Below, piece by piece: positions 1 through 64,000 of a stretch of 64,000 nt of DNA. The stretch comes from Oscillospiraceae bacterium (GTDB taxonomy: Bacteria > Bacillota > Clostridia > Oscillospirales > Oscillospiraceae): contig JAETOQ010000005.1 of the NCBI GenBank assembly GCA_021771635.1, forward strand, positions 1 through 64,000, read 5' to 3'. Every line of letters starts with the position of its first letter. Positions within the stretch are counted from its first letter, which is position 1. Both the position numbers and the translations under genes were made by a program. The notes below the pieces were generated by a model that searched no databases, was not told the DNA's origin, and was given only the letters and a program-made list of their open reading frames with translations.

Positions 1-330
1 GACTGGCACCGCCAGATCTCCCTGCTGGCAGAGGAAAGCGTGGACACCATGCGGGTCCTCTCCCCCATCCCCCTGAACGCGGGCGTGTTCGCGGAGAATA
101 TCAACACCGTGGGCATTGACTTGAAGCACCTGCCCGTGGGCACTCACCTCCGCATCGGTGAAACGGAAGTGGAGGTCACCCAAATCGGCAAGGAGTGTCA
201 CAACGACTGTGCCATCAAAAAGGCTGTCGGCAAATGCGTCATGCCCACCGAGGGCATCTTCGTGGTGGTGGTCCGGGAGGGCGTTGTCCGGCCCGGGGAC
301 GAAATTGAAATTCTGGAGGCCGCGAAATGA
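1..330 (+). CDS. MOSC domain protein (5'-truncated by window edge)
   Basis: The frame is open from the first base, so the N-terminus and true start lie outside the window; a GTG at 40 is internal. The visible part (DWHRQISLLAEES, then HLPVGTHLRIGETEVEVTQIGKEC and a conserved late cysteine) is typical of MOSC (molybdenum cofactor sulfurase C-terminal) domains, which bind or deliver molybdenum cofactor sulfur or ligands. Its stop overlaps the ATG of the next gene (ATGA), so the two are translationally coupled. The genes that follow (molybdopterin-binding protein, molybdate transporter, MogA-like) support a role in molybdenum cofactor maturation. The exact reaction cannot be read from sequence. 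Confidence 0.85.
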   Translation, partial: DWHRQISLLAEESVDTMRVLSPIPLNAGVFAENINTVGIDLKHLPVGTHLRIGETEVEVTQIGKECHNDCAIKKAVGKCVMPTEGIFVVVVREGVVRPGDEIEILEAAK

Positions 331-1346
331 AGCTCATTAAAACCGAAGACGCCGTGGGCCATGTGCTGTGCCATGACATGACACAGATCATCAAGGATAC
401 ATACAAGGACGCCCGGTTCCGCAAGGGCCATGTGGTGACGGAGGAGGACATCCCCGTCCTGCTGTCCATGGGCAAGGAGCACCTCTACGTCTGGGAGATG
501 ACCCCCGGCATGGTCCACGAAAATGACGCGGCGGAGCGGCTGGCCGCCCTCTGCGGCAAGACCAACATGGAGTGGAGCGAGACCAAGGAGGGCAAAATTG
601 AACTGAAAGCCGCCTGCGACGGCCTGTTCCGTGTCAACAGCGATAAACTGGTTGCGGTCAACTCTGTGGAGGATGTGATGATCGCCACCCGCAAGGGCAA
701 TACCGCCGTCCGCAAAGGCGACAAGCTGGCGGGCACCCGTGTGATCCCGCTGATCATTGAGGAGGAAAAACTGAAGGCGGCGGAACAGGCAGCCGGGGAA
801 AAGCCGCTGCTGGAGCTGCTGCCGTACATCAAAAAGACCGCCGCCATTATTGCCACCGGCAGCGAGGTGAAAAAGGGCCTCATTCAGGACACCTTCACCC
901 CGGTGGTGAAAGACAAGCTGGCGGCGTATGGCATTGCCACCGTGTCCATTACCTACTCCGGCGACGGCGTGGAGAATGTGGCAGCCGCCATCGCCGAGGC
1001 CCGGGAGATCGGCACGGATATCATCCTGTGCACCGGCGGCATGAGCGTGGACCCCGATGACAACACCCCCGGGGCTATCCGGCAGAGCGGCGCCCGCATC
1101 GTCACCTACGGTGCCCCGGTGCTGCCCGGCGCCATGTTCCTGCTGGGCTATTATGACGACGGCACCGCTGTGATGGGCCTGCCTGGCTGCGTCATGTACG
1201 CCGGCGCCACCATCTTCGACCTGGCCCTGCCCCGCATCGCCGCGGGCGTGGAAATGACCCGGGCGGACTTTGCCGCCATGGGCGAGGGCGGATTGTGCCT
1301 GGGCTGCAAGCCCTGCCACTGGCCCGTCTGCCCCTTTGGAAAATAA
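327..1346 (+). CDS. Molybdopterin-binding protein (MoeA/MogA-fold)
   Basis: A 339-residue protein starting in the ATGA overlap with the MOSC gene. It has an N-terminal SAF/MoeA-like part (TEDAVGHVLCHDMTQI) and a C-terminal molybdopterin-binding fold from about residue 170 (AAIIATGSEVKKGLI, then ILCTGGMSVDPDDNTPGAI, where the GGxS-P-D-D pattern is the nucleotide/molybdopterin loop). Clostridia often carry this shortened MoeA-like protein beside mod genes. It ends with a cysteine-rich tail (CLGCKPCHWPVCPFGK), a possible metal site. It most likely takes part in molybdate insertion or cofactor handling; whether it is a catalytic MoeA is unproven. Confidence 0.85.
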   Translation: MKLIKTEDAVGHVLCHDMTQIIKDTYKDARFRKGHVVTEEDIPVLLSMGKEHLYVWEMTPGMVHENDAAERLAALCGKTNMEWSETKEGKIELKAACDGLFRVNSDKLVAVNSVEDVMIATRKGNTAVRKGDKLAGTRVIPLIIEEEKLKAAEQAAGEKPLLELLPYIKKTAAIIATGSEVKKGLIQDTFTPVVKDKLAAYGIATVSITYSGDGVENVAAAIAEAREIGTDIILCTGGMSVDPDDNTPGAIRQSGARIVTYGAPVLPGAMFLLGYYDDGTAVMGLPGCVMYAGATIFDLALPRIAAGVEMTRADFAAMGEGGLCLGCKPCHWPVCPFGK

Positions 1347-1357
1347 CAGGCTAACAG

Positions 1358-1385
1358 CGTAAGGGCGCCTACGTGCGCTCTTGCG
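1358..1385 (+). other. Hairpin between molybdopterin-binding gene and modA
   Basis: An 11-bp stem (CGTAAGGGCGC pairing with GCGCTCTTGCG, two G-T wobbles) with a six-base loop lies 12 bases after the upstream stop. There is no following T-run, so it may be an mRNA processing/stability hairpin or a weak terminator separating modA from the genes before it. Confidence 0.35.
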
Positions 1386-1396
1386 TTTCCCAACCG

Positions 1397-1424
1397 TTGA
1401 CCTCAGGCGAGTATCACGTTATCT
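1397..1424 (+). promoter_or_regulatory. Candidate sigma-A promoter for modABC
   Basis: TTGACC, a 16-base spacer and TTATCT lie 54 bases before the modA start. The fit is moderate. A second TTGCGG/TATGAT pair (1430-1458, 17-base spacer) would place the transcript start almost on the ribosome binding site, so it is less likely. Confidence 0.35.
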
Positions 1425-1477
1425 TCTCCTTGCGGAGTATGAATAAATATTGTATGATTCAGAAAGGAAGCATCAAC

Positions 1478-2341
1478 ATGAAGAAGTATCTGTCTCTTTT
1501 ACTGGCCCTGTGCCTGGTCCTGGCGCTGACCGCCTGCGGTAGTTCCAAAGAAGAACCCGCAAAGACCGAGGAACCCGCCAAAACGGAAGAGCCCGCCGCC
1601 GAGCCGGTGGAGATCACCGTCTTTGCCGCCGCCTCCATGCAGGAATCCCTGAACGCGGCCATCGAGCAGTACAAGGCCGTGGCCCCCGAAGTCACTGTTG
1701 TCACCACCTATGACTCCTCCGGCACCCTGCTGACTCAGATCAAGGAGGGCGCCTCCTGCGATCTGTTCATCTCCGCCGCTCCCAAGCAGATCAACGCGCT
1801 GGACGGCTCCTTGAAGGACGACGCTGAGAAGAACCCCGACGGCCTGGACTGCATCGTGGAAGGCTCCCGCCTGGACCTGCTGGAGAACAAGGTCACCCTG
1901 GCTGTGCCCGAGGGCAATCCCGCCGGCATTGAGAGCTTCGACCAGCTGGCCGACCTGCTGAAGAGCGGCGACATCGCCCTGGCTATCGGCAACAGCGACG
2001 TGCCTGTGGGCCAGTACACCCAGAAGATCTTTGCCTATTATGGGATCGACGAGGGTGCCATTGCCAGCAAGCTGACCTACGGCTCCAATGTGAAGGAAGT
2101 CACCACCCAGGTCTCCGAGGGCGCCGTGGACTGCGGCATTATTTACGGCACCGATGCCTTCTCCGCCGGCCTGACCGTGGTGGACAGTGCCACCGCCGAG
2201 ATGTGCGGACAGGTCATCTATCCCGCCGCAGTGCTGAATGTGGGTGAGCAGCCCGAGGCCGCACAGGCCTTCCTGGACTACCTCTGCACCGCCGACGCTC
2301 TGGCCTGCTTCGAGGCTGTCGGCTTCTCTCCCATGGTGTAA
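1478..2341 (+). CDS. modA: Molybdate ABC transporter substrate-binding lipoprotein ModA
   Basis: A 287-residue lipoprotein that captures molybdate (possibly tungstate) outside the membrane and delivers it to ModB/ModC. The start is the ATG preceded by AGAAAGGAAG; it gives a lipoprotein signal (MKKYLSLLLALCLVLALTAC-G) with the lipobox cysteine near residue 20, followed by a Glu/Pro/Lys linker (KEEPAKTEEPAKTEEP). Frames open further upstream would bury the signal peptide. ModA landmarks are VFAAASMQESLNAA, SSGTLLTQIKEGASCDLFISA and a late GIIYGTDAF. It heads the modABC unit. Confidence 0.95.
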   Translation: MKKYLSLLLALCLVLALTACGSSKEEPAKTEEPAKTEEPAAEPVEITVFAAASMQESLNAAIEQYKAVAPEVTVVTTYDSSGTLLTQIKEGASCDLFISAAPKQINALDGSLKDDAEKNPDGLDCIVEGSRLDLLENKVTLAVPEGNPAGIESFDQLADLLKSGDIALAIGNSDVPVGQYTQKIFAYYGIDEGAIASKLTYGSNVKEVTTQVSEGAVDCGIIYGTDAFSAGLTVVDSATAEMCGQVIYPAAVLNVGEQPEAAQAFLDYLCTADALACFEAVGFSPMV

Positions 2342-2381
2342 CCAGGGCGCTGCCCTGGACCCGCCGCTTTTGAAAAAGCGG
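2342..2381 (+). repeat. Tandem hairpin pair after modA
   Basis: CCAGGGC-GCT-GCCCTGG (2342-2358) begins directly after the modA stop and is followed by an arm pair CCGCTTTT/AAAAGCGG (2364-2381), then ACAAAACTTTT. Two perfect hairpins in a row fit either an attenuator that lowers modBC expression relative to modA, or a copy of a dispersed intergenic hairpin repeat. Sequence alone does not decide. Confidence 0.5.
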
Positions 2382-2423
2382 ACAAAACTTTTCACAAACT
2401 CCCACCCGGGCAGGTGATTTTTG

Positions 2424-3098
2424 ATGGACTGGTATCCCCTTTATAACTCGCTCCGCATTGCGGCGATTTCCACTGTTGCCGTGTTTTTCCTGGGCATCTT
2501 TGCCGCCTATTACATCGCGAAGCTGCCCCGGCTGGTGAAGGGCGTGCTGGATGTGGTGCTGACGCTGCCGCTGGTGCTGCCGCCCACCGTGGTGGGCTGG
2601 CTGCTGCTGTGCCTGCTGGGCCCCAAGCGCCCTCTCGGCGCCTGGGTGCAGGCCGCCTTCGGCGTGAAGCTGGTGATGACCTGGTGGTCCGCTATTTTCG
2701 CCACCGTAGTGGTCGCTTTCCCGCTGATGTACCGCACCGCCCGGGGTGCCTTCGAAAGCTTCGACCACAATCTGGCGGACGCGGGCCGGACGCTGGGCCG
2801 GTCCAACGCCTGGGTGTTCTGGCGGGTACAGATGCCGGTGTGCAAACAGGGCATCCTGGCGGGGACAGTGCTGGCCTTCGCCCGGGCGCTTGGAGAGTAC
2901 GGCGCCACCTCCATGATCGCGGGCTACACGCCGGGCCGTACCGCCACCATTTCCACCACGGTCTATCAGCTGTGGCGGACCAACGACGACATTGGCGCGC
3001 TGAAATGGGTGCTGGTGAACATCGCCATCTCGGCGGTGTTCCTGCTGGCGGTGAACCTGTTGGAGACCCGGCAGCGGCAGAAGGGAGGCGGACGCTGA
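2424..3098 (+). CDS. modB: Molybdate ABC transporter permease ModB
   Basis: A 224-residue inner-membrane permease with about five hydrophobic segments. The ATG has AGGTGA six bases upstream, so it is preferred over the TTG immediately before it. The cytoplasmic EAA-type loop (DAGRTLGRSNAWVFWRVQMP, then LGEYGATSMIAGYTPGRT) matches ModB/CysT permeases and docks onto the ATPase. Its stop overlaps the modC start by one base (TGATG), indicating coupling. Confidence 0.95.
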   Translation: MDWYPLYNSLRIAAISTVAVFFLGIFAAYYIAKLPRLVKGVLDVVLTLPLVLPPTVVGWLLLCLLGPKRPLGAWVQAAFGVKLVMTWWSAIFATVVVAFPLMYRTARGAFESFDHNLADAGRTLGRSNAWVFWRVQMPVCKQGILAGTVLAFARALGEYGATSMIAGYTPGRTATISTTVYQLWRTNDDIGALKWVLVNIAISAVFLLAVNLLETRQRQKGGGR

Positions 3099-4141
3099 TG
3101 GCCCTTTCTGTGGACATCCGTAAAAAAATGGGTGACTTCCAGCTGGAAGTCCAGTTTGAGGCAGAGAGGGAGATCCTGGCCCTGCTGGGCGCCTCCGGCT
3201 GTGGAAAAAGCGTCACTTTACGGTGCATCGCGGGTATTCTGACGCCGGACGAGGGTAAGATCGTGCTGGACGGGGTGCCGCTGTTTGACAGCGCCGCGAA
3301 GATCGACCTGCCGCCGCAAAAGCGGCAGGTGGGTTATCTGTTCCAGCAGTACGCCCTGTTCCCTAATATGACGGTACGGCAGAACATCGCCGCGGCAGTG
3401 CGGGACAAACAGCGGCGAAAGGCTGTGACAGAGGAAAAGCTCCGCCAGTTCCGGTTGGAGGAGGTGGCGGACAAACGCCCAGGCCAGATCTCCGGCGGAC
3501 AGCAGCAGCGAGCGGCACTGGCCCGCATTCTGGCGTCGGAGCCGAAAACCATTCTGCTGGATGAACCCTTTTCGGCCCTGGACAGCTATTTGAAATACCA
3601 GCTGGAAGTGGAGCTGGCGGAGACGCTGGAGCAGTTTCCCGGCACCATCCTGTGGGTCTCCCACGACCGGAATGAGGTGTTCCGTAACTGCCGCCGGGTC
3701 TGTGTGCTGGACCAGGGAAAGTCCCAGGGGACCTTTACCCTGCGGGAGCTGTTTCACGAGCCGGTGACGGAGGCCGCGGCCCGGCTTTCCGGCTGCAAAA
3801 ACTATGCGGACGCGGTCCCATCGGGCAATGCCGTATCCCTGCCGGAGTGGGGCCTGACGCTGGACTGCGGCAAGGAGGTAAGCGCGGACATCCGCCGCGT
3901 CGGCATCCGTGCCCACCACGTCACTATGACGGCGGCCAATGCCCCCGGCGCTTTCCCCTGTGAGGTATTGCGGGTCATTCAGGATGTGTTTATCACCATT
4001 GTTCTGCTGCGGCCGGAGGGCGCAGCCCCGGACGCGCCGCCTCTGCGGATGGAGCTGGAACGGGATGCCTGGCATGCGGCGAAGAACAAGGGGCGCGTTT
4101 GGATTACCATTCAGCCGAGGGATATTTTGTTGCTGAAGTGA
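3098..4141 (+). CDS. modC: Molybdate ABC transporter ATP-binding protein ModC
   Basis: A 347-residue ATPase powering ModAB. It has a Walker A (LLGASGCGKSVT), Q-loop (YLFQQYALFPNMT), ABC signature (ISGGQQQRAALARIL), Walker B (ILLDEPFSALD) and switch histidine (WVSHDRNEV). The last ~110 residues form a TOBE/Mop-like molybdate-sensing region. The start follows AAGGGAGG. The frame stays open upstream through modB but has no coding character there. Confidence 0.95.
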   Translation: MALSVDIRKKMGDFQLEVQFEAEREILALLGASGCGKSVTLRCIAGILTPDEGKIVLDGVPLFDSAAKIDLPPQKRQVGYLFQQYALFPNMTVRQNIAAAVRDKQRRKAVTEEKLRQFRLEEVADKRPGQISGGQQQRAALARILASEPKTILLDEPFSALDSYLKYQLEVELAETLEQFPGTILWVSHDRNEVFRNCRRVCVLDQGKSQGTFTLRELFHEPVTEAAARLSGCKNYADAVPSGNAVSLPEWGLTLDCGKEVSADIRRVGIRAHHVTMTAANAPGAFPCEVLRVIQDVFITIVLLRPEGAAPDAPPLRMELERDAWHAAKNKGRVWITIQPRDILLLK

Positions 4142-4150
4142 GGAGATAAC

Positions 4151-4651
4151 ATGATGTATCGTGCTGCTGTTTTGACGGTCAGTGACCGCAGCTTCCGTGG
4201 GGAACGCCCCGACGCCGGCGGACCGCTGGTGGCGGAAATGCTGAAAAACGCGGGATATGAGGTAGCGCTCACCGCAATCGTCCCGGACGAACAGGCCCAA
4301 ATTGAGGAAAAACTTAGGGAACTTGCTGACAGTGGAGAAGTCCAGCTCCTGGTGACCACCGGCGGCACCGGCTTCGCGCCCCGGGACGTGACCCCGGAGG
4401 CCACGCTGGCGGTCTGCGACCGGCTGACCCCCGGCATTCCGGAGGCCATGCGCTATGCCTCCATGCAGGTGACGAGCCGTGCCATGCTGTCCCGTGCCCA
4501 GGCGGGCATCCGGAAAGGGACGCTGATCATCAACCTCCCCGGCTCCCCCAAAGCCGCCAGGGAGAATCTGGAGGCCGTCCTCCCCGCCCTTTCCCACGGG
4601 CTGGAGATGCTCTCCGGCCGTCCCGCCGACTGCGCCAAGCTGATAGATTAA
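4151..4651 (+). CDS. MogA/MoaB family molybdenum cofactor biosynthesis protein
   Basis: A 166-residue protein of the molybdopterin adenylyltransferase fold. Landmarks are an N-terminal AAVLTVSDRSFRGERPDAGGP, the central TTGGTGFAPRDVTPEAT loop (GGTG plus D-T-P) that binds molybdopterin, and LPGSPKAARENLEAVLPAL. AGGAG lies six bases before the ATG and overlaps the modC stop region, so it is the last gene of the block. It probably activates molybdopterin with ATP before metal insertion. MogA and MoaB cannot be separated here. Confidence 0.9.
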   Translation: MMYRAAVLTVSDRSFRGERPDAGGPLVAEMLKNAGYEVALTAIVPDEQAQIEEKLRELADSGEVQLLVTTGGTGFAPRDVTPEATLAVCDRLTPGIPEAMRYASMQVTSRAMLSRAQAGIRKGTLIINLPGSPKAARENLEAVLPALSHGLEMLSGRPADCAKLID

Positions 4652-4671
4652 ATCCCTATATACAAAGCGAT

Positions 4672-4700
4672 GAGCGCCAGGAGATTTTCTCCTGGCGCTC
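4672..4700. terminator. Hairpin between convergent MogA-like and PBP genes
   Basis: A perfect 13-bp stem (GAGCGCCAGGAGA / TCTCCTGGCGCTC) with a TTT loop separates two convergent genes. T-runs are short on both sides, so it is probably a bidirectional but modest terminator. Confidence 0.7.
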
Positions 4701-4713
4701 AATTTACTTGCTG

Positions 4714-7344
4714 TCAATGATCAGTGGTCCCCCACAGGTCGTTCCACCAGTCTCCGCCGCTGGGATCGGTGGAGGGCTCGGCAGGCTCCGTGGGCGTGGT
4801 GGGCTGAACAGGCTGCCCTTCCGTGCCGCCGTCGGGATCGCCCACAGTGCCGCCCTCATTGGGAGAGGGCGGGATATAGTTGGGATCACTGGGGTCATTC
4901 TCAGGAAGCGTGGGATTGTCCGGATCCTCTATGATCATTCCAGAGTGGACCGGACAGCCGCCGGGGCCCGCCTCGGTAGGCTCCAGCGCCTTTTCCATGT
5001 TGGCGATCAGATAGGGATCATCAGACGCTGTGATGGTGGGGCCATAGTCCGCACGCACGTAGTCCAAAAATGCCTTCTGCACCACGGACTCCGCCGGACA
5101 GTCCTCCGTGGCCAGGCACTGGCCCTCGGTGCAGTAATCCCGGAATGCGTGGATGCCGCACTCCTCCTTGGGGCCTGTCCCCGCCGCCACCGTCACGGTA
5201 GCCACGCGGCTTCCCCGGCTGTCCGCCAGACAGGCCTCGGTGGGCTTCAGGCCGCTGTCCAGACAGACCTGCACGTTCTCCAGGCCGGTGGAGGGCCTGT
5301 CAAACTCCTTGTTGGGCAGGTCCGCGTGGACCTGCTGCATGACCTTCTTCCACATGGTGATGGCCGGGTTGCCGGAATAGCTGATCTTGGCGTTGTATTT
5401 ATAGCCTGTCCACACCGCAGCCACATAGTAGGGGGTGTAGCCCACGAAATAGCGGTCAAAGTTGTCGCTGGTGGTGCCGGTCTTGCCGGCGATGGTCATG
5501 CCGCTGAATTTCGCGCTGCCGCCGGTGCCGCCGTTGACCGCGTCCGTCAGCATCTTGTTCATCAGATAGGCAGTGGTCTCCTTCATAGCCACGTGGCTCT
5601 CGCCCTCGTTCTCCAGGATCACATTGCCCTCGGAATCCTCCACCCGGAGATAGTACCGCGGCTCATTGTAAATACCGTTATTGGCAAAAGCCGCGTAGGC
5701 CGCCGCCATCTCCACGGTGTTCAACCCGTAGGTCAGACCGCCCATGCCCAAAGCCGACAGGTTCATATCGTCCGCCACCAGGGGCAGGTTCAGCTTCTCT
5801 GTGGCAAAGGCAAAAGATTCCGCTGTGCCCACTGACTCCAATGCCTGTACGGCGATGGTGTTGATGGAGCGCTTGATGCCCTCCGCCACCGTGGTCATGC
5901 CAGTATAGGTGTTGGGTGAGTTCTTGGGCCAGGGACTGCCGTTCAGCTCCTGCACCGGATAGTTGTCAAAGACTGTGCCCGGTGTGATGACGCCGGCGTC
6001 CAGTGCCGGAGCGTATGCCGTCAGGGGCTTCATGGAGGATCCAACCTGCCGGTGCAGTGTGGCATAGCTGGTGAGCAGATTTCCCTGCTTGTCCCCGCCC
6101 ATGTCGCCCACCTGGGCCACGATGTTGCCGGTGGAGGGCTCGATGATGGTGATGCCGGAGTGGATCAGCTGTCCGTCCCGGCTGGTCAGATTGTTCAGAT
6201 TGCCCCGGTCCGCGTAGACGGTCTCGGCGATCTCCTGGATCTCGGGGTCCAGGGTGGTATAAATGTGATAGCCGCTGTTGTAGAGCTTCAGGCGGGCCTC
6301 ATCCACAGAGATTTTCAATTCATCCGCCAGGTCGGCGGAGACGGAGCGGATGACCTCGTCCACGAACCAGGAGTTGACCTCCACGCCGCCGGTGGCCCGC
6401 TCTACCAGCTCCTCGGCGGTGGCGGTATCGTCGCCGTCGGTGAACTGCAGGACCTCGTTCTTGGCAGCCTCATATTCCTCCTTTGTCAAATAGCAGAGTC
6501 CCGTATCAGGATCATACATTTTCCAAAGGATATTCTCCTGCCGCTCCTTGTTCAGTTCCCTGGGCGTGGCTGTGGTCCCGTCATCTCTGGTAATGGTGAT
6601 ATCGTACATGGGTCCGTACATGGACGGATTGTTGGTGATGGCGATCAGGCTGGCACACTCCGCCACATCCAGGTCCCACACATCCTTGCCGAAGTAGTAC
6701 TGCGCCGCCGTCTGCACACCGTAGCAGCCCTTGCCCAGATAGATGAAATTCAAATAGTAGGTCAGGATCTCTTCCTTGGTGTAATTCTTCTCAAATTCCA
6801 GCGCCCGGAAGATCTCCCGGATCTTCCGGTTGATGGTGCCGGCATTGTCCTTCGTCATGTTTTTCAGCACCTGCTGGGTGATGGTGGAGCCGCCGAAGGT
6901 CTTTCCGCCGGTGAATACGTTCAGCGTCGCGCTGGCGGTCCGCTTCCAGTCCACGCCTTGGTGCTGGAAGAACCGCTCGTCCTCAATGGCCACGGCGGCC
7001 TGCCAAAGGGCGTCCGGGATCTGGTCATAGGTCACCAGCACGCGGTTCTCGTCCCCGTGGATCGTCTGGAACTCCACCCACTCCCCGGTCTCCTTGTCCT
7101 CATAATAGATAAAGGAGCTGAGGTTCAGGGTGTAATCATCCGCGTTGACATCCAGAGACGGTGCCAGCGTGGTGTCCACATACTTCATAAAAATGCCCGC
7201 GATCATAGCGGCCGTACAGATGCCGATCAAGACCAGCGTGCCAAGAACGCCGAATACCTTCCCAGCGATGCTTCCCCGCTTCCGCGCCTTCGCCGGGCGG
7301 TGGGAATGCTGTTCAGACGGCCGTTCCTTTCTTCCGTGCTCCAA
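4714..7344 (-). CDS. Class A penicillin-binding protein (transglycosylase/transpeptidase)
   Basis: A bifunctional peptidoglycan synthase of about 876 residues: a basic cytoplasmic tail, one membrane anchor (about residues 28-55), then a GT51 glycosyltransferase domain (EDERFFQHQGVD near 120; GGSTITQQVLKN near 152) and a transpeptidase domain (SSMK near 436, SIN near 493, KTGTT near 621). The last ~130 residues are acidic and Pro/Thr-rich with several Cys, probably an extracellular tail. The start chosen is TTG: AAAGGAGG lies nine bases upstream, whereas the ATG seven codons earlier (7365) has its own codons forming that ribosome binding site. It is convergent with the molybdenum block. Confidence 0.93.
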   Translation of the reverse strand: MEHGRKERPSEQHSHRPAKARKRGSIAGKVFGVLGTLVLIGICTAAMIAGIFMKYVDTTLAPSLDVNADDYTLNLSSFIYYEDKETGEWVEFQTIHGDENRVLVTYDQIPDALWQAAVAIEDERFFQHQGVDWKRTASATLNVFTGGKTFGGSTITQQVLKNMTKDNAGTINRKIREIFRALEFEKNYTKEEILTYYLNFIYLGKGCYGVQTAAQYYFGKDVWDLDVAECASLIAITNNPSMYGPMYDITITRDDGTTATPRELNKERQENILWKMYDPDTGLCYLTKEEYEAAKNEVLQFTDGDDTATAEELVERATGGVEVNSWFVDEVIRSVSADLADELKISVDEARLKLYNSGYHIYTTLDPEIQEIAETVYADRGNLNNLTSRDGQLIHSGITIIEPSTGNIVAQVGDMGGDKQGNLLTSYATLHRQVGSSMKPLTAYAPALDAGVITPGTVFDNYPVQELNGSPWPKNSPNTYTGMTTVAEGIKRSINTIAVQALESVGTAESFAFATEKLNLPLVADDMNLSALGMGGLTYGLNTVEMAAAYAAFANNGIYNEPRYYLRVEDSEGNVILENEGESHVAMKETTAYLMNKMLTDAVNGGTGGSAKFSGMTIAGKTGTTSDNFDRYFVGYTPYYVAAVWTGYKYNAKISYSGNPAITMWKKVMQQVHADLPNKEFDRPSTGLENVQVCLDSGLKPTEACLADSRGSRVATVTVAAGTGPKEECGIHAFRDYCTEGQCLATEDCPAESVVQKAFLDYVRADYGPTITASDDPYLIANMEKALEPTEAGPGGCPVHSGMIIEDPDNPTLPENDPSDPNYIPPSPNEGGTVGDPDGGTEGQPVQPTTPTEPAEPSTDPSGGDWWNDLWGTTDH

Positions 7345-7578
7345 TGAGGGGCACCTCCTTTTCATAGATTTGGCAGATCCTCTGTCCGGCAGGAAACATC
7401 CTGTGATACAGAAGTCAACAATACACCATAATACTTTTTATTGTATCATCCCATGTCAACATTGAAAATGTCGCATTTTTCCGAAAAAAAGTTTCCGTTT
7501 TGCATGACTTTTTTCTTTTTGGGCAGGATAAGGTTCCATGCAAAGGCGTTCTTCCCCTTTTTTTCACATCTTCTCCGC

Positions 7579-7607
7579 TTGCATTCCGGCGGAAATTCAG
7601 GTACAAT
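7579..7607 (+). promoter_or_regulatory. Sigma-A promoter for the DUF1292 gene
   Basis: TTGCAT and TACAAT are separated by exactly 17 bases, about 34 bases before the start codon. The remainder of 7345-7578 is the divergent leader of the penicillin-binding protein; no other gene is seen in it. Confidence 0.65.
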
Positions 7608-7640
7608 AACTCCACCCGAGGAAAAAGGAGGACTTTCCTG

Positions 7641-7922
7641 ATGAGTGAAGATTTTGGCCCCACTTTTATTACCGTCACGGATGAGGACGGCAATGAGATC
7701 GTCCTGGAGTTCGTGGACGCACTGGAATACAACGGCCAGACGTACCAGGCCTTCTTCCCCGCCGAAACGGAGGATGAGGACGATCCAGACAACGGCCTGG
7801 TGATCCTGAAGGTCATCCACGAGGACGGTGAGGACCTCCTCTCCACTCTGGATTCCGACGAGGAGATCGACGCGGTGTACGATTTGTTCATCGAATCGCT
7901 GTTCAATGAGGAGGACCAGTGA
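7641..7922 (+). CDS. DUF1292 family small acidic protein
   Basis: A 93-residue, strongly acidic protein (FGPTFITVTDEDGNEIVLEFVDALEYNGQTYQAFFP, then many D/E). This is the DUF1292 signature; in Firmicutes such proteins often lie near ruvX/alaS but have no established biochemical role. The ATG follows AAAGGAGG with nine bases between; longer open frames upstream lack a ribosome binding site and run through the promoter. It sits alone, followed by the 6S-like RNA. Confidence 0.9.
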   Translation: MSEDFGPTFITVTDEDGNEIVLEFVDALEYNGQTYQAFFPAETEDEDDPDNGLVILKVIHEDGEDLLSTLDSDEEIDAVYDLFIESLFNEEDQ

Positions 7923-7931
7923 TCTTCCCTC

Positions 7932-7958
7932 TTGCAATTCCGGTCCGGATATGATAAT
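7932..7958 (+). promoter_or_regulatory. Promoter of the 6S-like RNA
   Basis: TTGCAA and GATAAT (within TATGATAAT) are spaced 15 bases apart just before the start of the RNA stem. The spacing is short but the extended -10 compensates. Confidence 0.45.
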
Positions 7959-7962
7959 TTGA

Positions 7963-8163
7963 AAGTGCCCTGCGGGGTTTGTGATAGATCTTTTTTTAAC
8001 CCACATTTCGTTATACGGGATGCCGGATCAGCTCGTGGTTCGCAGGCCTCCCGGCTGCTGTCTGCGGCTGGAAGTTGGAAGCGATAAAGCGTGCTGGAGG
8101 CGACCCACCTGTCCGTAAAGGTGCAGGTTATAACGAGGTCTACACGGCTGCCGCGGGGCACCT
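7963..8163 (+). ncRNA. ssrS: 6S-like RNA (SsrS), RNA polymerase regulator
   Basis: About 200 bases without a credible reading frame, closed by an 11-bp stem: GTGCCCTGCGG (7965-7975) pairs with CCGCGGGGCAC (8151-8161). The length, terminal stem, unpaired purine-rich interior and position between its own promoter and a Rho-independent terminator match Firmicute 6S RNA, which mimics an open promoter and sequesters sigma-A RNA polymerase. tmRNA, RNase P and SRP RNA hallmarks are absent. The identity rests on architecture and remembered resemblance; a covariance-model scan was not possible. Confidence 0.65.
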
Positions 8164-8167
8164 TTTT

Positions 8168-8195
8168 GCAGAGCAGACAGCTGCTCTGCTTTTTT
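8168..8195 (+). terminator. Rho-independent terminator after the 6S-like RNA
   Basis: GCAGAGCAG-ACAG-CTGCTCTGC followed by six T. A perfect 9-bp stem. Confidence 0.85.
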
Positions 8196-8251
8196 ATGTT
8201 TTCAGGAAATTTTCAGACTTCTGTTTTAAAATCAGTATCTGGATTTTCCAC

Positions 8252-8280
8252 TTGCACAATGGGACGCTATCTATTATAAT
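8252..8280 (+). promoter_or_regulatory. Strong sigma-A promoter for the parvulin foldase gene
   Basis: TTGCAC, a 17-base spacer and a perfect TATAAT lie 48 bases before the start codon. Confidence 0.8.
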
Positions 8281-8327
8281 AGGTAAGTGCGCATTGCGCC
8301 TGAATATTTGAGAGGACTGAAACACAA

Positions 8328-9902
8328 ATGAGTGCATCTAGAGAAAAGAAAAACCGTCAGGATCAGATCAGTTCCGGCTGGTCCGATCCCAAGACCGCCC
8401 GTGAGGCTCAGCAGCGCAAGGAGGAAAAGCGCAGCAATGCCCTGTACGCGGTGATCGCTGTCGTCTTTGTGGTCGTGGCCGCTGCCGCCATCATCTGGAG
8501 ATCCAATATCATCCAGAAAACCGCCACCGCCGCCACCATTGACGGCGAGAAGTACAACGCGGCCGAAGTGACCTTCTACTATCAGAATGTCTACCGCAGC
8601 TTCCTGAACAACAATTATTATTTCCTCAGCTACATTGGGCTGGACATGAACAGCTCCCTGGATTCCCAGACCATCAACAGCACTGCCGCCTCCATGCTTG
8701 GCACCGAAGAGGGCCAGAGCTGGAAGGACTACTTCGTCGGTCAGGCTCTGGACCAGATGGCCGCCGTCCAGTCTGCTCTGAAAGCTGCCAAGGACGAGGG
8801 CTTTGCCTATCCCGACAGCGTGCAGACCGAGTATGATTCCTCCATGGAATCTCTGAAGGCCGCCGCCGCTTCCAGCAACCTCTCCGTGTCCCAGTATCTG
8901 GCGTCCAATCTGGGCGGCGGCATCACTGAGAAGGTCTATGGCGACCAGCTGATGCGGATGCTGCAGTACAGCGCCTATTCCCAGGCCTATGAGGACAGCC
9001 TGACCTACACGGACGCGGAGCTGGAGGATGCTTACAAGGCCGACGTCAACAGCTACGACAAGGTGGCCTATGAATCTGTTCTGGTGACTGGCTCCGCCGA
9101 GAGCACCACCGACGATGAGGGCAACACCGTGGAACCCACCGAGGAAGAGGAAGCCGCCGCGAAGGAGGCCGCCAAGGCCACTGCCGACAGCATCTATGCC
9201 GCCTGGCAGGCCGGTGAAAGCCTGGAAGCCCTGGCCGAGGACAACGACAAGGCCTCTTACACCAACATGGACGCCGGCAGCTACGCCAGCAGCACTCTGA
9301 TGGACTGGCTGTTTGACAGCGCCCGTAAGGAGGGTGACTCCACGGTTCTGGAAAGCGGCTCCAACTACTATGTCGCCGTGTTCCACAGCCGTTTCCGCGA
9401 GGATTACAATACCGTTGCCGTCCGCCACATCCTGCTGACGGTCGATGACAGCGAGCTGGACACCGAATCCGAAACCTATGAGGCCGACCTCCAGGCCCTG
9501 AAGGATGCCACCAAGGCCGAGGCCGAAGATCTGCTGGCCCAGTGGAAGTCCGGTGAGGCCACCGAGGACTCCTTTGCCGCTCTGGCCAACGAGAAGTCTG
9601 AGGACGGCGGCTCCAACACCAACGGCGGCCTGTACAGCCAATTCCCCAAGGATTACATGGTGCCGGAGTTCAACGACTGGTGCTTTGACTCCGCCCGGAA
9701 GAGTGGTGATACCGGCATTGTCTACGGGGAAAGCACCAGCTACAAGGGCTATCACATCATGTACTTCGTGGGCACCGACCTCCCCTACTGGCAGGTCCAG
9801 GTCACCGATGATCTGAAGGAAGAGGCGCTCAACGAGTGGAGTGAGACCTTCACCCAGGATCATACCATTGAGCAGGGCTCCGGCATAAAGTACGTGGGCT
9901 GA
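8328..9902 (+). CDS. Membrane-anchored peptidyl-prolyl isomerase / foldase (parvulin type)
   Basis: A 524-residue protein with a charged cytoplasmic N-terminus, one membrane helix at about 38-58 (AVIAVVFVVVAAAAII) and a large extracellular part. A C-terminal parvulin (PpiC) domain runs from about residue 360: VAVRHILLTVDDSE, then GGSNTNGGLYSQFPKDYMVPEFNDWCFD and YKGYHIMYF. The middle is a SurA/PrsA-like chaperone region. Unlike PrsA it is not a lipoprotein. It probably helps fold secreted proteins at the membrane surface. Its own promoter and terminator make it monocistronic. Confidence 0.9.
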   Translation: MSASREKKNRQDQISSGWSDPKTAREAQQRKEEKRSNALYAVIAVVFVVVAAAAIIWRSNIIQKTATAATIDGEKYNAAEVTFYYQNVYRSFLNNNYYFLSYIGLDMNSSLDSQTINSTAASMLGTEEGQSWKDYFVGQALDQMAAVQSALKAAKDEGFAYPDSVQTEYDSSMESLKAAAASSNLSVSQYLASNLGGGITEKVYGDQLMRMLQYSAYSQAYEDSLTYTDAELEDAYKADVNSYDKVAYESVLVTGSAESTTDDEGNTVEPTEEEEAAAKEAAKATADSIYAAWQAGESLEALAEDNDKASYTNMDAGSYASSTLMDWLFDSARKEGDSTVLESGSNYYVAVFHSRFREDYNTVAVRHILLTVDDSELDTESETYEADLQALKDATKAEAEDLLAQWKSGEATEDSFAALANEKSEDGGSNTNGGLYSQFPKDYMVPEFNDWCFDSARKSGDTGIVYGESTSYKGYHIMYFVGTDLPYWQVQVTDDLKEEALNEWSETFTQDHTIEQGSGIKYVG

Positions 9903-9918
9903 TTTTAGCAAACAACTG

Positions 9919-9948
9919 GGAGTCGGCTTTGACAGCCGACTCCTTTTT
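9919..9948 (+). terminator. Rho-independent terminator
   Basis: GGAGTCGGCT-TTGAC-AGCCGACTCC followed by five T, 16 bases after the foldase stop. Confidence 0.9.
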
Positions 9949-9968
9949 ACAGGCTTTGGAGGGTTTGA

Positions 9969-10697
9969 ATGGACAACCAGTTTCTGCGAAACGAAATGCT
10001 GTGGGGCCAGGAGGGCCAGCGGCGGCTGGCCGCGTCCCATGTGATCCTGCTCGGTCTGGGCGGCGTCGGCAGCTATGCCGCCGAATGCCTGGCCCGCTCC
10101 GGTATCGGAGAGCTGACGCTGGTGGACAGCGACACCGTCTCCGTCACCAACCTCAACCGCCAGCTGGAAGCCCTTCATTCCACAGTTGGTCTGCCCAAGG
10201 CCGAGGTCGTGGCCGCCCGCATCCGGGATATCAATCCAACCGCCATCCTGCACCCCATGCATGCCGCCTACGACGCCGCGCATCGGGAGGACTTCTTCCC
10301 CGCCGGCTGCCGGTACGATTATATCGTGGACGCCATCGATCTGGTCAGCTGCAAGCTGGACCTGGCGGAGACCGCCCGGCGGCTGGGCATTCCCCTGATC
10401 ATGGCCCTGGGCACCGGAAACAAGCTGGACCCCACCCAGCTGCGGCTGGCGGATCTCTCCGAGACCTATGGCTGCCCCCTGGCCCGTGTCATGCGGAAGG
10501 AGCTGCGCAGCCGGGGCATCCTCCATCAAAAAGTGGTATTCAGCCCGGAGGAGCCAGCCCCCACGCAGCAGCTGGAGGCCCCCCCTCCCGGGCGCCGCAG
10601 CGTCCCGGCCAGCAATCCTTGGGTCCCTGCCGCCGCCGGACTGCTGCTGGGCAGCGCCGTGGTGCGGGATATTCTAAATTCCACTACGGCAAGGTGA
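9969..10697 (+). CDS. tcdA: tRNA threonylcarbamoyladenosine dehydratase (TcdA)
   Basis: A 242-residue ThiF/E1-like enzyme that adenylates and cyclises the t6A modification at position 37 of ANN-decoding tRNAs. Visible are the nucleotide-binding loop (VILLGLGGVGSYAAECLARSG), the ribose-binding LVDSDTVSVTNLNRQ, and the TcdA-specific tail including SETYGCPLARVMRKELR and a late PAAAGLLLGSAVVRDIL. The length is normal for the family. AGGCTTTGGAGGG precedes the ATG. Confidence 0.92.
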   Translation: MDNQFLRNEMLWGQEGQRRLAASHVILLGLGGVGSYAAECLARSGIGELTLVDSDTVSVTNLNRQLEALHSTVGLPKAEVVAARIRDINPTAILHPMHAAYDAAHREDFFPAGCRYDYIVDAIDLVSCKLDLAETARRLGIPLIMALGTGNKLDPTQLRLADLSETYGCPLARVMRKELRSRGILHQKVVFSPEEPAPTQQLEAPPPGRRSVPASNPWVPAAAGLLLGSAVVRDILNSTTAR

Positions 10698-10785
10698 TCC
10701 CGTGTTCTCCCGTGGCTGTCCTCGCCGCCTTCTTCGCGCCCCCCAATTCTTCCGACAAACAGGATCAGAAAGAGAGAGACTCCAT

Positions 10786-11520
10786 ATGCTGACAGGTTCC
10801 ATCATCAACGCCCTGGCGATTCTGGCCGGTTCTATGGCCGGCATGCTTCTGACATGGCTGGCGAAACATTTCTCCGCCCTCCTCCCCACTGGCAGTGCCA
10901 GACTGGGAGAACGGCTGCAAACCATCATCATGCAGGGCGTGGCCCTGTGCGTCATGTATCTGGGCATCAGCGGCAGTTTAAAAGGCCAGAACAGCCTGAT
11001 CACCATCCTGTCCATGGTCGCCGGCGCCGTCATCGGCGAGCTGCTGGATCTGGACAAGCGGATGCGCGCCCTGGGAGACTGGGTGCAGAAAAAGACAGAG
11101 CGGCTGGCGCTGGGCAGCGGCGGCGCCTCCATCTCGGAGGGCTTTGTCACCGCCAGCCTGTTGTTCTGTGTCGGCGCCATGGCTATCGTGGGCGCTTTAC
11201 AGGACGGACTTACCGGAGACCACTCCACCCTGTTTGCCAAGTCCCTGCTGGACGGCATCAGCTCCATCGTCTTTGGCGCGTCTCTGGGCCTGGGCGTGTG
11301 TTTTTCCGCCGTGGCCGTCCTGCTGTATCAGGGCGCCATCGCCATTTTGGCGTCCTTTCTGGCTCCCTTCCTGGGGGACGCGGTGATCGCGGAGATGACC
11401 TGCGTCGGCTCCCTGCTGATCGTGGCCCTTTCTCTCAATATGCTGGGCCTGACCAAGATCAAAGTGATGAACCTGGTCCCGGCCATCTTCCTGCCGATCC
11501 TTCTGTGCATGATTATGTAA
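10786..11520 (+). CDS. DUF554 family membrane protein
   Basis: A 244-residue polytopic membrane protein with about six or seven helices. It begins MLTGSIINALAILAGSMAG and contains GAVIGELLDLDKRM and GFVTASLLFCVGAMAIVGALQDGL, the DUF554 (YdfK/YqgA-like) pattern. Function is unestablished; a transport role is only presumed. The ATG is chosen because the protein begins with the family N-terminus; the ribosome binding site (AGAGAGAG) is weak. It lies 88 bases after tcdA, possibly on the same transcript. Confidence 0.88.
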   Translation: MLTGSIINALAILAGSMAGMLLTWLAKHFSALLPTGSARLGERLQTIIMQGVALCVMYLGISGSLKGQNSLITILSMVAGAVIGELLDLDKRMRALGDWVQKKTERLALGSGGASISEGFVTASLLFCVGAMAIVGALQDGLTGDHSTLFAKSLLDGISSIVFGASLGLGVCFSAVAVLLYQGAIAILASFLAPFLGDAVIAEMTCVGSLLIVALSLNMLGLTKIKVMNLVPAIFLPILLCMIM

Positions 11521-11540
11521 ATCTTTTGCGTATCAAAAAG

Positions 11541-11570
11541 CCGTGCCGTCCCACAGGGACGGCACGGTTT
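11541..11570. terminator. Bidirectional terminator
   Basis: A perfect 12-bp stem (CCGTGCCGTCCC / GGGACGGCACGG) with loop ACA. TTT follows on the plus strand and CTTTTT on the minus strand, so it serves both converging genes. Confidence 0.85.
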
Positions 11571-11587
11571 CATTTCCAGCGGTGTTC

Positions 11588-11890
11588 TCAACGGTCGATT
11601 TTGACGCTCCGCGCCCTGGGCCCGCTGTCGAGCCTGACATCATAATAGATGACAATATACCGCCCCTCCGGTGTCTCATAGATGTCCCCATACAGGCCGG
11701 AGAGCATCCCTCTCGGCTCTCCCCAGGCGTCCAGCAGCGCCTGCCGGGAAGCCCCCGCCAGGGCCTCCGTGGCTTTCTGGTCCGTCATGCCGGAGATCTC
11801 CGCCAGGGCGGGGATCTCCTTTTCCATATAGCTCACCGTCAAAATGAGTACACATAACATTCCGAAACCGCAAACCATCCATTTTTTCAT
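11588..11890 (-). CDS. Small secreted/membrane-anchored protein downstream of sigma module 1
   Basis: A 99-residue protein with one N-terminal hydrophobic segment (MKKWMVCGFGMLCVLILTV), followed by a short domain containing ATEALAGASRQALLDAWGEPRGMLSGLYGDIYE. The W-G-P-x-G-x-L-S-G pattern recalls BamE/SmpA-like folds in small lipoproteins, but that is only a resemblance. The ATG follows GAGGAG. It begins 13 bases after the anti-sigma stop, so it is probably co-transcribed with, and may be a target or accessory of, the sigma module. Function unknown. Confidence 0.7.
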   Translation of the reverse strand: MKKWMVCGFGMLCVLILTVSYMEKEIPALAEISGMTDQKATEALAGASRQALLDAWGEPRGMLSGLYGDIYETPEGRYIVIYYDVRLDSGPRARSVKIDR

Positions 11891-11903
11891 CAAAACACGC
11901 TCC

Positions 11904-12791
11904 TCACTCAAAGCAGCCCAGTGCCTCTTCCAGCACCGCCCGCACGGCTGCCACCGCCTCATCGCCGCCGTCGGGGCCCACGACGTTCAGGGTATACAGC
12001 AGGCCGTCCTGAATAAAGTAGGCGTCAATGGACACGTAGGAGTCCTCCCGCCGGGGCTGGGAGATCACCAGGGCCGCCGCCTGCCCGTCCGGCATGGCAA
12101 AGGAATTGGAGGCCATATTCACCGCCTCCGGCCACACGGCGCCGGTCTCGATGTCCTGGCTGCCGTTTCCCGCCGTCTCCTCGGCGTATTCCGTCCGCAT
12201 GCTGGCCTCAAGCATGATCCGGATGTCCCCGCTGCGGTATCCGCTGGTCAGCCGGGCCATCACCACCTGGCCCTCCGCATTGCCCCGGAAGGACGCCCGG
12301 CAGTGATGCATGACCATCTGCGATCCCTCCAGCGTTCCGTTATAGGCGGCCTTTTCCAGCCAGTCCGCCTCCTCCAGGGGGTTGGCCAGCTGAACGCCCA
12401 GAAATTCCGTCCCCTCCGCCCAGGTCTCATATTCCCGGTAGGGCGCCCCTGGCAGGGTGCTGGATATCATACGCTCCAGCTCGCTCTTGGCCCACCAGTC
12501 CGCCCAGTTCTCTTCCAGGATCTGGTGCAGTTCCTGGGAAAATTCCGCGTCCGGCACCGTCCGCACCGTCCCGTACACGGAGTAGCTGGACTCCTCTTCT
12601 CCCGTGGACAGCTCGCCGATCTGAACGCCCCAGAGGGCTCCCACCCCGCAGGCCGTTCCCGCCAGGGCCAGGCAGATGCAGGCCGCCAGCAGCCAGGGCC
12701 GCAGACGCCGCCGTGGCCGCTCCGTCCCCGCCGCCTCGATCAGTGCTTCATCGATGTGCTGAAAGCCTTGCAGCAGATCCAGTCCGTTCAT
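11904..12791 (-). CDS. Putative membrane anti-sigma factor, module 1
   Basis: A 295-residue protein: a short cytoplasmic part (MNGLDLLQGFQHIDEALIEAA), one membrane helix at about 33-55 (WLLAACICLALAGTACGVG) and a ~240-residue external domain. It overlaps the sigma gene by four bases (ATGA), the usual arrangement of an ECF sigma factor and its membrane inhibitor. No HxxxCxxC zinc anti-sigma motif is present. The external domain is not recognised. The role is inferred from context and topology. Confidence 0.7.
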   Translation of the reverse strand: MNGLDLLQGFQHIDEALIEAAGTERPRRRLRPWLLAACICLALAGTACGVGALWGVQIGELSTGEEESSYSVYGTVRTVPDAEFSQELHQILEENWADWWAKSELERMISSTLPGAPYREYETWAEGTEFLGVQLANPLEEADWLEKAAYNGTLEGSQMVMHHCRASFRGNAEGQVVMARLTSGYRSGDIRIMLEASMRTEYAEETAGNGSQDIETGAVWPEAVNMASNSFAMPDGQAAALVISQPRREDSYVSIDAYFIQDGLLYTLNVVGPDGGDEAVAAVRAVLEEALGCFE

Positions 12792-13342
12792 ACGGAGATC
12801 CCCTCCTTTTCCAAATAGTCCCGCAGCTTGTTCCGCGTGCGGAGCAGCAGCATCTTCACCCGGCTCTCTCCCCAGCCGTACCGCCGGGCAATGTCCCGGA
12901 CCGGCTCGCCGTACCAGTAGCGGCGGAGGAAAATCAGCCGCGCCTCCTCCGGCAGCCCTTGCAGAAATGCAGTCAGCGCCTCTCCGATCTCCTGGCCGCT
13001 GGCCTGCCGCTCCCGTTGGGAATCCGGTATACATGCCTCCAGCTCCGCCGTCAGTGTCACCACGTCCGCGTTTCTCTTTTTGGCGCCTTTCCAGTCCAGC
13101 TTACCAAGCGCCAGATTGCGGCACACCCTGGCAAGATAGGTGAAGAGAAACACCGGCCGCTCCGGCGGAATGGCGTTCCATGCGTTGAGCCAGGTATCAT
13201 TGACGCACTCCTCCGCATCCTCCCGGTTTCCCAGCAGCCGCTCCGCCAGTCCCAGCAGCCTGCCGCCGTATCGTTCCTGGGCGGCGGGGATGGCCCCGTC
13301 GTCCCGGTCCCAGAACAGTTGAATGATCTGCCGATCCTCCAT
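12788..13342 (-). CDS. ECF-type RNA polymerase sigma factor, module 1
   Basis: A 184-residue sigma-70 family protein with region 2 (RLLGNREDAEECVNDTWLNAWNAIPP) and region 4 (LPEEARLIFLRRYWYGEPVRDIARRYGWGESRVKMLLLRTRNKLRDYL, a helix-turn-helix). The start ATG follows GGGAGGTG; a longer frame upstream lacks a binding site. It is translationally coupled to the membrane protein that probably inhibits it. The inducing signal is unknown. Confidence 0.92.
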   Translation of the reverse strand: MEDRQIIQLFWDRDDGAIPAAQERYGGRLLGLAERLLGNREDAEECVNDTWLNAWNAIPPERPVFLFTYLARVCRNLALGKLDWKGAKKRNADVVTLTAELEACIPDSQRERQASGQEIGEALTAFLQGLPEEARLIFLRRYWYGEPVRDIARRYGWGESRVKMLLLRTRNKLRDYLEKEGISV

Positions 13343-13411
13343 CCCCGCACCTCCCTTTTGCTTCTCACTATATAAGAAGGAATTTGAAAACCTTTGGTCA
13401 CAGCATACCAC

Positions 13412-13445
13412 AAAAAACTCCGCCTGTCATAAGACAGGCGGAGTT
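13412..13445 (-). terminator. Rho-independent terminator for sigma module 2
   Basis: AACTCCGCCTGTC / GACAGGCGGAGTT, a perfect 13-bp stem with a four-base loop, followed on the minus strand by TTTT. It separates the two sigma modules. Confidence 0.85.
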
Positions 13446-13452
13446 CTGTTGT

Positions 13453-14448
13453 TTAATGCAGCGGAAATACCAATTCCCCAAACTTCAGAGCCTCCACCTG
13501 TGTCAAGTCTATCGGAACTTTCCAGTAATAGACCTTGACCGCCCGACCGTCCGGCAGGTCATAGCCCACACCGCCGCAGTGGCTGATTTCCGCGCCGTCT
13601 TTCATCAGCAGGCTCCAGTATCCGGGTGCCATCACCTTCTCCCGCATCTCCGGGTCCGCCCAGACCAGGTGCAGTTCCGTTGGGGTGATCCGGACATCCC
13701 GGAACTCCACCTCTGGCCGTTCTTCTGGTGTGTCCAGCGGCAGCGCCGGCACCCATATACTGTTCTCCAGTGTCAGCGACTCCGGCAAGTCTGCCTTTTC
13801 CAGGGAAAAGGAGATGTTCCAGGTCCCCTCCACCACTGTGCGCTCTCCCAAGGTAAAACTCCCAAGGCGCAGTTCCACATTACAGGCGTCCAGCAGCGTA
13901 TCCTCCTCCGTCAGCAGTGGAAGATACCGCAGCAACACCATCAGCGCTCCATTTTCCCGGAAGCCCGCCTCTTCAAAGTCATATCCAAAGCTCTCCATGG
14001 ATTCTGGCTGCGGCGTTATGGACATCCCCATGTCGGCAAAAAAGGAGCCTGATGCTTCCTCCGGAGTTATCTCCAAGCCATCGATCTCCAACAGTATCCA
14101 CAGGATGCTCTCTCCGCGGGTCACAGAATCCACTGTCACCGTCACGCCGTTACAGGTGTCGCCAGCACCGATCTCCTGTGTCAGCTGATCGATCATCCCC
14201 AGCTGGTCCACATGGATGACGTGGCCGGTTTCCTCCCTCCAATGCTGTGCAAACCAATCCCGTATGCCCGCGTTGGCCATTGCCAGGGCGGTCCCGGCCA
14301 AAACAACGACCAATACCGCCGCGATCAGCGCGGCCAGCGGTATATGACGGCGCTGCGATCTTCTCTGCTTCGTCATGTTCAAAACCTCCTGTTTCAGTCT
14401 GTCAGAGGCATGAACTTCACCGAACATATCCCGATATTTCCGCTCCAC
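13453..14448 (-). CDS. Putative membrane anti-sigma factor with DUF4179-like domain, module 2
   Basis: A 331-residue single-pass membrane protein. About 34 cytoplasmic residues (YRDMFGEVHASDRLKQEVLNM) precede a helix (LAALIAAVLVVVLAGTALA) and a large external domain with the DUF4179-type opening (IRDWFAQHW, then NGVTVTVDSVTRGESILWILLEIDG). It starts three bases after the sigma stop, so both are on one transcript. Inhibition of the neighbouring sigma factor is inferred from this arrangement. Confidence 0.75.
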   Translation of the reverse strand: MERKYRDMFGEVHASDRLKQEVLNMTKQRRSQRRHIPLAALIAAVLVVVLAGTALAMANAGIRDWFAQHWREETGHVIHVDQLGMIDQLTQEIGAGDTCNGVTVTVDSVTRGESILWILLEIDGLEITPEEASGSFFADMGMSITPQPESMESFGYDFEEAGFRENGALMVLLRYLPLLTEEDTLLDACNVELRLGSFTLGERTVVEGTWNISFSLEKADLPESLTLENSIWVPALPLDTPEERPEVEFRDVRITPTELHLVWADPEMREKVMAPGYWSLLMKDGAEISHCGGVGYDLPDGRAVKVYYWKVPIDLTQVEALKFGELVFPLH

Positions 14449-14451
14449 CGT

Positions 14452-14922
14452 TCACGCCTCCTCCAACTGTGTTTTCAGTTTTTCTCTCGCTCTTGCCAGC
14501 CGTGTCTGGACCGTGGAGGTCTTCATACCCAGCAGCTCCCCGATCTCCCGCACGCCATAACCCTCGTAGTAGTAGAGGTACAGCGGCACCCGGTACTTGC
14601 CCGGAAGCTCCATGACATCCTGGAACAGCGTCTGCCGGGCCGGATCAGAGAACACCGGCTCCGGACATATTTCCATGGATACCATCCGATGCCGCCAGGG
14701 ATTGGCGGAGATGCGCTTGCACTCATTCAGCGTCACCCGCGCCAGCCAACGGCGCAGATGCTCGCCGTCCGCAAAGGGCTTCTCCGCCCGCCACAGCCGG
14801 AGCATAGTGTTCTGGGCCGCGTCCTCCGCGTCCGGCGGACTGCGGAACCAGTTCAGCGCGATGCGGTACACCATGTCCAAGTGCTGTTCCACCGCCTCTG
14901 TAAATTCTTTTTCTGTCAGCAT
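14452..14922 (-). CDS. ECF-type RNA polymerase sigma factor, module 2
   Basis: A 156-residue ECF sigma factor: region 2 (LDMVYRIALNWFRSPPDAEDAAQNTMLRLWR) and region 4 (ELPGKYRVPLYLYYYEGYGVREIGELLGMKTSTVQTRLARAREKL). It is clearly different in sequence from module 1. The 14923-15141 interval upstream holds no gene and should contain its promoter, but no convincing -35/-10 pair was seen, which is common for ECF-autoregulated units. Confidence 0.92.
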   Translation of the reverse strand: MLTEKEFTEAVEQHLDMVYRIALNWFRSPPDAEDAAQNTMLRLWRAEKPFADGEHLRRWLARVTLNECKRISANPWRHRMVSMEICPEPVFSDPARQTLFQDVMELPGKYRVPLYLYYYEGYGVREIGELLGMKTSTVQTRLARAREKLKTQLEEA

Positions 14923-15141
14923 AGAGCGTCTCCTTGATCCTAAACGTCAGGCGCATGGCCTGATTTCCGCGGCAGCAATGTGCCCCGCCTGTGCCCCTCA
15001 GGGGATTTTCGGCGCACCACCGTGTGCCGCACACCGGCTCCCCTGAAAACGCGGGCCCCAGAGGATATCGCGTGAAAAGCTTTTCATCTGAAAAACCCGG
15101 GATATCAGGAAAATATCCCGTCCGGAGGAAATCTTTATAAA

Positions 15142-15173
15142 AAAATTCCCTGTCCGGAGGGACAGGGAATTTT
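15142..15173. terminator. Terminator after rplL
   Basis: AAAATTCCCTGTCC pairs with GGACAGGGAATTTT. The minus strand continues into a T-rich stretch, giving a good terminator for the rplJ-rplL transcript. Confidence 0.85.
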
Positions 15174-15193
15174 TCCGTCATATGGAAGTGAAA

Positions 15194-15565
15194 TTACTTC
15201 AGCTCGACCTTGGCGCCGGCCTCTTCCAGCTGCTTCTTCAGAGCCTCGGCCTCGTCCTTGGAGACGGCTTCCTTCAGAGTCTTGGGAGCGCCCTCGACGG
15301 TAGCCTTGGCATCGGCCAGGCCCTGGCCGGTGATCTCGCGGACGACCTTGATGACCTTGATCTTGGCAGCGGCGTCGAAGCCAGCCAGGACCACGTCGAA
15401 CTCGGTCTTCTCCTCAGCGGCGGGAGCAGCAGCGCCGGCAGCGGGAGCGGCCATGGCGGCGGCGGAAACGCCGAACTCTTCCTCCAGAGCGTGGACCAGC
15501 TCGGACAGCTCCAGCACGGTCAGAGCCTTGATCTCTTCGATCATAGCAGTAACTTTCTCAGACAT
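15194..15565 (-). CDS. rplL: Ribosomal protein L7/L12
   Basis: A 123-residue stalk protein of the large ribosomal subunit that recruits translation GTPases. It has an N-terminal dimerisation part ([24 protein letters not shown]), an Ala-rich hinge and a conserved C-terminal domain ([35 protein letters not shown]). It lies 50 bases downstream of rplJ and ends at a strong terminator. Confidence 0.97.
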
Positions 15566-15615
15566 TGTATTTGCCTCCTAATAGTAAATTTTATAAAATG
15601 TGGGTGCCGTCCGAT

Positions 15616-16161
15616 TTATTCGGCGGCGGGAGCGGCTTCCTCGGCAGGGGCAGCCTCTTCGGCGGGAGCGCCGTTCTTCTCGGCGATCTGCTTCAGGACG
15701 ACGGCCAGGCCGGTGATGGGAGCCAGCATGGTGCCCAGGACCTGTGCCTGCAGGACGGGCAACGCGGGAATGGAAGCCAGAGAGTTGATGGTGGCCAGAT
15801 CCACGGGCTTACCGTCCATGAAGCCGCCCTTGATCTCAAACTTGCCGTCCAGCTTCTTGGCATAGTTGGCCATGACACGGGCGGGAGCCACGGGATCATC
15901 GCACAGAGCCAGAGAAGTGGTGCCGTTCAGCAGATCATCCAGCTCGTTCAGACCGGTGTTGTTGAAAGCGAAGCGGAGCAGGGTGTTCTTGACAACAGCG
16001 TAATCCACGTTGCTCTCGCGGCACTCCTTACGCAGCGCAGTGTCTTCTTCAACGGTAATACCCTTGTAGTCGACAATCACGCCCGCTGTGGCCTTCTGGA
16101 TCTTCTCGGTCAGCTCGGCGACGATGGCCTGCTTTTCGGATAAGACCTTTGCGTTAGGCAT
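15616..16161 (-). CDS. rplJ: Ribosomal protein L10
   Basis: A 181-residue protein anchoring L7/L12 to the ribosome. The start MPNAKVLSEKQAIV follows GGAGGTGAA. A longer open frame (to 16245) runs into the leader and is not used. The C-terminus is an Ala/Glu-rich tail with two AAPAEEA repeats that binds L7/L12. Expression is probably autoregulated through the upstream L10 leader. Confidence 0.97.
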   Translation of the reverse strand: MPNAKVLSEKQAIVAELTEKIQKATAGVIVDYKGITVEEDTALRKECRESNVDYAVVKNTLLRFAFNNTGLNELDDLLNGTTSLALCDDPVAPARVMANYAKKLDGKFEIKGGFMDGKPVDLATINSLASIPALPVLQAQVLGTMLAPITGLAVVLKQIAEKNGAPAEEAAPAEEAAPAAE

Positions 16162-16350
16162 TCTTGTGTTCACCTCCAGGAAATTTGTGGGGTGTATCCG
16201 AATATCGGCGGAATGCAGGATGACAAGGGATTTCTCACCAGGCAAGACGATCTTCCGCAGGAATCCTGTCGGATTTCAAGGGAAATCAATGCGGCATGGT
16301 GGAAAAAGGCCTGTCAAACGGCGTTTTGCCGCTGTTCAGATATACCCAAA

Positions 16351-16477
16351 GGTGCGTTCAAAAAGAAAACCGTCCCTGTGCCGCAAAGACACAAGGACGG
16401 AGTAGCAATCTCACGATTAGCCGCCCTCGGCAGGACTTACGAGAGTCTCCCCTCACCTGCTGTCTTTGGAACGCATC
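16351..16477 (-). promoter_or_regulatory. Ribosomal L10 leader RNA
   Basis: The minus-strand RNA between the promoter and rplJ carries the conserved L10-leader pieces (ATGCGTTCC, AAGACAGCAGGTG, and later CCTGCCGAGG) and is closed by a long-range pairing of GATGCGTTC with GAACGCACC. Excess L10(L12)4 binds such leaders to reduce transcription or translation of its own operon. Confidence 0.8.
16360..16400 (-). terminator. Attenuator hairpin within the L10 leader
   Basis: CCGTCCTTGTG pairs with CACAGGGACGG (11 bp, one wobble) and is followed on the minus strand by TTTTCTTTTT. The leader therefore looks transcriptionally attenuated, with L10 binding expected to favour this terminator. Confidence 0.75.
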
Positions 16478-16481
16478 TGAT

Positions 16482-16510
16482 ATTATATTCAAGGGATCAA
16501 CAAAAGTCAA
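16482..16510 (-). promoter_or_regulatory. Sigma-A promoter for rplJ-rplL
   Basis: TTGACT, a 17-base spacer and TATAAT on the minus strand immediately precede the L10 leader. This gives rplJL its own transcription start, separate from rplK-rplA. Confidence 0.85.
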
Positions 16511-16554
16511 CCCTTAAATATACATTTTCTGTGAAATCTCTCCCCTCATCCCGC

Positions 16555-16745
16555 ACCCACAGGTGTCAGGAAACGGAGCCAGGGAAAACCTGTGGTTTTC
16601 CAGGTTCTTGCGCCAAAGGCGAAAGAAGAAATTTCAATCATTTTCGCCGCGGCGTGTGCGTGGCGAAAATACCAAGACCCGTGCGCCCTTGGGGCGCATA
16701 CACCAGTCCGCGGACTGGTGGGGGGATCTAAAGGGGGGGGGGACG
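16555..16745. repeat. Array of adjacent hairpins between rplA and the rplJ promoter
   Basis: In about 190 bases there are at least five perfect or near-perfect inverted repeats: GGAAAACC/GGTTTTCC, ATTTTCGCC/GGCGAAAAT, TGCGCCC/GGGCGCA, the palindrome ACCAGTCCGCGGACTGGT, and GGGGGAC/GTCCCCC. The last is followed on the minus strand by a C-run and TTTT and may terminate the rplK-rplA transcript. No reading frame is convincing. It resembles a composite of dispersed intergenic hairpin repeats. Confidence 0.6.
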
Positions 16746-16761
16746 AAGTCCCCCTCTTTAT

Positions 16762-17454
16762 TTACACCAGCTTCGCGGTGTTCATCTTCACGCCGGGGCC
16801 CATGGTGGACGCGGCGACGCAGCTGCGGATATACTGGCCCTTGGCGGTGGCGGGCTTGGCCTTGACGATGGCACCCATCAGAGCGTTGTAGTTCTCGGTC
16901 AGCTTCTCGGCGCCGAAGGACACCTTGCCGATGGGGCAGTGGATGATGTTGGTTTTGTCCAGACGGTACTCGATCTTACCAGCCTTGACTTCCTGCACGG
17001 CCTTGGCAACATCGGGAGTCACGGTGCCGGCCTTGGGAGAGGGCATCAAGCCCTTGGGGCCCAGGACCTTACCGAGGCGGCCAACCACGCCCATCATGTC
17101 AGGGCTGGCGACGACCACGTCGAACTCAAACCAGTTTTCCTTCTGGATCTTCTCCACCAAATCCATATCGCCAACATAGTCGGCACCGGCCTCGCGGGCA
17201 GCGTCGGCCTTGTCGCCCTTGGCGAACACCAGCACGCGGACGGTCTTGCCGGTGCCGTGGGGCAGCACGATGGCGCCGCGGACCTGCTGGTCAGCGTGCC
17301 GGGAGTCAACGCCCAGCTTCACATGCAGCTCGACGGTCTCGTCGAACTTGGCGCTGGCGGTCTTGCAAATGAGAGCCAAGCCCTCGGCAGCTTCATACTG
17401 CGCGTTCTTATCGATCTGCTTGGCGCTTTCCTGATATTTCTTGCCTCTAAACAA
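16762..17454 (-). CDS. rplA: Ribosomal protein L1
   Basis: A 230-residue large-subunit protein that binds 23S rRNA at the L1 stalk and often represses its own mRNA. The start is TTG: the family N-terminus (M)[15 protein letters not shown] begins there and GAGGAGG lies eight bases upstream; no ATG exists at that position, and the ATG further upstream lies before the binding site. Conserved parts are [19 protein letters not shown] and the C-terminal [10 protein letters not shown]. Confidence 0.96.
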
Positions 17455-17548
17455 TGTTACTTCCTCCTCATAGTGGTTCTTCGGAATGGTCCTATCCAAT
17501 CCTCCCACTGTATGGAGCGGCCGTTTCAGCCGCTCGGCTTATGGTATG

Positions 17549-17974
17549 TCAGTCGCCGACGACAACGCCCATGGAGCGGCAGGTGCCGGCGATCATGCTC
17601 ATGGCAGCCTCCAGGCTGGCGGCGTTCAGGTCCTTCATCTTGATCTCAGCGATCTTCTGGACGGAGGCCTTGGAGATGGTGGCGACCTTGGTCTTGTTGG
17701 GGACACCGGAGCCGGACTCGATGTTGCACTCCTTCTTGATCAGGACGGCCGCGGGGGGCGTCTTGGTGATGAAGGAGAAGGAACGGTCGGCGTACACAGT
17801 GATGACAACGGGGATGATCATACCCATGTCGTTCTTGGTGCGCTCGTTGAACTCCTTGGTAAAAGCGGCGATATTGACGCCGTGCTGGCCCAGAGCGGGA
17901 CCAACGGGGGGAGCGGGAGTTGCCTTGCCTGCGGGGATCTGCAGCTTTACATAACCAGTAATTTTCTGTGCCAC
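17549..17974 (-). CDS. rplK: Ribosomal protein L11
   Basis: A 141-residue protein of the GTPase-associated centre. It contains [26 protein letters not shown] and the C-terminal rRNA-binding domain ([29 protein letters not shown]). The rplK-rplA gap holds a 7-bp hairpin (GAGCGGC/GCCGCTC) that could belong to an L1 control site, but this is not certain. Confidence 0.97.
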
Positions 17975-18107
17975 GGAGTAGCACCTCCTAAATCATAAAT
18001 GTGGTGCGGACGTCTCTTCCGTCCGTCCTTGGCGGGGCCTTGCGGTCCCTCCCACTTGCGCCGGAACCGTCCGGCGCGGCGGCGCCCAGGGGCGCGGGAT
18101 CTCTTGC

Positions 18108-18632
18108 TCAGTCCAGGACCTCGACCTGGTCCAGTTCCAGTTCCACGGGCGTCTCTCTGCCGAACATGGAGACCATGACACTGACACGGTTCTTCTCAGG
18201 TTCGATCTCCTCGACAACGCCGGTGAAGGTGGACAGCGGACCGTCCACGATCCGCACGTGGTCGCCCACGTTGTAGTTGACGATGATCTCGTGCTTCTCC
18301 ATGCCCATGGCAAGGACCTCTTCCTCCGTCAGGGGGATGGCCTTGTTGGCGGAACCGACAAAGCCGGTGACGCCGCGGACATTCCGCACAAGATGCCAAG
18401 TTTCATCCGTCATGACCATCTTGATCAGCACATATCCGGGAAACACCTTCCGCTCCACCTCTTTGGAGGCGCCGGAATCGGTAATCTCCGTCACGGTCTC
18501 CATGGGGATCTCCATGCGGAGGATCTTGTCCTCCATGCCGCGGCCGGTGACAAATTTCTCGATGCTGGTCTTGACGGCGTTTTCATAGCCGGAATAGGTA
18601 TGGATCACATACCACTTCGCGCTGTCTGACAT
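18108..18632 (-). CDS. nusG: Transcription termination/antitermination factor NusG
   Basis: A 174-residue NusG with the NGN domain (AKWYVIHTYSGYENAVKTSIEKF) and a C-terminal KOW domain (VGDHVRIVDGPLSTFTGVVEEIEPEKNRVSVMVSMFGRETPVELE). It lies 12 bases after secE and before rplK, the classic gene order. Confidence 0.97.
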   Translation of the reverse strand: MSDSAKWYVIHTYSGYENAVKTSIEKFVTGRGMEDKILRMEIPMETVTEITDSGASKEVERKVFPGYVLIKMVMTDETWHLVRNVRGVTGFVGSANKAIPLTEEEVLAMGMEKHEIIVNYNVGDHVRIVDGPLSTFTGVVEEIEPEKNRVSVMVSMFGRETPVELELDQVEVLD

Positions 18633-18644
18633 ATCCGTTACCCC

Positions 18645-18860
18645 TTAAGCGCCGAACACTTTCAGGATCATCTGAACAGCGGAGACCGCCACAAAATCGA
18701 AGATCCAGATGCAGGCACCGATCAGCAGGGAGCACAGCAGCACAGTGCCGGTGTTCTTCACCACGGTCTGCTTGTTGGGCCAGACAACCTTCTTCAGTTC
18801 GCTTTTCATCTCGCGGAACCACAGGCCGCGATCCTTTTTCTTCTTCGCTTCTTCTGCCAT
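18645..18860 (-). CDS. secE: Preprotein translocase subunit SecE
   Basis: A 71-residue single-span form: RGLWFREMKSELKKVVWPNKQTVVKNT followed by one hydrophobic helix. It clamps SecY in the Sec translocon. The short one-helix form is normal for Gram-positive bacteria. Confidence 0.95.
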   Translation of the reverse strand: MAEEAKKKKDRGLWFREMKSELKKVVWPNKQTVVKNTGTVLLCSLLIGACIWIFDFVAVSAVQMILKVFGA

Positions 18861-18893
18861 GTTGTTACACGCCCTTTCTTAAATTCGTCGCCA

Positions 18894-19043
18894 TTACTTG
18901 GTTTCGCTGTGGAGCGTGTGCTTTTTGCAGAAGCGGCAATACTTGTTCAGCTCAAGCTTGTCCGGGGTATTCTTCTTGTTCTTCATCGTATTGTAGTTTC
19001 TCTGCTTGCACTCGTTGCATCTCAAAGTGACTTTAACGCGCAT
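18894..19043 (-). CDS. rpmG: Ribosomal protein L33
   Basis: A 49-residue zinc-ribbon protein, read directly from the sequence: it begins [17 protein letters not shown] and ends [14 protein letters not shown]. Two CxxC pairs mark the zinc-binding (C+) form. It is first in the rpmG-secE-nusG-rplK-rplA unit. The 5' untranslated region contains a hairpin (GGTATC/GATACC enclosing CCCGGC/GCCGGG). Confidence 0.95.
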
Positions 19044-19190
19044 CTAACGGCACCTCCTTATTATTGGTATCGTTCCCGGCAACGCCGGGGATACCGACTG
19101 CCTCCCTGCCTTTTGAAAGGGTATCTGCCGCCGTGGCCGAAAAGCGAAAAATGCGCACGACAAGAAAACCCTTTTTCACAGGTAAGAGAG

Positions 19191-19219
19191 ATTATACTAC
19201 AAGTCCGGGGCGCCGTCAA
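19191..19219 (-). promoter_or_regulatory. Strong sigma-A promoter for rpmG-secE-nusG-rplK-rplA
   Basis: TTGACG, an exact 17-base spacer and TATAAT on the minus strand. The region from 19220 to 19488 contains no gene on either strand; it is the divergent spacer with ruvX. Confidence 0.88.
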
Positions 19220-19488
19220 TCATTTTCTTCCAAAAAATTCTTCAATTTTTTAGGAAATTCATTGGAAAACCGCCCATGTGCGGCAGGCGGAAAAACGGCC
19301 CCTCATCCCCCTCTTGCGCCGGTCCTTCCGATATGATATCATGCAGTCATCTCAAACGCAGAGGACTGGCCCGAGGCGGCTCAGCTTCTCCTGTGGGAGG
19401 TCTGTCCGGCCCCGGTGTATGTGGCGCTGATCCCGAAGAGGGGTTCTCCTCCCGCAGCCAGGGCAATCTAAGAAAGTGAGGCTTTCCT

Positions 19489-19908
19489 ATGCGTATCATG
19501 GCCATCGACTACGGCGACGCTCACACCGGCATCGCCATCTCCGATCCCACCGGCTTCCTGGCCGGCTTCACTACCACCATCGATGCCTACCGCCCGGAAG
19601 TCGTGGCGGACCGCGTCGCCGCTCTGGCGAGGGAGCACGGCGTGGAGGAGCTGGTGCTGGGCCACCCCATCAACATGGACGGCACCCGGGGCCCACGCTC
19701 GGAAAAAGCGCAAGCTATGGCAGCGCTGTTAAGGGAGACCACTTCTCTGCCGGTGGTCCTCTGGGACGAACGCCGCACCACCATTGACGCTCACCAGATC
19801 CTTTTCAACAGCGGCAAGAATGCCAAAAAGCGAAAAAAGGTGGTGGATGCCGTGGCGGCTTCCCTGATCCTGGAGGGATACCTCACCTATAAAAAAAATC
19901 ACCTGTGA
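19489..19908 (+). CDS. ruvX: Putative pre-16S rRNA nuclease / Holliday junction resolvase (RuvX/YqgF)
   Basis: A 139-residue RNase H-fold protein: MRIMAIDYGDAHTGIAISDPTG carries the first catalytic aspartate, ELVLGHPINMDGTRGPRSEKA is the family loop, and LWDERRTTIDAHQIL and KKVVDAVAASLILEGYL give the remaining acidic residues. E. coli YqgF processes the 16S rRNA 5' end. The ATG follows AGAAAGTGAGG. Confidence 0.92.
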   Translation: MRIMAIDYGDAHTGIAISDPTGFLAGFTTTIDAYRPEVVADRVAALAREHGVEELVLGHPINMDGTRGPRSEKAQAMAALLRETTSLPVVLWDERRTTIDAHQILFNSGKNAKKRKKVVDAVAASLILEGYLTYKKNHL

Positions 19909-20055
19909 CCACCAAAAGGACACCGGGCATACCCGGTACTTCCTTGAAGTCATGAATGAGTCTCCGGTTGATGTGAGCTTGGCCGGCAAACCTTTCCTCA
20001 TTATTTCAACTCAGGGACCTTTCTTGTTTACTTTTTTGGCGCTGTAAGCTCTTTT

Positions 20056-20080
20056 AGCCCCCCGGCAGAGCCGAGGGGCT
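20056..20080. terminator. Hairpin downstream of ruvX
   Basis: AGCCCC/GGGGCT enclosing CGGC/GCCG, followed by TTTGG. A weak terminator. The 19909-20055 stretch contains one further small hairpin (ACCGGG/CCCGGT) and no supported gene. Confidence 0.45.
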
Positions 20081-20097
20081 TTGGTACTGCCAATGCT

Positions 20098-20383
20098 GAG
20101 ACACGGGACGCAAATGCGTCCCGTGTCTCAGCTTGTCGAAAAACTATCGTTTATTAGGAGAAAGAGACTCTCTGCGATGCGGGGGAGCACGAGGGGGCAG
20201 CGCCCACCTCGTGTTGGATCGAATGTCCGCAGCGGACTGCGGCGCAGTCCGTTGCCCTGCGAAGCAGGAGATTTTCAAAATGTTGCATATTTTGAAAATC
20301 GGGACATTAGCAAGCTGTCGAAAAAGTCCGGGGGGACTTTTTCGACAGCCTGAGACACGGGACGCAAATGCGTCCCGTGTCTG
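20098..20383. repeat. MITE-like hairpin element with palindromic terminal repeats
   Basis: The two ends are the same 32-base palindrome (arms GAGACACGGGACGCA and TGCGTCCCGTGTCTC, 20098-20129 and 20352-20383, one end base differing), each followed inward by CAG..CTTGTCGAAAAA or its complement, giving terminal inverted repeats of about 45 bp. Inside are more hairpins: GATTTTCAAAAT/ATTTTGAAAATC, a 16-bp stem with loop GGGG (20314-20349), CGGACTGC/GCAGTCCG and CCTGC/GCAGG. No protein is encoded. The right end abuts the stop codon of the next minus-strand gene, for which it may act as terminator. Confidence 0.65.
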
Positions 20384-20384
20384 T

Positions 20385-21803
20385 TTACATCTGATCCCAA
20401 ACGATCTCCTCCGGCGGGCGGTCCAGCTGCCAGGGGTCTCCCAGCAGATTGTGGAGATACCGCAGGGCGGAGGCAAAATAGAACCCGTCCACGATGCGCT
20501 CGTCCGTGACAAAGTTGCAGTCGATATACTTCCGGCGCACCACGGTGCCGTCCCGCTGCGTCTCATAGGCCCGCCGCTTCTTACCGAAGGAGCAGAACAC
20601 CGGCACATTGCCGAAGTCGTACAGGTGGTGATAGATGGGCGGGATGCCCAAAGACGCCATGGAGGTGATATAGAGAGAGCCGTGGAAAGGCGACAGCTTC
20701 GTTAAAAAACGGGGCAGCAGGCCGAAATAGTCCCCCGCCTGGAGCAAAAACACGAAGGACTTCAGCAGCAGGCCGGGGATCAGGTTGAAGGCCCCCGCCA
20801 GGGTGTCAAAGGAGGTGTCCTCCGGCGCGTCCTTCACCTGCTGGACCTTGGCGTTGAAGCGCTCATAGATCACCTCCGCCGTGTCGGCAGGATCAAAGGT
20901 GACCTTGATGACCGTATCCGGAGACTCTGTGGACATCTCCTTTTTGATGGTCATGTTGACCTCGATCTCCCGGTCCCGGGTGAAGATCTTCTGCCCCGCG
21001 ATGAAGCGGTTCAGCCCCGGATAGCGGGCGCAGGTCCGCACGTAGGCCGCCAGCAGCACGTGCAGAACGCCGAACTGCTTCTGTCCCGCCTTCCGCTTCT
21101 CCACGATATACCGTTCCATCTCCGAGACCTCGATATGATCCTCGATGAAGTTCTGGGCGGTGTTGCGGGTCTTCATAATATAGGGGGACACGGCAAAAAT
21201 GGGCGACAGGCTCCGCAGGCGGCGGCCGTCGTTCCGGTCGCCGAAGCGGCGCACCGGCGTCCCCTCCTCCACCGGCCGCTTCCTCATGGCAAGAGAGATG
21301 CACAGCAGCGCCGCCATGCAGCACAGCACACTGATCTCCGGCAGCCAGTCATGGACCGGCCAGCCCGCTTTCTGTGTGTCCTCCACAAAAATGTGGTAGA
21401 GCATGGGCAGGCCGAACAGCATCCACAGCAGCTTCTGTGTGGGCACATACCCCGTCACCGTGGCCGTGTACAGCACAGCCACCAGCCCATACAGCAGCAG
21501 GCAAAGTACTGTGTGGATCAGGGATGGGAAGCCCAGTGCCTTGACTGCGAAAAACACACAGCCCAGCCAGACCGGAATGGCGGAGCGGTACAGGCGCTCC
21601 CTGCCGTCCCGGAACAAGATCGCCACAAAGCTCACGTTCGCCGCCAGGGGCAAAACCACCTGAAGCCACAGGATGGAACGGGTGAGAGACGGCTCCCCCG
21701 CCGCCCACACGATGCGCACGACCGCCGAGCAGGCCATGAACAGCGCCGACAAAACTGCCAGCACGCCGGTCTTCGGCAGCCAATAAACCGTCTTTTTTTT
21801 CAT
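20385..21803 (-). CDS. Membrane protein with E2-like (2-oxoacid dehydrogenase acyltransferase) domain
   Basis: A 472-residue protein. The first ~200 residues form about six membrane segments. The rest resembles the trimeric acyltransferase catalytic domain of E2 proteins: FGVLHVLLAAYVRTCARYPGLNRF, MASLGIPPIYHHLYDFGNVPVFCSFG and VTDERIVDGFYFASALRYL. In true E2 enzymes the last motif is DHRxxDG with a catalytic His; here it reads DERIVDG, so the His is replaced by Glu. There is no lipoyl domain. The start follows GAGG. It may bind or transfer acyl groups at the membrane, or be a catalytically altered homologue. Confidence 0.72.
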   Translation of the reverse strand: MKKKTVYWLPKTGVLAVLSALFMACSAVVRIVWAAGEPSLTRSILWLQVVLPLAANVSFVAILFRDGRERLYRSAIPVWLGCVFFAVKALGFPSLIHTVLCLLLYGLVAVLYTATVTGYVPTQKLLWMLFGLPMLYHIFVEDTQKAGWPVHDWLPEISVLCCMAALLCISLAMRKRPVEEGTPVRRFGDRNDGRRLRSLSPIFAVSPYIMKTRNTAQNFIEDHIEVSEMERYIVEKRKAGQKQFGVLHVLLAAYVRTCARYPGLNRFIAGQKIFTRDREIEVNMTIKKEMSTESPDTVIKVTFDPADTAEVIYERFNAKVQQVKDAPEDTSFDTLAGAFNLIPGLLLKSFVFLLQAGDYFGLLPRFLTKLSPFHGSLYITSMASLGIPPIYHHLYDFGNVPVFCSFGKKRRAYETQRDGTVVRRKYIDCNFVTDERIVDGFYFASALRYLHNLLGDPWQLDRPPEEIVWDQM

Positions 21804-21879
21804 AACAGCCTCATTATCCGCTAGATTTGCCGAAAGCGGCACGCCGTCATATGAACAGCGTGCCGCTCCATATGTATAC

Positions 21880-22440
21880 TTATCCCTTGACAGTGCCGTC
21901 GGCGTTGAACACCGGCAGCGGGGCCAGGAACTGGATGTCCTCCCGGTTCTGAGCATCGCCCTCCGCCAGAACGGCCACCTTGGCGGCCACGGTGCCGCCG
22001 GCCATCTTCACCAGCTCCTCCATGGCGTGGAGAGAGCCGCCGGTGGAGATCACATCGTCCATGATCAGAATGCGTTTGCCCCGGATCAGGTCCGCGTCAT
22101 CCCGGCCCAGATACAGCTTCTGGACGCCGGCGGTGGTGATGGACTGGTCCTCCACATGGATGGGGTCCGGCATATAGGCCTTGGGGCCTTTCCGGGCGAT
22201 GAAATACTTCTTGGCGCCGGACTGGCGGGCCATCTCATGGATCAGGGGGATGCTCTTGGCCTCGGCGGTGAACATATAGTCGTAGCTGCCGGCGGGGACC
22301 AGCTTCAAGAGGTCCCGGGCGCAGGCCACGGTCAGCTCCGCGTCGCCAAAGCAGATAAACGCGCCGATGTACAGGTCATCCGTCACTTTGCAGATGGGCA
22401 GCTCCCGTGTCAGTCCTGCCACGTTCATGGTATAGGTCAT
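21880..22440 (-). CDS. Adenine phosphoribosyltransferase-like protein
   Basis: A 186-residue type I phosphoribosyltransferase: the PRPP loop is ILIMDDVISTGGSLHAMEEL and the family N-terminal half contains DYMFTAEAKSIPLIHEMARQSG. It is most similar in layout to adenine/xanthine PRTases (purine salvage), but the substrate is not fixed by sequence. The ATG follows AGGGAGG. A hairpin (AGCGGCACGC/GCGTGCCGCT) lies after its stop. Confidence 0.82.
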   Translation of the reverse strand: MTYTMNVAGLTRELPICKVTDDLYIGAFICFGDAELTVACARDLLKLVPAGSYDYMFTAEAKSIPLIHEMARQSGAKKYFIARKGPKAYMPDPIHVEDQSITTAGVQKLYLGRDDADLIRGKRILIMDDVISTGGSLHAMEELVKMAGGTVAAKVAVLAEGDAQNREDIQFLAPLPVFNADGTVKG

Positions 22441-22543
22441 ATCATGTGCCTCCCTTAAAAATACCCACCAGGGTCTTCTTTTTCCGAAAATATTATACAA
22501 TTTATACGGCAAAAGTCAATACGGCATCCGCGGAGAGCCTCCC

Positions 22544-23062
22544 TCACAAATAACGCCGGACTCTTTCCTGATACCGCAGGTATGCCTCACCGAACTGCCG
22601 GACACACCACCGCTCCTCCGAGAGGATGATCCAATGTCCCGAGATCTGAAACACCAGAACGCATCCGAACAGCCCCCAGGACCGGGTGAGCAGGGCGCAG
22701 CCCGTGAAGCACGCAAAGTAGGCCACATACATGGGATTGCGGGACAGGCGGTAGATGCCCCGCTGGCTGAATCCATTTTCAGCCGGGGCCGCAAAGGCCG
22801 CCGTGGAAAGGGCCAGCAGGATCAATCCCAGCGCATACACGGCAAGACCGACGGAAAAGCGCCATACCGGCGCATATTGGATCTTCAGAAACACCAAGCC
22901 AAGCACGATGGCCGCGTTGGAGCCCTGATAAAGCCAGTATGCCGCCTTTTCCCCTCCCTCCAGGGGTGCGAAATAGGCGGCCCGCTTGACTGCAGCTTTA
23001 TTAAATGTAGCGAGCAGTCCGAACCGGATCAGAAAAAAGGGGATCAGCAGCAGCCATCCCAT
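22544..23062 (-). CDS. Isoprenylcysteine carboxyl methyltransferase-family membrane protein
   Basis: A 172-residue protein with four or five membrane helices. The C-terminal half carries the ICMT/PEMT signature (GIYRLSRNPMYVAYFACFTG, then SEERWCVRQFGEAYLRYQERV) that binds S-adenosylmethionine. In bacteria the acceptor is generally unknown; prenylated cysteine itself is unlikely. Confidence 0.82.
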   Translation of the reverse strand: MGWLLLIPFFLIRFGLLATFNKAAVKRAAYFAPLEGGEKAAYWLYQGSNAAIVLGLVFLKIQYAPVWRFSVGLAVYALGLILLALSTAAFAAPAENGFSQRGIYRLSRNPMYVAYFACFTGCALLTRSWGLFGCVLVFQISGHWIILSEERWCVRQFGEAYLRYQERVRRYL

Positions 23063-23095
23063 AAGCGCAGTCCCCCCTATCGGCGTCCTTCCATT

Positions 23096-23695
23096 TCACA
23101 AAATCTCGTCCAGAGAATACCTCCGCAGCGTTCCCGGTGCCTCCCTGCCGCGGGTGGCCACCCCCGCCACATAGCCCGGAAAGGTCTCCAGCTCATAAAA
23201 ATATTCCCCGTACTGCAAAGGTGTCTCCGACGCCAGCATGGTCCCCACGCCGGTGCCGCCCCGTTTGGCCCGTGCCTCCCGCCGCACCCAGCTCTGGAAA
23301 AAGGCCCGCTCCGTCCTCACATCCGCCAGCCGCTCCATGGCCCGCTGGCTGACCGGCCGGATCTTCTCGATATCCACGCCCACCGGCTGGTCCGACAGGC
23401 CCACCAGCACCGCGCCGGTGGTGTGGCTGATATTGAAGTGGACATCGGGGTGATCCGGAAAATAGGGCTTTCCGAAGGAGGAATGCGCGATCTCCGGGAG
23501 CTGCCGCCACCGGTACTGTTCCCACAGCGCCATGCGTAGAATCAAATAGGCGCAGAGCGGCTCCCGCCGCTTTTCCTCCTGTTTGAGGCGCAGCACCCGT
23601 TCGCGGCGCTCCTCAGGGAGCATCCGCAGCATGGCCTCAGATTCCCGGGCCGTCAGCGGCCTCTCCAGCCGGGCCGCCCAGAGTTCGATTGCCAT
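23096..23695 (-). CDS. 4'-phosphopantetheinyl transferase (Sfp type)
   Basis: A 199-residue enzyme transferring phosphopantetheine from CoA to carrier proteins. Motifs are GKPYFPDHPDVHFNISHTTG, GVDIEKIRP (Mg-binding D and E) and FFQSWVRREARAKRGGTG (the usual WxxKEA appears as WVRREA, a conservative change). No synthase gene lies in the window, so the target carrier protein is unknown. Confidence 0.88.
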   Translation of the reverse strand: MAIELWAARLERPLTARESEAMLRMLPEERRERVLRLKQEEKRREPLCAYLILRMALWEQYRWRQLPEIAHSSFGKPYFPDHPDVHFNISHTTGAVLVGLSDQPVGVDIEKIRPVSQRAMERLADVRTERAFFQSWVRREARAKRGGTGVGTMLASETPLQYGEYFYELETFPGYVAGVATRGREAPGTLRRYSLDEIL

Positions 23696-23952
23696 ATCCG
23701 CTCCCCCCTATCTACAAAAAATCGTCATATTTTTTCTCTGATCCAGCCACAGGCAGATAGATAGTAGTATTGTACGGTTTTTTCCCCCTCTCTGTAAAGC
23801 CTGTACCCTGACAAAATTTTTTCAAAAATTTTGTGAAAAAAAAGAGGAAATCCCGATGGCACGGGGTATATTTAATTATCGTGTTTCTGCGGCCGTCTAT
23901 TTCCCGGTATGATAGACAGGGATTTTGGCTAAACTGACCGAAAGGAGGGACA

Positions 23953-25743
23953 ATGGCCATGGCATTTCCCCAGAGCTTTATGGACGAGCTGGTGGCCCGG
24001 AGCGACATTGTGGACGTGGTCGGCAGCTACGTGCAGCTGGCGCGGAAAGGCTCCAACCTGTTTGGCCTGTGTCCCTTCCACAACGAAAAGACCGGTTCCT
24101 TCTCCGTCTCCCCGGACAAGCAGATCTACTACTGCTTCGGCTGCAAAAAGGGCGGCGGCGTGGTGAACTTCATCATGGATATCGAAAACCTCACCTTCCC
24201 CGACGCGGTGCGCTTTCTCGCCAAGCGGGCGGGGCTGGAGGTCCCGGAGGAGACCGGCGACCGGGAGGCGGGCAGGCACCGCCAGCGTCTGCTGGACCTG
24301 AACCGGGACGCGGCCCGCTTCTATTACCAAATGCTTCAGCAGCCGGAGGGCCGGGCGGTGCAGGCATATCTGGACCGCCGCCAGATCCGGAGGGCCACCG
24401 CCGTGAAATTCGGCATGGGCGCCTCCCTGGATTCCTGGGACGCTCTGCTGACCGCTATGACGAAAAAGGGCTACACGAAGTCCGAGCTGCTGGACGCCGG
24501 CCTTGTGGTGCAGAACCGAAACGGCGGGCTGTATGACAAGTTCCGCAACCGCCTGATGCTCCCGGTCATCGACACCCGGGGCGACGTGGTGGCCTTTGGC
24601 AGCCGGGTGTTGGACAAGTCCGAACCCAAGTATATGAACTCCTCGGAGACCCCGGTGTACAGCAAGCGCCGGGTTTTATACGGGCTGAATCTGGCGAAAA
24701 AGACCAAGCGGCCCAACATCATTCTCTGCGAGGGGAACCTGGATATCGTGACGCTGCACCAGGCAGGCTTTGACAACGCGGTGGCCTCCATGGGCACGGC
24801 GCTGACGGTGGAACAGACACGGCTTCTCTCCCGGTTCACCAAGGAGCTGGTGCTGTGCTACGACAACGACAACGCCGGAAAGATCGCCACGGAGCGGGCG
24901 CTCCAAATTTTGAACAGCTCCGAGTTCTCTGTCAAGGTCCTCCAGCTGCCCCGGCGGCTGGTGGACGGCGAATACGTCAAGCAGGACGCCGATGATTTCA
25001 TCAAGTTCCAGGGGCCTGACGCCTTTGAGAGGCTGCTGAATGGAAGCGAGAACGGTGTGGAGTTCCGCATGGCCCAGGTGGCCGGGAAATACGACCTGAC
25101 CAACGACGAGGCCCGCGTCGCCTACTGTGAGGAGATCAGCGGCCTGCTGGCCTCCCTTCCCAGCGCGGTGGAGCGGGAGATCTATGCCTTCCGTGCCGCC
25201 GAACTCGCGAAGATCACCCCGGAGGCCATGAAGCAGGAGGTCCAGCGGGCTTTCAAGCGCCGCCTTGCCCAGGAAAAGAAAGCGGAACTGCGGAAGGACC
25301 TGAACCCCACAGCACAGCTGCAGCCCAAGGATCGCTCCCTGCGGTATGACAACATCCGGTCCGCCCGGGCGGAGGAGGGCGTTCTGCGCCTTCTCCTGCT
25401 GGACGAGAGCCTGTTTCCCGCGGAGATGCCCCTGAAGCCGGAGCAGTTCTCCTCTCCCCTGCTGGGCAGGGTGTTCGGCCTTTTATGGCAGGTGCGGGAG
25501 GCAGGCCGTCTCCCATCGGCGGCGCTCCTTTCCAATGAGCTTTCATCAGAGGAGATGAGCCACATCACCGCCATCTGTCAGCAGCCGGAATCCGTCCAAA
25601 ACGGCAGGCAGGCGCTGGCGGACTACATACGCATCATACAGACAGAAGCTGACAAACGTACCGGCGCGGCGGCAGACCCGCTGCTGGCGGCGACAGAAAA
25701 ATACAAAGACAAAAAGGGTACTGGAGGAAAGCAGCATGGCTAA
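23953..25743 (+). CDS. dnaG: DNA primase
   Basis: A 596-residue primase that makes RNA primers at the replication fork. It shows the CHC2 zinc finger ([11 protein letters not shown] ... [10 protein letters not shown]), the catalytic TOPRIM core ([33 protein letters not shown]) and a C-terminal helicase-binding region. AAAGGAGG precedes the ATG. The upstream interval 23696-23952 contains a TATGAT -10 (23908-23913) with a poor -35 and an AT-rich hairpin (ACAAAATTTTT/AAAAATTTTGT). The gene overlaps rpoD by eight bases. Confidence 0.97.
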
Positions 25744-27205
25744 TAAAAAGGAATTGACACCCGAGGAGCTGGAGCAGCAGGCAGACGCGCTTCTGGCTGC
25801 CGCCGACGCGGCGGAGGGACAGACTGCGGAGGATATGGAGCCGTCTGCGAAGCCCGCCAGAAAGGCCGCGCACAAAAAGGCTCCGGAGGATGCCCCCCAG
25901 GAGCCGCCCCACGTCATGACCGATGAGGAGGCGAAGAAGGCGGGCATCTTCCGCCTGGATGACAAGCAGGTGGCCGCCCTGCCCGCCGCCAGCTGGCTGA
26001 TCAACAGCGAGAAGCTCCGTGAGCTGCTGGCCCGAAGCAAGAAGAAGGGCAAGCTGGAATCCGCCGAGCTGATGGAAGCCGTGGATGAGCTGAATCTCGA
26101 AAGCGAGCAGATGGACCAGCTTTATGACTCTCTGGAAGCGCTGAACATCGACATCAGCGCTGACGAGGACCTGCTCCCGGAGCTGCCGGACGATGAGCCC
26201 GCCGCCGAGGAGATCGCCGATGTGGAGGAGGAAGAGCTGGTCGATCCCAACACGCTGGTGAACAACTTCTCCATCGACGATCCCGTCCGCATGTACCTGA
26301 AGGAGATCGGCAAGGTGCCTCTGCTCTCCCCTGACGAAGAGATCGTCCTGGCCCAGGCCATGGCCGCCGGCAACGAGGCCGCCCAGAAGCTGGAAGAGCT
26401 GAAGCGCTGCCGGGAGTCCGGCGAGGCGGTGACCGTCACGCCGGCGGAAGAGGCCGCCTGGACAAAGGATTACAAAAAGGGGGAGACTGCCAAGCAGAAG
26501 CTGGCGGAGGCCAACCTTCGTCTGGTGGTGTCCATCGCCAAGCGGTATGTGGGCCGGGGCATGCTGTTCCTGGACCTGATCCAGGAGGGTAACCTGGGCC
26601 TGATCAAGGCTGTGGAGAAGTTCGACTACACCAAGGGCTATAAGTTCTCCACCTATGCCACCTGGTGGATCCGGCAGGCCATCACCCGGGCCATTGCGGA
26701 CCAGGCGCGGACCATCCGCATCCCCGTCCACATGGTGGAGACCATCAACAAGGTCATCCGTGTCAGCCGTCAGCTTCTCCAGGAGCTGGGCCACGATCCC
26801 TCTCCCAACGAGATCGCCGCCGAGATGAGCATGCCGGTGGAAAAGGTCCGTGAGATCCTGAAGATCGCCCAGGAGCCTGTCTCCCTGGAGACGCCCATCG
26901 GCGAGGAGGAGGACTCCCACCTGGGCGACTTCATTCCGGACGAGGGCGCTTCCGAGCCCTCCGAGGCCGCCTCCTTCACCCTGCTGAAAGAGCAGCTGAT
27001 GGATGTTCTGTCCACCCTGACTCCCCGGGAGGAAAAGGTGCTGAAGCTGCGCTTCGGCATTGAGGACGGCCGCACCCGCACCCTGGAGGAAGTGGGTAAG
27101 GAGTTCAATGTCACCCGTGAGCGCATCCGGCAGATCGAGGCCAAGGCCCTGCGCAAGCTGCGCCATCCCAGCCGCAGCAAGAAACTGAAGGACTTCCTGA
27201 ACTGA
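25736..27205 (+). CDS. rpoD: Primary sigma factor (sigma-A/RpoD)
   Basis: A 489-residue housekeeping sigma factor. An acidic, variable N-terminus of ~180 residues is followed by region 1.2 ([17 protein letters not shown]), region 2 ([46 protein letters not shown]), region 3 and region 4 ([37 protein letters not shown]). Its start lies inside the end of dnaG, with GGAGGAAAG upstream, the classic macromolecular-synthesis arrangement. Confidence 0.97.
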
Positions 27206-27351
27206 AAGACTGTCCTCTCTCCCTTTTCTATTGGTCCGCGCAGCTTTCGGGGCTCCCGCGCGGGCCCAGCGGGCCGCGTGGGGAAAAGGCGGCGCAGCGC
27301 AGTGAGCGAGCCTTGACCGAAGGCGAGGGATACGCAGCTTGTGCCGCCGAC

Positions 27352-27394
27352 GCGCCATCCCAGCCGGAGCAAGAAGCTGAAGGACTTTTTGATA
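27352..27394 (+). pseudogene. Second, diverged copy of the rpoD 3' end
   Basis: About 42 bases starting GCGCCATCCCAGCCG match the last codons of rpoD (27160-27202) with only about four differences and in the same orientation; the encoded residues [13 protein letters not shown] are identical. It lies 147 bases beyond the rpoD stop, after a GC-rich segment (27206-27351) with no gene. It is best read as a remnant of recombination or insertion at the rpoD 3' end. Confidence 0.7.
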
Positions 27395-27556
27395 CTAATT
27401 CTTGATAAAACCATTTATTAGTTTTATCAAGAACGGAAACGCACAAGGCGTTTCCATTTTGCACCGTAAACGGTGCAAAATGCGTCTCATAAGAACTTGA
27501 CGCGCCTCCGGCGCTATAAAAAGCTTTTTAAAGCTTTTTAACAAGTTCTAGTATGA
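27388..27556. repeat. MITE-like hairpin element downstream of rpoD
   Basis: The ends form imperfect inverted repeats (TTGATACTAATTCTTG against CAAGTTCTAGTATGAA). Inside are a 13-bp stem (TTCTTGATAAAAC/GTTTTATCAAGAA), GGAAACG/CGTTTCC, a 10-bp stem (TTTTGCACCG/CGGTGCAAAA) and GCGCC/GGCGC. Base composition is far more AT-rich than the flanks. No reading frame is credible. Confidence 0.55.
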
Positions 27557-27568
27557 ACTGATAAAAGC

Positions 27569-27605
27569 GGCCCGCCCACGGCGTCTCTCCGTGGGCGGGC
27601 CTGTT
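27569..27605 (+). terminator. Rho-independent terminator for dnaG-rpoD
   Basis: A perfect 13-bp stem GGCCCGCCCACGG / CCGTGGGCGGGCC followed by TGTTTT. It now lies 364 bases after the rpoD stop because of the intervening repeats. Confidence 0.85.
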
Positions 27606-27709
27606 TTCGGCGCTGTTCCTCCCCTGCAACCTAAAATCGCGCGATAGTTGGTGGCGGCAACTACGCATTTCAGATAAACTGGTGCCATCAGGAAAGGAGG
27701 TGGAACACT

Positions 27710-28048
27710 GTGTTTATGGCTACGATCATCGGGTTCATCGGCCTGATCATCTGGGGATTGATCATCGCGTTTCTCGTCCTCATCGCCCGTGCCCTTTTGA
27801 AATACATCCGCACAAAGGACACCCGTGAGGAACAGGCGGCTGTCAAAAAATCATTAGGTGAGGCATTGAAGGCACACCGCACCCGCTGCAAAATGACACA
27901 GGAATTTGTGGCGGAATCCATCGGTGTCAGCCGGCAGGCGGTGTCGAAATGGGAACTGGGGACCTCGGATCCCAGTACTTCCAATCTCCTGGCGCTGGCA
28001 AAGCTGTTTGGCGTCTCCGCGGAAGACCTTTTGAAGGAAGTCCAGTGA
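27710..28048 (+). CDS. Membrane-anchored XRE-family transcriptional regulator
   Basis: A 112-residue protein: one N-terminal membrane helix (ATIIGFIGLIIWGLIIAFLVLIARALL), a charged linker, then a Cro/CI-type helix-turn-helix (LKAHRTRCKMTQEFVAESIGVSRQAVSKWELGTSDPSTSNLLALAKLF). The start is GTG, nine bases after AAAGGAGG; the ATG two codons later would be too far. Joining a membrane helix N-terminal to the DNA-binding domain is unusual and suggests a membrane-located sensor or regulator. Targets unknown. Confidence 0.85.
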   Translation: MFMATIIGFIGLIIWGLIIAFLVLIARALLKYIRTKDTREEQAAVKKSLGEALKAHRTRCKMTQEFVAESIGVSRQAVSKWELGTSDPSTSNLLALAKLFGVSAEDLLKEVQ

Positions 28049-28060
28049 CATCGGAAGCCC

Positions 28061-28107
28061 AAACAGCGGGCGTACGATCTGTGTGATCGTGCGCCCGCTG
28101 TTTTTCA
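28061..28107 (+). terminator. Terminator after the XRE regulator
   Basis: AAACAGCGGGCG..ACGATC pairs with GATCGT..CGCCCGCTGTTT (one mismatch) and is followed by a T-run (CTGTTTTTC). It may also serve the converging ATPase fragment. Confidence 0.85.
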
Positions 28108-28121
28108 TCGATCCTCCCGTT

Positions 28122-28910
28122 CTATCCCAGGTAACTCAGGAGCCGCCCGGTCTCCATGGCCGCCAGCGCCCGGACGCCGTCGAAGTCCACATAGGGGTTG
28201 TAGACCGCCTCCAATTTGTCGTGGTTGGCCTTGGCGTCCTTCAGGGCCATGACGCCCTCCTCCCGCAGCAAGGCCGCCATCCGTGTCTGGAACCGCAGGC
28301 GGGCCTTTCCCTCCGGCTCCGCCATGGCATCCAGCCGGATACGCCGGAAGGGCTTTTTGCCGTAGTCCATACCCGGCCGGGAGGTGACGAAAGCCAGGCC
28401 CAGCCCCGGCACCAGCAGATGCTCGATCCGCTCCGGCTCCTCCGGGGACGGGCAGACGATGGTGTCCCAGCCGTTTGCCTCCGCCGCCTGATGGAGCCGG
28501 GCAAGGCCCGCCCCCGCCAGTTCCCAGCTGTCGGCAAACTCATAGACCTTGGGGCACAGGGTGTCCACACTGTCAAACCGCCAGATGCAGCCCTTGTGGG
28601 TGATGCTTCCCAGAAAACGCCGGGTGGTCCTTCCCCGCTGGCTTCCCTTTTCCCGCAGTTCCCGGCTGATGATGCCGCTCACCCGCCGGTCGGCCCGGTC
28701 CCTGTCAAAGGATCTTCTCACTGACGCCACCGCGTCCAATTCCACCTGCCGGGCTGCCTTTAGACTGTGGTACGCCCGCACATAGGCGGCCTGATAGGCA
28801 TGGGTGTGGGCCTTCACCTCCTCCGCCGCGGCCTTGGCGGCGGTCAGATCGTAAAACCGCCCCAGATCCACATACCGGTCCACCGCCGCGGGATACCGGG
28901 GCTCCATGAC
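28122..28910 (-). pseudogene. C-terminal part of a split PRK06851-like P-loop ATPase
   Basis: An open frame of 261 residues beginning MEPRYPAAVDRYVDLGRFYDL, which corresponds to the middle of PRK06851-type ATPases just after their DGTxPH motif; the Walker A half is missing. The in-frame codon before it (GTC) also belongs to the gene, and the homology ends at 28910 exactly where the mobile element begins. The ATG has no convincing ribosome binding site. Its N-terminal half lies on the same strand at 43861-44139. Joined, the two give about 355 residues, the normal family length. Alone it is presumably non-functional. Confidence 0.8.
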
Positions 28911-28935
28911 GTGGGCAATGTCTCTTTAGGACACC
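28901..28935. other. attL: left junction of the integrated element
   Basis: Host gene sequence (GCTCCATGAC) changes to element sequence at the shared GTGGG (28911-28915). The element arm ends with TTAGGACACC (28926-28935), the inverted counterpart of GGTGTCCTAA at the right end. The layout (half host site, short core, half of a symmetric phage-type site) is what a serine integrase leaves. Confidence 0.7.
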
Positions 28936-29076
28936 TCGTCGCCGCAGCCTCCATATCCTTCGCTTCCGCCTGGCGGCGAAAGCTCACTCATTCCGGTGCG
29001 TCTCCTCTCCCCACCGAACCCGCTCCGCTGGGCTTCGGCGGGGGCCCAGTTTGTCGGTTACAGGCAGAAGTACCTG

Positions 29077-30630
29077 TCAAAATTTCCAATGGATTTTGAC
29101 CTCCTGCTGGCCGGTATCCGGGTCCTGTTCCCCGATCTCGATCTTTTGGATCAGCATGACCGCCAGCTCGCGGGGCAATGTGTCCAGCTTCAGAAGCTCC
29201 TGGGTCTTTTCCATTAAGTCCGTTTGCTGCTGGGGCCGTTCCTGTTCCGCCAGTTCTTCATCGATCTGAGACAGCCGCCGCTCCAGACGGCTTTTTTCAG
29301 CCAGGAAATCCTGGTTCAGGTCCACAAACTGGCCCTCACTCAAGACCCCGGAGACCTTATCCAGATACAGATTCTTGAGTGCGGCGCTCCGCTTTTCCAG
29401 CTGGGTGGTCAGAGCCTTCTGCTCCTGCAGCAGCACATCCCGTTTGGTATCCCGGGGCTGTGGAAGCTCCATCTCCTCCAGCGTGTAGTAGCTCTGAACA
29501 TAGTGCCGCAGCCGCTCTAACACCAAGTCAATCAGCCGGTCCAGCCGGACGGAATGGCGGGTACACAGCTTTTTCTCACCACTGTCGGCATACAGCTTGC
29601 ACCGGAGATAGTAGACCTGGTTCGGCCCTTTTTTGCCGTTGGAAGTCTTGCTCATGGTGCTGCCGCAGTCCATGCACTTTACCAGTCCGGCCAGGGGATG
29701 GACCATCCCTGTCCCGTCCTCCCTGGTGCGCAGCGCCATCAACTTCTGTACCGTCTGGAACGTCTTTCGGTCGATAATAGCCTCGTGGGTGCCCTCCACC
29801 CGGAACCACTGCTCCTGCGGCATGGTAATGAGGGTCTTGGACTTGTAGCTCACCTTTTTTGTCCGTCCCTGCACCATGTTGCCGATATACATTTCATTAT
29901 GGAGAATCCGCCATACCGTAGTCTTGTTCCACAGCCCGTAATCATTCTTAACCGGGTGGTTGCAGGTCCATCCCCGCTCCATTTTGTATCTGGTGGGATT
30001 GATGACGCCGCGGCTGTTGAGCATAAAGGCGATGTTCTGCTTGCCGTGGCCCTCCAGCGCCCACTGAAAAATCTGCCGTACCACCTCCGCCGCCTCCGGC
30101 TCTACAATGAGGTGGTTTTTGTTGCGTGGGTCCTTTTGGTAGCCATAGACGGGAAATCCGCCAATGTACTGCCCCTGCCGCCGCTTCATGTCAAAGACCA
30201 TGCGGATGTTCTCGGAAAGGTCCTCTAAGTACCACTCGTTGATGAGGCCATTGATCTGACGTGCCTTCTTGTTGCCCTTGATCTCAGTGTCGGCGTTGTC
30301 GGCCACCGCGATAAACCGGATGCCCCAGATGGGAAACAGGCCGTGGATGTACTTCTCCACCAGCTCCATGTCGCGGGTAAAACGGGACTGGCTTTTGCAG
30401 AGAATGATCTGAAACTTCTTCTCCTTGGCCGCCGCAATCATGCGGTTAAAGTCAGGCCGCAGGCTGTCGGCGCCGGAGTAATCCTCGTCGCAGTAGATAT
30501 GGTAGATGTCCCAGCCGCGCTCCACGGCATAGCTGATCAGCAGAGATTTTTGGTTCTGGATGCTCTCGGATTCAGGCTGCTGTTTATCTTCATCCTCCTT
30601 GCTCAGTCGTGTATAGATCGCACAAAGTAT
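29077..30630 (-). CDS. Large serine recombinase (site-specific integrase)
   Basis: A 517-residue protein if read from an ATA codon that lies eight bases after AGGAGG. The extra N-terminus (LCAIYTRLSKEDEDKQQ) holds the catalytic serine of the YTRxS motif; the first standard start, GTG at 30525, would omit 35 residues including that serine. Then follow the resolvase domain (DEDYSGADSLRPDFNRM, SRFTRDMELVEKYI), the recombinase domain, a zinc ribbon (CMDCGSTMSK ... RCKLY ... CTRHS) and a coiled coil (about 395-460), the hallmarks of large serine integrases. It sits next to attL. An in-frame TAA directly precedes the ribosome binding site, so no longer form is possible. Confidence 0.88.
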   Translation of the reverse strand: MLCAIYTRLSKEDEDKQQPESESIQNQKSLLISYAVERGWDIYHIYCDEDYSGADSLRPDFNRMIAAAKEKKFQIILCKSQSRFTRDMELVEKYIHGLFPIWGIRFIAVADNADTEIKGNKKARQINGLINEWYLEDLSENIRMVFDMKRRQGQYIGGFPVYGYQKDPRNKNHLIVEPEAAEVVRQIFQWALEGHGKQNIAFMLNSRGVINPTRYKMERGWTCNHPVKNDYGLWNKTTVWRILHNEMYIGNMVQGRTKKVSYKSKTLITMPQEQWFRVEGTHEAIIDRKTFQTVQKLMALRTREDGTGMVHPLAGLVKCMDCGSTMSKTSNGKKGPNQVYYLRCKLYADSGEKKLCTRHSVRLDRLIDLVLERLRHYVQSYYTLEEMELPQPRDTKRDVLLQEQKALTTQLEKRSAALKNLYLDKVSGVLSEGQFVDLNQDFLAEKSRLERRLSQIDEELAEQERPQQQTDLMEKTQELLKLDTLPRELAVMLIQKIEIGEQDPDTGQQEVKIHWKF

Positions 30631-30741
30631 GTGTTACACCTCCTAAAAGGCGTAACTGCTCACTTTAATCGTAGCACTTAGAGCAGCTACCCGGCAAGAA
30701 ATTATTTGAAATCCCTACGCCGCTAAAACGCAGCGCAGGGA

Positions 30742-30858
30742 TCATTTGGACAGTTCTTTTGTGAGCCATGCGGTTATGGCTTGTTGGATGGTGGCGCTAA
30801 TTAGGGCCGCGTCGTTGGATCGTCGCTGCTCGGTCAAGATAAATGTTGTATTTTTCAC
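30742..30858 (-). CDS. Small 38-residue ORF upstream of the recombinase
   Basis: Read directly from the sequence: GTG start with GGAGGTG seven bases upstream, product beginning MKNTTFILTEQRRSND and ending AWLTKELSK. It is followed by an imperfect hairpin (ATCCCTGCGCTGC against its complement near 30700-30735). The good binding site and the position just before the recombinase make it a possible accessory protein, for instance an excision factor, but it matches no family that I recognise. Confidence 0.4.
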   Translation of the reverse strand: MKNTTFILTEQRRSNDAALISATIQQAITAWLTKELSK

Positions 30859-30869
30859 GAAAACACCTC

Positions 30870-31315
30870 CAGAAAATTCTATGAATAGGTGTCCGTGGTT
30901 ATGAAAAACAGATATGCAGGACCACAGCCGTTTCTTGAATATAATAATTTATGCGGCAGCAGTCTGATCATCTTAGGCAGCTACTGAACCGTTTTTCTCA
31001 TAGACATTTTGCCGCTCCATCCCAATATGCCTCTGACGCTTTCAAAATTTTTCCCCCAAAAATGCTTGAGGGTAATGGCATCGGCTTTCATATAGGTAGT
31101 GTCGGTAACCGTCAATCTTCCGCCCGCTGGACTCTTTTCACATACTGATGCATCACATCCGAAAATAATCCCCGAAAAACCTTCCCGGAAGATAACCTCC
31201 TCCACTCTGTCGCTTTCCATGCGATGTTGCCTTACTTTTTTCTTTATTTGTTTACATCTATTTCATTTTACAGCTTCATTTTATAAAAATAGTGCCAGAA
31301 TATTGCCGACAACCA
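30870..31315. other. Gene-poor interval between recombinase and LacI genes
   Basis: Nothing here is a convincing gene. A minus-strand frame of 79 codons (30981-31220) contains VTDTTYMKADA, faintly like the catalytic region of IS1182-type transposases, and could be a decayed insertion-sequence fragment, but the similarity is too short to claim. Confidence 0.3.
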
Positions 31316-31317
31316 TA

Positions 31318-31363
31318 TTTACTATTGAAGAAAATATGTTATAATAATGGAAAAATTAGTAAT
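31318..31363 (+). promoter_or_regulatory. lacI-type gene promoter with operator-like ATTAGTAAT
   Basis: TTTACT, a 16-base spacer and TATAAT (31340-31345) are followed by ATTAGTAAT at 31355-31363, just downstream of the expected transcription start. The same 9-base near-palindrome occurs at the two other regulated promoters of the element, suggesting autorepression. Confidence 0.6.
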
Positions 31364-31377
31364 ATGGGGAAATTACC

Positions 31378-32466
31378 ATGAAATCAAAAAATCCAACTAT
31401 GACAGATATTGCTCGTACTGCTGGAGTCTCTCAGTCGACTGTATCCATGATTTTGAGTGGGAAGCAGCTCTCCTCCTTTCCTCCCGCCACAGTGGCTAAA
31501 GTGCAGGAGGCCTGCAAGGCCTTGAACTATGTCCCCAGAAAGCGAAACAGCAGTAAGTCATCCCGCAAATCCAAGGAAATTTTGGTTCTGGCCTCTAAAA
31601 TGACGAACCCCTACTATCCCTCTATGCTGCAAAGTGTGGAGCGCGAAGCCCTACGCAATGGGCTGAGTGTGGTAGCATGCGATACGTATTACATGCCGGA
31701 TCTGGAAAAACAATATCTGAAGATGGCGTCTGAACGGGATTTTTTGGCTGCCATTTTCCTGTATGCTCCGGTAAATTTGAGTGCTTTGAAAAAATACAAT
31801 CCGCTCCTTCCGGTGGTGGCAATCTGTGACTATGGCAAAAACAGCACGCCTACCGATCTGGTAGAGTTGAATAACCTCCATGCAGGGCGGTTGGCTGCGG
31901 AGCATCTCTATGCGCTGGGACACCGCCGCTACACGCTGCTGACCAATACCGTGGACGGCAGTCAATCCCGCGAGGCTCGTCTGGTGGGTATCCAGCAGTA
32001 TCTGGAAAGCGTCCCTGAACCGTGTAAGATTCAATTTCTCAAGCGGAAAGCCGTCTCCGCTGAGGATGCCATGAGCGATAATTATGACTACAATACCGGT
32101 TATCAATTGGCGCAGGACGTGAGTATTTATCAAGAGGGCAGTACTGCCATCATTGCCATGAACGACATGGTTGCTTTGGGTGCCATGGATGCCGTTCTGG
32201 AAAAGGGTTATAGGGTCCCGGAGGATTTTTCTATCATTGGTTTTGATAATCTGTTATATACCGGTTTAGCCCGTATCTCCCTGACCACTGTCGATAACCA
32301 TACGGACCTCTTGGCAAAATCTGCGATGGATGTGCTGCTGTACCGCATCAATATTTCCAACAACAGTCCTCTGATTTCTGAAACATATTTCAAAATCGAA
32401 TGCCAGCCGCGGCTGATCGTTCGCAAGTCCACAGGACCTGCGGCCTCAGCGGCTGATGATTCTTGA
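31378..32466 (+). CDS. LacI-family transcriptional regulator
   Basis: A 362-residue regulator: an N-terminal helix-turn-helix with hinge (TMTDIARTAGVSQSTVSMILSGKQLSSFPPATVAKVQEACKALNYVP) and a periplasmic-binding-protein-like ligand domain (VLASKMTNPYYPSMLQSVEREA, AIIAMNDMVALGAMDAVLEKGYRVPEDFSIIGFDN). It is transcribed toward the TRAP operon and most likely represses it and the dehydrogenase operon through the ATTA[C/G]TAAT sites. The inducer is unknown, presumably the substrate of the TRAP transporter or a product. Confidence 0.93.
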   Translation: MKSKNPTMTDIARTAGVSQSTVSMILSGKQLSSFPPATVAKVQEACKALNYVPRKRNSSKSSRKSKEILVLASKMTNPYYPSMLQSVEREALRNGLSVVACDTYYMPDLEKQYLKMASERDFLAAIFLYAPVNLSALKKYNPLLPVVAICDYGKNSTPTDLVELNNLHAGRLAAEHLYALGHRRYTLLTNTVDGSQSREARLVGIQQYLESVPEPCKIQFLKRKAVSAEDAMSDNYDYNTGYQLAQDVSIYQEGSTAIIAMNDMVALGAMDAVLEKGYRVPEDFSIIGFDNLLYTGLARISLTTVDNHTDLLAKSAMDVLLYRINISNNSPLISETYFKIECQPRLIVRKSTGPAASAADDS

Positions 32467-32478
32467 CAAACAGGCAAA

Positions 32479-32515
32479 GACCTGACAGACCATGAATGGT
32501 TCTGTCAGGTCCTTC
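32479..32515. terminator. Bidirectional terminator between lacI-type gene and dctQ
   Basis: GACCTGACAGA(A)CC pairs with GG-TCTGTCAGGTC with one bulge; flanking sequence is CCTTCCTTTG on the plus strand. It separates two converging units. Confidence 0.75.
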
Positions 32516-32534
32516 CTTTGGTAGAAAAGAAGTA

Positions 32535-33062
32535 TTACATGTTGTCAGGCTGGATGTTTTCCACAAGCGGCTCGTCATCCTCAGGTCTGCTGCGGAGGGC
32601 AACCACAATATCCCTTATAGAAAACACAGTGATCAAGAGGCATCCCACGCCGTAAGACGCAGGGAGCACCCACGCCGGAGTATTACTGGTGCCACTGGTA
32701 GTGCCCCGGGCAATATGCTGCATACAAATACTGCCCACAAAACATGTGGAGACACCGAAGAATACCGCATTGATCACAGCTGAAATAACTCGGAGCCATT
32801 TATAAACAGTCTTATGGCCCCGCCTCAGCAGAGAGTCCTCGATAAATTCCAGCCGCATGATGCCGCCCTCCTGAAAGCAGAGCGCTGCGCCGATAAAATA
32901 ACCCCAGATAAAGACGGTGCGCAGGAGTTCATCCGACCAGGAGATCGAGATTTTCAGGATAAAGCGTGTGACGACACCGGCAGTGGCCACTAAAATGCCG
33001 ATCAATCCGACATACCCCACAAACACGCTGCCGATTTGATTGATCTTCTTGCCAAATTTCAC
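32535..33062 (-). CDS. TRAP transporter small permease subunit (DctQ type)
   Basis: A membrane protein of about 175 residues with four helices. It shows the DctQ pattern: GVVTRFILKISISWSDELLRTVFIWGYFIGAALCFQEGGIMRLEFI. With DctM and DctP it forms a sodium-driven importer of organic acids. The chosen start is GTG (33062), preceded by AGGGTGA; another GTG three codons earlier (33071) has no good binding site. Here DctQ is the last gene of the operon, after DctP, a less usual order. Confidence 0.92.
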   Translation of the reverse strand: MKFGKKINQIGSVFVGYVGLIGILVATAGVVTRFILKISISWSDELLRTVFIWGYFIGAALCFQEGGIMRLEFIEDSLLRRGHKTVYKWLRVISAVINAVFFGVSTCFVGSICMQHIARGTTSGTSNTPAWVLPASYGVGCLLITVFSIRDIVVALRSRPEDDEPLVENIQPDNM

Positions 33063-33120
33063 GATAATCACCCTAAATCACGCAAAATACCAGAGTCATT
33101 TGTTCAAAACTCAAAACACA

Positions 33121-34173
33121 TCAGCGCAGGGATTCCACAAAGGACTGGGTCATATCCAGAACATCACTGGAGCCGACGATTTCATTGAAAATATCATATA
33201 CGGCAGGATCGATCAGAGCCTTAAACGCCTCCGTATCCGGCTCCCATTCGATCTCAACGCCATTCTCTTCCATCTGCTTATAGCAGTCCTCGGTCAGCTC
33301 ATCCGTCAACTCACGCTGCCAATCTCGTGCATCCTCAAAGGCCTGGCGGACGATCTTCTGCTGGTTCTCAGTCAGGGAGGCCCAGGTCTTCTCATTGAAC
33401 ATAACAGTGATTGGTGTATAAGAATGGTTCGTGACAGACAGGTAATCCTGCACTTCCCACATCTTGTAGCTGGCCAGAGTCGTCATGCCGTTTTCGTTGG
33501 CATCGACCGTGCCATTCTGCAGAGCGGTAAAGGTCTCTGTCATATCAACAGCCATCGGAATGGCGCCAAATGCTTCCCAGGTGGCGTTCTGTGTCTTGGA
33601 GGGGACGATGCGGATTTTCAGGCCGGCCATGTCCTTCGGCTCCACAATGGGATTTCTATTGTTCATCAGCTGGCGCATACCAGATTCAAAGTAGGTGAAC
33701 AGCAGGGCGCCGCTTCCCTCAAACAGGCTGGAGATGTACTGGCCAGGTTCTCCATCCAGCGTGGCACGGGCCTCTTCGGCATTGTTGAACAGGAACGGCA
33801 GTTCAAAGACCTGAACAGCGGGAACATACCCGGAGATATAGGACGGACCGCAGGAGCAAACATCGATCGTACCCTGGAAAACGCCGTCTACGCAGGCGCT
33901 CAGAGAACCCATCTCACTGCCGTAATATACGTCGGCAGTGATGTTGCCGTTGGAGTATTCCTCGACCAGCTCGGCAAATTTGTCGTAGCCCTTGCTGATC
34001 GCGTTGTCTTTCGTATTGCCGGCAGACACAACGGTCAGCTTGACAGGCGTATCCGCTGTCTCTTCAGTGCCAGGCTTTTCCTGGCTTTCGGAAGAATCTT
34101 CTTTTTTTCCACCGCAGGCGGTGAGGCTAAAAACCATAGCAAGGACCAGCAACAGAGACATCAGCTTTTTCAT
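33121..34173 (-). CDS. TRAP transporter substrate-binding lipoprotein (DctP type)
   Basis: A 350-residue lipoprotein (signal MKKLMSLLLVLAMVFSLTAC-G). DctP features include SGYVPAVQVFELPFLFNNAEEA, DMAGLKIRIVPSKTQNATWEAFGAIP (the arginine in LKIRIV contacts the carboxylate of ligands) and TALQNGTVDANENGMTTL. It binds the substrate, probably a small organic or sugar acid, outside the cell. AGGAGG precedes the start. Confidence 0.93.
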   Translation of the reverse strand: MKKLMSLLLVLAMVFSLTACGGKKEDSSESQEKPGTEETADTPVKLTVVSAGNTKDNAISKGYDKFAELVEEYSNGNITADVYYGSEMGSLSACVDGVFQGTIDVCSCGPSYISGYVPAVQVFELPFLFNNAEEARATLDGEPGQYISSLFEGSGALLFTYFESGMRQLMNNRNPIVEPKDMAGLKIRIVPSKTQNATWEAFGAIPMAVDMTETFTALQNGTVDANENGMTTLASYKMWEVQDYLSVTNHSYTPITVMFNEKTWASLTENQQKIVRQAFEDARDWQRELTDELTEDCYKQMEENGVEIEWEPDTEAFKALIDPAVYDIFNEIVGSSDVLDMTQSFVESLR

Positions 34174-34235
34174 TTTTACTCCTCCTAGTAATTTGTTTTA
34201 TAACAATATGCACTGCATAGGGTTACCACAGGTAC

Positions 34236-35513
34236 TTATCTCATAAAGCTGGGCAGCCACAGGGAAATCTGAGGCACAAAGGTCACAATAATAAGGCCAA
34301 TGGTGGTGGCGGCAATAAACGGCAGTGTTGCCGGGATAACTCTGTGTATTGGACGCCCTCCGATCTGCGCAGCCATATACATATTCATGCCCAGCGGCGG
34401 AGTGATCATACCGATGGAAGTGGCGCAGACCATGACAGCCCCCAGATGCACAAGAGAAACGCCATACTGCTCCGCCATAGGTGCCAAAATAGGTGCCAGT
34501 ACCATGACGGCGGGAGACGCATCTACAAAGCAGCCGGTGATCAGCATCAAAATAATCAGAAAGATCAGGAACACGGCCCGGCTTGCGGTCAGGTCCATCA
34601 TGAAGTCAGTCGCGATCGTTGCAACATGTTCACGTGCCAGCACAAAGGAGAATGCACAGGAGCTAGCCACGATCAGCATTACATTGCCGGTACTCTTCAT
34701 GGCCCCGCCAAGGGTCTCGATCAAGGACTTGAAGTTCAGTTCTCGATAGACAAACAGGCCGACAAACGCCGCATAGAAACAAGCTACGGCAGCGGCCTCT
34801 GTGGCGGTGAATATGCCGGAATAAATGCCGCCCAGGATGATCAGCGGGGTCAGGATCGCCCAAACGGCATCCTTAAAGCTGTTCCAAACCTCCCGGATAT
34901 CAAAGTGTCCCGTCCCTTTCCAGCCATTTCTCCTGCATATCCAGATGGCCAGAAGGCCTGTGCAAAGCACCATCATAAAGCCGGGACCGGCGCCTGCGAT
35001 CAGCATGGTTCCCACAGATTGATTGGCATTTACTGCATATAGCACCATTACAATGCTCGGCGGGATCAGCGGACCGAAAATACCGGAAGTAGCCGTCAAA
35101 GCGCAGGCAAAATCCTGATCATAGCCTCTGTTGTACATTTCGGGGATCATAATACCGCCGATAGCGGCAGTGGTCGCGATCGCGGAACCTGACATGGCCG
35201 CGAAAAAAGCACAGGCCACAACCACCACTATGGCCAGGCCGCCGGTGAAGTGGCCCACCAGAGACAGGCAAAACCGCACCAGCCGTTTGGAGATGCCGCC
35301 CTGCTGCATCAGAGCACCTGCCATGATAAAAAACGGCGCAGCCAGCAGCACATAGTTGTTCACTCCAGAAATAGTCTGCTGCATGACCACCAGGGGAGAG
35401 ACATCCGTAAAAAGCAGGATATATAAGAACGAAGACGCTCCCATGGACAAGGCTACCGGCAGCCCAAGCGCCATCAGTCCCAAAAAGGAGGCAAACAGTA
35501 TCAACATGTTCAT
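34236..35513 (-). CDS. TRAP transporter large permease subunit (DctM type)
   Basis: A 425-residue, 11-12-helix permease: LPVALSMGASSFLYILLF, FFIMAGALMQQGGISKRLVRF, ATSGIFGPLIPPSIVMVLYAV and SIGMITPPLGMNMYMAAQI are typical. It catalyses the Na+-coupled import step. It overlaps the isomerase gene by four bases (ATGA). Confidence 0.94.
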   Translation of the reverse strand: MNMLILFASFLGLMALGLPVALSMGASSFLYILLFTDVSPLVVMQQTISGVNNYVLLAAPFFIMAGALMQQGGISKRLVRFCLSLVGHFTGGLAIVVVVACAFFAAMSGSAIATTAAIGGIMIPEMYNRGYDQDFACALTATSGIFGPLIPPSIVMVLYAVNANQSVGTMLIAGAGPGFMMVLCTGLLAIWICRRNGWKGTGHFDIREVWNSFKDAVWAILTPLIILGGIYSGIFTATEAAAVACFYAAFVGLFVYRELNFKSLIETLGGAMKSTGNVMLIVASSCAFSFVLAREHVATIATDFMMDLTASRAVFLIFLIILMLITGCFVDASPAVMVLAPILAPMAEQYGVSLVHLGAVMVCATSIGMITPPLGMNMYMAAQIGGRPIHRVIPATLPFIAATTIGLIIVTFVPQISLWLPSFMR

Positions 35514-36361
35514 TTTTTCGGCCTCCTATCCCAAACCCTTGCTCTGCAATCCCTTGTCACACGCTCGATCCTGCGGATATCCTCATACAGGCTCTTTTGT
35601 GTGAAGCGATGGTCAGGTGCATACTCGATGCCAATATCTGCATCCGGCGAATAACAGGCAATAGCCCGCAGGACATCATCGATCTGCTCCGGTGAATAAA
35701 TACCCTCAGGATCATAGAGCGGATAATGGCTGTCGTGGATCCCATCGTTGTTATTCAAATGATACCCACGGATCCGGGGCCCCAGTGTTTCGATCAGTTT
35801 CACGATATCCCAGCCATTCAGCATGGCATGTCCTGTGTCGATCAGACAGCCTATCTCCTCCGGAAGCTCCCGGAATAACTGGATGAACTGCTCGTAATCA
35901 AAAAGAAGGTTTTTCTTTTTGGGATATCCCACATTCTCCACTGTCATCTCAATGCCCTGGGCATGCAGGCGTTTGTGCCAGTCCAGCAGCACCTCGCGAA
36001 CACGCATTCTTTTTGCTTCCTTTTCCTCCTCCGGGAAAGCACCTTCATTGGTGTGAAATACCATCGAAGTAGCGTTAAAAGCCTTATAATAACCACAGGC
36101 ACGAGTAAATGCCTCTTCCATTTTTCTCTCTTCTTCACTGCCGGGCACCGTGCAGATCTCTACAAAAGGAGAGTGAATGGTAGCCGGTATCCCCCGCATG
36201 TTTTCGATCTGGGCGTCCAGCTTTTCAAAGAAATCAGGGGTCGTCCAGCTGGTAGCATACTCTACACCAAGCTGAAAGTCCTTAAATTCTTCCACCTGTT
36301 TTTTCAAAGACTCGTAATCAGAAAACGCAACTCCATAGGTCGATAAATAAATTCTTTTCAT
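35510..36361 (-). CDS. Sugar phosphate isomerase/epimerase-like TIM-barrel protein
   Basis: A 283-residue xylose-isomerase-like TIM barrel (AP_endonuc_2 fold). Metal-site candidates are E in EMTVENVGYP, H in MVFHTNEGAF, D and H in CLIDTGHAMLNGWD, H in GYHLNNNDGIHDSHYPL, and E in IGIEYAPDHR. The start ATG follows GGGAGG. Such enzymes isomerise or epimerise sugars and keto acids in catabolic operons; the substrate here is unknown. Its coupling to dctM suggests it acts early on the imported compound. Confidence 0.85.
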   Translation of the reverse strand: MKRIYLSTYGVAFSDYESLKKQVEEFKDFQLGVEYATSWTTPDFFEKLDAQIENMRGIPATIHSPFVEICTVPGSEEERKMEEAFTRACGYYKAFNATSMVFHTNEGAFPEEEKEAKRMRVREVLLDWHKRLHAQGIEMTVENVGYPKKKNLLFDYEQFIQLFRELPEEIGCLIDTGHAMLNGWDIVKLIETLGPRIRGYHLNNNDGIHDSHYPLYDPEGIYSPEQIDDVLRAIACYSPDADIGIEYAPDHRFTQKSLYEDIRRIERVTRDCRARVWDRRPKK

Positions 36362-36380
36362 TTGCGCCTCCCTCAAAAGC

Positions 36381-37517
36381 TTATGCCAAGATGTGATATG
36401 CACTCATCGGTGTAAACAGCTCCAGCTGCACATACTCAGGAAATCCATTCATGTTGTGGAACACAAATCTTTCGATCACGCGCTTTTCTTCGGACGAGCA
36501 ATCCTTCCGCATCACCAGATCATTTTTCCCCTCGTAGCGCATCTCATGAGCTCCATAGCCGAACAACTGCTCACAATAGCCCTTTCCCTGCAGTTCCGGG
36601 ATCAAATACATCCGTTCCAAGTACCCGCTTTTCTTTGGGAGGTTTTTATCAAATCCCAAACGGACAAAGCCGGTCAGCTTCCCCTTCAGATAGGAAAACG
36701 CGATGGAGTTGGGTCTTTGCCTCAAAAGCTCCTCAGCTTCCTGCAAGTAGGCCTTTGCATCAAACACGGCGTCTGTGCCCTCTCTCTCGTGGAAATCAGA
36801 CTCCGCCAGACGCAGCAGTTCGTCCTTTTGCTCCGGCAAGCGGCAGGGATAGACCGCCATATTGATGTCGCTGCCGGCCATACCTGGCCAGGCCCGGCGC
36901 AGATGCGGAGGCAAATGGGATTCGTCGTTCATGTATTCTACCGTAAACCGCCCGTCGGCATCCACATTCAGCAAATTGACCGAGGTATTGTCACCATGTC
37001 CGAATTCCTTGACCTGCGTCATAGGTTTTCCCAAAATCGTGCACAGAGCCGCTTTAATGCTGCAGGAGTGGGAGACCAGCAACGCCGTTCCATCGCCAAC
37101 CTCCTCTGCGATGCGCCGCATTCCGAAAATCAGCCGGTCAGACACCTGCTGGAAAGTGGACGCGCCCGGTGTGGTCATATTCCAGGGGGCGTTGCTCCAG
37201 TTGTCATGGTCCGCAGGATACTCTTTTTCAATATTCCCCCACGCGCTGTCCTCCCAGACGCCAGTCGTGACTTCCCGAAGCAAAATACGCACATTGACCG
37301 GCAGGCCTCTTTCCTCCGCAATCGGTTGTACAGTCATGATGGATCGATAGGAATCACTGGAATAGATGGCATCGATGTGAACTCCTTCAAAACGGCGGCG
37401 CAGCATCTCACACTGCTCGTAGCCTTTTGTTGTCACTAGGGCATCCACATGTGCCTGCGTTCGCCGGCAGGCATTACCTTCCGATTCGCAATGCCGGATC
37501 AAATAAATCTTCGCCAT
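36381..37517 (-). CDS. Histidine phosphatase - GNAT acetyltransferase fusion
   Basis: A 378-residue protein of two domains. Residues 1-210 are a phosphoglycerate-mutase-like histidine phosphatase (KIYLIRHCESEGNA; second histidine in ALLVSHSCSIKAAL); the usual RHG catalytic motif reads RHC. Residues ~220-378 resemble a GNAT domain (SIAFSYLKGKLTGFVRLGF, LERMYLIPELQGKGYCEQLFGYGA, the acetyl-CoA loop being QGKGYC). The two activities in one chain suggest sequential dephosphorylation and acylation, or repair, of a pathway intermediate. It is the first gene of the TRAP operon. Confidence 0.8.
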   Translation of the reverse strand: MAKIYLIRHCESEGNACRRTQAHVDALVTTKGYEQCEMLRRRFEGVHIDAIYSSDSYRSIMTVQPIAEERGLPVNVRILLREVTTGVWEDSAWGNIEKEYPADHDNWSNAPWNMTTPGASTFQQVSDRLIFGMRRIAEEVGDGTALLVSHSCSIKAALCTILGKPMTQVKEFGHGDNTSVNLLNVDADGRFTVEYMNDESHLPPHLRRAWPGMAGSDINMAVYPCRLPEQKDELLRLAESDFHEREGTDAVFDAKAYLQEAEELLRQRPNSIAFSYLKGKLTGFVRLGFDKNLPKKSGYLERMYLIPELQGKGYCEQLFGYGAHEMRYEGKNDLVMRKDCSSEEKRVIERFVFHNMNGFPEYVQLELFTPMSAYHILA

Positions 37518-37530
37518 CCCGCTCCCTCCT

Positions 37531-37692
37531 ATTAAATTACTGATAATTTAATATTTTATCATTAATTTATATTCGTATAGTAGCACAAATTGTTTTATTA
37601 ATCAACTATTTTTATTTATTTTTCAGTTTTTTGTTCAATATGCACATGTGACGTCTGCCGTTCTTGTGCAACAAAATATTACTAATATTTTG
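37531..37692 (-). promoter_or_regulatory. Promoter and two palindromic operators of the TRAP operon
   Basis: On the minus strand TTGATT (37600-37605) and TACTAT (37577-37582) are spaced 17 bases. Downstream lies a perfect palindrome with arms ATTAAATTA and TAATTTAAT around CTGA (37531-37552). Upstream lies another with arms CAAAATATTA and TAATATTTTG around one C (37672-37692), whose core is ATTACTAAT. Two sites flanking a promoter suit repression by LacI-type DNA looping. The rest of 37518-37829 is AT-rich and holds no gene. Confidence 0.65.
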
Positions 37693-37829
37693 TTAATTGA
37701 TTTGCAGCCAGCAGATCATCCAAAGCGCTTCTGTCTCTCCGCGCCACAGCGTTCCGGATGAGAAATCACCCCTTTCGGCACCCGCAGGGTTTGATCCCTT
37801 CTCTTCCCATGGTTCAAACAGTTGTGGCA

Positions 37830-38573
37830 TCACATATAGAGGCCGCCGTTCACATTCATGAAATCGCCTGTGATATAGTCAGACAAATCGCTGGCATAAA
37901 ACAGCACAGCATTCGCAACATCTTCCGCAGTACCATAACGCCCCATCGGAATATAGGTCTTTGGATCCACTTTGGACCAGGACAGCGTCCTGCCCATAGG
38001 TGTCAGAATATTTCCAGGGCAAATCGCATTGGAGGTGATATGGTACGGCGCCCCGCTAAGCGCAAAACACTTGCTCAGGTTCAGAATACCCGCCTTAGCG
38101 CATGCATAGGAGGCATCAGAACTTCTGCCTCCCCGAAGGGCCGCCAGAGAGGACATATGTACCAGCTTGCCGTATCTCTGCTCTTTCATGATCGCAAATA
38201 CCGCCTGGGTCACGAAAAACATGGATTTCAGGTCTATGTCCATCATCCGGTCCCAACTGTCCAAGGTGATCGCGTCAATAGGCGTGGAACCGGTAATGCC
38301 GGCTACATTCACCAGGATATCAATACGGCCAAACAATTCTCGCGCCTTGGCCACTTTGGCAGGAATGGCATCAAACTCCGCCACATTGAATTCCAATGCT
38401 CGGGCATCACCGCCCTCGGCGTTGATGCTGTCCGCCACCCTTTGGGCAGCTTCCAAATCCATATCTGCCAGGATCACCTTGGCTCCGTATTCAGCCAGTC
38501 TTCGGGCGCTGGCCTCGCCAATTCCCCGGCCTCCGCCGGTAATCATGGCAACCCGATCAGTCAACAAAGACAT
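37830..38573 (-). CDS. Short-chain dehydrogenase/reductase (SDR)
   Basis: A 247-residue classical SDR: NAD(P)-binding TGGGRGIGEASARRLAEYGAKVILADMD (the aspartate after the second strand favours NAD), NVAG, catalytic serine in VHMSSLAALRGG, YxxxK in SYACAKAG, and a C-terminal ITGDFMNVNGG. It is the last gene of the dehydrogenase operon and may oxidise a hydroxy acid or polyol to the keto form that feeds the 2-oxoacid dehydrogenase complex. Confidence 0.9.
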   Translation of the reverse strand: MSLLTDRVAMITGGGRGIGEASARRLAEYGAKVILADMDLEAAQRVADSINAEGGDARALEFNVAEFDAIPAKVAKARELFGRIDILVNVAGITGSTPIDAITLDSWDRMMDIDLKSMFFVTQAVFAIMKEQRYGKLVHMSSLAALRGGRSSDASYACAKAGILNLSKCFALSGAPYHITSNAICPGNILTPMGRTLSWSKVDPKTYIPMGRYGTAEDVANAVLFYASDLSDYITGDFMNVNGGLYM

Positions 38574-38669
38574 TTGTACGATCCCTCTTTCTCTCAGTCA
38601 CCAGCTCAGCGGTCTCCTGCTGTGCCGATCCTCTGTCATTGCGGAGGCTGTCTCCGCGCTCTGCGGGGA

Positions 38670-40040
38670 CTACCCTTTATGTACGGACCTGCCGAAGGCG
38701 TCCAGAGCCGCCTCACGCACCATCTCACACAAAGAGGGATGGGCTACGACCATCCGTTCCCACTGGTCCACGGTAGCCGCATCTGCCACAGCGGATGCGG
38801 CCATGGCAATCATTTCGGAGGCATTTTCTCCCACGATCGTCACTCCCAGGGTCTTGCGGGATGTCTTGTCCATAACGGCAAAGACCGCGCCTGACGCTCC
38901 TTCTGCCAGTGCCATGCCGTTGGCCTCATACTGAAAGGACCCCAGCACTGGCTCATAACCGGCTGCCTTGGCGCGTTCGCTGGTCAGGCCCACGGTGGCA
39001 AAGCAAGGGATCGTATATGTACATACCGGCACAGGTCCAACACCGCATGGCTTTTCCTCTCCCAAAATGTCCGCCAGGGCAGCTTCACCTTCGGCATAGG
39101 CCACATGGGCCAGCTGATAGCCGCCAACCACATCTCCGATGGCATAGACGCCCGGCAGATTCGTGCGTTGGCAGTGATCCACCCGAATGCATTTTTTTGC
39201 ATCCAGTTCCAGGCCAAGCATCTCCGCGTCGATACCGCTGAGATTTGTCTTTCGTCCGGCGGCCATGAGGACCTGCTCACAGCATGTATGGACTTCTTTT
39301 CCGTCTACTTCATATACGGCATTCAGGCCAGCGGCAGTCTTTTCGACGCGCAGCATCTTTGCCCCGGTCATCAGACGGATACCCTGCTTTTTCATAGCAT
39401 TCACCAGAATTTTTACAGCCTCTTTCTGCTCTCCCGGCATCAGTTCGGGCATCATTTCCACCACGGTGATCTCCGTTCCATAGGCTGCAAAGGCGCAGGC
39501 CAACTCCAGACCGATAACACCTCCACCTATCACGACCATACTGCGGGGAAGCGTATCCAGCTCCAGTGCGCCGGTCGAGTCGATGCAATACTCACAGCCA
39601 GGGATCGGTATCATCATGGGCACGGAGCCGGTGGCGATAACGACCTGTGTCCCCTGATATTCCTCTTCAGCGCAGGAAACAACACGGTCTTTCTTTAAGA
39701 CCGCCTTGCCCCGCACGATCTCCACCCCGTGATTTTTCAGGAGAAAGCCCACGCCGCTCACCAATTTTCCGCAGACCTCCGCCTTGCCTCTCTGAATCTT
39801 TTTGAAACTGAAGCTGCCGGCATCACGGAAGATATCTTTCTTCACCAAGGCGCGTACCTTCTCCATGGCATTGGCCTTGTCCACCAGGTACTTGGTCGGA
39901 ATGCACCCCACATTCAGGCAGGTACCGCCCAGGCGCTCCTTTTCAAACAGGGCCACTTTTTTGCCATGCTTCGCGGCGTTGACGGCCAGGGAGTACCCGC
40001 CAGGGCCGCCTCCGATCACCAAGATATCAAACTGCAGCAT
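38670..40040 (-). CDS. lpdA: Dihydrolipoyl dehydrogenase (E3)
   Basis: A 456-residue flavoprotein that reoxidises dihydrolipoamide with NAD. It has the FAD loop (ILVIGGGPGGYSLAVNAAKHGKK), redox disulphide (GGTCLNVGCIPTK), NAD loop (MVVIGGGVIGLELACAFAAYG), GVYAIGDVVGGYQLAHVAYAEG and a C-terminal His-Glu relay (VVAHPSLCEMV). It starts 15 bases after the E2 gene, indicating one operon. Confidence 0.94.
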   Translation of the reverse strand: MLQFDILVIGGGPGGYSLAVNAAKHGKKVALFEKERLGGTCLNVGCIPTKYLVDKANAMEKVRALVKKDIFRDAGSFSFKKIQRGKAEVCGKLVSGVGFLLKNHGVEIVRGKAVLKKDRVVSCAEEEYQGTQVVIATGSVPMMIPIPGCEYCIDSTGALELDTLPRSMVVIGGGVIGLELACAFAAYGTEITVVEMMPELMPGEQKEAVKILVNAMKKQGIRLMTGAKMLRVEKTAAGLNAVYEVDGKEVHTCCEQVLMAAGRKTNLSGIDAEMLGLELDAKKCIRVDHCQRTNLPGVYAIGDVVGGYQLAHVAYAEGEAALADILGEEKPCGVGPVPVCTYTIPCFATVGLTSERAKAAGYEPVLGSFQYEANGMALAEGASGAVFAVMDKTSRKTLGVTIVGENASEMIAMAASAVADAATVDQWERMVVAHPSLCEMVREAALDAFGRSVHKG

Positions 40041-40055
40041 ATCTATTCACCTCTA

Positions 40056-41315
40056 TCAGTACATCATCAAAGCCGGGTTTTCCATCAGCATCTTCAGCTC
40101 CCGCAGAAATTGAGCGCCATAAGCTCCGTCAATGATACGGTGATCGAAAGAACCTGTTACTGTCATCTTCGGCACGGGCTGGAATGCGGCTCCATCCCAG
40201 ACCGGCTGGGTCTGTATGCTGCCGACAGCCAAAATGCAACTTTCAGGCGGGTTCACGATGGCGACAAACTGGTCCACATCATACATGCCCAGATTGGATA
40301 TCGTGATGCTTCCACAGCCCATATCGTTCGGTCCCAGTCTGCCGCTTCTGGCTTTCTCGATCTGGGCTTTATACTCGGCCGCGATCTGCTCCAAGCCTTT
40401 TGTGTCGATCTCCCGGACTACCGGCACAACCAGAGCGCCGTCCAACGCCACAGCTATGCCAATATTCGTGTGGTGGTAAATGCGGACCTCGTTATCCTCA
40501 TATCGCGCCTTCACCAGCGAAAATTTCCGTGAGGCCACCGCAATGGCCTTTGCTAAGATATCGTTATAGGATAGCTTGATCCCTTTCTTCTCCTGATAAG
40601 ATTCCCGCAGCGCTATACAGGCGGTCATATCCATGGACACCATACACTTCCAAGCCGGGATATCCCGCAGGCTCTCCTGCATCCGTCTGCCAATGATACT
40701 GCGCATATGGGTCATAGACATGACCTCATACTCTGATGCAGGCTTCGGATCAACTGCTGCCGGCGTATTCGCCGCTGCCGCCAAAACATCCTGCCGTTTG
40801 ATAAATCTGCTGTTGGCTGGGATAAGAGTCGTGAGGTCCACATGCTTTTCCTTTGCCAGCATCTTTGCGTTTGGCATGGCGGGATAAGCGGTCGCATGTG
40901 CGCAGACATCCCTCGGAGAGGCTGCAGGCGCTGCCGTCCGGACGGGCAGGTCTCCCTTTATAATGGGCATGTACTCCTCATCCCTGGATACAGCAGGCTC
41001 CCCGGGAGACGCAGGTGCCGCAGAGGAGGCCGAAGCGACCGGAGCAGATGCGCAGTTGCTCCGACTGCCAGCAGCCTCATTCTTTTTTCCAACCACTGCC
41101 AAAACAGTGCCGGCAGTCACCTCGTCTCCCTCTTTCACCAGAACATCCAGCACCTGCCCGGCTGCAAAGCTCTCCACAGGCAAGACCGCCTTGTCTGTTT
41201 CCGCTTCCACCAAGATATCGCCGCGCTTTACGGTGTCGCCTACTTTGACATTGACTGCCACGATCGTCGCTTCATCTGTGGTCTGGCCCGCACTGGGCAT
41301 TTTGATTTCCTGCAT
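40056..41315 (-). CDS. 2-oxoacid dehydrogenase complex acyltransferase (E2)
   Basis: A 419-residue E2: an N-terminal lipoyl domain (lipoylated Lys in EAETDKAVLPVES, residue ~43), an Ala/Ser/Pro linker, a peripheral-subunit-binding domain (AYPAMPNAKMLAKEKHVDLTTLIP) and an acyltransferase core with the catalytic FDHRIIDGAYGAQFL. It forms the scaffold binding E1 and E3. No lipoate ligase is on the element, so the host must lipoylate it. Confidence 0.93.
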   Translation of the reverse strand: MQEIKMPSAGQTTDEATIVAVNVKVGDTVKRGDILVEAETDKAVLPVESFAAGQVLDVLVKEGDEVTAGTVLAVVGKKNEAAGSRSNCASAPVASASSAAPASPGEPAVSRDEEYMPIIKGDLPVRTAAPAASPRDVCAHATAYPAMPNAKMLAKEKHVDLTTLIPANSRFIKRQDVLAAAANTPAAVDPKPASEYEVMSMTHMRSIIGRRMQESLRDIPAWKCMVSMDMTACIALRESYQEKKGIKLSYNDILAKAIAVASRKFSLVKARYEDNEVRIYHHTNIGIAVALDGALVVPVVREIDTKGLEQIAAEYKAQIEKARSGRLGPNDMGCGSITISNLGMYDVDQFVAIVNPPESCILAVGSIQTQPVWDGAAFQPVPKMTVTGSFDHRIIDGAYGAQFLRELKMLMENPALMMY

Positions 41316-41330
41316 GATAGTCTCCTTCTT

Positions 41331-42404
41331 TTACAGCCTTGCCAGTTTTCTGGCTTCCTCGGCGATCCGCTGGATGGAGGGAATCACAAAATCTTCCAGG
41401 ATGGGCGAAAATGGAATGGGGCAGTCCGGTGCAGCCAAGCGAACCACAGGCGCATCCAGCAGATGGATGGCGTTCTCCGCCACATAGGAAGCCAGTTGTG
41501 CACCCCAGCCGCCGTTATAGTGATCTTCATGGACGATCATCAGCTTGCCTGTCTTTTCAATGGATGTCAAAACCGTCTCATAGTCAAAGGGAACCAGAGA
41601 TCGGGGGTCAATGATCTCGCAGCTGATGCCCTCTTTCTCCAGCTCTTCAGCAGCCTGCATGGCCCTGTACCACATCAGCAGATTTGCAACGATGGTCACA
41701 TCCTTGCCCTCCCGGCGGATGGCTGCCTTCCCAAAGGGCACCGTATAGTCGCCATCGGGAACTTCTCCCATTGCGCTGAGCTGACCGGCTTCCTTCCGCT
41801 TGCCGCCATACAGCAGCTTGTGTTCAAATACCAACACAGGATTGTTATCGCGGATGGCCTGTTTCATCATGCCTTTGGCGTCATAAGCTGTGGAGGGGCA
41901 GATCACCTTCAGGCCGGGAACATGAACGAAATAGCTCTCCAGACTCTGCGCGTGTTGGGCCCCCCGGTTACTGGCGCCGCAAGGGGCACGCATGACCATG
42001 GGCACATGGAATCCGCCATTGGACATATAACACATCTTTGCCGCCTGGTTTACCAGCTGGTCCATCATGCAGAACAGGAAATCACCGTACTGCAGATCCG
42101 CAACAGGCCGCATGCCAGCCATGGCAGAGCCGACACAAACGCCGCACAGCAGAATCTCGGAGATAGGGGTATTGATCACGCGGTTATTGGAAAAATCCTT
42201 CACGCCCTTCAGTTCAAAGCCCTTCTCCTTGGCGATCCGTACATTGGCTCCAAATTCCTCTCCCAGACCCTTTGTCACTGTAAACGCGCCGCCCATGCCG
42301 CCGGGGATATCCTCGTCCTCACCGATGCAGAAAACGGTCGGGTCTCTCCGCATCTCCTCTGTAATCGCGCTTTTCAGCGCATTAGCAATCGACATCATAG
42401 CCAT
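41331..42404 (-). CDS. 2-oxoacid dehydrogenase E1 component, beta subunit
   Basis: A 357-residue transketolase-type beta subunit: VFCIGEDEDIPGGMGGAFTVTKGL (thiamine-diphosphate-activating glutamate in the GED region), TPISEILLCGVCVGSAMAGMRPVADLQYGDFLFCMMDQLVNQAAKM, and a C-terminal domain with DPRSLVPFDYETVLTSIEKTGKLMIVHED. GGGAGGG precedes the chosen ATG; an ATG six codons earlier overlaps that binding site. It starts five bases after E1 alpha. Confidence 0.93.
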   Translation of the reverse strand: MAMMSIANALKSAITEEMRRDPTVFCIGEDEDIPGGMGGAFTVTKGLGEEFGANVRIAKEKGFELKGVKDFSNNRVINTPISEILLCGVCVGSAMAGMRPVADLQYGDFLFCMMDQLVNQAAKMCYMSNGGFHVPMVMRAPCGASNRGAQHAQSLESYFVHVPGLKVICPSTAYDAKGMMKQAIRDNNPVLVFEHKLLYGGKRKEAGQLSAMGEVPDGDYTVPFGKAAIRREGKDVTIVANLLMWYRAMQAAEELEKEGISCEIIDPRSLVPFDYETVLTSIEKTGKLMIVHEDHYNGGWGAQLASYVAENAIHLLDAPVVRLAAPDCPIPFSPILEDFVIPSIQRIAEEARKLARL

Positions 42405-42409
42405 GGTGC

Positions 42410-43387
42410 TCAGCCCTCCCAAAATACATTTTCCAGTGCAGAATCATAAGTGGGCAGCGGTGCGCTCTTTGCATATTCCACCGCGTCATCGATCTCCTGC
42501 TCGATTTCAGCCTCTTCTTTCTGCAGCTCCTCCTCAGAGATGATCCCCTTTTCCAGAATGACCTTGCGGAAGTTCTTGACCGGGTCCCTCTGATCGATCC
42601 AATAATCCGCCTCATCCTTGGGGCGATAGCCACAGGCATCATTCCGGGAGTGACCGCCATGGCGATATGTCTTGACTTCGATAATGGTAGGTCCCTCTCC
42701 GGCACGTGCCCGAGCGATTGCGCGGGCAGCGGCCTCGTTCACCGCCAACACGTCATTGCCGTCCACGACCTCACTGGGAATCCCATAAATCTCCGCCCGG
42801 CCGGCAGCCACATCTTCCTGACAGCAGGTCAAACTGATGGATGTATTTGCCGAATAGAGGTTGTTCTCACAGACATAAATGACCGGCAGCTTCCACAGGC
42901 CCGCAGCATTCATGGTTTCATGATAAGAGCCCTCATTGCTGGCGCCATCGCCGAAGAAGCAGACCACCACATTGTCCTTTTTCTGCATTTTGAAAGCCAA
43001 TGCCGCGCCGGCCGCAATAGGCAAATTACCGCCGACGATCGCATTTGCAGTCATTGCTCCCACAGAGGCATCACCGGTGTGCATGGCGCCTCCTTTTCCC
43101 CCGCAGCAGCCTTCAGCCTTTCCGAACATCTCACACATCATTGCCCGGACCGTGATGCCCTTCGCAATATCATGTCCAGCAGGGCGATGAGTAGACGCCA
43201 TCCAGTCATCCTTTCTCAAATCGTACAGCATACCGACGGCACTGGCCTCCTCGCCAGTGCTCTGATGAATCGTTCCGGGCATAATGCCTTCCAAAAACAG
43301 ATAGTAGATGCTCTCCTCGTATTTGCGAATCTTGTACATGGTCTTATACATCCCAAGCGCTTTTTCATTCGAAGGAAAAGTTACCAT
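42410..43387 (-). CDS. 2-oxoacid dehydrogenase E1 component, alpha subunit (pyruvate/acetoin type)
   Basis: A 325-residue subunit with the thiamine diphosphate motif GDGASNEGSYHETMNAAGLWKLPVIYVCENN and phosphorylation-loop-like YRHGGHSRNDACGYR. Also typical are MPGTIHQSTGEEASAVGM and GGKGGAMHTGD. Pyruvate and acetoin dehydrogenase E1 alphas are close relatives, so the substrate is left open. It is the first gene of the E1-E2-E3-SDR operon. AGGAGG precedes the ATG. Confidence 0.92.
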   Translation of the reverse strand: MVTFPSNEKALGMYKTMYKIRKYEESIYYLFLEGIMPGTIHQSTGEEASAVGMLYDLRKDDWMASTHRPAGHDIAKGITVRAMMCEMFGKAEGCCGGKGGAMHTGDASVGAMTANAIVGGNLPIAAGAALAFKMQKKDNVVVCFFGDGASNEGSYHETMNAAGLWKLPVIYVCENNLYSANTSISLTCCQEDVAAGRAEIYGIPSEVVDGNDVLAVNEAAARAIARARAGEGPTIIEVKTYRHGGHSRNDACGYRPKDEADYWIDQRDPVKNFRKVILEKGIISEEELQKEEAEIEQEIDDAVEYAKSAPLPTYDSALENVFWEG

Positions 43388-43430
43388 ATGAATGCTACCT
43401 CCTAGTTTCCGTTGTCTTTATCCTCTTGTT

Positions 43431-43455
43431 AAAAATATTAGTAATTAATATTTTT
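43431..43455. promoter_or_regulatory. Operator-like palindrome before the dehydrogenase operon
   Basis: Arms AAAAATATTA and TAATATTTTT around GTAAT. It contains ATTAGTAAT (43437-43445), the core shared with 31355 and 37678. It lies downstream of the promoter at 43477-43505, in a repressing position. Confidence 0.6.
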
Positions 43456-43476
43456 ATTTTTACTGATTTAACAAAG

Positions 43477-43505
43477 ATGTTATCACGAAATCTCGGCAAT
43501 TTCAA
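43477..43505 (-). promoter_or_regulatory. Promoter of the E1-E2-E3-SDR operon
   Basis: Minus-strand TTGAAA, a 17-base spacer and TAACAT. The remainder of 43506-43838 is AT-rich, carries no supported gene, and forms the right arm of the element. Confidence 0.55.
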
Positions 43506-43838
43506 TTCGCATTACTATTCAAAATTTTCGAATTAATTTAGGTAATTATAACAAAACTCCTTGGTTTTTCTTTTCTTGTTCACATCTTTTTATTATTAAT
43601 ATTTCAGAACACGGGCAATATCACTCATTGTGAGCAGTGATCAAGAGTGTCTTTTCTCAGCCGGTTTTCTCCTTATCTGTGATACGTTTAAGCACAGAGT
43701 TGGCTTTCGTTCCGGAAAATGCGAAGCACGGCAGTCAAACTATCAGCGGCGAATATAATCGTGACTTCAAAGGCGTCCAAGACAGCTCTGTCAAAAAATG
43801 TGCTCTACTTCAATACTTCAAATGGCTTGTCCCAAAAA

Positions 43839-43873
43839 GGTGTCCTAATGGTGCCGTGCCGTGGGGCGAGGTG
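43839..43873. other. attR: right junction of the integrated element
   Basis: The element arm begins GGTGTCCTAA (43839-43848), reaches the GTGGG core at 43861-43865 and passes into host gene sequence (GCGAGGTGCC). The 22 bases 43839-43860 match the inverted complement of 28914-28935 at 16 of 22 positions, so the joined ends form a symmetric site around GTG. Confidence 0.7.
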
Positions 43874-44139
43874 CCGTCCACCACGGCGCACCGGATCTCC
43901 GGCAGGACCACGCCGTCCAGAGAGTCCGGATCGCCGGAGCACCACAGGTATTCCACCGCGGTGCCCGCCTGCTCCATGGAGCGGCCCACCTCCCGCATAA
44001 AGGTGTTCTTCCCCACACCGGGGCCGCCCTTCAGCACCATCAGGTCATATGTATCCTCAATGTCCACCATCTCCGGGAACAGATTCTGAAAGCCCTCGCC
44101 GCTGTTCGCGCCGACGAAAAAGTGCGTCACCTGTGCCAT
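43861..44139 (-). pseudogene. N-terminal part of a split PRK06851-like P-loop ATPase
   Basis: It begins MAQVTHFFVGANSGEGFQNLF after GGAGGAG, and contains the Walker A region (LKGGPGVGKNTFMREVG), CSGDPDSLDGVVLPEI and VVDGTSPH, the order of PRK06851 proteins. Host codons end at 43861; the frame continues 15-16 codons into the element to a TGA at 43810, so a 94-residue stump with a foreign tail would be made. The Walker A residue after Lys is Asn where Ser/Thr is normal. Its function in the family is not established. Confidence 0.8.
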
Positions 44140-44287
44140 ATCGTTCTCCTCCAAATCAAGTTTCATGCCAGACTATGCAAAAACATCTTGGCCTGACAGT
44201 GTTTTCAGCCTGTCTGCCGGAAAATTCGGAGGCCGGGGAGGAAATCTTTCCCAAATGAAAAATTATGGTGAAATTTGTGGAGCTTTC

Positions 44288-44296
44288 TGGTATAAT
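44288..44296 (+). promoter_or_regulatory. Extended -10 promoter of the D,D-carboxypeptidase gene
   Basis: TGGTATAAT, an extended -10 with consensus TATAAT; no good -35 is visible. It lies 33 bases before the start codon in the divergent spacer shared with the split ATPase gene. Confidence 0.5.
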
Positions 44297-44329
44297 AAGA
44301 AAAATGTCTGATTTCCCGAGGAGCCTCCT

Positions 44330-45394
44330 ATGGACGATCAATACACGCCTATCATCAGTGAAGAAGAACGGGCCGCCCGCCGGGCCCAGCGGGCCAAGAT
44401 CCGCAGGCAGAGGCAGCGGGCCCGGCGCCGCAGGCAGCTGAAGCTGTTCCTGTCAGCCGCCGGACTGGTCCTGTTGATCCTGCTCCTGGCCTTTGGCAAT
44501 CGGCAGGAGGCAGCGCCGGAGCCGGCCCCGGATGAGCCTATTCCCGCTGTGGAGCCCACCGCCTTATCGGAAGATCCCGAAAAGCCCTATTCCGCTGCAG
44601 AGACCTCCGCCACCGTCCAGCTGGGCAGCAGCATCGACAGCAGCTATGCCGTTCTGATCGACCTCCAAACCGACACCATCCTGGCGGAAAAAGGCGCCCA
44701 TACCGTCATCAGCCCCGCCTCCATGACCAAACTCATGACACTGCTGGTGGCCGCGGAGCATGTGACCGATCTGGACGACACTTTCACCATGACCATTGAT
44801 ATCACGGATTACTGCTATGTCAATGGATGCAGCGTGGTGGGATTGGATATCGGTGAGACGGTCTCCATCCGGGAGCTGCTCTATGGAACCATCCTCCCCT
44901 CCGGCGCCGATGCCTCCCTGGGCCTGGCTGTCTATCTGGCCGGCTCGCACGAGGCCTTTGTGGAGATGATGAACCAAAAGGCGGAGGAACTGGGCATTGC
45001 GGAGACCACCCACTTCACCAACTGTGTGGGCATTTATGACGAGGCCCATGTCTCCACGGTCTATGACATGGCGGTGATCCTGAAGGCCGCCATGGACAAT
45101 GAGTTGTGCCGGGAGGTCCTCCGGGCCCGCACCTATGCGACTGTCCCCACGGAGGCGCATCCCGATGGTCAGACTCTCTCCAACTGGTTCCTGCGGCGCA
45201 TTGAGGACCATGTCCCCAGCACCTTTCAGGTCATCGGCGCCAAGACCGGTTATGTGGTCCAGTCCGGCTCCTGCGCCGCCAGCTGCGGGGAGGATGCCGA
45301 TGGGAACCGCTATATCTGTGTCACCGGAGACGCCGGCAGCAGCTGGCGCTGTATCTTCGACCATGTGGCGCTGTATGAGGAATATTGCAATTAA
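44330..45394 (+). CDS. D-alanyl-D-alanine carboxypeptidase (peptidase S11)
   Basis: A 354-residue membrane-anchored enzyme that trims the terminal D-Ala of peptidoglycan stem peptides. A very basic N-terminus (~35 residues, mostly Arg) and one helix (LFLSAAGLVLLILLLAF) precede an acidic linker and the S11 domain: SPASMTKLMT (SxxK), ILPSGADAS (SxN position reads SGA, a variation) and IGAKTGYV (KTG). The positive-inside N-terminus indicates a signal anchor instead of a cleaved signal. Monocistronic. Confidence 0.92.
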   Translation: MDDQYTPIISEEERAARRAQRAKIRRQRQRARRRRQLKLFLSAAGLVLLILLLAFGNRQEAAPEPAPDEPIPAVEPTALSEDPEKPYSAAETSATVQLGSSIDSSYAVLIDLQTDTILAEKGAHTVISPASMTKLMTLLVAAEHVTDLDDTFTMTIDITDYCYVNGCSVVGLDIGETVSIRELLYGTILPSGADASLGLAVYLAGSHEAFVEMMNQKAEELGIAETTHFTNCVGIYDEAHVSTVYDMAVILKAAMDNELCREVLRARTYATVPTEAHPDGQTLSNWFLRRIEDHVPSTFQVIGAKTGYVVQSGSCAASCGEDADGNRYICVTGDAGSSWRCIFDHVALYEEYCN

Positions 45395-45434
45395 AAGAAC
45401 AGCGTCCCGCTTTCAATCGGGACGCTGTTCTTTT
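45393..45434 (+). terminator. Terminator after the D,D-carboxypeptidase gene
   Basis: AAAAGAACAGCGTCCCG / CGGGACGCTGTTCTTTT, a perfect 17-bp stem with an eight-base loop. A-rich and T-rich ends make it bidirectional. Confidence 0.88.
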
Positions 45435-45597
45435 AGAACCTGTATTCATAACCGTTGAACGCCGTCTGAGCAGTCTTTTTCCCGCCATACTGCGTCGCTT
45501 TCCCTTGCCATACGTCAGTATGGCTGCAAAAAATCTCCTTGTCTGGCGGAAAAAATCCTCGCCCCTCCAGCATTCCCCGGTTATGAATACGGGTTCT
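45435..45597. repeat. MITE-like element, 163 bp
   Basis: The ends are inverted repeats: AGAACC-T-GTATTCATAACCG at the left and the complement of AGAACC-C-GTATTCATAACCG at the right, about 20 bp with one mismatch. An internal hairpin GCCATAC/GTATGGC is present. It encodes nothing and ends exactly at the stop codon of the lipase gene. It is unrelated in sequence to the elements at 20.1 and 27.4 kb but has the same position relative to genes. Confidence 0.6.
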
Positions 45598-46952
45598 TAA
45601 TATCCGCGCTGCTTCAGATTCGCCGCAAGGTTTACGTAAAATTCCCGGATATCGAATCCAGAAATGTTCTCACGGTTTAGGTCCACTACATCTCCGTGGG
45701 AGATGCCCCGCTTTCCCGTGGGTTCCAGCAGGGTGAACCGCTCTCCCCACTTGGCAGACTCCACAGAAACCAGTCCGTCGTTTCTGCCGTCAAAATGCTT
45801 GACGATGGGGTGTGTCATGTTCAGGGGAAACTTGCCGTGGACCGCCTTTTCGCAGTAGGACATGACACTTTCATAGACCACGTCGGGATCATCCGGCGTA
45901 ACCTGGTTCCGGGCGAGACAGGCGCTCTCCGTCAGGTCCGTTACCGCCGCCAGGAAGTCCGGATTTTCATCTCCCAGCTTTTTCATGGTGCTGTTATAGG
46001 CGGCGGCGATCTTCTGCCGGGCGGCCTCCGGGACCTTGCCCAGCAGGTATTCCGCGAAGATACAACCCCGGTGGGGGGTGTTGATGGTGGTCAGCGTAGC
46101 CACATAGGGCGCCATCCCGAAGTGGGCGATGGCGGCGCGGCTGTCCAGCCCACCCTTGGAATGGGCGATGATGTTCACCTTTTCGCAGCCGGTCTCATCG
46201 ACGATCTGCCGGATACGCTGGGCCAGCTCTCTCCCGCTGTCCTCCACTGAGGCGGCGGACTGCTGCTGTCCATAGTAGACTGTGGCGCCGTTGCGCATCA
46301 GCTCTTTGGGGATCCGGCCCCAGTAGTTGACATAACGATAGTCCCGAAAGAATACGCCGTGGACCATCAGGATGGGGTATTTCGTCTTGCAGACCTCACT
46401 CTCCGCCCGGACGGCATCCAACTCCCACTTCTCTGTTTCAAACTCCACCTCGTCGGAGGTGATGCGGATAATTTTAGCCAAGTACCAGATGTTGACAAAG
46501 GGTATCCAGCCGCAGAGAGCTGCCAGAACGCGATGCTTGAGGCCCAGCTGGACGGAGGACAGGTAAACTCTTATCATACCATTCCAGAATACAATGGTCT
46601 CCGCGAGGACTGCAATCAGCGTACACCCCAGATTGGCTCTCACCACAATCCAAATATCCTCCGCTCTGGCGGGCTCTGCCATCAAAAAGTGGATTGAGCG
46701 AAACCAAAGGATGCCAAAAATCACACAGTTTACAGTGGAGGTCACGAGAAACAGTTGCAGCAGAGCACTTCCGCACTCCAGCTGATGAAGGCGCTTTGTA
46801 GGTGCGCCTTTCCCCAACGGATGTATATTGATCCATAGAAACACAGCCAGGCTGGCCAGCAGCACAAGACCAAGACCGAACCCAACTGTGTAGAGACCGC
46901 CGATCGCCGCCAGCAGCACCAGGGCGCTGACTGCTCTCCTCACTCGCTTCAT
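45597..46952 (-). CDS. Membrane-associated lipase / alpha-beta hydrolase
   Basis: A 451-residue protein: about four membrane segments in the first 160 residues, then a triacylglycerol-lipase-like hydrolase (YPILMVHGVFFRDYRYVNYWGRIPKELMRNGATVYYG, nucleophile in VNIIAHSKGGLDSRAA, INTPHRGC, acid in FDGRNDGLVS, histidine in ISHGDVVDL). It is related to secreted lipases (LipA/LipC type) but tethered. Substrate unknown; membrane lipids or esters are plausible. It overlaps the EFR1 gene by four bases. Confidence 0.85.
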   Translation of the reverse strand: MKRVRRAVSALVLLAAIGGLYTVGFGLGLVLLASLAVFLWINIHPLGKGAPTKRLHQLECGSALLQLFLVTSTVNCVIFGILWFRSIHFLMAEPARAEDIWIVVRANLGCTLIAVLAETIVFWNGMIRVYLSSVQLGLKHRVLAALCGWIPFVNIWYLAKIIRITSDEVEFETEKWELDAVRAESEVCKTKYPILMVHGVFFRDYRYVNYWGRIPKELMRNGATVYYGQQQSAASVEDSGRELAQRIRQIVDETGCEKVNIIAHSKGGLDSRAAIAHFGMAPYVATLTTINTPHRGCIFAEYLLGKVPEAARQKIAAAYNSTMKKLGDENPDFLAAVTDLTESACLARNQVTPDDPDVVYESVMSYCEKAVHGKFPLNMTHPIVKHFDGRNDGLVSVESAKWGERFTLLEPTGKRGISHGDVVDLNRENISGFDIREFYVNLAANLKQRGY

Positions 46953-47770
46953 AAAAACACCTCATTCCTCTTCGGCTCCTGGAAGTTCTGTTCCAGCATG
47001 GCCACATGGGAGAGGAATGCCTCGTCATCGAAGTATTTGGCCCCGTGGGTGCATTTGCGGACACAGCACTGGCACTTGATGCAGATGCCGGGGACCTCCG
47101 CCACGTTTTGCGGGTCGATGGCGCCCATGGGGCACAGCCGGGCGCAGGCGCCGCAGTTACAGCACTTGGAGAGGTCCGTCTTGGGCTTGGCCTTCAGGAA
47201 TTTGACAGGCTGGCCGTCGGTGCCCTCGGGGACATAATAGGGGGCATCCGGGGCGCCGGGGACCGAAACAGGCGCGGGAATGTCTGTCAAGTTTTTTGCC
47301 TTAACAGCTATTTGATCAGCAAACTCCCGCATCTGCCGCTTGTCGTCCCAGTCCGGGCGGCCCTCCGCCAGCTTGTCCGTGAAGGCGTGCTGGCCCACAA
47401 AGGCCCCTGCCGCCACAGTGTGGAACCCATCCGCCTCCAAAACCGCGCACAGCTCCGCCAGGGAGTTGTCATAGCTTCGGTTGCCGAACAGCACCACCGG
47501 CACCGTCAGTGCTCCACCGCCCTTCAGCTTTTCCCGGAAATCCGGCAGCAGCTTGTTGGGCATCTTCCCCGCGTATGTAGGTGTCCCAACCACTACCAGG
47601 TCAGTCTTTGTAAAGGAATATTCCTTTTCACGTTCCGCAGGCCTGGCAAATCCGATCCGCTCCATGGGCAGGTCCAGCTTTGCGGCCAGTTCCTCCGCGA
47701 TGGTGTTCACCGCCTTGTCCGTGGTGCCCGTGGCACTGTAATACAGCGCCCAAACCTTCCTGATCTCCAT
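46949..47770 (-). CDS. EFR1-type flavodoxin-ferredoxin fusion protein
   Basis: A 273-residue electron carrier. An N-terminal flavodoxin domain (VWALYYSATGTTDKAV for FMN phosphate; LVVVGTPTYAGKMPNKLLPDF) is followed by a C-terminal pair of 4Fe-4S clusters (CCNCGACARLCPMGAI, CIKCQCCVRKCTHGAKYF). This domain order is the EFR1 family of anaerobes; partners are unknown. Confidence 0.92.
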   Translation of the reverse strand: MEIRKVWALYYSATGTTDKAVNTIAEELAAKLDLPMERIGFARPAEREKEYSFTKTDLVVVGTPTYAGKMPNKLLPDFREKLKGGGALTVPVVLFGNRSYDNSLAELCAVLEADGFHTVAAGAFVGQHAFTDKLAEGRPDWDDKRQMREFADQIAVKAKNLTDIPAPVSVPGAPDAPYYVPEGTDGQPVKFLKAKPKTDLSKCCNCGACARLCPMGAIDPQNVAEVPGICIKCQCCVRKCTHGAKYFDDEAFLSHVAMLEQNFQEPKRNEVFL

Positions 47771-47789
47771 GACTCTCCTCCTTTGCAGC

Positions 47790-47820
47790 GGCAGGCGCCT
47801 GGGAATCCCGGGCGCCTGCC
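47790..47820 (-). terminator. Strong hairpin between small Cys protein and EFR1 genes
   Basis: GGCAGGCGCC / GGCGCCTGCC with a further GGG/CCC inside. No T-run follows on the minus strand, so it may reduce read-through or stabilise mRNA ends. Confidence 0.5.
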
Positions 47821-47825
47821 AGTGT

Positions 47826-48035
47826 TTACAGCAAAAAATCTGATTCCTTCAGTTTGCCGGTATCCAGTGACGCCGGACGGGGCGGCACCCGCTTCAGAGG
47901 GTCATACTTGAACGCCCTGCAATAGTGCTCCACCGGCACGACACCCCGCTTGACGCAGGCCACCTCCCGCTCGTTGATCTGCTGCCCCCGCTGGCAGTAG
48001 GCGCACCGCGGGTCGATATCCTTCCGAAACAGCAT
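47826..48035 (-). CDS. Small cysteine-containing protein, function unknown
   Basis: A 69-residue protein with four cysteines (RCAYCQRG, VACVKRG, HYCRAFKYDPLKRVPPRP), resembling a small zinc-binding module that recurs in Clostridia, often with the same FKYDPLKRxP sequence. It lies 24 bases after the Clp ATPase gene and is probably co-transcribed. A redox or metal role is only a guess. Confidence 0.7.
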   Translation of the reverse strand: MLFRKDIDPRCAYCQRGQQINEREVACVKRGVVPVEHYCRAFKYDPLKRVPPRPASLDTGKLKESDFLL

Positions 48036-48059
48036 CCTGATCTCCCTCTCGTCTCACAT

Positions 48060-50378
48060 TTACAGCGTATACAGCTTGACTTCCCCGTTCTCCACCGTGG
48101 CTTTGACCTGGGTGACGGGGTTCTCATAGCTGTCGATGATCTTGGTGGCCATGGGGTCCTCCAGTTCCTTCTGGATGGTCCGCCGCAGGTTCCGGGCGCC
48201 GTAGGTCCGGGAATAGGACTTTTCGGTCAGCCATGTCAGCAGCGCGTCGTCGTAGGTGAAGGTGATGCCCTTCTCCCTCAGAGACGCCGCCAGCTCATCC
48301 AGCATGATGCGGGCGATGCTCTGGAAGTTCTCCTCAGACAGGCGGTTGAAGGTGATGACCGCGTCCACCCGGTTGATGAACTCCGGCCGCAGGAACTGCT
48401 GGAGGGCCTTCATGGCCCGGTCCCCGTCCTGCTCCTGCTGGGTGCGGCCAAAGCCCACGGTGCCCTCCTTGGTGGCACTGCCGGCGTTGGAGGTCATCAC
48501 GATGATGGTGTTTTCAAAATTGACCTTGCGGCCGTGGGCGTCGGTGATCTCACCGTCATCCAGGATCTGGAGCAGGACATTCAGCACGTCGGGATGGGCC
48601 TTTTCGATCTCATCGAACAGCACCACGGCATAGGGCTTCCGGCGGATCTTCTCCGTCAGCTGGCCCGCCTCGTCATAGCCCACATAGCCGGGAGGAGAGC
48701 CCACGATCCGGGAGACGGAGTGCTTCTCCATGAACTCAGACATGTCCAGGCGGATCAGGGCGTCCGGGGTGTTGAACAGGTCGCAGGCCAGCTGCTTCAC
48801 CAGTTCCGTCTTGCCAACGCCGGTGGAGCCGACGAAGATGAAGCTGACGGGCTTGTGCTTGGGGCTGATGCCCACCCGGTTCCGGCGCACGGCGGCGCTT
48901 ACTGCGGCGATGGCCTCGTCCTGGCCGATGATGTGCTCCTTCAGGCGGCTCTCCAGCTGGCTCAGGCGCTGGAACTCCTGCTCCCGTATCCGGGAGGCGG
49001 GGATCTTGGTCCACAGTTCAATGACGTGGGCCAGGTTTTCCATGGACAGCTGGGGATCACCCTTTTCAATCAGGGTGTTCAGCTCCGTGTTCAGCTGCAG
49101 CTCCTTGCTCTTCAGGAAAGCCATGCGCTCGTAGTCCGGCTCGGCGCCCTCCTGGGTGGACTTCTCCTCCAGCATGGTCCGCTCTTTCTCATAATCGTCC
49201 AGCTCCCGCTGGATCTGCATCCGCCGGGAGATGTCCGAGTCCTTCAGATTCAGGTCGGAGCATGCCTCGTCGATGAGGTCGATGGCCTTGTCCGGCAGGA
49301 ATCGGTCGGTGATGTAGCGCTCGCTCAGCAGCACCGCCTGGCGAAGGATGCCGTCGGAGATCTTGACGCCGTGGAACTTCTCATAGTTGGGGGCCAAACC
49401 CTTCAAAATCTCAATGGAGTCCTCAATGGAAGGCTCGTTCACCGTCACCGGCTGGAAACGGCGCTCCAGGGCGGTGTCCTTTTCGATGGACTTGCGGTAC
49501 TCGTTGAAGGTGGTGGCGCCGATGACCTGGATCTCGCCCCGGGACAGGGCGGGCTTCAGGATGTTGGCGGCGTTCATGCTGCCCTCGGCGTCGCCGGCGC
49601 CCACGATGGTGTGGACCTCGTCGATCATCAGGATAATATTGCCCAGGCGCTTCACCTCGTCGATGAGGCCCTTCATCCGGCTCTCGAACTGGCCGCGGAA
49701 CTGGGTGCCCGCCACCAGGGCGGTCAGGTCCAGCAGATAGACCTCCTTCTCCCGCAGCTTGAAGGGCACGTCGCCATGGGCGATGCGCTGCGCCAGGCCC
49801 TCCGCGATGGCGGTCTTGCCCACGCCGGGCTCACCGATCAGGCAGGGGTTGTTCTTCTGGCGGCGGTTCAGGATCTGCACCACCCGCTCGATCTCCTGGG
49901 CGCGGCCGATAACGGGGTCCAGCTTGCCGTCCTTGGCTTTCTGCGTCAGGGAAATACAGTAATTCTCCAGATATTTCCTCTTGCCGTTTTTCGGCTCCTT
50001 GCGGTCCTTTTCCCTGCGGTCACGGGAGCCGCTCTCCTCGGCGGACTCGCCCTTGGCGGCGTCTCCGCCGGAGAAGAGGCGGTTCAAAAACGGGAAGGTG
50101 GCGGTCTTGCCATCTTCCTCCTCATCGTCTCCCTCGCCTCCTGGCAGGTCCTCGATATTCTCCACGCCGCTCATGGCCTGCATCATCTCGCTGCTGAGCG
50201 TCTCCAGATCCTCGTCGGAGATGCCCATGCGCTTCATCATGTCGTCCACCTGAGGCAGTCCCAGATCCTTGGCGCACTTGAGGCACAGGCCCTCGTTGAC
50301 GGTCTTGTCGCCATCCATTTTGGAAATGAATACCACGGCGACGTTCTTTTTACATCTTGAACAAAGTGTAGGCTGCAT
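48060..50378 (-). CDS. Clp-family AAA+ unfoldase with N-terminal zinc finger (ClpE-like)
   Basis: A 772-residue two-ring AAA+ ATPase. Instead of Clp N-domain repeats it starts with a zinc finger (LCSRCKKN ... [11 protein letters not shown]) like ClpE and McsA, then an acidic linker. AAA1: [31 protein letters not shown]2: [36 protein letters not shown] loop in the second ring is the usual ClpP-docking tripeptide, so it probably feeds a ClpP protease. It lies 15 bases after cvpA. Confidence 0.9.
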
Positions 50379-50392
50379 CGTATACCTCCAAG

Positions 50393-51094
50393 TTATTGCA
50401 GAAACGACAGTACGCTCAGCGGCGTATTTGTCGTGAATATATGCAAAATATGGGCTTCCGCCAGGGGGCCGGTGTCAAAGGAGACGCCCAGCTTCCGGAG
50501 TGCCCAGACCGACAGGAACAGCAGCAGGGTTCCCTCGGTCAAACCGATCAAAGCGCCGCCCAGAGCGTTGAGTCCGTGCAGCCCAGGCAGCTTGAATACC
50601 AGATCCATGGCCCGCAGCAGCACATGCAGCAAAACCAGCAGGGCCAGAAAGGAGAGGATGTACAGCACCCCGTAGATCATGGACTGGGCAATGCTCTCCA
50701 CCACCGCGGCGGCGATGGACACGCCGGTGTCCCGGACCGTCTCCCGGGCCTGCTCCGCAAGGGAGGTCCTCACCTCCATGTCCAGACCCAGCAGTTCCAG
50801 CAGGTCCTCGATCTGGAAGCCATCTTCCACATCCGCCTCCGGCATCTGGACCTGGCCGGTCTCCGCCGTCAGGGCGTCATCGACCTTTGTCTCGATCTGT
50901 TTCTCAATGACCGGGGCCGCCAGCTTTGCCGCCGGACCGGAAAATGTGGCGGCGATCATTCCAGCCCCTACCAGGGCCACCACCACGATCACGAACCCGG
51001 CCAGCGTCCGCAGCAGTCCCCGCTTCGCGCCAAAGACCGCAAATCCCAGCAAAACGGCCGCTGCAACGATGTCTATTATAACAGGTGTCGTCAC
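50393..51094 (-). CDS. CvpA family membrane protein
   Basis: A 233-residue protein with four membrane segments: IIDIVAAAVLLGFAVFGAKRGLLRTL and GLNALGGALIGLTEGTLLLFLSVW are the CvpA hallmarks (an R-G after helix 1, an L-x-G-x-x-x-G-x-x near the last helix). An amphipathic acidic stretch sits between the pairs. Function is unresolved in the family (colicin V production, envelope homeostasis). Confidence 0.87.
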   Translation of the reverse strand: MTTPVIIDIVAAAVLLGFAVFGAKRGLLRTLAGFVIVVVALVGAGMIAATFSGPAAKLAAPVIEKQIETKVDDALTAETGQVQMPEADVEDGFQIEDLLELLGLDMEVRTSLAEQARETVRDTGVSIAAAVVESIAQSMIYGVLYILSFLALLVLLHVLLRAMDLVFKLPGLHGLNALGGALIGLTEGTLLLFLSVWALRKLGVSFDTGPLAEAHILHIFTTNTPLSVLSFLQ

Positions 51095-51152
51095 GATTGC
51101 CTACCTTTCCCGATGTAAACGTTTTGTGAATTTGCCCATCAATTTCTCACTT

Positions 51153-52367
51153 TTAAGGCAAAAACAGGCTTGCGGATTCCGACGACAGCAGCAATACGGA
51201 ACCATCCGGCCGCATCAGGGCCTCCTTCGCATCATCCGTTCCCTTTAGAGAAGCATATACCTCCAAGGCCTGATTATAGACCACCAGACTGTCGATATAC
51301 TGTACGGCCAGATACCGTCCCGCAGCGGAGATGCTCTGGATCTCCCCATTCACGTCCAGAGAACCCAGCTCCTCTCCGTCGGTATCCACGGTCACCAGCC
51401 GTCCCACGCTGCCGGACTGGTAGCGGTTCAGCAGCAATGTGGTGAAGCCGTCGCCGGAGATGTCATACTCCCGCAGGTATGCGCCCTGATAGGAATAAGC
51501 CGCCGATACCTCCCCCTTGGTATTTGCAAAGGTCAGGCAGTTGTCGGACACCGTGACGAGCTTCCCGTCCTGCTGGCCGATGGCGATCACCAAGCCGTCA
51601 GAAATATCATAATCCGCCACAGGGTCCTCCTTGGTCAGGTCATAGAGGACGATGTTGCTGACGAATACGCTGTTCTCCTGACCCAGCGTCACCGCCGCCA
51701 GGTAGCCGCCGTCGTTGGTGACATAGGCGTCTTCCACAAACCGCACGGAGGATCTGAACACAAACACCCGCTCCATGCTGTCGTCATAGACGTCCACCCA
51801 GCCCTTGTAATTCTTTTTCTTGGTGGTCACCGCCAGCCAGCCGTTCTCGTTCAGCGCGGCGGAGATCAGCGGTTCCGTCTCGCTGGCGGCCTCAGTCACT
51901 TCTTCACCGTTCTGGTCCCGCAGGATCACCTCGCCGTCCTGGTCCAGCACGTACAGCTCCGTACCGCCCACATCGTAGGCCACCACCTTGCCGCCGCCCT
52001 GGGACAAAGCCGGGGCGGCCATGTTGACCGGCGTGGACCACACCTCGCCGCCGTCCTGGTCCAGGATCTTCAGGGAGATATCGGACAGCACCACCAGCCG
52101 GTCCCCCAGGGCCGCGAAGTGGTTCTTGGAGGAGGCGTCGTAGTCGTACACCGTGTCGCCGCCCACCTTTTCCGAGCTTCCGTAGCTGAAATAGCGGTGC
52201 AGCGCGTCCAGGCCCGTCCCGTCCCGGTACGCCGCCGCCAGCACCACCAGCAGCACGATCACCAGTGTCAGGAAGAACACGCCAAAGCCCCGGCGCTTCC
52301 GGGACTTTTTGGGCTCGTTCTCCTCTCCGTCATTGTCATTCCAGATGTCCTTTGTCGTATCAGCCAT
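51153..52367 (-). CDS. DUF5711 family protein with beta-propeller-like exterior
   Basis: A 404-residue protein: a charged cytoplasmic N-terminus, one helix (FGVFFLTLVIVLLVVLAAAY) and an external domain of repeating strands with WD/PQQ-like patterns (LVVLSDISLKILDQDGGEVW, LYVLDQDGEVILRDQNGEEV, LVTVDTDGEELGSL), probably a seven-bladed propeller. No catalytic motif. Its start overlaps the end of truA by eight bases. Confidence 0.8.
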   Translation of the reverse strand: MADTTKDIWNDNDGEENEPKKSRKRRGFGVFFLTLVIVLLVVLAAAYRDGTGLDALHRYFSYGSSEKVGGDTVYDYDASSKNHFAALGDRLVVLSDISLKILDQDGGEVWSTPVNMAAPALSQGGGKVVAYDVGGTELYVLDQDGEVILRDQNGEEVTEAASETEPLISAALNENGWLAVTTKKKNYKGWVDVYDDSMERVFVFRSSVRFVEDAYVTNDGGYLAAVTLGQENSVFVSNIVLYDLTKEDPVADYDISDGLVIAIGQQDGKLVTVSDNCLTFANTKGEVSAAYSYQGAYLREYDISGDGFTTLLLNRYQSGSVGRLVTVDTDGEELGSLDVNGEIQSISAAGRYLAVQYIDSLVVYNQALEVYASLKGTDDAKEALMRPDGSVLLLSSESASLFLP

Positions 52368-53115
52368 TCAGTCGTTCATCCTCATACCAAAGTCTTGTCA
52401 GGTACAGTCCGCCGGGGGGCACCGTGGGGCCCGCCGCGGTGCGGTCTCCGCTCTCCAAGATCTTGGAGATGTCCTCCGGGGCGAATTTTCCCTCCGCCGC
52501 GTACAGCACCGTGCCCGTGATGGCCCGGACCATGTTGTATAAAAAGCCGTTGGCACAGACCTTCAGCTCCAGCAGGTCGCCGTTCCGCGTCACATCGCAC
52601 CAGTAGATGGTACGGACGGTGGACTTTGTCTCCGTCCCCACGCTGCGGACCGCCCGGAAATCGTGTGTCCCCACGAACTGGTGGGCGGCCCGGTTCAAAA
52701 ACGCCTCGTCCAAGTGCTTGGGGTAGAAGTACGCCCGGTTGACATAAAATGGGTTTTTGAACCGGGAGTTATAGATACGGTAGGTGTATTCCTTCTTGAT
52801 GCAGGAGCCGATGGCGTTGAAATCCTCCGCCACCTCAAAGGCCTCCTTCACCGCGATGTCCTCCGGCGTATGGGTGTTGACGGCGAAGGGCAGACGGTCG
52901 ATGGGGATGCGGGACTCCGTGTGGAAGTTGGCGATATAGTGCTCCGCGTGGACGCCGGCGTCGGTGCGGCCGCAGCCGGTGAGATGCACCGGCGCCCCGG
53001 TGATCTTCGCCAGGGCGTTCTGCAAGGTCTCACAGACGGTGACGGCGTTTTTCTGCACCTGCCAGCCGTGATAGGCGGTGCCGTTGTACATCAGTTTTAA
53101 GGCAATGTTGCGCAT
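52360..53115 (-). CDS. truA: tRNA pseudouridine synthase A
   Basis: A 251-residue enzyme forming pseudouridine at tRNA positions 38-40. The catalytic aspartate lies in LTGCGRTDAGVHAEHY; ALKLMYNGTAYHGWQVQKN and FLYNMVRAITGTVLYAAEG are also diagnostic. Its usual neighbour is the ECF transporter set, as here. Confidence 0.96.
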   Translation of the reverse strand: MRNIALKLMYNGTAYHGWQVQKNAVTVCETLQNALAKITGAPVHLTGCGRTDAGVHAEHYIANFHTESRIPIDRLPFAVNTHTPEDIAVKEAFEVAEDFNAIGSCIKKEYTYRIYNSRFKNPFYVNRAYFYPKHLDEAFLNRAAHQFVGTHDFRAVRSVGTETKSTVRTIYWCDVTRNGDLLELKVCANGFLYNMVRAITGTVLYAAEGKFAPEDISKILESGDRTAAGPTVPPGGLYLTRLWYEDERLNG

Positions 53116-53124
53116 AGATGCTCC

Positions 53125-53901
53125 TTATTCCGGCCAGGTCAGGGCGGGATAGCGGTCCGCCGCCAGCTCCGAAGCTTTCTCGGCTTTTCCGCCGGCGGTG
53201 ATCTTCCAGCGGCCATGGGTAAATTCATAGGCCACGCCGTCCGCGTCATGGCAGAATACCGTGATCCGCACGGTGTCCTCTGCCTTGCAGGGCACTTCCA
53301 GGACTCCGGTGCTGTAAGATCCGCTCTCCAGGTCCCATTCACCGGGGATGGTCTGGACCAGCGTGTTGCCGACATAGCCCCGCAGCTCCACCCCGCCGGC
53401 GCCGCTTTCCACGCCGGACAGCTCCATCTCGTCGATCTTCGCCGTCAGCATACCGTTCAGTGTTCCCAGCGAGCCCTCCTGATACTTCGGCACGTCCCAC
53501 ATACAGCGCTTGATGCGCACCGGCAGCAGACTGCGCGTGTCCTCATATGTACGGAGCGTCTCCCGTTCTACCCTGCCGTTTCGGGTGATGACCGCCTCCA
53601 CGCGGGCCTCCTGGCCCAGCGGCAGGGAGACACGGCCCGTATAGCGGCCGTCACTGTCCAGGGACAGGTCCACCCGCTCCGTCTCCTCCCCGCTGATGGC
53701 CTCCACAGCGACCGTCGTGTCTCCATCCGGCTTTTGCAGCGCCAGTGTCAGGTCCACTTCCACCGCCCGGGCCGCCGTGTCAAGGCCCACCGGCTCCACA
53801 GTGACGCGGTCCTTAGGCTTTCTACCCAGGAACCAGTTCGTCAATCCCAGAACCAGCACCAGAAGCAAAACAATGACTGTGCGTCTCATACCCTTATTCA
53901 T
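53125..53901 (-). CDS. Secreted or membrane-anchored protein, function unknown
   Basis: A 258-residue protein with an N-terminal hydrophobic segment (TVIVLLLVLVLGLTNWFLG) and a mainly beta-strand exterior (EVDLTLALQKPDGDTTVAVEAI, DSDGRYTGRVSLPLGQEARVEAV), possibly two Ig-like domains. It lies ten bases before truA. An ATG at codon 5 is an alternative start. Not recognised. Confidence 0.7.
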   Translation of the reverse strand: MNKGMRRTVIVLLLVLVLGLTNWFLGRKPKDRVTVEPVGLDTAARAVEVDLTLALQKPDGDTTVAVEAISGEETERVDLSLDSDGRYTGRVSLPLGQEARVEAVITRNGRVERETLRTYEDTRSLLPVRIKRCMWDVPKYQEGSLGTLNGMLTAKIDEMELSGVESGAGGVELRGYVGNTLVQTIPGEWDLESGSYSTGVLEVPCKAEDTVRITVFCHDADGVAYEFTHGRWKITAGGKAEKASELAADRYPALTWPE

Positions 53902-53991
53902 GGAAACACTCCCTTTTATTCCGCTCTTTCTCTGACTGTCAGCCCGCTTTTTTGACCGCTAAAAAATTCCCGATCCCAAAATTCTCATTCC

Positions 53992-54798
53992 TCACAGCCC
54001 AAACTGCCGCAGGACGATGACGCCCGCGCAGATCAGCACCCCCAGCGCCAGGGCGATATAGTCCCGGCGCTGGTATTGCAGCACGTGGAGCTTCGTCCGG
54101 CCCTCGCCGCCGTGGTAACAGCGGCACTCCATGGCCGTGGCCAGCTCGTCCGCCCGGCGGAAGGCGCTGATGAACAGCGGCACCAGGATGGGGATCAGGG
54201 CCTTCGCCTTTTGAATGAGGTTTCCGCTCTCAAAGTCCGCGCCCCGGGCCTTCTGGGCGGACATGATCTTGTCCGTCTCCTCGATCAGGGTGGGGATGAA
54301 CCGCAGGGCGATGGACATCATCATCGCCAGCTCATGGACCGGCACATGGAGCTTTTTCAGTCCATTGAGCAGCCGCTCCAAGCCGTCCGTCAGGCTGATG
54401 GGGCTGGTGGTGTAGGTCATCAGGAAGGTGCCCATGATCAGCAGCATGATGCGCAGCACCATGAACACGGCGTTCCGCAGGCCCGTGTCGGAGATATGGA
54501 GGAAGCCCCACTCCACCAGATAACGGTCCCCGGGGGTGAAAAACAGATTCAGGATGCCGGTGAAGATGATGATGAACAGCACCGGCTTCAGGCCCCGCAC
54601 CAGTGCTTTGATGCTGACCTTGGAGATGTAGACACATACCGCCAGACACAGGGCCATGAGGCCGTAGGTCACCAGGCTCTTGGCGCAGAACAGGGCGACG
54701 ATATACAGGACCACCAGCAAGATCTTCGTCCGGGGGTCCAGCTTGTGGGCCACTGTGGTGCCAGGGAAATACTGGCCCAGGGTGATATCCTTCAGCAT
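53992..54798 (-). CDS. ecfT: ECF transporter transmembrane subunit EcfT
   Basis: A 268-residue integral membrane scaffold that couples the ATPases to vitamin-binding S components. It shows LGQYFPGTTVAHKLDPRTKILLVVLY at the start, then five or six helices and the two coupling motifs (KARGADFESG; AMECRCYHGGEGRT, the Ala-Arg-Gly type). It overlaps ecfA2 by seven bases. No S-component gene is nearby, so this is a group II, shared module. Confidence 0.94.
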   Translation of the reverse strand: MLKDITLGQYFPGTTVAHKLDPRTKILLVVLYIVALFCAKSLVTYGLMALCLAVCVYISKVSIKALVRGLKPVLFIIIFTGILNLFFTPGDRYLVEWGFLHISDTGLRNAVFMVLRIMLLIMGTFLMTYTTSPISLTDGLERLLNGLKKLHVPVHELAMMMSIALRFIPTLIEETDKIMSAQKARGADFESGNLIQKAKALIPILVPLFISAFRRADELATAMECRCYHGGEGRTKLHVLQYQRRDYIALALGVLICAGVIVLRQFGL

Positions 54799-55658
54799 GG
54801 GGCACCGCCTTTCCGCAGGGCCAAAATCTCCTGCTCCAGGGCCTCCACCGTGTAAACGGCGGGGTCGATGTCCATGCCCCGGGCCTTCAGCGCCATGGCG
54901 ATGCGTGTCACCTGGGGCACGTCCAGCCCGGCGGTGATCAGCTCCTCCGCCCGGGCAAAGACCTCCGCCGGAGCGCCGCTCATCAGCACGCGGGCGGATT
55001 TCAATACCAAGATGCGGTCCACGTTCTGGGCGATCTCGTCCATGCTGTGGCTCACCAGGATGATGGTCTTGTTCTTGTTGCGGTGGTAGTCCCGGATATT
55101 GGCCATCAGATTCTCCCGGCCCGCCGGGTCCAGGCCCGCCGTTGGCTCGTCCAGGATCAGCACCTCCGGCTCCATAGCCAGCACCCCCGCCAGGGCCACC
55201 CGGCGCTTCTGTCCGCCGGAGAGCTCGAAGGGGGACTTATCCAGCTGGTCATCCCGGATGCCCACCAGGCGGGCGGACTCCCGAACGCAGCGGTCAAGCT
55301 CCTCCCCGGTCTTGCCCTGGTTGGTGGGGCCGAAGGCGATGTCTTTATAGACCGTCTCCTCAAACAGCTGGTACTCCGGGTACTGGAACACCAGCCCCAC
55401 CCGGAAGCGCACATCCCGGATCTTTTTCGGCTCCGCCCAGATATCCTTGCCGTTCAGCAGGATCTGGCCGCCGGTGGGCTTCAGCAGGCCGTTCAGGTGC
55501 TGGATCAGGGTGGATTTGCCGGAGCCGGTGTGGCCGATGATGCCCAGGAACTCCCCTCCGTACACCTCAAAGCTCATATCCTCCACCGCGCTGCGCTGGA
55601 AGGGCGTTCCGATCCCATACGTATGGGTCAGGTTTTTGATTTGCAGAATCGGTTCCAA
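54792..55658 (-). CDS. ecfA2: ECF transporter ATP-binding subunit EcfA2
   Basis: A 288-residue ATPase: IIGHTGSGKSTLIQHLNGLLKP (Walker A), VFQYPEYQLFEETVYKDIAFGP (Q-loop with the EcfA2-type QLFEETV), FELSGGQKRRVALAGVLAMEPEVLILDEPTAGLDP (signature and Walker B). It pairs with EcfA1 to drive vitamin and metal uptake. Confidence 0.95.
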   Translation of the reverse strand: MEPILQIKNLTHTYGIGTPFQRSAVEDMSFEVYGGEFLGIIGHTGSGKSTLIQHLNGLLKPTGGQILLNGKDIWAEPKKIRDVRFRVGLVFQYPEYQLFEETVYKDIAFGPTNQGKTGEELDRCVRESARLVGIRDDQLDKSPFELSGGQKRRVALAGVLAMEPEVLILDEPTAGLDPAGRENLMANIRDYHRNKNKTIILVSHSMDEIAQNVDRILVLKSARVLMSGAPAEVFARAEELITAGLDVPQVTRIAMALKARGMDIDPAVYTVEALEQEILALRKGGAPC

Positions 55659-55677
55659 ATTTGATGCTCCTTCCGCG

Positions 55678-56529
55678 TCAGTTTCCCCGCAGCGCCGCCG
55701 TGATGGCGTCGGCGCATGCCTCCACCGTCAGGGCGTCCAGGGGGACGGGCAGGCCGTCCTTGTGCAGGCGGTCCAGCAGGTCCACTGTGTCCGGCACCGT
55801 CAGGCCCATGGCCCGCAGGTCCTCCACTTGGACGAATACCTCCCGGGGCGTTCCGTCCATGGCGACCTTGCCGTCATCCATGACGATGACACGGTCCGCA
55901 TCCTCCGCCTCGTTCATGTGGTGGGTGATAAGAATGACGGTGATCCCCTTCTCCATATTTAACCGGTGGACGGTGGACAGCACCTCCTGCCGCCCGATGG
56001 GGTCCAGCATGGCGGTGGCCTCGTCCAGCACGATGCAGTCCGGCTCCATGGCAATGACGCCCGCGATGGCGATGCGCTGCTTCTGGCCGCCGGAGAGCAG
56101 ATGGGGCGCATGTGTCACAAATTCATACATACCCACGGCTTTCAGAGCGTCGTCCACCCGGCGGCGGATCTCCTCCGTGGGCACCCCCAGATTTTCCGGG
56201 GCGAAGGCCACGTCCTCCTCCACCACGTTGGCGACGATCTGGTTGTCCGGATTCTGGAACACCATGCCCACCCGCTGGCGGATCGCCAGCAGAAGGCTTT
56301 CATCCAGGGTGTCCATCCCCTCCACATACACCTTGCCGCCCGCGGGCAGCAGCACGCCGTTAAAGGTCTTTGCCAGAGTGGACTTGCCGGAGCCGTTGTG
56401 CCCCAGCACCACCACAAAGCTGCCTTTTTCGATCTCCAGGTCCACGCCCCGCAGGGCGAACACCGGCTTCTGCCCCTCGTCCGCCGGATAGGCAAAGCGG
56501 AGTTCTCTTGTTTCGATCATGGTTGACAT
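55678..56529 (-). CDS. ecfA1: ECF transporter ATP-binding subunit EcfA1
   Basis: A ~283-residue ATPase: VLGHNGSGKSTLAKTFNGVLLP, VFQNPDNQIVANVVEEDVAFAPENLGVP (EcfA1-type QIVANVVEEDVAF), LLSGGQKQRIAIAGVIAMEPDCIVLDEATAMLDP. The ribosome binding site is weak (AGTGAG). The ATG at 56529 is chosen; a GTG at 56541 or an ATG at 56520 is also possible. Confidence 0.95.
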   Translation of the reverse strand: MSTMIETRELRFAYPADEGQKPVFALRGVDLEIEKGSFVVVLGHNGSGKSTLAKTFNGVLLPAGGKVYVEGMDTLDESLLLAIRQRVGMVFQNPDNQIVANVVEEDVAFAPENLGVPTEEIRRRVDDALKAVGMYEFVTHAPHLLSGGQKQRIAIAGVIAMEPDCIVLDEATAMLDPIGRQEVLSTVHRLNMEKGITVILITHHMNEAEDADRVIVMDDGKVAMDGTPREVFVQVEDLRAMGLTVPDTVDLLDRLHKDGLPVPLDALTVEACADAITAALRGN

Positions 56530-56542
56530 CTTGTTTCTCACT

Positions 56543-57142
56543 TTATATAACAGATTTTTCTACCACCTGGAAGCCCTCCGCAAGATGCGGCGCCGCCCTC
56601 TTTAGCAGCAGCCACAGCCAGAAGCCGCAGAGGGCGCCCAGGGTATTGAGCATCAGATCATCGATATCAAAGGCCCGGCCTACCAAAAGCTGCCAGCACT
56701 CAATGAAACCTGTGACACACAGGCCCGTCACAAGGGCGCGTTTCCAGGTGAAATTTCGCCACAGCAGGGCCGGGAAAAATCCAAAGGGCAGGAACATGAT
56801 GATGTTGCCCAGAAGGGTATACAACAGCACGCCCTCCGAGGCAAACGTCTGAAAGGGGATGAGATTCACATCGCCCAACCGGAAAAACGGCTCCGCCCAG
56901 CCCCAGTGCAGTACTGTGATCAAGCTGAATCCCCAGGGAGTCAGCGTCAGCATGGCCATGCCGCCGCAGAACATCCAGAACAGCGCCAGCGCAGCCTCCC
57001 GCCGCCGGGAGCTGGACAGGCCGGAGAGCTTCAACCGTCTCCGCCGCCAGGGATACAGGCAGCCGTACAGCGCCAGCGCCGCCAGAACACCGGGCAGCAT
57101 ATTCGCCAAGTAGTTCCATGTCATCCATACATAACGCATCAT
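56543..57142 (-). CDS. VanZ family membrane protein
   Basis: A 199-residue protein with about five membrane helices. VNLIPFQTF, LLGNIIMFLPFGFFPALLWR and TGFIECWQLLVGRAFDIDDLMLNTLGALCGF are the VanZ signature. Some VanZ proteins give low-level glycopeptide resistance, but most, as here away from a van cluster, have no assigned role. GGGAAG lies upstream of the paired ATGs. Confidence 0.88.
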   Translation of the reverse strand: MMRYVWMTWNYLANMLPGVLAALALYGCLYPWRRRRLKLSGLSSSRRREAALALFWMFCGGMAMLTLTPWGFSLITVLHWGWAEPFFRLGDVNLIPFQTFASEGVLLYTLLGNIIMFLPFGFFPALLWRNFTWKRALVTGLCVTGFIECWQLLVGRAFDIDDLMLNTLGALCGFWLWLLLKRAAPHLAEGFQVVEKSVI

Positions 57143-57161
57143 TCAGCGTTCTTCCCAGCTT

Positions 57162-58025
57162 TCACTCTGAAAACCACCTTCCGGTGGCGCCGCAGGGCAG
57201 GGCCAGACCGGTCTCCGTCACGGGAAGGCCCAACTCATCCCAGGTGCATTTGCCGCCGTACTTCTCCCCCACCAGCAGGTGCAGGAGATAGCCCAGCACC
57301 GAGGGAGCAAGGCCCGTGGTATAGGAGTTGATGAGCACAAACAGGGGCTTGTCCGACAGCACCCCGGCGCAGAGCTGCACGAAGGGATACAGGTTCTCCT
57401 CCAGCTTCCAGACCTCGCCTCCCGGGCCCCGGCCGTAGGACGGCGGGTCCATGATGATGGCGTCGTAAGTCTTGCCCCGGCGGATCTCCCGCTCCACGAA
57501 TTTGGCGCAGTCGTCCACGATCCAGCGGATGGGGGCCTCCTCCAGCCCGGAGAGTCTGGCATTCTCCTTTGCCCAGGCCACCATGCCTTTCGCCGCGTCC
57601 ACATGGCACACACTGGCCCCCGCCTTGGCGCAGGCCACTGTGGCGCCGCCGGTATAGGCAAAGAGGTTCAGCACCCGGATGGGCCGCCCGGCATTCCGAA
57701 TCTTATCCATGACGAAGTCCCAGTTCACCGCCTGCTCCGGGAAGAGGCCGGTGTGCTTGAAGTTCATGGGCTTGACCTGGAAGGTCAAATCGCCGTAGTG
57801 GATCTTCCAGCTCTCCGGCAGGGTCTTTTTCTCCCAGTGGCCGCCGCCGGTCTGGGACCGGAGATACCGGGCGTTGGCCCGCTTCCAGGCGGGGTTTTTA
57901 TGGGGCGTCTCCCAGATGGCCTGGGGATCCGGCCGCACCAGGAACTGCTTGTCCCAGCGCTCCAGCTTCTCTCCCCCGCCGCAGTCCAGAAGCTCGTAGT
58001 CCTGCCATTGATCCGCGATCCACAT
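57162..58025 (-). CDS. Class I SAM-dependent methyltransferase (RlmI/RlmK-related)
   Basis: A 287-residue enzyme: SAM-binding VLNLFAYTGGATVACAKAGASVCHVDAAKGMVAWAKENARLSG, DDCAKFVEREIRRGKTYDAIIMDPPSYGRG (the DPPSYGRG catalytic loop of rRNA cytosine-C5/guanine-N2-like enzymes) and KHTGLFPEQAVNWD. It lacks an N-terminal PUA domain. rRNA is the probable substrate; the position is unknown. Confidence 0.85.
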   Translation of the reverse strand: MWIADQWQDYELLDCGGGEKLERWDKQFLVRPDPQAIWETPHKNPAWKRANARYLRSQTGGGHWEKKTLPESWKIHYGDLTFQVKPMNFKHTGLFPEQAVNWDFVMDKIRNAGRPIRVLNLFAYTGGATVACAKAGASVCHVDAAKGMVAWAKENARLSGLEEAPIRWIVDDCAKFVEREIRRGKTYDAIIMDPPSYGRGPGGEVWKLEENLYPFVQLCAGVLSDKPLFVLINSYTTGLAPSVLGYLLHLLVGEKYGGKCTWDELGLPVTETGLALPCGATGRWFSE

Positions 58026-58120
58026 AGTCTGTCCTCCATTTTGATATCCACATAATAAATCATATTATTATACCTCCTGAACCTCCCCTGCGTCAATTCC
58101 ATTTCCGCCCGGAAGGCAGG

Positions 58121-58152
58121 AAAAAGAGGACCGTCTTTCGACAGTCCTCTTT
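58121..58152 (-). terminator. Terminator after the flavodoxin gene
   Basis: AAAGAGGAC-CGTC pairs with GAC-AGTCCTCTTT (one mismatch), and the minus strand continues into TTTTT. Confidence 0.8.
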
Positions 58153-58154
58153 CA

Positions 58155-58733
58155 TCAGACCATATGCAGCACGTCCCTGGCGAACGCCCGGGTCCGTGCC
58201 TCCTTTTCACCGTCCATGAAGCCGGTGTCATAGCCCAGGTGCCGCTCCGCGTGGCTGCCCAGATACCGCAGGCCGGAGTGTTTGCAGTAGCGGCGCATCC
58301 CCTCCTCAAAGAGGTCGCAGCCCTTTTCCGGCCGGTAGCCGCAGGTCTCCAGCAGGGCCATGGCTTTTCCTTTCCACAGGGACGGCCCCTTGGCCTCCCC
58401 ATAGAATTTGTTCATGCCGTATACCAGCCTGTCCAGCAGGGCTTTCATGGGCGGTGTGCAGTACCAGGCGTAGATCGGCGTCGCCAGGACAATCAGGTCA
58501 CTTCCCAATACCAGATTGAACAGCTTCTGCCCATCATCCCGCCGGGCGCAGCCGAACACCGTCCAGTCCCGCTGACAGGTCCGGCAGGCCACACAGGGCT
58601 GGATGTCCTGATCGTACAGCCAGACGGTCTCCACCTCCGCCCCGCCGGTCCGCAGCTCCTCGCAAAACGGCTTCAAAAGCGCGGCGGTATTGCCGCTTTT
58701 CCGGGGGCTTCCCATGAGGACGCAGGCTTTCAT
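58155..58733 (-). CDS. NAD(P)H-dependent FMN reductase / flavodoxin-family protein
   Basis: A 192-residue flavodoxin-like oxidoreductase: the FMN loop MGSPRKSGNTAALLKPF and ATPIYAWYCTPPMKALLDRL. A CVACRTCQRDWTVFGC stretch is a cysteine cluster seen in iron-sulphur flavoproteins. It overlaps the preceding gene by four bases and may supply electrons to the acyl-CoA dehydratase-like proteins. Confidence 0.87.
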   Translation of the reverse strand: MKACVLMGSPRKSGNTAALLKPFCEELRTGGAEVETVWLYDQDIQPCVACRTCQRDWTVFGCARRDDGQKLFNLVLGSDLIVLATPIYAWYCTPPMKALLDRLVYGMNKFYGEAKGPSLWKGKAMALLETCGYRPEKGCDLFEEGMRRYCKHSGLRYLGSHAERHLGYDTGFMDGEKEARTRAFARDVLHMV

Positions 58734-60037
58734 ACCACCGCCGTCTCCCTCTCCAGGTGTTCCGCCGCAGAGGCCGCCGGTGTCTGCGGCTTCTCCAGCA
58801 GGCGTTCCCGGCCCACCGCCAGCATCAGCTTGATGCGGTTCTCCTGGTTGACACGGGTGGCGCTGGGGTCGTAGTCGATGGGGGTGATGTTTGCCTGGGG
58901 ATACAGTTCCCGGAGCTTGTTGATCATACCCTTGCCGCAGATGTGGTTGGGCAGGCAGCCAAAGGGCTGTGCGCAGATGATGTTCTCATACCCGGACCGG
59001 ATCAGCTCCGCCATCTCGGCGGTGAGGAGCCAGCCCTCGCCCATCTTGTCGCCCTTGCTGATAAGGCCCTCGGTGAGCTTGGTCAGCTCGTTGAAAGGCA
59101 GGGGCGCGTGATAGCCGTTGTCCTTCAGGGCGCTGATGATGACCCTCTCCATGGTGCCGATATAGCCCAGGATCAGGTCGGAGACATGCTTTTCCAGGAA
59201 GGAACCGCCGTAAAGCCGGGCAGTCTCGGAGGGGTTATAGGCGCAGTACTGCACGAAGCCCATCAGCCCCGGCAGATTCACCTCGCAGTCCTGGGTGGCC
59301 AGGAATTCCTCCAGATCGTTGTTGCCAAGAGGGGAATACTTCACATAGATCTCCCCCACCACGCCGACCTTGACCTTCGGCACCCTGTGGACGGGGATGG
59401 CGGCGAACTCCGCCGCGATCTTGGGCATAGTACTCTTCATTTCTTTCTGGGAAAAGCCCCTGCCCTGACGGATCCAGCCGCAGATGGTATCCAGCCATCT
59501 CTCCTGCAGGGCCGCCGCGCCGCCGTGGCGTGTCTCATAGGGGGCGGTCTGGGCCTTCAGCGTCACCAGCAGGTCGCCGTAGTAGATGGCGGAGAGGGCC
59601 ATGCGCATAAAGGTCAGGTCCATGGGCAGGCTGTTGCCTTTCTCCAGGCCGGAGAAGTTCAGGCTCAGCACGGGGATCTGGCCGTAGCCCGCCTTTTCCA
59701 GGGCCTTGCGCAGCAGGAAGATGTAGTTGGAAGCCCGGCACCCGCCGCCGGTCTGGGTGATGATGAGGGCGGTGTGCTCCAGGTCATACTTGCCGGAGTT
59801 CAGAGCGTCCAGAAATTGGCCGATGACCAGCAGGGCGGGATAGCAGGTGTCGTTATGGACGTATTTCAGCCCCAGCTCACTGACCTGGCTGCCGCAGTTG
59901 CCCAGCAGCTCCACCTTGTAGCCCTTGAACTCCATGGCCGCCGCCAGGATGCGGAACTGCACGGGCGCCATGTTGGGGATGAGGATGGTGTGGGTCTTTT
60001 TCATGTCCTCGGTAAAAACAGGATATTGCATCTCCAT
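58730..60037 (-). CDS. 2-hydroxyacyl-CoA dehydratase-family protein (HgdB-like, activase partner)
   Basis: A 435-residue protein. Cysteines in LLGNCGSQVSELGLKYVHNDTCYPALL, TGGGCRASNYIFLLRKAL and ICAQPFGCLPNHICGKGMI match the COG3581 proteins found with large activase fusions. Whether it dehydrates a 2-hydroxyacyl-CoA or serves another ATP-driven radical reaction is unknown. AAAGGAG precedes the ATG; the longer frame upstream lies inside the activase gene. Four bases separate it from that gene. Confidence 0.85.
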   Translation of the reverse strand: MEMQYPVFTEDMKKTHTILIPNMAPVQFRILAAAMEFKGYKVELLGNCGSQVSELGLKYVHNDTCYPALLVIGQFLDALNSGKYDLEHTALIITQTGGGCRASNYIFLLRKALEKAGYGQIPVLSLNFSGLEKGNSLPMDLTFMRMALSAIYYGDLLVTLKAQTAPYETRHGGAAALQERWLDTICGWIRQGRGFSQKEMKSTMPKIAAEFAAIPVHRVPKVKVGVVGEIYVKYSPLGNNDLEEFLATQDCEVNLPGLMGFVQYCAYNPSETARLYGGSFLEKHVSDLILGYIGTMERVIISALKDNGYHAPLPFNELTKLTEGLISKGDKMGEGWLLTAEMAELIRSGYENIICAQPFGCLPNHICGKGMINKLRELYPQANITPIDYDPSATRVNQENRIKLMLAVGRERLLEKPQTPAASAAEHLERETAVV

Positions 60038-60041
60038 GCCG

Positions 60042-62972
60042 TTACGTCTCCTTTGCGCGTTTCTCGTCCTGCTCGTCCAGGGCGGCGAACAGGCTCCGCA
60101 GGCGGATGCGCACCGCGCCCAGGTTCGTGATCTCATCGATCTTCAGCTGGGTGTACAGCTTGCCGCCCGCCTGTAAGATCTCCCGTGTCTCATCGGAGGT
60201 GATGGCGTCCACACCGCAGCCAAAGCTGACCAGATGCACCAGGTCCATATCAGGCTGGGAGCAGCAGTACTTCGCCGCCGCGTACAGGCGGGAGTGGTAG
60301 GTCCACTGGTTGAGCACCGTGGTGGGGAACTTCTCCACGCGGTTGGAGATGGAATCCTCCGTCACCACCGCCGCGCCGAAGCGGGTGATGAGGGTGTCGA
60401 TGCCGTGGTTGACCTCCGGGTCCACGTGGTAGGGCCGTCCCGCCAGCACGATAATGCGGCGTCCCTCGGCCCGGGCCTGGTCGATGACGCGCTCGCCCTC
60501 CTTGCGGATCAGGGACATGTGGTGGGCGTACTCGGCGTAGGCCGCGTCAGCGGCGGACTGGATCTCCTTTCTGGAAATATCCGGAAAATACTGCCGCAGG
60601 ATGGTGAAGATCTTCTTGTTGAAATCCTTGGGCCTGTGGATGCCCACGTAGTCATAGATGAACTTGGTGTCTTTGACCTCCGGGCAGTTGCCGGCGATGA
60701 CCTCCGGATAATAGGCCACCACGGGGCAGTTGTAGTTGTTCTGGCCCAGGCCCTCGTCAATGTTGTAGGTCATACAGGGGTAGAAGATAGCGTCCAGCCC
60801 CAGCTTGCTGAGGAAGTGGATGTGGCCGTGGGCCAGCTTGGCCGGGAAGCAGGCGGTGTCACTGGGGATGGTGCCCTGTCCCTTGAGGTACAGGTCCCGG
60901 CTGGAGAGGGGGCTGTGGTACACGGCGAAGCCCAATTTGGTAAAGAAGGTGTGCCAGAAGGGCAGCAGTTCCCAAAAGTTCAGGCACAGGGGCAGTCCGA
61001 TCTTGCCCCGCTTGCCGGGGACAGGCTTATAGCCCAGGATCAGCTTCCGCTTGTATTCGTAAAGATTCCGCTCGCCGGTGTCCGCCTTGCCGGTGACAGG
61101 GCGGTCACAGCGGTTGCCGCTGATGAAGGTGCCGCCGTCGGCAAAGGTGTTGATGGTGAGCTGGCAGTTGTTGCCGCAGCGGCCGCAGACCTCGCTGCGG
61201 GTCTCCTGATGGAAGTTCGCAAGGGCCTCCCGGTCCAGAAGCCGGCTGGTCTGGCCGCCGGCAGCCTTGCCTTGGCCGTACAGCGCCGCGCCGTAGGCGC
61301 CCATGAGGCCCGCGATGTCGGGCCGGATGACCTCCACGCCCATCTCCTTCTCAAAGGCCCGGAGGACCGCCTCGTTGTAGAACGTGCCGCCCTGGACCAC
61401 GATGTTTCTTCCCAGCTCCTCGGGAGAAGCTGCCCGGATAACCTTGTAAATGGCGTTTTTCACCACGGAGATGGAGAGGCCGGCGGAGATATTTTCGATG
61501 GTAGCCCCGTCCTTCTGGGCCTGCTTCACGCTGGAGTTCATGAACACGGTACAGCGGCTGCCCAGGTCCACGGGCCTGTCCGCGAACAGGCCCAGCTTGG
61601 CAAATTCCTTCACATCATAGCCCAGAGCCTGGGCGAAGGTCTGGAGAAAGCTGCCGCAGCCGGAGGAGCAGGCCTCGTTCAGGAAGATATTGCTGATGGC
61701 GCCGTCCTCGATCTTGAAGCATTTCATGTCCTGGCCGCCGATGTCGATGATGAAATCCACATTGGGCAGGAAGTGCCGGGCGGCGGTGAAGTGGGCCACC
61801 GTCTCCACCACGCCGTAGTCGGCGTGGAAGGCGTTTTTCGCCAGGTCCTCGCCGTATCCGGTGGTGGTGACGGAGGCCACATGCAGGGCCGGATGCTCGT
61901 CATAGAGCTTTTGCAGCACCTCCCGGATCAGGGGCACGGGATTGCCCAGATTGGGGCGGTAGTCGGTGAACAGGATGCGGGCATCCTCGTCGATGACCAC
62001 CAGCTTGACAGTGGTGGAGCCGGAGTCGATACCGATGTGCACCGGAGCGGCGTAGTCCGGACCAAAGGGCATCCGGGGCACGGAGGCCTTGGCGTGCCGC
62101 GCCCGGAACGCCTCATACTCCTCCTGGTCGTTGAACAGGGCGGGCTGGCTGCGGTACGTCTCGGACGCGCCGTGCTTTTGGAGCCGGTCCGCCACTTCCA
62201 TCAGATCAAATTCCTGATCGGAATAGAAGGCCGCGCCCAGGGCCACGAACAGCAGACTGTTCTCCGGACAGGTGCCCTGTACGCCCAGCGTCCTGTCAAA
62301 GCTCTTCCGCAGGACCTGGGAAAAGGTCAGAGGGCCGCCCAGATACAGCACGTTCCCGGTGATAGGACGGCCCTGGGCCAGGCCCGCGATGGTCTGGTTC
62401 ACCACCGCCTGGTAGATGCTGGCGGCGATATCCTCGCTCCGGCCCCCCTGGTTGATGAGGGGCTGCACGTCGCTCTTGGCGAACACGCCGCAACGGGAGG
62501 CGATGGTGTATGTCTTCTCCGCCTTTTGGGCGGCGGCGTCCATCTCGTCGGCAGTCATTTTCAAAAGTGTCGCCATCTGGTCGATGAAAGCGCCGGTGCC
62601 ACCGGCGCAGGAGCCGTTCATGCGGACCTCGGTGCCGCCGGTGAGGAACAGGATCTTCGCGTCCTCACCGCCCAGCTCAATGATGCAGTCGGTGCCCGGT
62701 GCCAGGCGGTTGGCGGCTACCCGGGTGGCGAACACCTCCTGGACAAAGGGCACCTCCACGCTGTCCGCCATGCCCATGCCCGCAGAGCCGGAGATGGCCA
62801 GCGCCGCCCTGCCGCCGGGGATATACTGCTCCGCCACCCGGCGCAGCAGCTCCTCAGACTTTTCCAAAATGTGGCTGAAATGCCGTTCGTATGTACTGTA
62901 TAAGATGTTGTCCGCTTCGTCCAGCACCACGCATTTGATGGTGGTGGACCCCACGTCAAGACCGACTTTCAA
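60042..62972 (-). CDS. Acyl-CoA dehydratase activase fusion (two ASKHA domains plus DUF2229)
   Basis: A 976-residue protein. Two BadF/BcrA/HgdC-type ATPase domains follow each other (GLDVGSTTIKCVVLD ... GGEDAKIL; then IGIDSGSTTVKLVVIDED ... IGGQDMKCF) with the cluster ligands in NGSCAGGTGAFIDQMA and NEACSSGCGSFLQTFAQAL; a C-terminal DUF2229-type region (GLPLCLNFWELLPFWHTFF, IPSDTACFPAKLAHGH) completes it. It transfers electrons with ATP hydrolysis to a dehydratase-type partner. TTG is chosen as start because AAAGGAGG is eight bases upstream and KVGLDVGSTT begins there; the upstream ATG (63029) overlaps the operator. Confidence 0.9.
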   Translation of the reverse strand: MKVGLDVGSTTIKCVVLDEADNILYSTYERHFSHILEKSEELLRRVAEQYIPGGRAALAISGSAGMGMADSVEVPFVQEVFATRVAANRLAPGTDCIIELGGEDAKILFLTGGTEVRMNGSCAGGTGAFIDQMATLLKMTADEMDAAAQKAEKTYTIASRCGVFAKSDVQPLINQGGRSEDIAASIYQAVVNQTIAGLAQGRPITGNVLYLGGPLTFSQVLRKSFDRTLGVQGTCPENSLLFVALGAAFYSDQEFDLMEVADRLQKHGASETYRSQPALFNDQEEYEAFRARHAKASVPRMPFGPDYAAPVHIGIDSGSTTVKLVVIDEDARILFTDYRPNLGNPVPLIREVLQKLYDEHPALHVASVTTTGYGEDLAKNAFHADYGVVETVAHFTAARHFLPNVDFIIDIGGQDMKCFKIEDGAISNIFLNEACSSGCGSFLQTFAQALGYDVKEFAKLGLFADRPVDLGSRCTVFMNSSVKQAQKDGATIENISAGLSISVVKNAIYKVIRAASPEELGRNIVVQGGTFYNEAVLRAFEKEMGVEVIRPDIAGLMGAYGAALYGQGKAAGGQTSRLLDREALANFHQETRSEVCGRCGNNCQLTINTFADGGTFISGNRCDRPVTGKADTGERNLYEYKRKLILGYKPVPGKRGKIGLPLCLNFWELLPFWHTFFTKLGFAVYHSPLSSRDLYLKGQGTIPSDTACFPAKLAHGHIHFLSKLGLDAIFYPCMTYNIDEGLGQNNYNCPVVAYYPEVIAGNCPEVKDTKFIYDYVGIHRPKDFNKKIFTILRQYFPDISRKEIQSAADAAYAEYAHHMSLIRKEGERVIDQARAEGRRIIVLAGRPYHVDPEVNHGIDTLITRFGAAVVTEDSISNRVEKFPTTVLNQWTYHSRLYAAAKYCCSQPDMDLVHLVSFGCGVDAITSDETREILQAGGKLYTQLKIDEITNLGAVRIRLRSLFAALDEQDEKRAKET

Positions 62973-63027
62973 AGTTGCTACCTCCTTTAGGCAAACGGTT
63001 GCTCTATCCATTTTGACAGATAACCAC

Positions 63028-63076
63028 ATGATACCACATTAGTTGGTATCATACTCTTTTTCGACAAAATGTGCAA
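63028..63076 (-). promoter_or_regulatory. Promoter with overlapping palindromic operator for the activase operon
   Basis: Minus-strand TTGCAC (63071-63076), a 17-base spacer and TATGAT (63048-63053). A perfect palindrome, ATGATACCA and TGGTATCAT separated by seven bases (63028-63052), covers the -10 and start site, a textbook repressor position. The cognate regulator is not in the window. Confidence 0.7.
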
Positions 63077-63196
63077 TCGGTAATATCCTGTCACCCTGTA
63101 AAGAATTTGTTAAGAAAGTGAAAATTTTCAGGACTTTGCCTTTTGTCATTTTTATGCTATACTTGTCCCATTCAGAACGGAAACGAGGAACATCTT

Positions 63197-63763
63197 ATGG
63201 ATACTGTTTTGCTGCACTGCTGCTGCGCCCCCTGCTCCCTGAGCTGCATCGAACCCCTGCGGGCCGAGGGCATTGAGCCGGTGGCTTTCTGGTATAATCC
63301 CAACATCCACCCCTGGAAGGAATATCAGGCCCGGCGGGACTGCCTGCTGGAGTACGCCCCCACCATCGGCATGGAGGTCCGTGTCCGGGAGGACTACGGC
63401 CTGCGCCAATTCGTGGAGCACGTGGCGGAGGACATCGACCACCGCTGCGCCTACTGCTACGAGCACCGGCTGGAGGGCACCGCCCAGTACGCCGCGGAGC
63501 ACGGTTTTACCGCCTTCACCTCCACCCTGCTGGCCAGTCTCTACCAGGATCACGACGGCATCGTCCGGGCGGCGGAAAAGTACGCCAAGGAGTACGGCGT
63601 GGAGTTTTTGTACCGGGACTTCCGCCCCAATTTCCGGGCTGGAAATCAAAAGGCCCGGGAGCTGGGCTTCTATATGCAGAAATACTGCGGCTGCGTCTTT
63701 TCCGAAGCGGACCGCTATCAAAAGCAGATCGACCGGGACCGGATCAAATTCGCGGAGGACTGA
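63197..63763 (+). CDS. queH: Epoxyqueuosine reductase QueH
   Basis: A 188-residue DUF208/QueH protein that performs the last step of queuosine synthesis in tRNA. The start ATG follows GAGGAA; MDTVLLHCCCAPCSLSCIEPL carries the CCxxC-type cluster ligands, WYNPNIHPWKEYQARRD, RCAYCYEHRL and KYCGCVFSEADRY the others. A longer frame upstream lacks a binding site. Confidence 0.93.
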   Translation: MDTVLLHCCCAPCSLSCIEPLRAEGIEPVAFWYNPNIHPWKEYQARRDCLLEYAPTIGMEVRVREDYGLRQFVEHVAEDIDHRCAYCYEHRLEGTAQYAAEHGFTAFTSTLLASLYQDHDGIVRAAEKYAKEYGVEFLYRDFRPNFRAGNQKARELGFYMQKYCGCVFSEADRYQKQIDRDRIKFAED

Positions 63764-63772
63764 CCGTTTTCG

Positions 63773-63791
63773 GCCCTTATATAATAAGGGC
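63773..63791 (+). terminator. Hairpin after queH
   Basis: GCCCTTAT-ATA-ATAAGGGC, a perfect 8-bp stem nine bases after the stop, followed by CGTCTTCATTT. A weak terminator. The stretch 63792-63939 holds no supported gene. Confidence 0.5.
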
Positions 63792-63939
63792 GTCTTCATT
63801 TGTTGTCCAGGACTTTGCGGCCATCGGTATCCGGATAGAGACAGATGGCTCTTCCTGGGGCCGCCCTCCGCTTCTCAAGTCTTTGCATTCTGAATATCCC
63901 GCGATCCCGGCCGCCTCGCTTTTTTGTATAACTATACCG

Positions 63940-63969
63940 TTGACAATGAATAGAAATAGCTTCTACAAT
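63940..63969 (+). promoter_or_regulatory. Strong promoter for a gene beyond the window
   Basis: Consensus TTGACA, an 18-base spacer and TACAAT. A GTG and an ATG (63992) follow close to the window end, so the gene presumably begins there and continues outside. Confidence 0.65.
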
Positions 63970-64000
63970 AAAGTTCAACACAAGGACGTGCGGATGAAGT

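Follow-up and report, generated by a model that had tools for sequence, protein, structure and literature searches.

Why should a block of catabolic genes lie within the coding sequence of a sporulation-family gene, between short direct repeats and in a position from which the gene can be rejoined in frame? The window, a stretch of 64,000 nucleotides from an Oscillospiraceae bacterium, contains such an island at 28911-43860 (14,950 bp from crossover to crossover). A preliminary description, made from the letters alone, took it for a site-specific serine-integrase island with reconstructible att sites, and the domains of the integrase, the junctions and the rebuilt attP agree with this. As described there, GTGGG is found at both ends. 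At the left junction (28900-28935) the host sequence GGCTCCATGAC is followed by GTGGG (28911-28915) and the island arm end TTAGGACACC; at the right junction (43839-43876) the island arm start GGTGTCCTAA precedes GTGGG (43861-43865) and the host sequence GCGAGGTGCC. Each arm sequence, GGTGTCCTAA as well as TTAGGACACC, is unique in the window and lies at an island end. The symmetry claimed for attP could be reproduced, with arms matching at 16 of 22 positions (binomial P 3.5e-6), an agreement reached at 5 of the 63,940 positions scanned in the window. Joining the flanks reopens the gene, as predicted, into a single open frame of 364 codons. The attB was said to be roughly symmetric; some symmetry is present, but it is weak, with no more than 10-13 of 26 positions in agreement.

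We revised the proposed 2-bp core, GT. The centre of the attP dyad falls on the CA of the host strand (TG on the plus strand) in G114, G034, G042 and G080, ties for this place in G113, is second best there in G048, and lies half a base away in G000, G013 and G024, which have one arm shorter by a base. In G013 the base following CA is not the same at the two junctions, which places the crossover within CCCA. Given these centres and this crossover, TG (28912-28913 and 43862-43863) is a more probable core than GT.

The interrupted gene, whose identity the preliminary description had missed, belongs to the PRK06851 or 'dual-wield NTPase' family (dwNTPase). It is read from the minus strand, its 5' part at 43861-44139 (likely start ATG at 44139) and its 3' part at 28122-28910. 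A member of this family in Clostridioides difficile, CD3298, is described as a sigma-E gene needed for loading spores with calcium-dipicolinate (PMC10949312, PMC10449524, PMC3789822). By family assignment alone, the host gene would be the orthologue of CD3298, and gut bacteria probably need it for building hardy spores. SpoIVA, sigma-E and SpoVAC are encoded in this genome. Upstream of the gene lies a conserved, promoter-like element (44170-44197, minus strand) composed of GTCA (44194-44197), a spacer of 16 nucleotides and CATAGTCT (44170-44177); an element of the CATA type precedes the host gene in 51 of 51 cases, and here GTCA takes the place of ATA at the -35 position. With a sporulation-family gene as the target, developmentally controlled excision becomes a likelier mechanism than plain mobility.

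The island carries its own site-specific serine recombinase, a large serine integrase (29077-30630, minus strand) with Resolvase, Recombinase and zinc-ribbon domains, whose best solved relatives are TnpX and then the integrase of phage SP-beta. Its frame holds no ATG, GTG or TTG ahead of the catalytic motif; it seems to start at an AUA (30628-30630) preceded by AGGAGG, and such a start might mean that the integrase is poorly expressed. Across Clostridia, integrases related to it, with identities as low as 46%, split the dwNTPase gene at the same place, one site family-wide: among 90 such integrases, 30 have the host gene within 6 kb, and 27 have it within 300 bp. Integrases of a sister clade split instead a manganese-catalase gene of the CotJC type (45 of the 90 in all), and these have an upstream small gene and motif of their own. 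Strain names on the records of some integrase loci suggest that isolates exist: Flavonifractor sp. An10 (L126), Pseudoflavonifractor sp. P3106 (L134), Marasmitruncus massiliensis P3646 (L135) and Anaerotruncus massiliensis AT3 (L138).

Ahead of our integrase lies a conserved small gene of 38 amino acids (30742-30858, minus strand, GTG start), separated from it by a 12-bp hairpin (30712-30741, minus strand). A sigma-E-type promoter precedes the small gene (30876-30903, minus strand), with a -35 CATA at 30900-30903, a spacer of 16 nucleotides and the -10 sequence CATAGAAT at 30876-30883. The gene was unannotated, and the preliminary description overlooked both it and its promoter. Small genes were detected at 24 of the 30 integrases sharing the dwNTPase site; the six others include one (L129) that has no upstream sequence. 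The -10 motif CATAnnnT is present in 24 of 32 homologues of the small gene and absent from eight; the three controls gave 0 of 32 regions, 19 of 393 and 2.4%. For the small protein, the PDB yielded no match at E ≤ 10 and neither NCBIfam nor Pfam a family, and none of these searches linked it to a known directionality factor. From its place and conservation, we regard it as a candidate recombination directionality factor.

Empty sites were predicted in relatives, and they are common. In the genus (probably Dysosmobacter), the dwNTPase gene is uninterrupted in 61 of the 79 genomes showing it, where uninterrupted means a match spanning codon 102 in the hit table of these 79, and disrupted in 18. 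The integrase was found at E ≤ 1e-145 in 14 of 86 genomes, all belonging to the disrupted 18. The sequences compared throughout come for the most part from metagenome assemblies, with a single genome for each species. An intact dwNTPase copy accompanies the split one in G112, and G048 has tandem islands at the single site. The same 15 kb, also sought in related genomes, was not found elsewhere in searches with E1-alpha and E2. Two of the 400 family genomes had E1-alpha at E ≤ 1e-100: the present one and G429, in which the operon lies off this site on the stretch that was read. For E2 (80 genomes, E ≤ 1e-60), relatives came from the present genome and, at 39-40% identity, from two more.

The cargo begins with a LacI-family regulator (31378-32466, plus strand), and all that follows is on the minus strand: a TRAP transporter (DctQ, DctP and DctM, 32535-35513), a xylose-isomerase-like TIM barrel protein with a histidine phosphatase-GNAT fusion (35510-37517), a short-chain dehydrogenase (37830-38573), and E3, E2, E1-beta and E1-alpha of a 2-oxoacid- or acetoin-type dehydrogenase complex (38670-43387). 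A Pfam and NCBIfam scan of the island proteins upheld the view that the cargo is catabolic, non-phage and non-conjugative. Related islands at this site carry different cargo, with transport, sugar, iron and amino-acid genes and also non-metabolic ones; this list omits the automatic open reading frames of L126 and parts of L127, which are in wrong frames, and keeps the TPR protein of L127. FecCD transport genes near L130 were dropped as cargo because they lie outside the island. On the best reading, the cargo of such elements is swappable, non-viral and often catabolic. The staphylococcal ACME and SCC elements are serine-recombinase islands at one chromosomal site that form tandem arrays, and ACME cargo is catabolic. 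With this precedent, and with cargo at the present site sometimes non-metabolic, the locus does not stand as the undescribed type of mobile metabolic island that had been suggested.

Both halves of the split gene are stop-free with low omega, which does not exceed that of intact genes, indicating that purifying selection still acts on them, provided that the splits are old. Between G000 and G013 the integrase is more diverged (dS 1.0) than the dwNTPase gene (dS 0.42), so that these two insertions may be separate and recent.

We think it likely that the island is a sporulation-gene-intervening element of the skin and gin type, bearing a catabolic operon and excised developmentally; that excision takes place, when it does so and what the small protein does are what we infer here. 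A circular element would have been inserted by the serine recombinase into the dwNTPase gene, always at one codon. The recombinase would be scarce both in vegetative cells and in the forespore, and unable to excise the element alone. On activation of sigma-E in the mother cell, the 38-residue gene would be transcribed and its product, acting as directionality factor, would drive recombination of attL with attR, removing the island and rebuilding the dwNTPase gene at the place and time of need. The island thus looks built to leave only the chromosome of the mother cell, a cell that dies, as the spore forms. The forespore chromosome would retain it, so that neither host nor cargo is lost, and cargo could differ from one relative to the next.

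Described systems offer close parallels. The skin element of C. difficile, in sigK, uses the recombinase CD1231 and a directionality factor of 72 residues, CD1234 (PMC5025042). Both are serine recombinase elements inside a mother-cell gene that excision restores (a prediction in our case), with a sigma-A-type promoter for the recombinase and a small directionality factor (here a candidate) behind a sigma-E promoter (here a motif of that type); the present element, known from sequence, differs in its target, the length of its small protein and its catabolic rather than prophage-like cargo. In Bacillus cereus ATCC10987, gin is likewise a non-prophage island in a sporulation gene, gerE, and is removed by the serine recombinase GirC with the factor GirX, but it is 28.6 kb long, has three recombinases and mostly uncharacterised genes, and its description apparently mentions no catabolic operon (PMC5595907). 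Two other elements within sporulation genes, vfbin in a dipicolinate synthase gene of B. weihenstephanensis and yin in yabG of C. botulinum, are cited in PMC10747680; vfbin also hits a dipicolinic-acid gene and yin has a putative factor of 53 residues with a mother-cell sigma promoter, whereas both are described as prophage-like, in other genes and apparently with no metabolic cargo.

An ordinary serine-integrase genomic island, inactivating a gene whose loss costs little in the gut and lacking developmental excision, would appear alike in integrase, att sites and cargo; the site family would then exist because sporulation genes are dispensable targets. Cargo turnover, including non-mobile metabolic genes, and an AUA start suggestive of low integrase activity fit this explanation, which we nevertheless hold to be unlikely: against it stand the conserved small gene with a sigma-E-type promoter ahead of the integrase, the stop-free halves of low omega, and the separate targets of two sister integrase clades, each of them a mother-cell gene.

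Highly improbable, in our judgement, is a helper-moved integrative mobilizable or SCC/ACME-like element, excised for transfer and in a sporulation gene incidentally. No relaxase or transfer gene was found among the island proteins scanned (Pfam, NCBIfam), and the integrase scored 57.6, 109.6 and 97.8 bits with the CcrA, CcrB and CcrC models, far below cut-offs of 700, 900 and 900, despite the serine recombinase, the single chromosomal site, the non-phage cargo with its catabolic precedent in ACME, and the tandem islands of G048; nor is the ACME/SCC site a sporulation gene. XisF of the cyanobacterial fdxN element is also a serine recombinase with developmentally regulated excision, but it belongs to another development and another target gene, and our integrase scored 107 bits with its model (NF041201, NCBIfam; cut-off 375). 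A prophage remnant that has shed its virion genes, as in classical skin, would match most intervening elements, described as prophage-like, and the place of the SP-beta integrase among the solved relatives. We give it almost no credence: Pfam and NCBIfam revealed no virion, packaging or lysis gene in the island, megablast found no match to it in phage and plasmid collections, and none of the 13 integrase relatives from viral contigs exceeds 44% identity, with no dwNTPase or catalase fragment at the six of these 13 loci examined.

Excision in the mother cell would explain how a spore gene can house accessory catabolic genes while sporulation continues. Seen in this way, a 'metabolic island' becomes a testable example of programmed genome rearrangement in bacteria that are common in the gut. 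Split genes of this kind should not simply be counted as lost in genome surveys. In what is described of a large survey of recombinase targets, sporulation genes are not mentioned (PMC10083194); the dwNTPase and the CotJC-type catalase are newly named targets. The analysis also supplies dozens of natural integrase and att pairs and two candidate families of directionality factors, short enough for gene callers to miss. More tentatively, mother-cell genes of gut Clostridia could serve generally as landing sites for cargo that is not viral, used by a large serine-integrase family in which each member has a small directionality factor switched by sigma-E. Catabolic cargo would then be carried almost cost-free in the DNA of vegetative cells and spores alike, and circles from lysed mother cells may spread it, coupling sporulation to metabolic-gene transfer. 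The targets would be the dwNTPase, the CotJC-type catalase and perhaps more; a third target gene, at L143, L176 and L192, showed a weak match to CarboxypepD_reg, below the cut-off.

The island at 28911-43860 is flanked by two copies of GTGGG and the arms of its rebuilt attP match in 16 of 22 bases, both as the preliminary description had proposed, and the interrupted gene indeed reopens when the flanks are joined, as a single frame of 364 codons. The outer ten bases of each attP arm have no further occurrence in the window, and the GC content is 0.52 in the island versus 0.60 in each flank. The attP dyad centre falls on CA of the host strand (TG on the plus strand) as the best position in four other genomes of the genus, probably Dysosmobacter (G114, G034, G042 and G080). 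This centre is tied in G113 and ranks second in G048, where the two ends come from different islands, and in the window genome (G000), G013 and G024 the centre lies half a base off CA. Since the G013 junctions differ in the base after CA, the crossover falls within CCCA.

The joined window protein matches PRK06851 (NF005320; E=2.8e-47, 161 bits, under the curated cut-off of 556). In the available text of PMC10949312 this family is that of the dual-wield NTPases (dwNTPases), with C. difficile CD3298 as a member, and knockouts point to a role in spore dipicolinic acid. The delta-cd3298 spores are described as heat-sensitive with CaDPA largely undetectable (excerpts of PMC10449524), and PMC3789822 counts CD3298 among the sigma-E regulon genes and gives it a sigma-E promoter. 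The window gene is tied to CD3298 through the family match, not by direct alignment. Upstream of the host gene, 51/51 regions from the genus (two more rows had no usable upstream) have a CATAnnYT element no more than 70 nt from the ATG, and GTCR stands 15-17 nt before CATA in 44/51, where mononucleotide shuffles average 0.5, the rows being related and not independent in both counts. The window genome encodes SpoIVA, sigma-E and SpoVAC, each above its cut-off, and SpoIVA is above cut-off in 71 of 80 relatives, the window genome counted. A sigma-E-family sigma factor match in this genome (G000:C140:1239-1967) comes in two pieces, about 140 bp apart, with a TGA within.

The dwNTPase gene was seen in 79 of 86 genomes of the genus, the window genome counted. 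The empty site predicted earlier exists: as read from the hit table, the gene runs uninterrupted across codon 102 in 61 of these 79. It is disrupted in 18 (G000, G008, G013, G017, G022, G024, G034, G037, G042, G048, G080, G093, G095, G096, G109, G112, G113 and G114), to which belong all 14 of the 86 genomes that carry the integrase at E<=1e-145. Partial integrases with 77% and 93% identity adjoin the 3' half of the gene in G024 and G096, and G017 has the end of a 46% identical integrase. G008 has no integrase, but two of its contigs, C23 and C103 (loci L081 and L082), end exactly at the att site in the gene, as if the assembly had met two forms. An intact copy accompanies the split one in G112, a genome that is 60% complete and perhaps mixed. 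In G109, genes resembling polA and folC stand upstream of the integrase on contig C25 (L099, L101) and the 5' half of the dwNTPase gene is on another contig, which could reflect rearrangement or misassembly. More distant serine integrases are widespread, with matches at E<=0.001 in 68 of 80 relatives. The window genome, an assembly of 2.8 Mb, has 13 Recombinase (PF07508) matches, including a close group of three on contig C167 and another three on C3.

We compared 90 integrases with more than 440 matched residues: 11 come from the genus, and 79 belong to a set of 80 loci retained from a GTDB scan that gave 351 relatives. Host-gene profile matches lie within 6 kb of 30 of the 90, and within 300 bp of 27. 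These 30 integrases are 100 to 46% identical to that of the window (29077..30630, minus strand) and occur, among other hosts, in Flavonifractor sp. An10, Pseudoflavonifractor, Marasmitruncus, Anaerotruncus, Herbivorax and a Christensenellaceae assembly. The profile matches stop at positions 93-98 or start at 83-92, which is one and the same place within the limits of the profile method. At L128, L130, L140 and L157 the integrase adjoins the 5' half instead of the 3' half, so the element is in the opposite orientation. On a tree built by a quick method with SH-aLRT support only, all 30 fall within one 40-row clade, and the site label changes 5 times versus 25 in shuffles.

Among the other 60 rows, 45 carry part of a manganese-catalase gene, presumably of the CotJC type, on the locus, mostly less than 200 bp from the integrase; one fragment matched Pfam Mn_catalase at E=1.1e-38. 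Both catalase halves are found on ten loci, separated by 3.1-11.4 kb. No catalase fragment occurs on any of the 30 dwNTPase loci, and 44 of the 45 catalase-site rows are in the other, 50-row clade, the exception being L169, a long branch within the 40-row clade. The 50-row clade is a candidate second family of sporulation-gene-intervening elements. Neither gene is present in 15 rows. Three of these, L143, L176 and L192, integrases from Faecalibacterium and Gemmiger, apparently interrupt a third gene, whose start shows a weak carboxypeptidase-regulatory-like match. Another serine recombinase gene directly follows the integrase at L149, L165 and L199.

Upstream of the integrase lies a conserved frame of 38 aa that has a ribosome-binding site of its own (30742..30858, minus strand, in the window), a candidate directionality factor. 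A profile of this small gene (five iterations, the last still adding one) detected it in the 400 nt before the integrase in 24/30 dwNTPase-site rows and 8/10 other rows of the 40-row clade, and in 0/50 rows of the other clade. The six undetected cases are L129, whose contig begins inside the integrase, L130, L135, L138, L157 and L194. CATAnnnT occurs within 45 nt upstream of the small gene in 24/32 (500 mononucleotide shuffles: mean 1.3, maximum 6), versus 0/32 directly upstream of the integrase, 19/393 in front of other ORFs in these loci and 2.4% of random 45-mers. CATA is the commonest reading at -20 to -17 from that motif (0.67-0.75 per column), where C. difficile sigma-E promoters carry ATA (PMC3789822). 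The window element reads CATA-N16-CATAGAAT; small gene and integrase are set apart there by a 12-bp hairpin, and a candidate sigma-A-like integrase promoter is seen by eye in some relatives. Catalase-site loci have a different small frame upstream of the integrase (39/45 by single-linkage clustering, 27/45 by a stricter motif), with CATAnnnT upstream in 22/26 testable cases (shuffles 2.4, maximum 6 in 300; control regions 2/42). In C. difficile skin, according to sections of PMC5025042, CD1231 is expressed from sigma-A and CD1234 from sigma-E and SpoIIID, CD1234 being required for excision and not for integration; the layout here, known from sequence, is that of CD1234/CD1231. A stretch at the ribosome-binding region upstream of integrases, GTGTAACA, resembles the SpoIIID site TGTAACAAT quoted there.

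In G000, G114, G037 and G095 a stop codon immediately before the residues preceding the catalytic motif leaves no ATG, GTG or TTG available, and the start position holds AUA or AUU behind AGGAGG or a near match. Elsewhere it holds AUC or AUU, with AUG in G080 and GTG in L131 and L132; several frames extend upstream without a stop and could begin there at an ordinary start codon. We infer that integrases of this group may initiate at non-AUG codons (AUA, AUU, AUC; window 30628-30648, minus strand). Gene callers place the starts downstream of the catalytic serine motif.

Selection on the split gene was compared only for pairs with dS 0.1-1.2. Median omega was 0.169 (88 split-split pairs) versus 0.207 (428 intact pairs) for the 3' part and 0.073 (39 split) versus 0.126 (329 intact) for the 5' part, and no stop codons were reported in 16 3' parts and 12 5' parts of split genes. 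G034 and G113, with common sigma-factor cargo, show a dS of 0.82 for the 3' part against 1.0 for the integrase, consistent with long co-inheritance; the values for G000 and G013, 0.42 versus 1.0, are not.

Sporulation-gene-intervening elements as such are already established, and we infer the mechanism of this one from its anatomy. In the partly available texts of the open-licence literature we found none in a dwNTPase gene, none in a CotJC-type gene and none with a catabolic operon. The window cargo comprises LacI, TRAP DctQPM, a TIM barrel, a histidine phosphatase-GNAT, an SDR and E1a/E1b/E2/E3. Islands with named cargo are a non-random subset: L135 carries LacI, ABC sugar transport, an FGGY kinase, transketolase halves and a fucose-isomerase-like protein (far end outside the locus). 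FeoB and an iron repressor occur in L138, a flavodoxin in L142, and a PALP enzyme with ACT domain plus a RidA-like protein in L141; G080 holds a peptidase and a DsbD-thioredoxin protein. Non-metabolic cargo includes a sigma factor with DUF4367 (G034 type), an S-layer-type protein (G114), a tyrosine recombinase (G013), a TPR protein (L127), a helicase (G022) and a flagellin (L128). At G048:C19 (L031, L032) a single dwNTPase gene holds two tandem islands; the second has DctP, DctQ, DctM, an FGGY kinase, Fe-ADH and SurE, and its integrase is a 71-residue remnant. E1a at E<=1e-100 occurs among 400 family genomes only in the window genome and in G429, of another genus, where LacI-E1a-E1b-E2-E3-SDR stand together, E1a is 77% identical, and TRAP, TIM barrel and phosphatase genes are absent.
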